A stretch of DNA of 27,557 nt from Candidatus Tectimicrobiota bacterium (GCA_016193065.1 JACPSX010000175.1:1-27557), one strand, 5' to 3'; counted from the first letter of the stretch, positions 1 through 27,557 are shown. Notes: a model not told the origin generated them from the letters alone. Translations and numbers: made by a program.

Positions 1-288
1 GTCCCCGATCATTTTCCCCTTTGGGGTCAGCAGGGTTGCATAGGTCCCCTCACCAGCTTTCAGGTTCTTTACATTGTTGGAGACCAAGCTGTGCAGAAAC
101 TCCTGCCGGTCTTTTCCCACGAGCCGTATTTTTCCCAGGAAGCTGCGATCGCACAAACCCGCACCCCCACGCACGGCTCCGTGCTCTGTGGTGGAGTCCC
201 CGTAGTGGCCGGGGATTTCCCACCCGTCGAGGGTTGCCAAGACGGCGCCGAGCCGGCAGTGAACTGTGGACAAAGGAGACTGTTTCAT
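1..288 (-). CDS. GcvT/YgfZ-family folate-binding protein, N-terminal part (cut by window edge)
   Basis: Reading the minus strand from ATG at 288 gives 96 codons with no stop before the window edge, so only the N-terminus is present. Visible landmarks are GWEIPGHYGD near residue 22, TEHGAVR, GLCDRSFLGKIRLVGKDR, EFLHSLVSNNV and LLTPKGKMIGD. These follow the order of the aminomethyltransferase (GcvT) fold: a GD/EH segment, the GLxDxSxxGKI strand, a FL..L..N segment and a Y..LL...G strand. LTPKGKM is closer to the YgfZ/tetrahydrofolate-dependent Fe-S maintenance branch than to true glycine-cleavage T protein, but the discriminating C-terminal part is missing. The ATG has GGAG eight bases upstream. 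No gcvH or gcvP is seen nearby, which slightly favours YgfZ. Confidence is high for the superfamily and low for the branch. Confidence 0.82.
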   Translation of the reverse strand, partial: MKQSPLSTVHCRLGAVLATLDGWEIPGHYGDSTTEHGAVRGGAGLCDRSFLGKIRLVGKDRQEFLHSLVSNNVKNLKAGEGTYATLLTPKGKMIGD

Positions 289-337
289 CCGGTGTTCTCC
301 ACGGAGCGGGCACACCACAATACCGCGGCTCAACCTC

Positions 338-366
338 ATTCTGGATGAAGAAGAAGCTGGCGTCAA
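338..366 (-). promoter_or_regulatory. candidate sigma-70 promoter of the GcvT/YgfZ-like gene
   Basis: Read on the minus strand, TTGACG (361-366) is separated by 17 bases from CAGAAT (338-343), matching the consensus at 5/6 and 4/6 positions. The -10 box lies about 50 bases before the ATG at 288. The rest of the 289-549 gap shows no tRNA, repeat or convincing ORF. Confidence 0.33.
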
Positions 367-549
367 GAGTCGCCTGTTCCTGTCCGTCCAGGTTTCGGGT
401 TGAGGGATTCGGACACCAGCGGCGTCCTCAAGTGTGCCGAAGAGCTTGCAGTGGGGTATCGGAGTCGGTCGCCGACGGGGCGCCTCTCAGACCCGGACGA
501 TCGAGGAGGTTGCCGGGCTGCGCTTCGGATGGCCCGGCAGGGGATGGTG

Positions 550-1494
550 TCAAAGCGCCTCGGAAGGCAGCAGGTAGGAAAAACTCAGGAACCGGGAGAT
601 TTCCGCTGCTACCGCGGCATTGTTCTTGAGCAGCGCCAGGTTAGCTCGCAGGCAGCGGCCCCCGCTCAGGTGATCCATCCTCTCCAGGAGAAACGGGGTC
701 AGGTGGGGACCCCGGATCTTCTGGCAATCCGCTTCCTCTTGAGCTTGGGCGAGGAGGGTCTCCATTTCGGAGAAATCCACACCGGACTCCTCAGAAACAG
801 GAATGGTGACCAACAACGCGGAAGAACCAGACAGCGCCCAGTGGCAGCGGGCCACCCGGGCGATCTTTGCGAAGCTGGTCGTGGAGTGTGTGAGCCTCAG
901 GCCGCTGCGGGGCGAATAGAAAGCAGGGAGTTCCTGGGTACCAAACCCGATGATGGGGACTCCGAGCGTTTCCAGAAGCTCGACGGTCTTGGGCAAGTCA
1001 AGAAGGGACTTCATCCCCGAACAGGTGACCACCAAAGGGGAGCAGCTCAGAGCTGACAGGTCGGCGGAAACGTCGAATCTCCCGGGAAACTGGCGATGGA
1101 TCCCTCCAATCCCGCCGGTGGCAAGAACCTGGATGTTGGCCCGGCAGGCGAGCCGGAGCGTGGCGGACACCGTTGTTCCGCCCCATTTTCCGCTGCAGAC
1201 GACCTGCGCCAGGTTTCCCAGGTTCGCTTTGGAGCTGTCCTCCCGCTCGGCCAGCGCCCGAATCTCCTGGTTGGTGAGGCCCACCCGGATTTTTCCGGCC
1301 ACCACTCCAATGACAGCCGGAGTCGCGCCGGCGCCGCTGACAATTTCCTTCAATTCGCACACGGTCTCCCAGCTCGTAGGAGACGGCAGGCCGTGCGAGA
1401 GTAGAGCAGACTCCAGGGCGACGACCGGTCTCCCTGCCCGGATGGCGCCGGCCACAGAAGGATCGATTCGGAAGTAGTCATTGGGAATTTCCAA
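550..1494 (-). CDS. psuG: pseudouridine-5'-phosphate glycosidase
   Basis: The 314-residue product matches the PsuG/IndA family along its length (usual size about 300-310). The family cleaves pseudouridine 5'-phosphate reversibly to uracil and ribose 5-phosphate in the cytoplasm, with a Mn2+ ion. Visible motifs, in order: ALESALLSHGLP (residues 26-37, catalytic-type Glu28), GATPAVIGVVAGKIRVGL, KWGGTTVSATLRLA, ATGGIGGIHR, FDVSADLSAL, VTCSGMKSLLDL, ETLGVPIIGFGTQELPAFYS, and LTPFLLERM with NNAAVAAEI near the end. The start is a TTG, supported by AAGGA about 7 bases upstream and by the family's usual N-terminus. No pseudouridine kinase (psuK) is adjacent, so the usual two-gene salvage pair is not visible here. 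Confidence in function is high. Confidence 0.93.
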   Translation of the reverse strand: MEIPNDYFRIDPSVAGAIRAGRPVVALESALLSHGLPSPTSWETVCELKEIVSGAGATPAVIGVVAGKIRVGLTNQEIRALAEREDSSKANLGNLAQVVCSGKWGGTTVSATLRLACRANIQVLATGGIGGIHRQFPGRFDVSADLSALSCSPLVVTCSGMKSLLDLPKTVELLETLGVPIIGFGTQELPAFYSPRSGLRLTHSTTSFAKIARVARCHWALSGSSALLVTIPVSEESGVDFSEMETLLAQAQEEADCQKIRGPHLTPFLLERMDHLSGGRCLRANLALLKNNAAVAAEISRFLSFSYLLPSEAL

Positions 1495-1524
1495 GGATTT
1501 TCCTTCGGGCTGAGGTTTGCCCGG

Positions 1525-1553
1525 ACGCTAACAGATTTTCCTGCGCAAGTCAA
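1525..1553 (-). promoter_or_regulatory. candidate sigma-70 promoter of psuG
   Basis: On the minus strand TTGACT (1548-1553) is followed after 17 bases by TAGCGT (1525-1530). The -35 box is good (5/6) and the -10 box poor (3/6). It lies about 30 bases before the TTG start of psuG. Confidence 0.28.
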
Positions 1554-1596
1554 CGCCGCCCCGGCGCCAGCAGAGGGGCCAGCGACAGAGGGCACC

Positions 1597-1651
1597 CACC
1601 TGTCTGCGTGCGGACCTGTCTGCCGTGGCGGCACAGGCAGGCGCAGAGGTG
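1597..1651. repeat. REP-like nested hairpin between psuG and rsmE
   Basis: An outer inverted repeat (CACCTGTCTGCG against CGCAGAGGTG) encloses an inner one (CCTGTCTGCCG against CGGCACAGGCAGG). This gives a long imperfect stem-loop in the gap between the divergent genes psuG and rsmE. The layout is that of bacterial REP/BIME elements. No T-run follows, so it does not look like an intrinsic terminator. Confidence 0.6.
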
Positions 1652-1656
1652 CCCCT

Positions 1657-1790
1657 ACAGTCCGAGGGGGTTCCTCCCCTTCCTCACGTCGCAAGCGCTT
1701 CGGGAGCCCGAGGGGGCTGCCCCGAGGACCTTGCCAAAAGGGGCTCCCCCAGGTGGTAAACTGGGAGTGGGCAAGCGGGAAATGGTCCTT
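1657..1790 (+). repeat. intergenic repeat family R2, copy I (upstream of rsmE)
   Basis: This copy holds the shared block GTCGCAAGCGCTTCGGGAGC (from 1688), preceded by TCCGAGGGGG and followed by GGGGCTGCCCCGAGGACCTT and AAAAGGGGCTCCCCC. The same ordered blocks occur at 11474-11680 and, inverted, at 22852-22974. The left half of this copy is shorter than in the other two. Together with the hairpin at 1597-1651 it fills most of the 364-base gap 1495-1858. I see no gene in that gap. Confidence 0.72.
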
Positions 1791-1858
1791 GATCTGCCCT
1801 GACCCCTATGATAGGTTCAAGAAAAATTCGCTGGCGCTGACGCGGTGAGGTTTACCGG

Positions 1859-2599
1859 GTGCATCGGTTCTTTGTTGGCCGCGGGCAATTTACCCCACCC
1901 CAAATCACGATTTCCGGAAGCGATGTCGCACATATCCGCAAGGTTCTGCGCTTGAAGCCCGGAGACAGGATTGAAGTCGTCGATGAGGAAGGGGGTCTCT
2001 ACGCCGTCCAATTGGAACAAGTAGAGGTGGACAGGGTCAGGGGGGAAGTAATCGGGAAGATTCCGACAGCGGCTCCGCAGGGTCTTGCCATTACGATCGC
2101 ACAGGCGGTTCCCAAAGGCGACAAGATGGATTGGATCGTGCAGAAGGCGACGGAGCTGGGGGTCTCCCGGATCGTTCCTCTGCTGAGCGAACGCGTGATC
2201 GTTCGCTTAAACCCAGCCCTGGAGGCCCGCCGGGTGGCGCGCTGGGAGAAACTGGCCCTGGAAGCTGCCAAACAGTGCAAGCGCCTGTCCGTTCCGCAGA
2301 TTTCCCGGTTTCTCTCTCTGGACGTTTTCTGCCAGGAAAGGGAAGCTCAGGATCTCGGTCTCATTCTCTGGGAAGGGGAGACAGCAACCCGACTGCGCTC
2401 CGTGCTGGCGGAAGCGAAACGGGGGGGGAATCTCTCGGTCATCATCGGTCCCGAAGGAGGATTTTCGGACTCCGAGGTCGAAACGGCCCGGTCCCGGGGC
2501 TTCCGTCCGGTGACGCTGGGATCCCGAATCCTGCGCACTGAGACGGTAGCCTTGAGTGTTTTGAGCGTGCTTCAGTACGAGTTGGGAGATTTTGGTTAG
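1859..2599 (+). CDS. rsmE: 16S rRNA m3U1498 methyltransferase
   Basis: The 246-residue protein is a full-length RsmE (family about 240-250), a SPOUT-class enzyme that methylates N3 of U1498 in 16S rRNA using S-adenosylmethionine. The N-terminal MHRFFVGRG and SDVAHIRKVLRLKPGDRIEV form the PUA-like RNA-binding part. QAVPKGDKMDWIVQKATELG and IVPLLSERVIVR follow. The C-terminal trefoil-knot motifs IIGPEGGFSDSEVE and LGSRILRTETVALSVLSVLQY bind the cofactor. The start is GTG, with GTGAGG about nine bases upstream. purH follows 209 bases later on the same strand, separated by a MITE-like element. The identification is secure. Confidence 0.95.
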   Translation: MHRFFVGRGQFTPPQITISGSDVAHIRKVLRLKPGDRIEVVDEEGGLYAVQLEQVEVDRVRGEVIGKIPTAAPQGLAITIAQAVPKGDKMDWIVQKATELGVSRIVPLLSERVIVRLNPALEARRVARWEKLALEAAKQCKRLSVPQISRFLSLDVFCQEREAQDLGLILWEGETATRLRSVLAEAKRGGNLSVIIGPEGGFSDSEVETARSRGFRPVTLGSRILRTETVALSVLSVLQYELGDFG

Positions 2600-2605
2600 C
2601 ATTAG

Positions 2606-2789
2606 CAGGCTGCTGAAAACCCTCCGTTCACCCTTCGACCGCGGGTACCCGCGAAGCGGGTGCGGTTTCCGGGTGAGGGCGAACGGAGGAAGTCCTGAAA
2701 TTGCTGATGATTTTCCGTTCGTGGTGAGCCCTTCGACCAGGCTCAGGACAGGCTTGTCGAACCACGAAAAGGATTTTTTCAGAATCCTG
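2606..2789. mobile_element. MITE-like non-autonomous element between rsmE and purH
   Basis: Imperfect terminal inverted repeats bound the element: CAGGCTGCTGAAAA (2606-2619) against the reverse complement of TTTTCAGAATCCTG (2776-2789), 12 of 14 matching. Inside are two further hairpins: stem CCTCCGTTC/GAACGGAGG (2621-2629 and 2681-2689) and stem TTCGTGGT/ACCACGAA (2718-2725 and 2761-2768), the latter with an inner TCGAC/GTCGA pair. The CCCTTCGAC...CTCAGGAC text resembles REP-type repeats I recall from many proteobacterial genomes. There is no transposase. The right end lies 19 bases before the purH start, so the element has displaced any ancestral purH upstream region. Confidence 0.6.
2643..2663 (+). 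repeat. 21-bp palindromic mini-element, copy A (nested in the MITE-like element)
   Basis: Arm GGGTACCCGC, loop GAA, arm GCGGGTGC. It sits in the loop of the first internal hairpin of the element at 2606-2789, where the sister hairpin has plain CAGGCTCAG-type sequence. This suggests secondary insertion. The same core, with a different 3-base loop, recurs at 13291-13311 (inverted) and 23113-23133. Confidence 0.65.
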
Positions 2790-2808
2790 TGAGAGGAGAA
2801 ATCGGCCG

Positions 2809-4371
2809 ATGGAGAAGATCAGCCGCGCCCTTATCAGCGTGTCGGATAAAAGGGGAGTTGTGGAACTGGCCCGTGGCCTTCAAGAAATGGGGGTCGAAAT
2901 CCTCTCCACGGGAGGAACGGCCGGCCTCTTGCAGAAAGAGGGCATCCGGGTCATCAGCGTCTCCGATTACACGGGCTTCCCGGAGATCCTGGGAGGAAGG
3001 GTCAAGACGTTGCAGCCCCGCATTCACGGCGGGATTCTGGCTAGGCGGGGGGACCCCGCCCATGTCCAGGATCTAAAGGCCCATGGCATTCTTCCCATCG
3101 ACCTGGTGGTGGTGAATTTGTATCCCTTCATTGAAACCGTCGCCCGTGCGGCCCTCTGCGCCTTGGAAGAAGCCATCGAGACCATCGACATTGGCGGGCC
3201 CTCGATGATCCGGGCTGCTGCGAAGAACTTCACGGACGTAGCCGTGGTTGTCGATCCGGAAGATTACCCCGCTCTTCTACAGGAACTGCGGGATCAGGGG
3301 GGGACCTTGTCGCGGCAGAAGCGGTTCGAGATGGCCTGCAAGGCCTTTGAGCATACGGCCCGCTATGATTCCTGCATTGCTTCCTACTTCCGCGGCCAGG
3401 TTGGAAAGGAGCTTTATCCCTCCACCATCACACTGGCTCTGGAGAAGGTCCAGGATCTTCGCTACGGGGAAAACCCCCACCAGTCTGCGGCCTTTTACCG
3501 GGAGATGGTGGTCGCGGAGCCCTGCCTGGCCAATGCTCGCCAGCTTCAGGGAAAGGAACTCTCCTACAACAACATCGTGGACCTGGACGCTGCTCTCGCT
3601 CTGGTCAAGGAATTTACGGATCCGACAGTGGCCATCATCAAGCACACGAATCCCTGCGGGGTTGCCCGGGGCGGCTCTCTGGCGGAAGCGTACGCAGGCG
3701 CCCTGGAGACGGACCCGGTATCGGCCTTTGGCGGCATCGTTGCCGTAAACCGGGCACTGGATCGCGGGACCGCTGCGGAGTTAAGCAAGACCTTTTATGA
3801 AGCCGTTGTAGCACCCGGCTATGAGGCGGGCGCCCTGGAGGTGTTCAGCACCAAGAAGAACCTCCGTGTCTTGGAGGTACCGCCGTGGGAACACAGGAAA
3901 GGGTGGAATCCCGAGACTTGGGATATGCGCAAGGTTGCCGGCGGCTATCTGCTCCAGCAGCGGGACTTGCTCGGGTGGCTCGGGATGGAGATCCGGGTGG
4001 TGACCCGCCGGGAGCCGACTCCGCAGGAATGGCAGGGCCTGGAATTTGTCTGGCTCGTTTCCAAACACGTGAAATCCAATGCGATTGTTTACGGGAATGC
4101 GAACCGCTCTTTGGCGATCGGGGCAGGACAGATGAGCCGCGTCGATTCTTGCCGGGTTGCCGCCATGAAGGCGCGTGGCTCTCTGCGGGGAGCGGTGATG
4201 GCTTCCGATGCATTCTTCCCGTTTCGAGATGGAATTGATGAGGCGGCTTCCGTGGGCATCACGGCCGTGGTCCAGCCCGGAGGTTCCATCCGGGATCAAG
4301 AAGTTATCGAAGCGGCCAACGAACATGGGATGGCCATGGTCTTTACCGGGGTTCGGCACTTCAAGCACTGA
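2809..4371 (+). CDS. purH: bifunctional AICAR transformylase / IMP cyclohydrolase
   Basis: The 520-residue protein has the usual PurH length and carries out the last two steps of de novo purine synthesis. It formylates AICAR from 10-formyl-THF and then closes the ring to IMP. The N-terminal MGS-like cyclohydrolase domain (about 1-150) shows ALISVSDKRGVVELA, ILSTGGTAGLL, GGRVKTLQPRIHGGIL and DLVVVNLYPF. The C-terminal transformylase domain shows LRYGENPHQSAAFYR, KELSYNNIVDLDAAL, the catalytic KHTNPCG, DPVSAFGGIVAVNR, SKHVKSNAIVYG and GAGQMSRVDSCR, then SDAFFPFRDGID and QPGGSIRDQEVI. ATG 2809 is preceded by GAGAGGAG. purD begins 10 bases after the stop, so the two are surely co-transcribed. No anomaly was seen. 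Confidence 0.97.
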   Translation: MEKISRALISVSDKRGVVELARGLQEMGVEILSTGGTAGLLQKEGIRVISVSDYTGFPEILGGRVKTLQPRIHGGILARRGDPAHVQDLKAHGILPIDLVVVNLYPFIETVARAALCALEEAIETIDIGGPSMIRAAAKNFTDVAVVVDPEDYPALLQELRDQGGTLSRQKRFEMACKAFEHTARYDSCIASYFRGQVGKELYPSTITLALEKVQDLRYGENPHQSAAFYREMVVAEPCLANARQLQGKELSYNNIVDLDAALALVKEFTDPTVAIIKHTNPCGVARGGSLAEAYAGALETDPVSAFGGIVAVNRALDRGTAAELSKTFYEAVVAPGYEAGALEVFSTKKNLRVLEVPPWEHRKGWNPETWDMRKVAGGYLLQQRDLLGWLGMEIRVVTRREPTPQEWQGLEFVWLVSKHVKSNAIVYGNANRSLAIGAGQMSRVDSCRVAAMKARGSLRGAVMASDAFFPFRDGIDEAASVGITAVVQPGGSIRDQEVIEAANEHGMAMVFTGVRHFKH

Positions 4372-4381
4372 GGGTCCAAAC

Positions 4382-5689
4382 ATGAAAATTCTGCTGGTTG
4401 GCAGCGGGGGGAGAGAACACGCTTTGGCCTGGAAGCTGAGCCAGAGCCCGCAGATCGACAAGGTCTACTGTGCCCCTGGCAATGCCGGCACGGCGGAGGT
4501 GGCCGAGAACCTCCCGGTGGGCAGCGAAGAGATTGGTGTGTTGTGCAGCATTGCCCAGCAAGCTCAAATCGATCTCACCGTGGTGGGGCCCGAACTCCCT
4601 CTGGTGGCTGGGATTGTGGACCTCTTTGAGGACAAGAACTTAAAAATTTTTGGACCCCGAAAGCAAGCCGCCATGCTCGAGGGAAGCAAGGTCTTTGCCA
4701 AAGAGTTCATGAGACGCCATGGCATTCCCACGGCGGATTTCCGGGTCTTTGATGAGCCCGGCGCAGCCCGCGACTTTATCGAGAAGAAGGGAGCCCCCCT
4801 GGTAGTGAAAGCAGACGGGCTGGCGGGCGGAAAAGGGGTCTTTGTCTGCACCACCGTGGCTCACGGGCTGGCGGCCGTTGAGAATCTAATGGAAAAAAAG
4901 ATCCTCGGTCCGGCCGGAGAGAAGATTCTGGTGGAAGATTTTCTCCCCGGTGAGGAAGCCTCCTTCCTGGCTTTTTGCGATGGTGAGAGAGTTCTCCCGC
5001 TCCCCGCCAGCCAAGACCACAAGCCTCTCCTCGACGGGGATCGGGGACCGAATACGGGAGGGATGGGCGCGTACTCCCCGGCTCCGGTCGTGACCCCGGA
5101 GTTAAGCCGGGCTGTGATCGACACGGTCATGATCCCCACGGTGAAAGCCATGGCTAAGGAGGGGAATCCTTACCAGGGCGTTCTTTATGCCGGCCTGATG
5201 ATCTCGAAGGGAAAAGCCTCGGTGCTGGAGTTCAACGTGCGCTTCGGAGACCCTGAGGCCCAGCCCCTTCTCTGCCGCCTGGAAACCGACCTGGTCCCCA
5301 TCTTCGAGGCGTGCTGCAGCGGGTCCCTGGAGCGGATTCAACCTCAATGGAATTCCCAAGCGGCGGTCTGCGTGGTGATGGCTTCCCGGGGGTATCCCGA
5401 CCGCTATGAGAAGGGGAAGGTCATCCGCGGTGTTCCGGATGCCGCAGCAATTCCGGGAGTGACGGTTTTCCACGCCGGCACTGCCCGGCGCGATGGGACG
5501 CTGGTCACCAACGGGGGGAGGGTTCTCGGGGTGACGGGCCTGGGCCCCGATGTTGCTTCGGCCATCGCTACGACTTATCGTGCCGTGAAGAAGATCTCTT
5601 GGGATGGGATGCACTTCCGCACGGACATCGGCGCAAAAGCCCTGCTGAAATCTCCAGGAGCCGGTCGGGCGGCACCGGGTTCGGGCTAA
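4382..5689 (+). CDS. purD: phosphoribosylamine--glycine ligase (GAR synthetase)
   Basis: From ATG 4382 the product has 435 residues, the normal PurD size. The reading frame is open further upstream inside purH, but that extension is unrelated sequence and MKILLVGSGGREHALAWKL is the classic PurD N-terminus. The enzyme joins glycine to phosphoribosylamine with ATP (second step of purine synthesis). ATP-grasp features are visible: VKADGLAGGKGVFVC (lysine and glycine-rich loop), EDFLPGEEASFLAF, QDHKPLLDGDRGPNTGGMGAYSP, and the metal-binding EFNVRFGDPEAQPLL. A weak GAGGG lies about 8 bases before the start, so translation may be coupled to purH. The stop codon overlaps that of the convergent MBL gene (stops at 5687-5689 and 5686-5688). 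Confidence 0.96.
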   Translation: MKILLVGSGGREHALAWKLSQSPQIDKVYCAPGNAGTAEVAENLPVGSEEIGVLCSIAQQAQIDLTVVGPELPLVAGIVDLFEDKNLKIFGPRKQAAMLEGSKVFAKEFMRRHGIPTADFRVFDEPGAARDFIEKKGAPLVVKADGLAGGKGVFVCTTVAHGLAAVENLMEKKILGPAGEKILVEDFLPGEEASFLAFCDGERVLPLPASQDHKPLLDGDRGPNTGGMGAYSPAPVVTPELSRAVIDTVMIPTVKAMAKEGNPYQGVLYAGLMISKGKASVLEFNVRFGDPEAQPLLCRLETDLVPIFEACCSGSLERIQPQWNSQAAVCVVMASRGYPDRYEKGKVIRGVPDAAAIPGVTVFHAGTARRDGTLVTNGGRVLGVTGLGPDVASAIATTYRAVKKISWDGMHFRTDIGAKALLKSPGAGRAAPGSG

Positions 5690-6477
5690 GGCCGCAAAGT
5701 CATTAGGTCTTCGCCAACCACCACGGGTCCTTGAAATGCCCTGCGAGCCTCCCGGGCGTATTCTTCCCCTCGATCTCCCTCTCGCAGGTGCACAAGCACC
5801 AGTTGTTTGACTCCACAACTGCGGGCGATTTCCCCGGCTTCCTGGGCCGTGGTGTGTCCCCGGCCTTTGCCTCCCGGCAGTGGGTGCAAAAAAGTAGCTT
5901 CCATCACCAGCAGATCCACTCCTCGAGCAAAGCGGGCCAAGGACTCGCAGGGGGAGGTGTCGCTCGAGTAGACGATTCGCTTGCCGCTCGAAAGGCTGGT
6001 GACTCGTACGGCTACTGTTGGAGGCCCATGGTCCACAGGGCAAGACTCGACCACAAAACCCCGGCCGCAATACAGCCTGTGACGCCGGCGGGCCGGGATG
6101 AGGCGGAGTTGCAGAGGAAACGGGAGGCGGGTTCGCCCCCCTAAGTGTATCGAAATCATTGACCGGATCAGGGTGTCTGCCTCCGGTGGGGCCCACAGCT
6201 TGAGGGGAAGCCGGCGGCCAAAGAGGTAAAGGGAGTGGACGAGAGAAGGGAGGCCGTAGCAGTGGTCGATGTGGCGATGGGTCAGGACGACGCCGCGGAC
6301 TCGCCCCGGATCGATTCCAGACTGCAGGAGCTTGCGGAACGGGCTCGCGCTGCTGTCGATTAGGACCGCATCCCGGCCGTCCCAGATGCCCAGCGCCGTG
6401 TTGTCGCGGTCCACGCTCGGCATCCCCGCAGAGGTCCCGAACAAGATCATTTGCAACGAGTTATCCGAAGTTGCCAT
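5686..6477 (-). CDS. RNase Z-like metallo-beta-lactamase-fold hydrolase
   Basis: The 263-residue product has the signatures of the RNase Z/ElaC branch of the metallo-beta-lactamase fold. LFGTSAGMPS lies at the N-terminus, then VLTHRHIDHCYGLPSL (the zinc-binding HxHxDH), CPVDHGPPTVAVRV (third metal histidine), IVYSSDTSPCE (bridging Asp), VMEATF, and GHTTAQEAGEIA with VLVHLREG at the C-terminus. RNase Z removes 3' trailers from tRNA precursors. Bacterial RNase Z is normally about 300-310 residues with a flexible exosite arm, and this protein is shorter with no obvious arm. A phosphodiesterase with another substrate is therefore possible. ATG 6477 is preceded by AGGAAGG. The gene is divergent from groES and convergent with purD. 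Confidence 0.82.
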   Translation of the reverse strand: MATSDNSLQMILFGTSAGMPSVDRDNTALGIWDGRDAVLIDSSASPFRKLLQSGIDPGRVRGVVLTHRHIDHCYGLPSLVHSLYLFGRRLPLKLWAPPEADTLIRSMISIHLGGRTRLPFPLQLRLIPARRRHRLYCGRGFVVESCPVDHGPPTVAVRVTSLSSGKRIVYSSDTSPCESLARFARGVDLLVMEATFLHPLPGGKGRGHTTAQEAGEIARSCGVKQLVLVHLREGDRGEEYAREARRAFQGPVVVGEDLMTLRP

Positions 6478-6684
6478 GGCCCCTTCCTGAACTCACAGCC
6501 AAAAGTTTCGCGGTCTGTTCGCACCGCTATCCTAACGACTCGCAAACCGGGGTGGCAACTTCTCCGCTACCCCAGCGCCGGAAAAATCATAAAAAAACCG
6601 GCGATTTCAGGTGAAATCTTACAAATAATACCCTGATTTTTCGTTTTTTTCCCAGCAGGTAGGTTTCTAAGGGAGAGATTCCTG

Positions 6685-6713
6685 TTGATTTCTTCTCCCG
6701 CTAGTTCTAAATT
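6685..6713 (+). promoter_or_regulatory. candidate groESL promoter
   Basis: TTGATT (6685-6690) and TAAATT (6708-6713) are 17 bases apart, each matching sigma-70 consensus at 4/6. The -10 box touches the first base pairs of the CIRCE element, so HrcA bound there would block initiation. That is the usual arrangement for CIRCE-regulated groESL operons. Confidence 0.5.
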
Positions 6714-6738
6714 AGCACTCACTTCAGTTGAGTGCTGA
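6712..6738. promoter_or_regulatory. CIRCE operator (HrcA site)
   Basis: TTAGCACTC (6712-6720), a 9-base spacer, then GAGTGCTGA (6730-6738). The consensus is TTAGCACTC-N9-GAGTGCTAA, so only one base of the right arm deviates. CIRCE is bound by the heat-inactivated repressor HrcA and normally controls groESL and dnaK operons. hrcA is not in this window. Confidence 0.95.
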
Positions 6739-6799
6739 TAATTACTTCGGCGAAAAACAGCTTCTACGGTAAATCAGCCGGTCAAGAAGGAGGAAGAGC

Positions 6800-8751
<1,952 letters not shown>

Positions 8752-8766
8752 GCGAAAGAGCAACCT

Positions 8767-8800
8767 CAAAGAGCCCCCGCTCGGAGGCAGGGGCTCTTTG
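8767..8800 (+). terminator. hairpin terminator after groEL
   Basis: An 11-bp perfect stem, CAAAGAGCCCC (8767-8777) with GGGGCTCTTTG (8790-8800), encloses a 12-base loop and starts 16 bases after the groEL stop. The stem is strong, but no clear T-run follows directly, so termination may be partial. Confidence 0.7.
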
Positions 8801-9660
<860 letters not shown>

Positions 9661-9771
9661 CCCCCTGCTTATTTCTTGGCTCAAGAGCGAAGAAACTCAG
9701 ACTACAGATTCTAAGCGGTGAGCGGCGGGGGCTTGTCTCATCGGCCGCACCGCATGTGGAGAGGAGGTTTC

Positions 9772-11071
9772 ATGACACCCAACGAAGTACTGAAATTTGC
9801 CAAGGAGAAGGGCGCCAAGATCCTCGACTTGCGGTTCAAGGATTTTCCCGGACTCTGGCAGCACTTTTCGGTTCCCATCCACAATCTTGAGGAGAGCAGT
9901 TTCGAGGAGGGGTTCGGCTTTGACGGGTCCAGTATCCGGGGTTGGCAGTCGATTCACGCGAGCGACATGCTGGTGCTTCCGGACCCCGCCACCGCCGTAC
10001 TGGACCCCTTTTGCAAAGAAACGACCCTGGTTATGATCTGCAATATTCTCGATCCCATCACGAAGGAAAAGTACTCCCGGGACCCCCGCTACATTGCCCA
10101 GAAGGCTGAGGCTGGATTCTATCGAGGGGCAGTGGAACACCGGACGGGATGAGAGACCGAACCTGGGATACAAGCCCCGCTACAAAGAGGGGTACTTCCC
10201 CGTTCCCCCATCTGATACTCTGCAGGACATCCGCACGGAAATGGTCGGGATCATGGGCGAGGTCGGGATTCCTGTGGAAGCCCACCACCACGAGGTGTCA
10301 ACGGGGGGGCAAAACGAAATCGACATGAAGTTCGACGGGCTAGTCCGCATGGGCGACAACATGATGTGGTACAAATACATCGTCAAGAACGTCGCCCGCA
10401 AACACAACAAGACAGCGACTTTCATGCCCAAACCCATCTTCGGGGACAACGGCAGCGGAATGCACGTTCACCAGAGCCTGTGGAAAGAAGGGAAACCGCT
10501 CTTTGCGGGGGATCGCTATGGCGGGCTGAGCGCTCTGGCTTTAAACTACATCGGCGGTATTCTCAAGCACGCCTCAGCCCTGTGTGCCTTTGTGGCTCCC
10601 ACCACAAACTCGTACAAGAGGTTGGTCCCGGGGTTTGAGGCACCGGTGAACCTGGCCTACTCCGTGCGCAATCGCAGCGCTGGGGTGCGGATCCCCATGT
10701 ACTCCCCCAGCCCGAAGGCGAAGAGAATCGAGGTGCGGTTTCCGGACCCCGCCTGCAACGCGTACCTGGCCTTTGCGGCCATGCTTATGGCCGGACTCGA
10801 TGGTATCCAAAACAAGATTCCTCCGGGAGATCCTCTGGACAAGGACATCTATGCCCTGACCCCGGAAGAGTTGAAGGGAGTGCCAACGGTTCCCAGCTCT
10901 CTGGAGGCGGCTCTCAATACCCTGGAGGAGGATCACGATTTTCTGTTCAAAGGGGACGTGTTCACGGAGGACGCTCTGTCCACCTGGATCAACTACAAGC
11001 GCAACAACGAGGTGGATCCTTTGCGCTTGAGGCCCCACCCTTACGAGTTCGCCCTTTACTTCGACATCTAG
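9772..11071 (+). pseudogene. glnA: glutamine synthetase type I, broken by an internal deletion and frameshift
   Basis: The N-terminal part, from ATG 9772 (GAGGAGG 5 bases upstream), reads MTPNEVLKFAKEKGAKILDL through GFGFDGSSIRGWQSIHASDM to [14 protein letters not shown]. Near 10110 the match leaves this frame, which stops at 10152, and resumes at once in another frame with [11 protein letters not shown] and [17 protein letters not shown]. From there it runs normally to the end at 11071: [64 protein letters not shown], and [11 protein letters not shown], whose Tyr is the expected GlnE adenylylation site. Compared with E. coli GlnA, roughly 36-37 residues are missing at the break, including the GPExEFFxFD metal-ligand segment. 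The copy cannot encode active enzyme as written. Either the gene is truly damaged or the assembly lost about 110 bases here. Confidence 0.88.
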
Positions 11072-11079
11072 GACCTGCG

Positions 11080-11109
11080 GGGGCCGGCGGAAAGGCCGGC
11101 CCCATTTTT
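11080..11109 (+). terminator. Rho-independent terminator after glnA
   Basis: A perfect 9-bp GC-rich stem, GGGGCCGGC (11080-11088) with GCCGGCCCC (11095-11103), has a six-base loop GGAAAG and is followed by ATTTTT. It begins 8 bases after the glnA stop. Confidence 0.92.
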
Positions 11110-11180
11110 CCCCTCTCTCTCATCTTTGCCTGACCGCGCATTGAACGGCTGCCGGGATCTCTTTTTTCCTCTCTCAAGTT

Positions 11181-11224
11181 CCTCACGCAGGCGGGGGAGC
11201 ACCAGGGGGCTGCCCCAAGGACCC
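11181..11224 (+). repeat. R2 family, partial copy IV
   Basis: The CTCACG... and GGGGGCTGCCCC-AGGACC blocks match R2 copy I (1683-1730), with the central GTCGCAAGCGCTTC segment shortened or diverged. It lies about 250 bases from copy II in the same orientation. Confidence 0.45.
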
Positions 11225-11473
11225 CGCCGATTCAGCATCACTGCACCCAACGGCACGGCAAATGGGGCTGCCCAGCCTGCCCTTCGCTTCACGCCTCCCG
11301 CAGCGACCCCTTCGGGGCGCCCAGGGTGGGACCCCTCCGCTACCGCCACGATATCTCCTCTGCTATCCGCAAACGGGTCTAGGCTGCCCGGTTTCCCATC
11401 CCTGGCCGCTCCCGATGGGTTTCCCCGCTGCTCCCGGCAGTTCCGCTCAAGGCAGGCAGGGCAGCCTGACCGG

Positions 11474-11680
11474 TAGTCCGAGGGAGTTGGCCCCCGCAGG
11501 CGACCTAAGCGGTTGCGAGGCAGGGAACCCCCGATCCAGCCGACATGATTCACGTCGCAAGCGCTTCGGGAGCCGCACCCATAGGATGGGTACCCGCATC
11601 CTGGGTGTGGGTACTCCCGAGGACCTTGCCCAAAGAGGCTCCCCCGAGGGTCTAGTGAGGGTAGCAATTCCTCGGTGACA
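11474..11680 (+). repeat. R2 family, copy II, interrupted by a palindromic element
   Basis: Ordered blocks are TAGTCCGAGGGA, CCCCCGCAGGCGACCTAAGC and GGTTGCGAGG, followed by GTCGCAAGCGCTTCGGGAGC (11554-11573). The first 100 bases match the inverted copy III (22974 down to 22877) with only scattered substitutions. After GGGAGCC the repeat is broken by the double hairpin at 11575-11609 and then resumes with CCGAGGACCTTGCCC as in copy I. Confidence 0.8.
11575..11609 (+). repeat. double-hairpin palindromic element, copy D (inside R2 copy II)
   Basis: GCACCCA, 5 bases, TGGGTACCCGC, 5 bases, GGGTGTG: two adjacent small hairpins sharing the GGGTACCCGC arm. The same arrangement occurs within the glnE reading frame at 14103-14140. 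The other R2 copies lack it at this position. Confidence 0.68.
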
Positions 11681-11710
11681 AACCGGGGGTGGTCACGGGC
11701 TGGAAAGGTA

Positions 11711-11739
11711 TTGACAAGCTCCTTCACGGATGGTCTTCT
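11711..11739 (+). promoter_or_regulatory. candidate glnE promoter
   Basis: A perfect -35 TTGACA (11711-11716) is followed after exactly 17 bases by TCTTCT (11734-11739), a weak -10 (3/6). The start codon is 38 bases further on. Independent transcription of glnE is likely, because a strong terminator closes glnA upstream. Confidence 0.38.
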
Positions 11740-11776
11740 AAAACCGGTTGAGAGGGGCAGCCGGTGATGGAGGTCC

Positions 11777-14700
11777 ATGAGCCAGGTGAATGTGCAGAGC
11801 CTCTGCGGGGAATTGGCCGGACTGGTGGCAAGGGGCGAACCTTTCCACGACCGGTCTCGGGATCTGTTGAGCGCCCTGGGGTTTCTGGACCCTCCTGCCG
11901 CCTGGAAAAATCTCGGTCAGATCTGGGGCCAGGCGAATTTCAACCGCCTCTTTCCCGACTTCTTTCCCCGGTTTTGCGAGGCCTGTGCCCGGTCCTTCGA
12001 TCCGGATCAGGCCCTCAACAATTTTGAGCGCTTCTCAGCCCTAATCTACGACAAGAATTATCTCTACACGATTTTGTCCCAGCAGTCGCCCGTCCTGGCA
12101 TCCCTGCTGGCCATTTTTTCGGGGAGCCAGTTCTTGACCGATTTTCTTCTCAAGGACCCTTCCTACTTTGATCAGGCGGTCCGCCAGGAAACCACGTTCC
12201 GCAGCCGGATGAAGGAGGATCTGGAGAGAGATCTCACCACTTGCCTGGCTTCCACCCGGACTTCCCAGGATCTCATGAAGGCGCTGCGGCGCTTCAAGAA
12301 CAGAGAAATCCTCCGCATCGGGCTGCGGGATTTGATGCGGTACAGCGACCTGCCGGAAACCATGGAAGACCTCTCGAACCTGGCGGATGTGTGCGTGCAG
12401 GCGATTCTGGATTTCTGCTTGACGGAGTTGACCAGCCAGTACGGGCGCCCCATTGCCGAGGAAGGGGATTCGCGAAGCCCCTGTGAGTTTACCGTGATCG
12501 GTCTCGGGAAACTGGGGGGGCGGGAGCTCAACTTCAGCTCCGACATCGATGTGATTTATCTCTATTCCTCGGACAAGGGAGCCACGACGGGCATTCCCGC
12601 AGCCCGGGGTGAACGGGTCAACACCATCAGCAACCACGAGTTTTACACCAAGCTGGCCCAGATGATCACACGCTATTTGAACGAGATCACCCCCGAGGGC
12701 CAGCTCTTTCGCGTCGACTTGAACCTGCGCCCGGAAGGGCACAGCGGCGACGTGACCAACTCCTTAAGAAGCATGGAAATCTACTACGAGTCCTGGGGGC
12801 AGACCTGGGAACGCCAGGTCTTGATCAAGGCCCGCAGGATTGCCGGCAGTGAGAATCTTTCCCGGCAGTTCCTCGCCATGGTCACCCCTTTCATCTTCCG
12901 AAAGCATCTGGACTTCGGATCTCTGCACGAGATCCGGGAGATGAAGGAAAAAATCAACCGGGAGCTGGCTGGCCGGGGAAGCGGTGAGGGCAACGTAAAG
13001 TTGGGTTACGGCGGGATCCGCGAAGTGGAGTTCATCGTGCAGGCCTTCCAACTGATTTACGGTGGCAGAGACCGCTGGCTGCAGCAGCGCAATACCCTGC
13101 GCTCCCTGCACCGGCTCTCTGAGAAGGGCTACATCACTTACCGGGATTACGCGGACCTCAATAAAGCCTATGTTTACCTGCGCGAGCTCGAGCATCGGAT
13201 CCAGATTCAGCAAGGCCGGCAGACCCACGAGATTCCACGCTCGGTGCGGGAGCGGGCCGTGCTGGCCCGGAAGATGGGCCTGGAGGGGGGGCACCCGCAA
13301 GGCGGGTACCCGGAAATGTTGAGCGAGAAGCTCCTTGAGCTGTATCGCTTTCATACCGGGAACGTGCGCAGGGTCTACGACGAGCTTTTCTCGGCTCTGC
13401 AGGAAGAAGCCGCGGAGGAAGAGGACGATGTTTCCCTTCTCCTGGAAGGAGGGGCCAGCACAGAGGCCCTGGAAGCCCTGCGGCGTCGCGGGTTTCAGAT
13501 TCCCGAGCGGGCTCTTCAGAACCTGCAGAGTCTCTATCAAGGCCCTCCCTTCTCCCACCCCTCTGCCGCCAACCGCGCCCAGATGCGGCGCTTGATCTCC
13601 CGCCTGCTGGCCTGCTGCCCCACACTTGCGGATCCCGACTTTGCCCTGAATCACCTGGAGAAGTTCGTCAATACCTCAGGTTTGAGGGAATCCCTCACGG
13701 CCATGCTGGCCGAACGTCCACTGCTCCTTGAACACCTGCTCTCCCTGTTTGCCAGCAGCGAGTTTCTGTCTTCGGCCCTCATGCAGAGTCCGGAGCTCAT
13801 GGATCTCATCCTGGAGGAGATCGACCAGGATCGCCCGGTCCGCAAGGAAGAAATGTCCTCCCAGCTTTTACAGAATCTCCAAAATGCAACTTCCTATGAA
13901 GATAAGCTGGAGATTCTGCGTGTCTTTAAGAAAGGGACGGAGCTGAAAATCGCCCTCCGGGACCTGCAGGGGAAGGCCGATTTAACCGAGGTGATGGAGT
14001 CGCTGTCGGATCTGGGGGATGTCATTTTGGAGGCGGCGGCGGGGATCGCCTTGGGAGAGTTGAACACCCGATACGGTGTTCCCAAGTTGTCTGCGGGCTT
14101 GCGCACCCACTCCGTGGGTACCCGCGCTTTGCGGGTGTGCCGTTTTGCAGTGATTGCTCTGGGAAAGTACGGCGGGAGGGAACTGAGCTTTGGCTCCGAC
14201 CTGGACGTGGTCTTCGTTTATGAAGGTGAGGGGGAAAGTGAGGTTTCAGCGCGGGGCCCGGACCGCGGATGGAAACCGGAAGCCTCCATCGGAAACCAGC
14301 TTTTCTTCGCCAAGTTGGGAGAGAAGATCGTCCAGGCCATCAGCGGAGTGACCCGGATGGGGCACGTATACCGGCTGGACTTACGTCTGCGGCCCGAAGG
14401 GGAGAAGGGACCCCTGGCGGTTTCCCTGGAAACTCTCGAGGACTATCACCGTTGCCGGGCCGCTCTGTGGGAGGGGCAATCGTGGCTGAAAGCCAGGCCG
14501 GCGGCCGGCGACCCGGCCTTTGGAAAGATCGTGGTCTTCCGGATCCAGGAGACTTGGGCCGCCAGGCCCCTGGGTGCCCAGGCCGCTGAAGACTTCAAGG
14601 GGATGCGCCAGCGCATGGAGGCCGAGAGGGTTTGGCCGCAGGGAGGCGGGCAGCACATCAAGCTGGGACCCGGAGGCATTACCGACGTTGAGTTCATCAC

Positions 14701-15043
14701 CCAGTACTTGCAGTTGAAGTATGGGGGGCAGGATCCTGATCTACGCACGCCCTCGACTCTGGAATCCCTGCGCAGGATCGCCCGGGGGGGCTACCTGGGT
14801 CCGGCAGAGTGTTCCCGGCTGCAGGAGGCCTATCTTTTCTTGCGCGGTTTGGAAAATCGGTTGCGGGTCTTTGAGTCTCTGTCCACCAGCGTGCTGCCGG
14901 CCGATACCGGGCGCTTGAGAATCCTGGCCAGACGCCTGGGCTACCCGGACGGGCGACACAACGCCCCGGAAGCCCAGCTTCTAACCGATTACGAGCGGCA
15001 TACCTCCGCGGTCCGTGAAATCTTTGCGCGCGTCTTTGCTTAG
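11777..15043 (+). CDS. glnE: bifunctional glutamine synthetase adenylyltransferase/deadenylase
   Basis: The 1088-residue protein has the two-fold architecture of GlnE, which adds AMP to and removes it from a tyrosine of GlnA in response to PII and glutamine. The first nucleotidyltransferase half shows FTVIGLGKLGGRELNFSSDID with RVDLNLRPEGHSG, then KLGYGGIREVEFIVQAFQL. The second half shows FAVIALGKYGGRELSFGSDLD with RLDLRLRPEGEKG and KLGPGGITDVEFITQYLQL. ATG 11777 follows GGAGG by 5 bases. It is longer than the usual 950-1000 residues. Part of the excess lies at two palindromic repeats embedded in frame, near residues 505-512 (HPQGGYP) and 776-789 (RTHSVGTRALRVC). Its natural substrate gene glnA upstream is broken in this sequence. 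The end is 20 bases from a convergent glycosyltransferase gene. Confidence 0.95.
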   Translation: MSQVNVQSLCGELAGLVARGEPFHDRSRDLLSALGFLDPPAAWKNLGQIWGQANFNRLFPDFFPRFCEACARSFDPDQALNNFERFSALIYDKNYLYTILSQQSPVLASLLAIFSGSQFLTDFLLKDPSYFDQAVRQETTFRSRMKEDLERDLTTCLASTRTSQDLMKALRRFKNREILRIGLRDLMRYSDLPETMEDLSNLADVCVQAILDFCLTELTSQYGRPIAEEGDSRSPCEFTVIGLGKLGGRELNFSSDIDVIYLYSSDKGATTGIPAARGERVNTISNHEFYTKLAQMITRYLNEITPEGQLFRVDLNLRPEGHSGDVTNSLRSMEIYYESWGQTWERQVLIKARRIAGSENLSRQFLAMVTPFIFRKHLDFGSLHEIREMKEKINRELAGRGSGEGNVKLGYGGIREVEFIVQAFQLIYGGRDRWLQQRNTLRSLHRLSEKGYITYRDYADLNKAYVYLRELEHRIQIQQGRQTHEIPRSVRERAVLARKMGLEGGHPQGGYPEMLSEKLLELYRFHTGNVRRVYDELFSALQEEAAEEEDDVSLLLEGGASTEALEALRRRGFQIPERALQNLQSLYQGPPFSHPSAANRAQMRRLISRLLACCPTLADPDFALNHLEKFVNTSGLRESLTAMLAERPLLLEHLLSLFASSEFLSSALMQSPELMDLILEEIDQDRPVRKEEMSSQLLQNLQNATSYEDKLEILRVFKKGTELKIALRDLQGKADLTEVMESLSDLGDVILEAAAGIALGELNTRYGVPKLSAGLRTHSVGTRALRVCRFAVIALGKYGGRELSFGSDLDVVFVYEGEGESEVSARGPDRGWKPEASIGNQLFFAKLGEKIVQAISGVTRMGHVYRLDLRLRPEGEKGPLAVSLETLEDYHRCRAALWEGQSWLKARPAAGDPAFGKIVVFRIQETWAARPLGAQAAEDFKGMRQRMEAERVWPQGGGQHIKLGPGGITDVEFITQYLQLKYGGQDPDLRTPSTLESLRRIARGGYLGPAECSRLQEAYLFLRGLENRLRVFESLSTSVLPADTGRLRILARRLGYPDGRHNAPEAQLLTDYERHTSAVREIFARVFA
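13291..13311 (-). repeat. 21-bp palindromic mini-element, copy B (inside glnE)
   Basis: On the minus strand the sequence reads arm GGGTACCCGC, loop CTT, arm GCGGGTGC, identical to copies A and E except for the 3-base loop. In the glnE frame it encodes about HPQGGYP. At 21 bases, its insertion keeps the reading frame. Confidence 0.65.
14103..14140 (+). repeat. double-hairpin palindromic element, copy C (inside glnE)
   Basis: GCACCCA, 5 bases, TGGGTACCCGC, then GCTTTGC and GGGTGTG, the same double hairpin as copy D at 11575-11609. It lies just before the second nucleotidyltransferase core of GlnE and encodes about RTHSVGTRALRV. The equivalent linker in the first half of the same protein has no such segment. 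Confidence 0.68.
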
Positions 15044-15063
15044 AAGCAGGCAAGTCGCGAGGG

Positions 15064-16101
15064 TCAGGGGATGCCTTCGATCAGCTTGCGATAGAGCCTA
15101 AGATAAGAAGACACTTCCCGGTCCGGGGGAAATTCTCGCCGGATCAACTCTCTTCCAGCCTCTCCCAGCCGGTGTCGCAGATCCCCGTCCGCTACGAGGA
15201 GCCGAGCTTTTTCCAAAAACTCTTCCTCACCGGAGAAGAGAAACCCGTTCACCCCGTCTTCCACAATGGTCGTGTTTCCCTGGATGCGGGAGGCCAGGAC
15301 GGGGACTCCCACGCTCATGGCCTCCAGCAGGCTGTTCGCCATTCCCCCCTCCGACCGGGAGGAGTTAATGAGAACCTGAACCGCTTCGTAAAGGGCGCGC
15401 ATCTGATGATGGGGGACGGCCTCCAGGTAGTGGACCCAGGGGAGCACCGAAATTTGCTCCAAGAAGGTCTTCCCCAGTACTGGATCCAAGATGGGCCCTG
15501 CAATCACTAAGCGGACTTGGGGGAAGCTCCTCACGAGGCGCGATAAGGGAGCCAAGGAGAAGCTCACGTTCTTCACCGGGCGGATGCCGGCAGCGATCAG
15601 AAACAGGAACCGATTAGGGGCTGGCGGAATCCTTTCCAGGGGATCTCCTTCCCCCTCGGGCAGATCCACCGCCTGTGGGATCACGACCACCTTGGCAACG
15701 ACTCCCGGAGCGTGCAGGCTCAGGTGGGCGCGCACCGCTTCGTGGAAGACCACAATGGCGTCCACCGAGTTCAGGATCTCGACAACTCTGGGTCGCTGGG
15801 ATTCATCTGGCAGGTTCTGATAGGCGTCGGTGCCGGTAATGGTCAGCACCGTGGGAAGCCCGAGCTTTTGCGCCGTCTCCAGCAGCAAGTTTCCGGTCCG
15901 GAAGGCATTGAGGCCGTGCAGGACCTCGGGAGCGAAATCCTCCAAACGGGAAAGAATCCGGGCGGGATCTTGGTCGATTTCCGTATTGACGATCTCCACC
16001 TCGGCACCGCGGGCAGCCAGGCCTTTGGCAAGCCGGCCGGCGGTGACTGAGTTGCCTGTAACGGACGGGAAGAAATGGGGTGTCAGGATGGCGACTCTCA
16101 T
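15064..16101 (-). CDS. GT4-type (GT-B fold) glycosyltransferase
   Basis: The 345-residue protein has the layout of a family 4 retaining glycosyltransferase. The N-terminal acceptor domain opens MRVAILTPHFFPSVTGNSVT, and TITGTDAYQNL lies near residues 87-97. The C-terminal nucleotide-sugar domain begins near 165 with FLFLIAAGIRPVKN, continues RLVIAGPIL and HYLEAVPHHQM, and holds the donor-binding NSSRSEGGMANSLLEAMSVG (Glu251 to Glu260) followed by PVLASRIQGN and VEDGVNGFLF. The TGNSVTAGRLA and TGTD-Y segments recall the small GT group that includes the selenosugar synthase SenB, but no selD-like or SenA-like gene is near, so donor and acceptor are unknown. There is no signal peptide or membrane segment, so it is likely cytoplasmic. 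ATG 16101 lacks a good ribosome-binding site. The gene is divergent from the UbiD gene. Confidence 0.88.
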   Translation of the reverse strand: MRVAILTPHFFPSVTGNSVTAGRLAKGLAARGAEVEIVNTEIDQDPARILSRLEDFAPEVLHGLNAFRTGNLLLETAQKLGLPTVLTITGTDAYQNLPDESQRPRVVEILNSVDAIVVFHEAVRAHLSLHAPGVVAKVVVIPQAVDLPEGEGDPLERIPPAPNRFLFLIAAGIRPVKNVSFSLAPLSRLVRSFPQVRLVIAGPILDPVLGKTFLEQISVLPWVHYLEAVPHHQMRALYEAVQVLINSSRSEGGMANSLLEAMSVGVPVLASRIQGNTTIVEDGVNGFLFSGEEEFLEKARLLVADGDLRHRLGEAGRELIRREFPPDREVSSYLRLYRKLIEGIP

Positions 16102-16203
16102 GCCGTTCTGGCTCGGAGTTCCTCTGCCTTGCGGATCCTGTCATAGACCCGGCAGCAGATTGGGATATTTTTTCCCTGGCTTCTGTGCAACGCTTAATTA
16201 GTG

Positions 16204-16209
16204 TATTAT
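16204..16209 (+). promoter_or_regulatory. candidate -10 box for the ubiD-family gene
   Basis: TATTAT (5/6) sits in the AT-rich part of the divergent gap, 78 bases before the start codon. No good -35 box is found at the usual distance, so this is tentative. Confidence 0.25.
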
Positions 16210-16287
16210 ATCCACCGGATATTGCCACCTCCCATCCTTGCTACCTTCAGCCAGTCACGAGGGCCATTCTCCAAGGAGGACGTAGCC

Positions 16288-17742
16288 ATGGCATTTGATG
16301 ATCTCAAGGATTTCCTCAAGGTTCTTCGGGACCGCGGCGAACTTCACGAAGTCGAGGTGGAAATGGATCCCACTTGGGAAGTCTCCGCCGTCTGCCGCAG
16401 GGTCTTTGACGAGCGCGGACCGGCTCTGCTCTTCCGGCGGGTCGGGAACCATCGCACGCCCCTTCTGGTAGGAGCCCTGGCGACCCGGACCCGCTACCAG
16501 ATCGGCCTGGGTCTGGGAGATCAACCGACCTCCATTGGCCTGATCCGGGAGAGATGGGGCAATGCCTTCCAAAACCCAATTCCTCCCCAAAAGGTTTCCG
16601 GGAACCAGGCCCCCTGCAAGCAGGTCAAGGCGAAAGGGATCGACCTCTACGCGGATCCCTTCCCGGTCCCCCTTTGGCATTATCAGGACAGCGCACCTTA
16701 TCTGGGGACCCTGCACGCGGTGATCTCAAAGGATCCCGAAACGGGTTGGATCAACCTGGGGAATTACCGCAACGAGATTCGCTCCCGGGACACCCTGGGC
16801 GTCTTCATCATTCCTTACCGCCATATCGGTCTGCACTTGCAGAAGTGGAAAGCGATTGGTAAGCCGATGCCGATTGCCATTGCGGTGGGCCTGGAGACCG
16901 CTCTCAATCTGGTGGCGGTCGCCCCCGTAAAGGCCGGGCAAAGTGAATACGATGTGGCTGGGGGGCTCAAGGGGAAGCCGGTCGAGGTGGTGGAAGCCGA
17001 AACCTGCGATTTGCTGGTCCCGGCCCATGCCCAGATCGTCATTGAGGGCTACGTGCCCATCGACGAGACTCTCCCCCAGGAGGGCCCCTTTGGAGAATTT
17101 GCCGGATATATTGGAGAGCAGGTGTACAATTGCAACTTCATGAAGGTGACGGCCGTCACCTATCAGGAAAACCCCATTTTCCAGGGGACCTATGAAGGTC
17201 TCCCCCCTAATGAAAGCACGACGGTTCGGAGCATCGGGCGTTCCGCTTCCCTGTACAATCACTTGACGGGGGTGGTCGGTTTGCCCGGAATCGTGGACGT
17301 GTGCGTCACGGAAGGGGGCTGCGCTGGATTTCACGCCGTGGTGTCGATTCACAACAGCTACCCGGGTCACGTGCGCGACGTGATGACGAACTGTTGGGGC
17401 CAGCCCACCCTGTTCGTCAAAAACGTCATCGTGGTCGATGAGGACATCGATCCCTGGGACCCCGTCAAGGTCGAGTGGGCCATTGCGACCACCATGAAGC
17501 CCACCCGGGATATTGAGATCGTCAAGCGGGGGACCTCGATCAGCATCGACCCTTCCTCGCCGCGGCCCGGATCCGGGCAGAGCGGTGCCATTGTCACCGA
17601 TCTGCTGGGCATTGACGCGACCCGCCCCCATTTCGAATACGCAGAGAAAGGGTGCACCTTCCCGCAACTGGCCGTGCCGAAACCGGAACACATGGAGGCG
17701 GTTCGGAAGAATTGGTCCCGCTACGGGTTCCGGTCGTCCTGA
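16288..17742 (+). CDS. UbiD-family prenylated-FMN-dependent (de)carboxylase
   Basis: From ATG 16288 (AAGGAGGA 7 bases upstream) the product has 484 residues, normal for UbiD enzymes. UbiD proteins decarboxylate, or reversibly carboxylate, unsaturated or aromatic acids using prenylated FMN made by UbiX. Catalytic positions are visible: N156-L-G-N-Y-R161, matching the Asn/Arg pair of Fdc1, and E265-GPFG-E270, matching its two glutamates. Other landmarks are FDDLKDFLKVLRDRGEL, PALLFRRV, the IPYRHIGLHLQKW segment, and QGTYEGLPPNEST. WINLGNYRNEI and the following segment resemble hydroxyarylic-acid and related anaerobic UbiD branches more than ubiquinone UbiD as I recall them. No ubiX or aromatic pathway gene is adjacent, so the substrate is unassigned. 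The open frame extends to 16201, but family alignment supports this start. Confidence 0.92.
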   Translation: MAFDDLKDFLKVLRDRGELHEVEVEMDPTWEVSAVCRRVFDERGPALLFRRVGNHRTPLLVGALATRTRYQIGLGLGDQPTSIGLIRERWGNAFQNPIPPQKVSGNQAPCKQVKAKGIDLYADPFPVPLWHYQDSAPYLGTLHAVISKDPETGWINLGNYRNEIRSRDTLGVFIIPYRHIGLHLQKWKAIGKPMPIAIAVGLETALNLVAVAPVKAGQSEYDVAGGLKGKPVEVVEAETCDLLVPAHAQIVIEGYVPIDETLPQEGPFGEFAGYIGEQVYNCNFMKVTAVTYQENPIFQGTYEGLPPNESTTVRSIGRSASLYNHLTGVVGLPGIVDVCVTEGGCAGFHAVVSIHNSYPGHVRDVMTNCWGQPTLFVKNVIVVDEDIDPWDPVKVEWAIATTMKPTRDIEIVKRGTSISIDPSSPRPGSGQSGAIVTDLLGIDATRPHFEYAEKGCTFPQLAVPKPEHMEAVRKNWSRYGFRSS

Positions 17743-17751
17743 AAGTTGGGG

Positions 17752-18228
17752 TCAGCGGATAGAGATGTCCAAAATGGTGAATTCCCGGATACCGGAAGGG
17801 GTTTTCACCTTGACCGCATCATCCAGGGCGTGACCGATCAAGGCCCGGCCCACGGGGGAATTCACGGAGATCTTGCCCTGCTCGATATCGGCCTCGTCGG
17901 CGCCCACGATGCGGTAGCGCACGCGCTCTCCGCTTTCACAGTCTTCCAGGAGGACCGTGGCTCCAAAGACAACGCGATCATTGGGTAAATTGGAGGTGTC
18001 GATCACCTGGGCGCGGCCAAGTTTGTCCTGTAGGAGTCGGATCCGGCCTTCCACGAATGATTGTTGTTCCTTGGCAGCGTGGTATTCGGCGTTCTCGCTC
18101 AAATCACCATGAGCACGGGCTTCGGCAATGGCTTGGATGACCCGAGGCCGCTCCTCCTGCTGCAGGCGCTTCAACTCCTGGCCGAGTTGTTCATAACCTT
18201 CCCTGGTCATTGGAACTCGTTCAACCAT
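17752..18228 (-). CDS. greA: transcription elongation factor GreA
   Basis: Starting at ATG 18228 the product is 158 residues and begins [19 protein letters not shown], matching the usual GreA N-terminus. A TTG nine bases further upstream is too close to the AGGAG motif to serve. GreA inserts into the RNA polymerase secondary channel and stimulates cleavage of backtracked RNA. The coiled-coil tip [16 protein letters not shown] carries the conserved Asp and Glu that hold the metal, followed by [17 protein letters not shown]. The globular C-terminal domain shows [39 protein letters not shown] and VKTPSG. It lies 9 bases from the convergent ubiD-family stop. Confidence 0.97.
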
Positions 18229-18547
18229 CGCGATCAAGGCTCCTGCTCATTCAGATTACGAGGGGATTGAGGCGCCCGAAAGCGCTCCGAGAACTCTGCG
18301 ATCCACCCGGCAGCAAGCGGTGCTGGACGGCAAAACGGTCTTCGCCCCGACTGTGGCTGAAGAGGTTATTGGGCTCCAGTTCAAGTGATCCGGTTGCGGA
18401 ATCCGTCCCTGGATCCCCGGGCCGGGAAATCGATCGACTCGGAAGATTGGACCGCGATGCAATTCGGATCCCTTGGTGGTTCATGGCCAGAGAGAATCAA
18501 CCTTGGCTCCGGTTCACTTACCCACTGCACTGATTTTCCCGGCCCGC
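18229..18547. other. gap upstream of greA
   Basis: About 320 bases between ctpA (ending at 18548) and the greA start, both on the minus strand. Short overlapping open frames are present (up to 77 codons), but none has a recognisable motif or good start. I see no repeat, tRNA or strong promoter here. Confidence 0.4.
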
Positions 18548-19867
18548 TTATCCGGCCTTGGCCGGCTGGACCATATTTTTAAAGATGCTCCAGCTTTTGA
18601 GGAGATCAATGGCCCGGTTTAGCTGGGGATCCTGGACTGGATCATCGGGCTTGCCGTTGTTCGAATCGTCCTTGCCTTCTTCCTTGGCGGGGGGAGATCC
18701 CTCCAGGTGTCCCTTGAGATCCTTTTCCCGCACCACTCGCTCCTCTTGTTTTGCCGCCTGGGTGGGGACAATCTCGGCTACCACGATATCCGGAGTGATC
18801 CCTTTGGCTTGAATCTCTCGGCCTTTGGGGGTGAAGTACTTCGCCGTTGTGAGCCTGAGGGCTGAGCCGTCACTCAGGGGCAGAATCGATTGCACGGAAG
18901 CCTTCCCAAAGGTCCGAACTCCAAGGATCACAGCTCTTCCCTGGTCTTGAAGAGCCCCAGCTACGATTTCCGAGGCACTGGCGCTTCCGGCGTTGACCAG
19001 CACAACCAGGGGCTCCGTGATAGAAACATTCGAGGAGTTGGCGCGGTAGCGTTTGCTGGTGCCGCTTGCTCGCCCCTCTGTGTAAACCACCAGTTCTCCC
19101 TTGGGGAGGAACAGACCGGACACTTTGATGGCCTGGTCCAAAAGGCCTCCGGGGTTGTTCCGGAGATCCAGAATGATCCCCTTGGGCTTGACCTTTTTGA
19201 TCTCGGTGAGGATCTTCTCCATCTCCTCTCCCGAATTGCGGTTGAAAGTCCTGAGACGGATGTAGCCGATGTTGCCGTCGATGACCCGGGAACGCACACT
19301 TTGGATTCGGATCACGTCCCGCGTCATGGTGAAATCCTTAGGTGCCGGGAGCCCTTCCCGGACAATGGTCAGGGTGACGGTGGAACCCTTCGGTCCCCTC
19401 ATCCGCTTTACTGCCTCTTGGAGGTTCATGTCTTTGGTCGATTCCCCGTCGATCCGGATGATCTTATCCCCGGCCTTTAAGCCGACCCGGGAGGCCGGTG
19501 TGCCCTCGATGGGAGCCACGATCGTCAACTGGTCGTCTTTGACGGTGATTTCTATCCCGAGTCCCCCGAAACTCCCCTCGGTTTCCACCTGCATTTCCTT
19601 GTACATCGCCGGTTCCATGAACGCGGAGTGGGGATCCAGCGTCTTGAGCATCCCCTGAATGGCACCGTAGAGGATCTGCTGGGGCTTGAGCTCCTCCACG
19701 TAGTTGGCTTGAATCAAGTACAGGGCGTCGTTGAAAATCCGCAGGTTTTCGTAAGTGGAACTGACGGCCCTGACCTTTTGGCTCGTGAAGGCACCGGCTG
19801 CCAGAATGATCGCTACAAACACAAGGCCCCAGAAAAGCCATTTCTTGCGGCCGCACGCTGAAATCAT
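18548..19867 (-). CDS. ctpA: C-terminal processing peptidase (S41 family)
   Basis: From ATG 19867 (GGAGG 6 bases upstream) the product has 439 residues. The longer open frame lacks such support. An N-terminal hydrophobic segment (about residues 9-27) anchors or exports it to the periplasm. Next come a helical domain with NDALYLIQANYVEELKPQQ, a PDZ domain (about 95-175; FGGLGIEI, PASRVGLKAGDKI) and the serine peptidase core: GYIRLRTF, GIILDLRNNPGGLLD, VNAGSASASEIVAGAL with Ser297 as the likely nucleophile, and TFGKASVQ with Lys322 as general base. The C-terminus is a charged, low-complexity tail (KEEGKDDSNNGKPDD). These proteases trim or degrade periplasmic proteins, including cell-wall hydrolases. 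It is the last gene of the ftsE-ftsX-envC-like cluster, 88 bases after the previous stop. Confidence 0.94.
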   Translation of the reverse strand: MISACGRKKWLFWGLVFVAIILAAGAFTSQKVRAVSSTYENLRIFNDALYLIQANYVEELKPQQILYGAIQGMLKTLDPHSAFMEPAMYKEMQVETEGSFGGLGIEITVKDDQLTIVAPIEGTPASRVGLKAGDKIIRIDGESTKDMNLQEAVKRMRGPKGSTVTLTIVREGLPAPKDFTMTRDVIRIQSVRSRVIDGNIGYIRLRTFNRNSGEEMEKILTEIKKVKPKGIILDLRNNPGGLLDQAIKVSGLFLPKGELVVYTEGRASGTSKRYRANSSNVSITEPLVVLVNAGSASASEIVAGALQDQGRAVILGVRTFGKASVQSILPLSDGSALRLTTAKYFTPKGREIQAKGITPDIVVAEIVPTQAAKQEERVVREKDLKGHLEGSPPAKEEGKDDSNNGKPDDPVQDPQLNRAIDLLKSWSIFKNMVQPAKAG

Positions 19868-19955
19868 ACAAAGCCTCCCGGGGGAAAGCTCATCTCCCCA
19901 CAAACACTTTAAACGCCACTGAGTCATCGCCCGTAAGCACCCCAAGTATACGGTC

Positions 19956-21158
19956 CTAGGGGGCCTTTTTCAACCAATTTAAGGGATCTTCGGGTTTTCC
20001 CTGGCGGCGGATCTCGAAGTAGAGCGTGGGGTCGGACTCGGAATTCCCATGGCCCAGACGGGCGATCGGTTGCCCCCCACTGACCTGATCCCCCACCTTC
20101 ACCAGGATCTGGGCCAGATGGCCGTAAATGGAGTAGAGGCTGTTGCCGTGGTCGATAATCAGGATGTTGCCGTAGCCCTTCAGTTCGTTGGCATAGAGAA
20201 CTTCTCCGCCGGCCACGGTGCGGATGGAACTGCCCGAGGCTGCTGCAATATCGATCCCCTTGTTGAACGTGTAGACGTCGTACTTGGGATGCAGGGTTTT
20301 GCCGAAAAAGGCGGAGACTTCGCCGGAGACGGGCCAGGGCAGGGTGCCCCGGCCGACGGGCTCTGTCTTCCCGCGCTGGCCGTTGCGCGGGCGCAAGGAG
20401 GCTTGTCTTCTTTCCAATTCCTGAATCAGCTTCTGCAGGCGCTGCGCGGTCGATTCCAGCTCCTTCTGGGCCTGCACTTGACCCGCTTTGGTCAGACGAA
20501 TTTTGGCGAGCAGGCGGCTTTTTTCAGCCCGCTCCTCGGCCATCTGCCTCTGGGCCTCTGCGGCCTTTTTCTGGTAAGCCAGGATGGAGGTTTCCAGGCG
20601 GCGCAGGCGGTCTTGAGAGGTTTCCAGAACAGTCCTCTGGGCGGCAAATTTCACCATCCGTTCCCGGTCCCGCTGCAGCACTGCCCTAAGGTACTTGATC
20701 CGGGTGAGAAGGTCCATCCAGTCGCTCCCTGTAAAGGCCGCTTGGGACGTGAAGTCATGCCCCTGTTTGTAGAGAGCGCGGAGCCTGTCCTTGAACTGAG
20801 CCTCCTTTTCTAAGAATTGGGAGCTGAGCTTTTTCAGATCACTCTCTACCTTCCTTTTTTCCGCCTGGTTGCGCTCCAGGTTCAACTTGTAGACCTGCAG
20901 TTCCCGCTTGAACTTGGCGATGCGGCTTTCGATGGCTGCCAGCTTTTCCATCGTGTTCCCCTCGGCGGCCTCGGTTTTGCGGACGGCCTCTTTCTGGCGC
21001 TCGATAGCCTCTTGGATCTGGCGCAGCTTCGTTCTCTGCTCCCGGGCTTTGGCCGCAGAAGAGGTGGCTGCCCAACTTGGAAGCGCTCCCCAGCAGAGAA
21101 CAGTCAGGAGAACAACCAAGGCTGCCATTGGGACGGTGCGACACTCGCTACGCGCCAT
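19956..21158 (-). CDS. EnvC-like coiled-coil protein with degenerate LytM (M23) domain
   Basis: ATG 21158 gives 400 residues and overlaps the end of ftsX by 11 bases; the longer frame needs a TTG start. A signal peptide is clear (hydrophobic core AALVVLLTVLCWGAL, cleavage probably after SWA near residue 30). Residues about 35-275 are charged and heptad-rich, a long coiled coil. The LytM fold (about 285-400) shows LPWPVSGEVSAFFG, GIDIAA, GYGNILIIDHG, YSIYGHL and the closing LYFEIRRQG. The zinc site is damaged: the HxxxD motif reads N299-KGI-D303 and the HxH motif reads T378-L-Y380, although D303 and H347 remain. A peptidase is therefore unlikely, and an EnvC-type activator of N-acetylmuramoyl-L-alanine amidases fits better. 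Position directly after ftsEX supports this, since FtsEX controls EnvC in E. coli. Confidence 0.9.
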   Translation of the reverse strand: MARSECRTVPMAALVVLLTVLCWGALPSWAATSSAAKAREQRTKLRQIQEAIERQKEAVRKTEAAEGNTMEKLAAIESRIAKFKRELQVYKLNLERNQAEKRKVESDLKKLSSQFLEKEAQFKDRLRALYKQGHDFTSQAAFTGSDWMDLLTRIKYLRAVLQRDRERMVKFAAQRTVLETSQDRLRRLETSILAYQKKAAEAQRQMAEERAEKSRLLAKIRLTKAGQVQAQKELESTAQRLQKLIQELERRQASLRPRNGQRGKTEPVGRGTLPWPVSGEVSAFFGKTLHPKYDVYTFNKGIDIAAASGSSIRTVAGGEVLYANELKGYGNILIIDHGNSLYSIYGHLAQILVKVGDQVSGGQPIARLGHGNSESDPTLYFEIRRQGKPEDPLNWLKKAP

Positions 21159-22053
21159 GCTTTCTCGACAGGGGTCTGCAGGCAAAAGAGCTCCCTACAA
21201 CCCCAAGAGCAACGCCGGCCGCCACACCCCCTCCGATGACCTGGCGGGAAAAAAAGACCGGAGGGGGCAACCCCAGGAAAGGAGCGCTTAGATTCAGCCG
21301 GCTCTGGAGCGCCCAGAAGAGGGCTCCCAGCAGGGCCAGGGCCAGGACGGCACAGCACCCCCCTAGAAACGCTCCTTCGCACAGGATCGGCATCCGCATC
21401 ATCGTCCGGGTCGCGCCCGCCCATTGCAGAACCTCGAGTTCCTCCTGGCGCTGGGCCATGGACCTCTGAATGCTGGAGGCGATGATAAAGAGGACGGAAA
21501 AACCAAGCAGGGACCCGATCACGATTCCGGCGACTCTAACAGTGGCCACTACGGCTTCAAAGCGCTCAAGCCACTTCTTCCCGTACTCCACATCTTCGAT
21601 GCCCGCCACGGAGGACAGGGTTCGGGACAAGCGCTCCAGGTCCCGGCCCTGGCGAAATTCCCCTTTCAAAGACACCAGATAAGAGGCTGGCAGCGGGTTC
21701 CCCTCGATCCCTGCCAGCAGATTCCGGTTCCCAGGAAAACTTTGGGTGAACTGCGCATAGGCCTCTTCTTTGGAAACAAAGCGAAACCTTTCCACCTCGG
21801 ACTGGCGGCGCAGGGTATCCTCCAGGCGGGAACGCTGGGTCGGAGTCAGGTCGTCCCGCAAGAAGACAACCACCCGCACCTGCTCTCCAAGATTCTCCAG
21901 AGCCCGTTCGAGATTCGTCAGCAAGAGACCGAAAGCTCCCAGGATGACCATCGACACCGTCACGGCGCTGGTCACGAAAAAGGCCTCCCCCTTGCGCCGC
22001 AGGAAGTTGCCTACGGTCTCGCGAATGACGAAGGTCATGCTGGACCAGTTCAT
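21148..22053 (-). CDS. ftsX: cell division protein FtsX
   Basis: The 301-residue protein is a typical FtsX, the membrane subunit of the FtsEX complex that couples ATP hydrolysis to septal wall cleavage. After a short cytoplasmic start (VIRETVGNFLRRKGEAF), a first membrane helix lies at about 25-46. A large periplasmic domain follows at about 50-170, with VVVFLRDDLTPTQ, FVSKEEAYAQF, NPLPASYLVSL and VEYGKKWLERF. Then come three membrane helices near 178-198, 225-250 and 272-292. The cytoplasmic RQEELEVLQWAGATRTMMRMPILCEG segment contacts the ATPase. The start codon overlaps the ftsE stop by four bases (ATGA), indicating translational coupling. Confidence 0.95.
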   Translation of the reverse strand: MNWSSMTFVIRETVGNFLRRKGEAFFVTSAVTVSMVILGAFGLLLTNLERALENLGEQVRVVVFLRDDLTPTQRSRLEDTLRRQSEVERFRFVSKEEAYAQFTQSFPGNRNLLAGIEGNPLPASYLVSLKGEFRQGRDLERLSRTLSSVAGIEDVEYGKKWLERFEAVVATVRVAGIVIGSLLGFSVLFIIASSIQRSMAQRQEELEVLQWAGATRTMMRMPILCEGAFLGGCCAVLALALLGALFWALQSRLNLSAPFLGLPPPVFFSRQVIGGGVAAGVALGVVGSSFACRPLSRKHGA

Positions 22054-22796
22054 CGCGACTCCACGATCTGCCCCTGGCGCAGGACAATCGCCCGCCTGCC
22101 CGAGCGCTCCGCGAGCTGCCGGGCATGGGTGGCAAACAGGATCGTTGTCCCCCGGCGATTTATTTCTTCAAAGAGCTTGTAAATCTCGGCTGCGAACTTC
22201 TCGTCCAGGTTTCCCGTGGGCTCGTCGGCGATCAGGATCAGAGGAGAATCCACCAGCGCCCGCGCCACGGCGACTTTCTGCCGTTCCCCTTCGGAGAGGC
22301 GCGCGGGATAGGCCTCTTTCTTCTCTTCCAGCCCGGCCCACTGGAGAGTCTCCCAAGTCCTTTTTTTCACGACCTTGTTTGGAATTCCCTGGGCCTGCAG
22401 TGTGATGGCCACATTGTCAAAAACCGTTCTGTGGGAAAGGAATTTGCTCTGCTGAAAGATGATTCCGAGCTGCCGTCGGTAGTGGGACAATTCAGCAGGC
22501 CGCAGGCGGGAGAGGTTGCGGCCATTGACGATGATCTGTCCCCGGGTTGGGGGTTCTGCAGCAATCAGCAGGCGCAGCAAGGTCGTTTTCCCGGCCCCGC
22601 TGGGTCCCGTGAGGAACACGAAATCACCGCGAGTGATGCCCAGAGAAATTTCTTCGAGAGCAGTACAATTGGGGCCGTAGGATTTGCTGACCCCGAACAT
22701 CTGGATGATTTCCGGGGAGTTAAGCTTTTGCCTAAGCAAAGCCCTTTTAACCTCCAGAGTTTGGAAGAAATTATCATTTCTCACCAGTTCCGGCAA
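22050..22796 (-). CDS. ftsE: cell division ATP-binding protein FtsE
   Basis: This is an ABC-type ATPase partner of FtsX. Motifs, in order: VSKSYGPNCTALEEISLGI, Walker A GPSGAGKTTLLRLL, Q-loop IIFQQSKFLSHRTVFDNVA, signature LSEGERQKVAVARAL (Glu replaces the usual second Gly), Walker B LILIADEPTGNLD, and the switch ATHARQ. The C-terminus is IVLRQGQIVES. The full open frame gives 248 residues from a TTG, while FtsE proteins are normally 220-230. The family N-terminus aligns with IIQMFGVSKSYG near residue 30, so the true start is probably nearer 22740-22700 (TTG 22739 has GGAGG 11 bases upstream; ATG 22700 has no good site). It is the first gene of the operon, and the region upstream is repeat-filled. 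Confidence 0.93.
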   Translation of the reverse strand: MPELVRNDNFFQTLEVKRALLRQKLNSPEIIQMFGVSKSYGPNCTALEEISLGITRGDFVFLTGPSGAGKTTLLRLLIAAEPPTRGQIIVNGRNLSRLRPAELSHYRRQLGIIFQQSKFLSHRTVFDNVAITLQAQGIPNKVVKKRTWETLQWAGLEEKKEAYPARLSEGERQKVAVARALVDSPLILIADEPTGNLDEKFAAEIYKLFEEINRRGTTILFATHARQLAERSGRRAIVLRQGQIVESR

Positions 22797-22851
22797 TAGA
22801 AAATCTACCCTTGCCTACCTCCAGTTTTTCATCGAGGGATTGCACACAGGT

Positions 22852-22974
22852 GAGGTCCTCGGGGTGCCCCCTTGGGCTCCCGAAGCGCTTGCGACGCGAA
22901 TTATGTTGGCCGGATTGGGGATTCTCTTCCTCGCAACCGCTTAGGTCGCCTGCGGGGGCTACCCCTCGGACTAG
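22852..22974 (-). repeat. R2 family, copy III (inverted)
   Basis: On the minus strand it reads TAGTCCGAGGGG, CCCCCGCAGGCGACCTAAGC, GGTTGCGAGG, then GTCGCAAGCGCTTCGGGAGC and CCCCGAGGACCTC, the same order as copy II at 11474. Here the GGGAGCC and CCGAGGACC blocks are joined directly by CAAGGGGGCAC, as in copy I, with no palindrome between them. Confidence 0.8.
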
Positions 22975-23112
22975 AGGTGGTCGAGAAGGGGAGACCGGGT
23001 GTGGCCCGCAGGGCGACTTAAAGTTTTGCAGGTGTCGCCGCCGGAAAACTCGACTTCCCTGGCATGCGAAAGAGAGATGACTTCAAATCGCCCTCGCGCG
23101 CAAAAGTTTACC

Positions 23113-23133
23113 GGGTACCCGCAGAGCGGGTGC
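23113..23133 (+). repeat. 21-bp palindromic mini-element, copy E
   Basis: Arm GGGTACCCGC, loop AGA, arm GCGGGTGC, identical in both arms to copies A and B. It is followed by CCAAGGGGCACCCCGG, which resembles the block of R2 copy III, so this copy too appears to sit beside or inside an R2 fragment. Confidence 0.62.
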
Positions 23134-23274
23134 CCAAGGGGCACCCCGGTCTCCTCCTTGCAGCTGCCTAGCCCGCTTGGCCGAGGCTACCCCTCGGAAA
23201 AGGACGACGGAGCAGGCTCCCTCTCTTGCGATTTTGCAGACACAAACCAGGAGTGAACAAAGGAGAATGCTGCC

Positions 23275-23304
23275 TTGACTCGCCTTGCTCCTTGCTCCTA
23301 TAGT
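23275..23304 (+). promoter_or_regulatory. ilvA promoter
   Basis: TTGACT (23275-23280, 5/6) and TATAGT (23299-23304, 5/6) are 18 bases apart, about 65 bases before the ilvA start codon. It is the best sigma-70 match seen in the window. No leader peptide rich in branched-chain residues or attenuator hairpin was found. Confidence 0.6.
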
Positions 23305-23368
23305 GACTGCCGGAACGCGCGGGCTGTGCGGGCACACCTGGCCAAGGGATCAGATTCTCGGAGTCTCC

Positions 23369-24604
23369 ATGCTGAGTTTGCAGGACATCGAAAGGGCAAG
23401 GGCCGTCCTCGCAGATGCAATTGACGTGACTCCACTGGTCTTTTCTCGGTCCCTCAGTGAGATGACGGGCTGTCAGGTCTACTTGAAGATGGAGAACCTG
23501 CAAAAAACGGGATCCTTCAAAGTCCGGGGGGCGTATACGAAAATGTCCGGCCTCTCTGCTGCCGAGCGGAAGGCGGGTGTGTTTGCCGCCTCGGCCGGAA
23601 ATCATGCCCAGGGAGTTGCCTATGCGGCCCGCAAGTTTCGCGTGCGCTCCACGATCGTAATGCCCCAAAGCTCCGCCATTGCCAAACTGCTGGCCACCCA
23701 GAGCTACGGAGCCCGCACTGTTCTCTGGGGTCAATCGTTCGAAGATGCCTTTCGCCGGGCCCGGGAGCTGGCGCGCCAGAAAAAGGGGACTTTTATTCAT
23801 GCCTTTGATGACTACGCGGTCATGGCAGGCCAAGGCACTATCGCTCTCGAAATCCTCGACGTCTTGTCCCAGGTGGATGCGGTCCTGGTTCCCGTCGGGG
23901 GCGGAGGACTGCTGGCGGGGATCAGCACGGCCCTCAAGGAGACCCGGCCCCGCATTCGGGTCCTGGGCGTGGAGGCAGCCGGGGCTGCCTCGCTGGCATT
24001 CTCCCGCCGGGAGGGGCACAGGGTGATCCTGTCCCGAGTCCACACTCTGGCGGACGGCATCGCGCTCAAGAGCGTGGGGCGCCTGACCTACCCGATTTTA
24101 GAGAAGTACGTGGATGATGTGGTGACCGTGCAGGAGGATTCCATTGCCCGGGCCATCACGCTTTTGCTGGAGCGCAAAAAGGTCGTTGTGGAGGGGGCCG
24201 GAGCCGTGCCGCTGGCCGCACTCCTGGAAGGAGTTTCCTCCCTGCGGGGGAAAAGGGTTGTCCTGATCTTGAGCGGCGGCAACATCGATGTGACCCTGCT
24301 GGATCGGATCATCGAAAAAGGGCTGGTCACTTCCGGGCGGTGCATGCGCCTGGAAGTGGAATTGCAGGACATCCCTGGGGCTCTCTCTCGGCTTACTCAG
24401 TTAATTGCCGATGCCCGGGCCAACATTCTGCACGTTTCCCACGACCGCCTCAGCCAGGACGTCCCCATCGGATCCACTAAAGTGGATCTCGCCTTGGAGA
24501 CCCGGGGCGACGACCATATGCAGGAGGTTCTCAAGATTCTAACGCGGAAAGGATACTCGGCGGTCCTTCTGGGCTCTGGGCGGGACGCACGTCGTGGACC
24601 TTGA
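23369..24604 (+). CDS. ilvA: threonine ammonia-lyase (threonine dehydratase), single ACT-like C-terminus
   Basis: From ATG 23369 (GGAG 5 bases upstream) the product has 411 residues. It deaminates threonine to 2-oxobutyrate with pyridoxal phosphate, the entry step to isoleucine or a catabolic step. The PLP lysine is in KTGSFKVRGA (Lys51). Further landmarks are AASAGNHAQGVAY, the glycine-rich PVGGGGLLAGIS phosphate loop, VEGAGAVPLAALLE and LILSGGNIDVTLLDRII. A small regulatory domain follows from about residue 325 (LEVELQDIPGALSRLTQLI, ILHVSHDR), an ACT fold. The size is that of the ~400-residue class, not the 514-residue E. coli biosynthetic enzyme with two ACT-like units. Whether it is isoleucine-inhibited cannot be read from sequence. 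Its last 74 bases overlap the 3' end of convergent recJ. Confidence 0.94.
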   Translation: MLSLQDIERARAVLADAIDVTPLVFSRSLSEMTGCQVYLKMENLQKTGSFKVRGAYTKMSGLSAAERKAGVFAASAGNHAQGVAYAARKFRVRSTIVMPQSSAIAKLLATQSYGARTVLWGQSFEDAFRRARELARQKKGTFIHAFDDYAVMAGQGTIALEILDVLSQVDAVLVPVGGGGLLAGISTALKETRPRIRVLGVEAAGAASLAFSRREGHRVILSRVHTLADGIALKSVGRLTYPILEKYVDDVVTVQEDSIARAITLLLERKKVVVEGAGAVPLAALLEGVSSLRGKRVVLILSGGNIDVTLLDRIIEKGLVTSGRCMRLEVELQDIPGALSRLTQLIADARANILHVSHDRLSQDVPIGSTKVDLALETRGDDHMQEVLKILTRKGYSAVLLGSGRDARRGP

Positions 24605-26297
24605 GCTGGACGCTCAAAGAGCCCTGCCACAGGTTCGCCTGGGGCGTGGCGGCCAAATCCAGAAGAGGTGAGCTGCGCAGGACCTCTGCCGCTTCTTGCG
24701 GACAGCCAAAAGCAATGGCATCCATGACCTTGCGGCCGTCGCTGACGAGGAATTTGACGTGTTCCCCTTCTCTTCCCACCCTCCGGGCCTTGCTCGCGCA
24801 GCGCAGGCCCCGCCAGAGAAAAACCGGTGCGGGGTGGCCCGCTCCAAAGGGGGAGAGGTTTTCCAGGTCCGAAATGGCCTGGGTGTGCAGGTCGCTTAAC
24901 GTTGCTTCCCCGTCGACCTCAAGAGGAGCGGGGATCTCTATCCCGGAGGTCAAGGAAGCGGCCACTTCCTGGAAGCGACTCTTGAACCTTTCCAGGTTTC
25001 CCGCCTGCACAGTAAATCCGGCGGCGCCCGTGTGGCCGCCAAATTGCTTGAGTTCCGCTGCACACAGCCGCAGGCACTCGTAGAGGTCCAGGCCGGGGAT
25101 GCTGCGGGAAGACCCTCTTCCCTGGCCGTTTTCCAAGGCGATGAGTGCAACCGGTCGCAGGTACTCCTCGGCGATCTTGCTGGCCACGATGCCAATGATC
25201 CCAGGATGCCACTGCTGGGAGGCCAGGACAATCGCGGGGTTGTCCTGCTCCCCGCTCTGCTGCAGTTGGGCCTTCACGTCCCGATAAATTTCCTCCTGAA
25301 CCTGCTGACGCCTGCGGTTTTCCGCTTCCAGAAGAGAGGCGAGCTCTGCGGATTCCTCAAGACGGGTGGACAGGAGCAGATTCACAGCCGCGCTGGCCGC
25401 CCCCAGACGCCCCACCGCATTGAGGCGGGGGGCCAGGCGGAATCCGATGTCGGCCGCCGTGACCGCTCCTTTCAATCCCGCTTCCCCCTTCAAAGATTGC
25501 AGGCCCGGCTTGGAGGTGACGCTGAGTTCCTGGAGGCCGTGCCGCAGCAGGGTGTGGTTTTCCCCGCCCAGGGGTGCCACGTCGGCCACCGTTCCCAGGG
25601 CAACGAGGTCAAGATGGCGCTTCAAATTGGGCAGCGGAGCGCGGTCAAACCCCCTCTGCCGCAGCCGGTTGCGCAAGGCCAGGAGTAACTTGAAGGCCAC
25701 GCCGACGCCCGAGAGAGATTTGAACGGATATTCGCACTGCGGTCTGCGGGGGTTCAGAATCGCCAGGGCCCGGGGCAGCAGTTCGGGGGGTTCATGGTGA
25801 TCGGTGATGATCAGATCGAGCCCCAGACGGTGAGCTGTTTCTGCCGGCTCGAGGGCGCTGATGCCGTTGTCGACCGTAATGACCAGCCGGGCCCCTTCTT
25901 TTCTGAGAAGCTCCAGGGCCTCGGAGTTGAGTCCGTATCCATCCTCAATCCGGTGGGGAAGGAAAAAGCGCGCCGGGAACCCGATCTCGGAAAAAAAAGT
26001 GCACAGCAGCGCCGTCCCCGCAATCCCGTCGACGTCGTAATCACCGTAAACGACGATCTGTTCCCCGTGTTCCAGGGCCGTTAGAATCCGCTCGACGGCC
26101 TTTTCCATATCCGTCATTGCGAAGGGATTGTGCAGGTCTTCCAGGGAAGCTTGCCAGAAGGCGCGGGCTTGGTTTGGATCTTCCAGCCCCCGGTGCACGA
26201 GGAAGCGGGCGGCCAGGAGGCTCAGCCCGAGAGTTTTTGCTAATTGAGTCTCCTGATCCGGTTTGGCTTCACGGACAATCCACCTCTTGGGCGGCAA
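24531..26297 (-). CDS. recJ: single-stranded-DNA-specific exonuclease RecJ
   Basis: Starting at TTG 26297 (AAGGGAGA just upstream), the product is 588 residues and begins MPPKRWIVREAKPD, matching the usual RecJ start. The open frame extends 10 codons further to another TTG at 26327. RecJ degrades ssDNA 5'-3' in recombination and repair. DHH-family motifs are present: VVYGDYDVDGIAGTAL (about 82-97), ITVDNGIS, IITDHHEP (about 163-170), and SGVGVAFKLLLAL. The DHHA1 domain follows with HPGIIGIVASKIAEEY and GSSRSIPG, then QFGGHTGAAGF. The C-terminal OB-type domain contains NLSPFGAGHPAPVFLWRG. Its start overlaps the upstream small gene by 29 bases, and its 3' end overlaps ilvA by 74 bases on the opposite strand. 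Confidence 0.95.
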   Translation of the reverse strand: MPPKRWIVREAKPDQETQLAKTLGLSLLAARFLVHRGLEDPNQARAFWQASLEDLHNPFAMTDMEKAVERILTALEHGEQIVVYGDYDVDGIAGTALLCTFFSEIGFPARFFLPHRIEDGYGLNSEALELLRKEGARLVITVDNGISALEPAETAHRLGLDLIITDHHEPPELLPRALAILNPRRPQCEYPFKSLSGVGVAFKLLLALRNRLRQRGFDRAPLPNLKRHLDLVALGTVADVAPLGGENHTLLRHGLQELSVTSKPGLQSLKGEAGLKGAVTAADIGFRLAPRLNAVGRLGAASAAVNLLLSTRLEESAELASLLEAENRRRQQVQEEIYRDVKAQLQQSGEQDNPAIVLASQQWHPGIIGIVASKIAEEYLRPVALIALENGQGRGSSRSIPGLDLYECLRLCAAELKQFGGHTGAAGFTVQAGNLERFKSRFQEVAASLTSGIEIPAPLEVDGEATLSDLHTQAISDLENLSPFGAGHPAPVFLWRGLRCASKARRVGREGEHVKFLVSDGRKVMDAIAFGCPQEAAEVLRSSPLLDLAATPQANLWQGSLSVQLKVHDVRPAQSPEGPPSILSALES

Positions 26298-26472
26298 TGT
26301 TCTCCCTTTCCCGGATGAAGGTAACAAATGCCATGCTGGGGCGGTGGGAAGACTCCCGGGTCACGAAGTGGATCCCATCCAAGAACCAGCCCGCCTGAAC
26401 CCCCTCATTGATTAACTTTTCGAGGACTTCGTCGGAAACCACGCTGGTCTCCATGACCCGGTACACTAACAC
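26269..26472 (-). CDS. small DUF4177-like protein upstream of recJ
   Basis: A GTG at 26472 preceded by AGGAGGAGGG at 6 bases gives a 67-residue protein starting MLVYRVMETSVVSDEVLEKL. The open frame reaches 7 codons further to a TTG that would overlap the ribosome-binding site. The plan is a short strand (VYRVMET), a helix (DEVLEKLINEGVQAGW), two strands around FLDGIHFVTRES, and a final strand (MAFVTFIRERE). This matches the small DUF4177 type: Y-x-V at the start, helix ending in GW, and a terminal F-x-R strand. Function is unknown in that family. It overlaps recJ by 29 bases and so is co-translated with it. The assignment to the family is from pattern recall only. Confidence 0.72.
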   Translation of the reverse strand: MLVYRVMETSVVSDEVLEKLINEGVQAGWFLDGIHFVTRESSHRPSMAFVTFIRERENIAAQEVDCP

Positions 26473-26574
26473 GGTGGTCCCTCCTCCTGTCAAGACAAAA
26501 GGTACAAGATATGGGATGATCCTATGTCGGCCGCGCTACAAATTGTGTGCAGGCGAATAGGATTCCTTAAATAA

Positions 26575-27557
26575 CTAGCGTCCTCCAACTAAGATGGCGG
26601 CTAGGCGGGCCTGGATTTCATCCAGATCCCCGGGCGAGCAAGAAGAGCCGTTCCACAGAAAAGAAAACGTGAGGACCTCCCCTTCCTTGGATCCCCCGTA
26701 ACCGGACAGGGCTTTGACACCTTGCAGTGATCCCGTCTTGACCCGCAAGCGGCCCCGGACAGGAGAGGAGGAAAAGCGCCGTTCCACCACCCCGTCCAGC
26801 CCCAGGAGTCCCAGGGAGGCCAGGAACTCGGCCTGCACAGAGAAGTTGTGATACATGGCCCCCAAAACAAACACCAGTCCTGCGGCCGAGAGACGATTTT
26901 CCCGGGACAGGCCCGAGCCATCCTGGAGACGGTAGGAATCCGGTGGGAGTCCAATGCCTGCCAGATAGTCCCTCAAGACCTGCAGTCCATTTTCCCGGGT
27001 CCCTGGACTGCCGTAAAGTTCACTCCCAAGGGTCCTCAAGAGCTGCTCCGCGATGAAATTGTTGCTCCACTTGTTCATGTCCTGAAGGATCAGTGAAAGC
27101 GGCTTAGAGCGGTGAGTGTAGAGAACTCGTGCTTGCGGGGGAACCATCCCCTGGCGCACAGTCCCCCTCAGGGAGATCCCCATCTCTTCAAGAAACTTGG
27201 CGAAGGTCCGGGCGGTGTAGAGGGCAGGTTGCTCAATGCTGCGGTAGAGGCTGAGGCGACCTGCTCCGGGTGACACGGAACCCCTGACCTGGAGGATCTC
27301 CCGGTTGCCGGAGGAAGTCACTTGAACGCCCAGCGGCTTGCCTCTTCCCTGTGTCTCTGTCGTCGCCTGGTTGTCGATCTCCAGGTGAGGAGTTTCGGGA
27401 TCAATCCGGACCCGGGGTGGGGCTCCTCTTTTCCCGGCGGCTTCCACCGTCACCTCGACGGAGTTGAAGTTCAAGGAGAGCGCGCCGGGCTTGGCCGCGT
27501 AGGCGCGGCTCCTCTCCTCCGGAGTCCAATCGTAAGGAAGCGAGTCAAGGGCCATCC
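26575..27557 (-). CDS. dacB: D-alanyl-D-alanine carboxypeptidase/endopeptidase (PBP4, S13 family), C-terminal part
   Basis: The frame is open to the right edge of the window, so the N-terminal part with the SxxK nucleophile motif lies outside. Visible family features are SLPYDWTPEERS and AAKPGALSLNFNSVEVTVEA, then HLEIDNQATT. Next comes EQPALYTARTFAKFLEEMGI, where the large inserted domain rejoins the peptidase domain, and LILQDMNKWSNNFIAEQLLRTLG. The SxN-type motif region reads LQDGSGLSRENRLSA, and VKTGSLQGVKALSGY carries the KTG box. PBP4 proteins are periplasmic and trim or cleave peptide cross-links in peptidoglycan. The stop is 102 bases before the small DUF4177-like gene on the same strand. 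Confidence 0.92.
   Translation of the reverse strand, partial: MALDSLPYDWTPEERSRAYAAKPGALSLNFNSVEVTVEAAGKRGAPPRVRIDPETPHLEIDNQATTETQGRGKPLGVQVTSSGNREILQVRGSVSPGAGRLSLYRSIEQPALYTARTFAKFLEEMGISLRGTVRQGMVPPQARVLYTHRSKPLSLILQDMNKWSNNFIAEQLLRTLGSELYGSPGTRENGLQVLRDYLAGIGLPPDSYRLQDGSGLSRENRLSAAGLVFVLGAMYHNFSVQAEFLASLGLLGLDGVVERRFSSSPVRGRLRVKTGSLQGVKALSGYGGSKEGEVLTFSFLWNGSSCSPGDLDEIQARLAAILVGGR

Follow-up and report, generated by a model that had tools for sequence, protein, structure and literature searches.

A 21-letter hairpin dispersed through a bacterial genome, a candidate for one of the smallest mobile DNA elements

Elements as small as the one described here have, to our knowledge, been reported chiefly from cyanobacteria and mitochondria, and how they are moved has yet to be established. 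The small dispersed repeats (SDRs) of Nostoc and its relatives, credited to Elhai et al. 2008, are said to be hairpins of 21-27 nt that carry paired changes and nest in themselves and in other repeats, and they have reportedly been seen near heptamer arrays. Cyanobacterial SDRs are cited in passages of PMC3116915 and PMC4390886, the passage in the second citing the precise insertion of SDR5 inside HIP1. REP sequences and REPINs are palindromes of 20-40 bp with a tag and a stem-loop, which form dimers and alternative complementary stems and are in some cases intragenic (PMC3733652, PMC3116915). The palindromic elements of Rickettsia insert in frame into unrelated genes, their main families being about 150 bp long (PMC10969869) and the short RPE-4 and RPE-6 carrying a CGTC tag (PMC3733652). 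Finally, mitochondrial GC clusters and repetitive or double hairpin elements are GC-rich, have variable loops, occur singly, doubly or merged and lie in some cases within genes (PMC4478555, PMC2800124).

The stretch of DNA analysed here (the window, 27,557 nucleotides at its full length) is contig C142 of a genome of 2.9 Mb in 294 contigs, 86% complete. An initial annotation had described a palindromic mini-element at five sites, all of which were re-found in place (2643-2663, 13291-13311, 23113-23133, 11575-11609 and 14103-14140). They are given below with the gene that hosts two of them and with three targets that stand empty in the window.

2643..2663, plus strand: 21-bp element GGGTACCCGC-GAA-GCGGGTGC, tip GC-GAA-GC, in a larger repeat (about 2621-2692); a sister copy (L116) has a single element where this locus is nested
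2739..2744, plus strand: empty target AGGCTC in host repeat 2731-2752; filled here in sister copies L143 and L154
11322..11327, plus strand: empty target CAGGGT; filled in either orientation in sister copies
11418..11425, plus strand: empty target, the GGTTTCCC form of the GGTCCC site, in another host repeat
11575..11609, no strand assigned: double hairpin within dispersed host repeat 11490-11660; a reverse-strand element (tip AT-CCT-AT) is nested in one of 19 bp (tip ATCCT)
11777..15043, plus strand: glnE (GlnE adenylyltransferase), host to two insertions with the reading frame kept
13291..13311, minus strand: 21-bp element with tip GC-CTT-GC, in glnE, where it is read as GHPQGGYP
14103..14140, no strand assigned: double hairpin in glnE, translated as about RTHSVGTRALRV; at this point homologues are shorter by about 11 residues
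23113..23133, plus strand: 21-bp element with tip GC-AGA-GC, within a dispersed host repeat of about 22985-23180; GGAGCC stands at this place in sister copies L148 and L163

A hairpin of about 21 letters is dispersed some 200 times in this genome, inside other repeats and in frame within genes. Within the window the 21-mer pattern, allowing up to three mismatches, was matched seven times, as against 0.02 matches expected from shuffles. Across the whole genome GGGTACCCGCNNNGCGGGTGC with up to two mismatches gave 128 matches and its reversed control none, the pattern GCACCCN{3,20}GGGTACCC gave 111 against 2, and the wide pattern GGGTACCC-N(3-9)-GGGTG (that is, GGGTACCCN{3,9}GGGTG) gave 209 against 3, so that the five sites first described understate its abundance. 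Chance and GC content as sources of the copies are ruled out by the reversed-pattern controls. A sample of about 310 kb, made up of 60 stretches (about 283 kb) together with the window and two further loci, holds 125 GGGTACCC octamers, of which 106 adjoin a hairpin; it was picked around copies and is non-random. A literature search on GGGTACCC returned primers and unrelated papers, and a known RNA family was discarded as an identity, there being no Rfam match in the window. The dispersed host repeats are themselves about 80-190 nt long (in the window 22985-23180, 11490-11660, 22850-22960 and 1684-1760), have many relatives in the genome and likewise match nothing in Rfam.

The unit can be written GGGTACCC - XX - NNN - X'X' - GGGTGC, with a 5' GGGT, a stem of ACCC-XX and X'X'-GGGT, a 3-base loop and a short tail, the ends of the element being GGGT and GC or GT. 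Its fixed parts are GGGTACCC and GGGTG(C/T/A), with the tip between them. In 89 of 121 copies the tip is 7 nt long (two bases, a 3-base loop that is nearly free in sequence, and two complementary bases), and its stems are of four kinds, GC/GC in 53 copies, GG/CC in 12, AC/GT in 10 and AT/AT in 6; other tips are shorter and stemless (mainly TCT) or longer. The seven-base tips are fully paired in 81 cases, whereas shuffling the 3' halves gave 39.9 on average and 53 at most. The stem is thus maintained through paired changes. The earlier statement that arms are conserved while loops differ holds for GGGTACCC and GGGTG(C) but not for the next two pairs, which are variable yet complementary (81/89). 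At the outer end a conserved T lies opposite G (GTACCC/GGGTGC), where a G-U pair could form only in the RNA of one strand.

The many other dispersed repeats of the window genome allow copies with and without the element to be aligned, and at least eight host repeat families yielded such filled and empty pairs, to which several nested cases can be added. At targets unrelated to one another, about 6 bp are replaced by about 21 bp, the edges of the replacement being uncertain by one or two bases. At the AGGCTC site the empty form is CCTTCGACC-AGGCTC-AGGACAGG (window 2731-2752) and the filled form CCTTCGACC-GGGTACCCGGCTTCCGGGTGC-AGGACAGG; at the CAGGGT site they are GGGGCGCC-CAGGGT-GGGACC (window 11314-11335) and GGGGCGCC-GGGTACCCATTCTATGGGTGC-GGGACC; and at the GGAGCC site GTTTACT-GGAGCC-CCAAGG and GTTTACC-GGGTACCCGCAGAGCGGGTGC-CCAAGG. 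Of the pairs, which are not independent, 34 gave a net change of +15 and 19 one of +16, with +13 (seven pairs) or +18 (five) where the alignment is ambiguous. By host family, +15 was found in five (AGGCTC, CAGGGT, GGAGCC, GGTCCC and CGGCGT) and +16 in three (AAAGT, GGCGA and CGCCT), the latter being confined to host repeats among the sites seen. It had been proposed that the element keeps the frame since 21 is a multiple of three; this argument is not supported, as the net gain is not +21 but +15 (21 for about 6), or +16 in some families. Because several copies share the same hexamer, and because the elements at the CAGGGT site differ in tip and lie in opposite orientations, the empty state probably preceded the filled one.

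The filled and empty pairs showed no target-site duplication, the filled sites having about 6 nt less of the target. The flanks of elements were no more complementary than shuffled ones and the folds of eight empty targets share no loop position, and a preference for hairpin tips as targets was accordingly rejected. A derivation of the tip from the removed hexamer was also discarded, a comparison by eye giving partial resemblance in some families and none in others. At the site gccgcgcg[AAAGT]ggg one copy (L133) has a different, 32-nt hairpin (GGGCACCGAGCCCGCGCAAGCGGGCTTGGTCG) as compared with L155, L125, L135 and L131; the same AAAGT target is filled by the 21-bp element in L163, so that one site takes different hairpins.

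Double hairpins fit the replacement rule, because they consist of a second element inserted in the GGGTACCC of a first, which takes 21 bp to 36. Single-hairpin sister copies were found for several of the host repeats that hold double hairpins, among them the ones at 2643 and 11575 of the window. Elements were also observed in head-to-tail arrays with a period of 15 or 16 bp (L112 4778-4848, L120 1978-2030 and L158 12005-12040), the last of them within a NuoF-like reading frame.

Copies within genes present the same picture at the level of proteins. In glnE the single element (13291) is in frame in a loop about 4-7 residues longer than in homologues, and the double element (14103) is likewise in frame and in a loop. 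Elsewhere in the window genome, PDB homologues of TrmD show a 13-residue gap at the element, homologues of an amidohydrolase lack the insert, and in mfd the element lies in the CarD/RID domain with the frame open through it. Tails or linkers with an element were found in DnaX, TamB, FliK, a NuoF-like protein, FliO and a GcvP2-type protein, in each case on the basis of an open frame through the element. The in-frame copies in unrelated conserved genes occur in both orientations. A design for readability in all frames was considered and rejected, stop-free frames being no commoner than in random sequence of equal composition. The initial annotation's idea of a dispersed, hairpin-constrained mini-element that enters both genes and other repeats is therefore borne out by filled and empty pairs at unrelated targets and by homologues without the insert for glnE, trmD and the amidohydrolase.

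The window genome is the sole member of its phylum in the collection. Other lineages were scanned with one tip type across 84,980 species genomes, a scan that may not have covered the window genome itself. Of the 44 stretches returned, many were single matches in GC-rich genomes that may be due to chance, and repeated matches came from Methylomirabilota, Rokubacteria, one Nitrospirae bin and one Nealsonbacteria bin; the carrier assemblies are drafts, and those named are metagenome bins. The wide pattern was matched 36 times in G070, 17 in G060, 13 each in G064 and G075, 12 in G062, 10 in G037 and 5 in G076, with controls of 0-4. The copies examined in G060 and G070, which are two Methylomirabilota bins, lie in one long repeat, and most of those in G075 lie within a CCCTCTCCC-type repeat, so the hairpin may be a passenger of a larger repeat in G060, in G070 and in most of G075. 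The long repeat common to G060 and G070 (L192-L211) has a core like gcgacgtacc...gtacg followed by the GGGTACCC hairpin, with variable loops.

A different situation is found in G037, which is AT-rich, belongs to another phylum and has ten isolated, GC-rich hairpins in surroundings of about 40% GC, and in G076 (Ca. Nealsonbacteria CG01_land, a 0.4 Mb bin), where all five copies are perfectly paired, isolated and GC-rich. The copies in these two genomes are mostly in open frames, their hosts being uL18 and GatA, a PrmC-like methyltransferase and a ComF-like protein recognised by eye, and, identified through a PDB match, a dihydrolipoamide dehydrogenase. Among 378 further members of the G076 phylum the wide pattern was at about control level and most matches were unpaired. 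The GatA of the closest relative found reads ESKISNF-KF-QISNL, compared with ESKIANF-RVPAARV-QISNL in G076, and in the DNA CGGGTACCCGCCGCGCGGGTAC replaces one AAATTTC unit of a tandem array, a net +15 relative to that relative. The gatA case would not by itself prove target loss, because heptamer arrays vary in length, and relative to more distant PDB homologues the length difference is almost zero because that loop is variable. Whilst the gatA copy sits within its tandem AAATTTC heptamer array, a copy in G037 adjoins GATTGG-like repeats (L293 and L245). Carriage by phage was looked for and rejected, a single match being found in a viral contig of 79% GC and none with the AC/GT tip. From the sporadic presence of the same core in other phyla we infer that the hairpin has spread between lineages.

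The hairpin has inserted recurrently and in either orientation, replacing its target, nesting in itself and keeping its fold, and it is likely that it is a very small mobile element that replaces the target. More tentatively, and with a probability put somewhat below even, it is suggested that the hairpin is mobile and common to several phyla, including a Nealsonbacteria genome, and that it moves by replacement (about 6 bp out and 21 in, net +15) via an unrecognised enzyme. The 21-bp element carries no genes, and so would need to be mobilised in trans. A structure-specific nuclease, recombinase or transposase might recognise the hairpin as single-stranded DNA or in a transcript copy; the target would be opened by cuts staggered by about 6 nt, and the piece between them would be lost as the hairpin was joined and copied. 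If the arms and the fold are what is recognised, the loops would be expected to drift. Taken alone, these enzymatic steps are doubtful.

Among the alternatives, retro-copying would have a tiny hairpin transcript reverse-transcribed into the genome, an RNA route having been proposed for the double-hairpin elements of Allomyces (PMC2800124). The lack of target-site duplication in the pairs and the T opposite G that could pair only in RNA of one strand are consistent with such a route, which is nevertheless considered unlikely. The layout of a tag plus a short hairpin also invites comparison with REP-type elements moved by a REP-associated tyrosine transposase (Y1/HUH), in which case GGGT would stand for the GTAG tag and the double hairpins would be REPIN-like dimers. 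Y1_Tnp genes are present in the carriers G000 (2), G037 (3), G064 (4), G062 (2) and G076 (1), and a Y1 transposase is the obvious candidate enzyme, but the 12 Y1 loci examined have no GGGTACCC within about 1.5 kb (less at contig ends), four carriers (G060, G070, G066 and G075) have no Y1 match, neither GTAG nor CGTC stands beside the hairpin, and Y1 genes also occur in the CPR genomes G090, G319 and G374 without a comparable hairpin set. The suggestion of such a transposase in the initial annotation is therefore not supported, and the REP reading is improbable. A non-mobile functional site under selection, such as a protein-binding or RNA-processing hairpin, would account for conserved arms with variable loops within one host repeat and for the repeated intergenic contexts in G064 and G075; it is very hard to reconcile with in-frame copies in unrelated conserved genes in both orientations and with sister genomes of G076 near control level. 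Local formation of hairpins by template switching or conversion between palindromes, for which palindrome-rich repeats hold many copies and for which complementary tip changes are the expectation, is scarcely credible given that the same GGGTACCC/GGGTG core recurs at unrelated sites, in isolated AT-rich genes and in several phyla, that flanks are no more complementary than shuffled, and that in the AT-rich genes of G037 and G076 the insertions lie between unrelated flanks without a nearby template.

If mobility by replacement in several phyla is true, few known DNA elements that spread horizontally would be as small as the hairpin, which would also give rise to 5-residue insertions in proteins. 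Its in-gene copies show one way in which short loops are acquired by housekeeping proteins. The family offers clean filled and empty pairs that differ by a near-constant length, its recognition core is fixed and among its carriers are small genomes (the 0.4 Mb Nealsonbacteria bin), so that the mover of 20-bp hairpins becomes testable through the gene content of carriers and non-carriers.

An important consideration is how this element stands in relation to the systems already described. It resembles the mitochondrial hairpin elements in being GC-rich, in its variable loops, single and double forms and merging, and in lying in some cases within genes, but those are organellar and of other sequence, and yeast GC42 has AG target-site nucleotides. 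With REP/REPIN sequences and their RAYTs it has in common a short palindrome, the tag plus stem-loop layout, double forms, alternative complementary stems and some copies in genes, whereas it lacks a GTAG or CGTC tag, no flanking Y1 gene was found, target is lost and, unlike in REPINs, the dimer is explained by nesting. The likeness to the Rickettsia palindromic elements that had been drawn for it extends to in-frame insertion in genes but not to family membership, the element being 21 bp long and without a CGTC tag. A MITE, which would have terminal inverted repeats flanked by a target-site duplication, was rejected on filled sites that show no such duplication and lack about 6 nt of target. 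The defining features of REP/RAYT systems, Rickettsia palindromic elements and MITEs are thus absent. From the SDRs it differs in sequence as far as known, in its presence in several non-cyanobacterial phyla, in lying in frame in conserved genes and in the replacement of about 6 bp of target. In size class, a hairpin with paired changes, nesting and heptamer-array contexts the two are alike, and each SDR feature that was tested was found, namely high copy number as a dispersed repeat some 20-27 nt long (209 against 3), a structure with compensatory changes (81/89 against a shuffle maximum of 53), and nested insertions with presence in other repeats, so that the element appears to behave like the small dispersed repeats of cyanobacteria.
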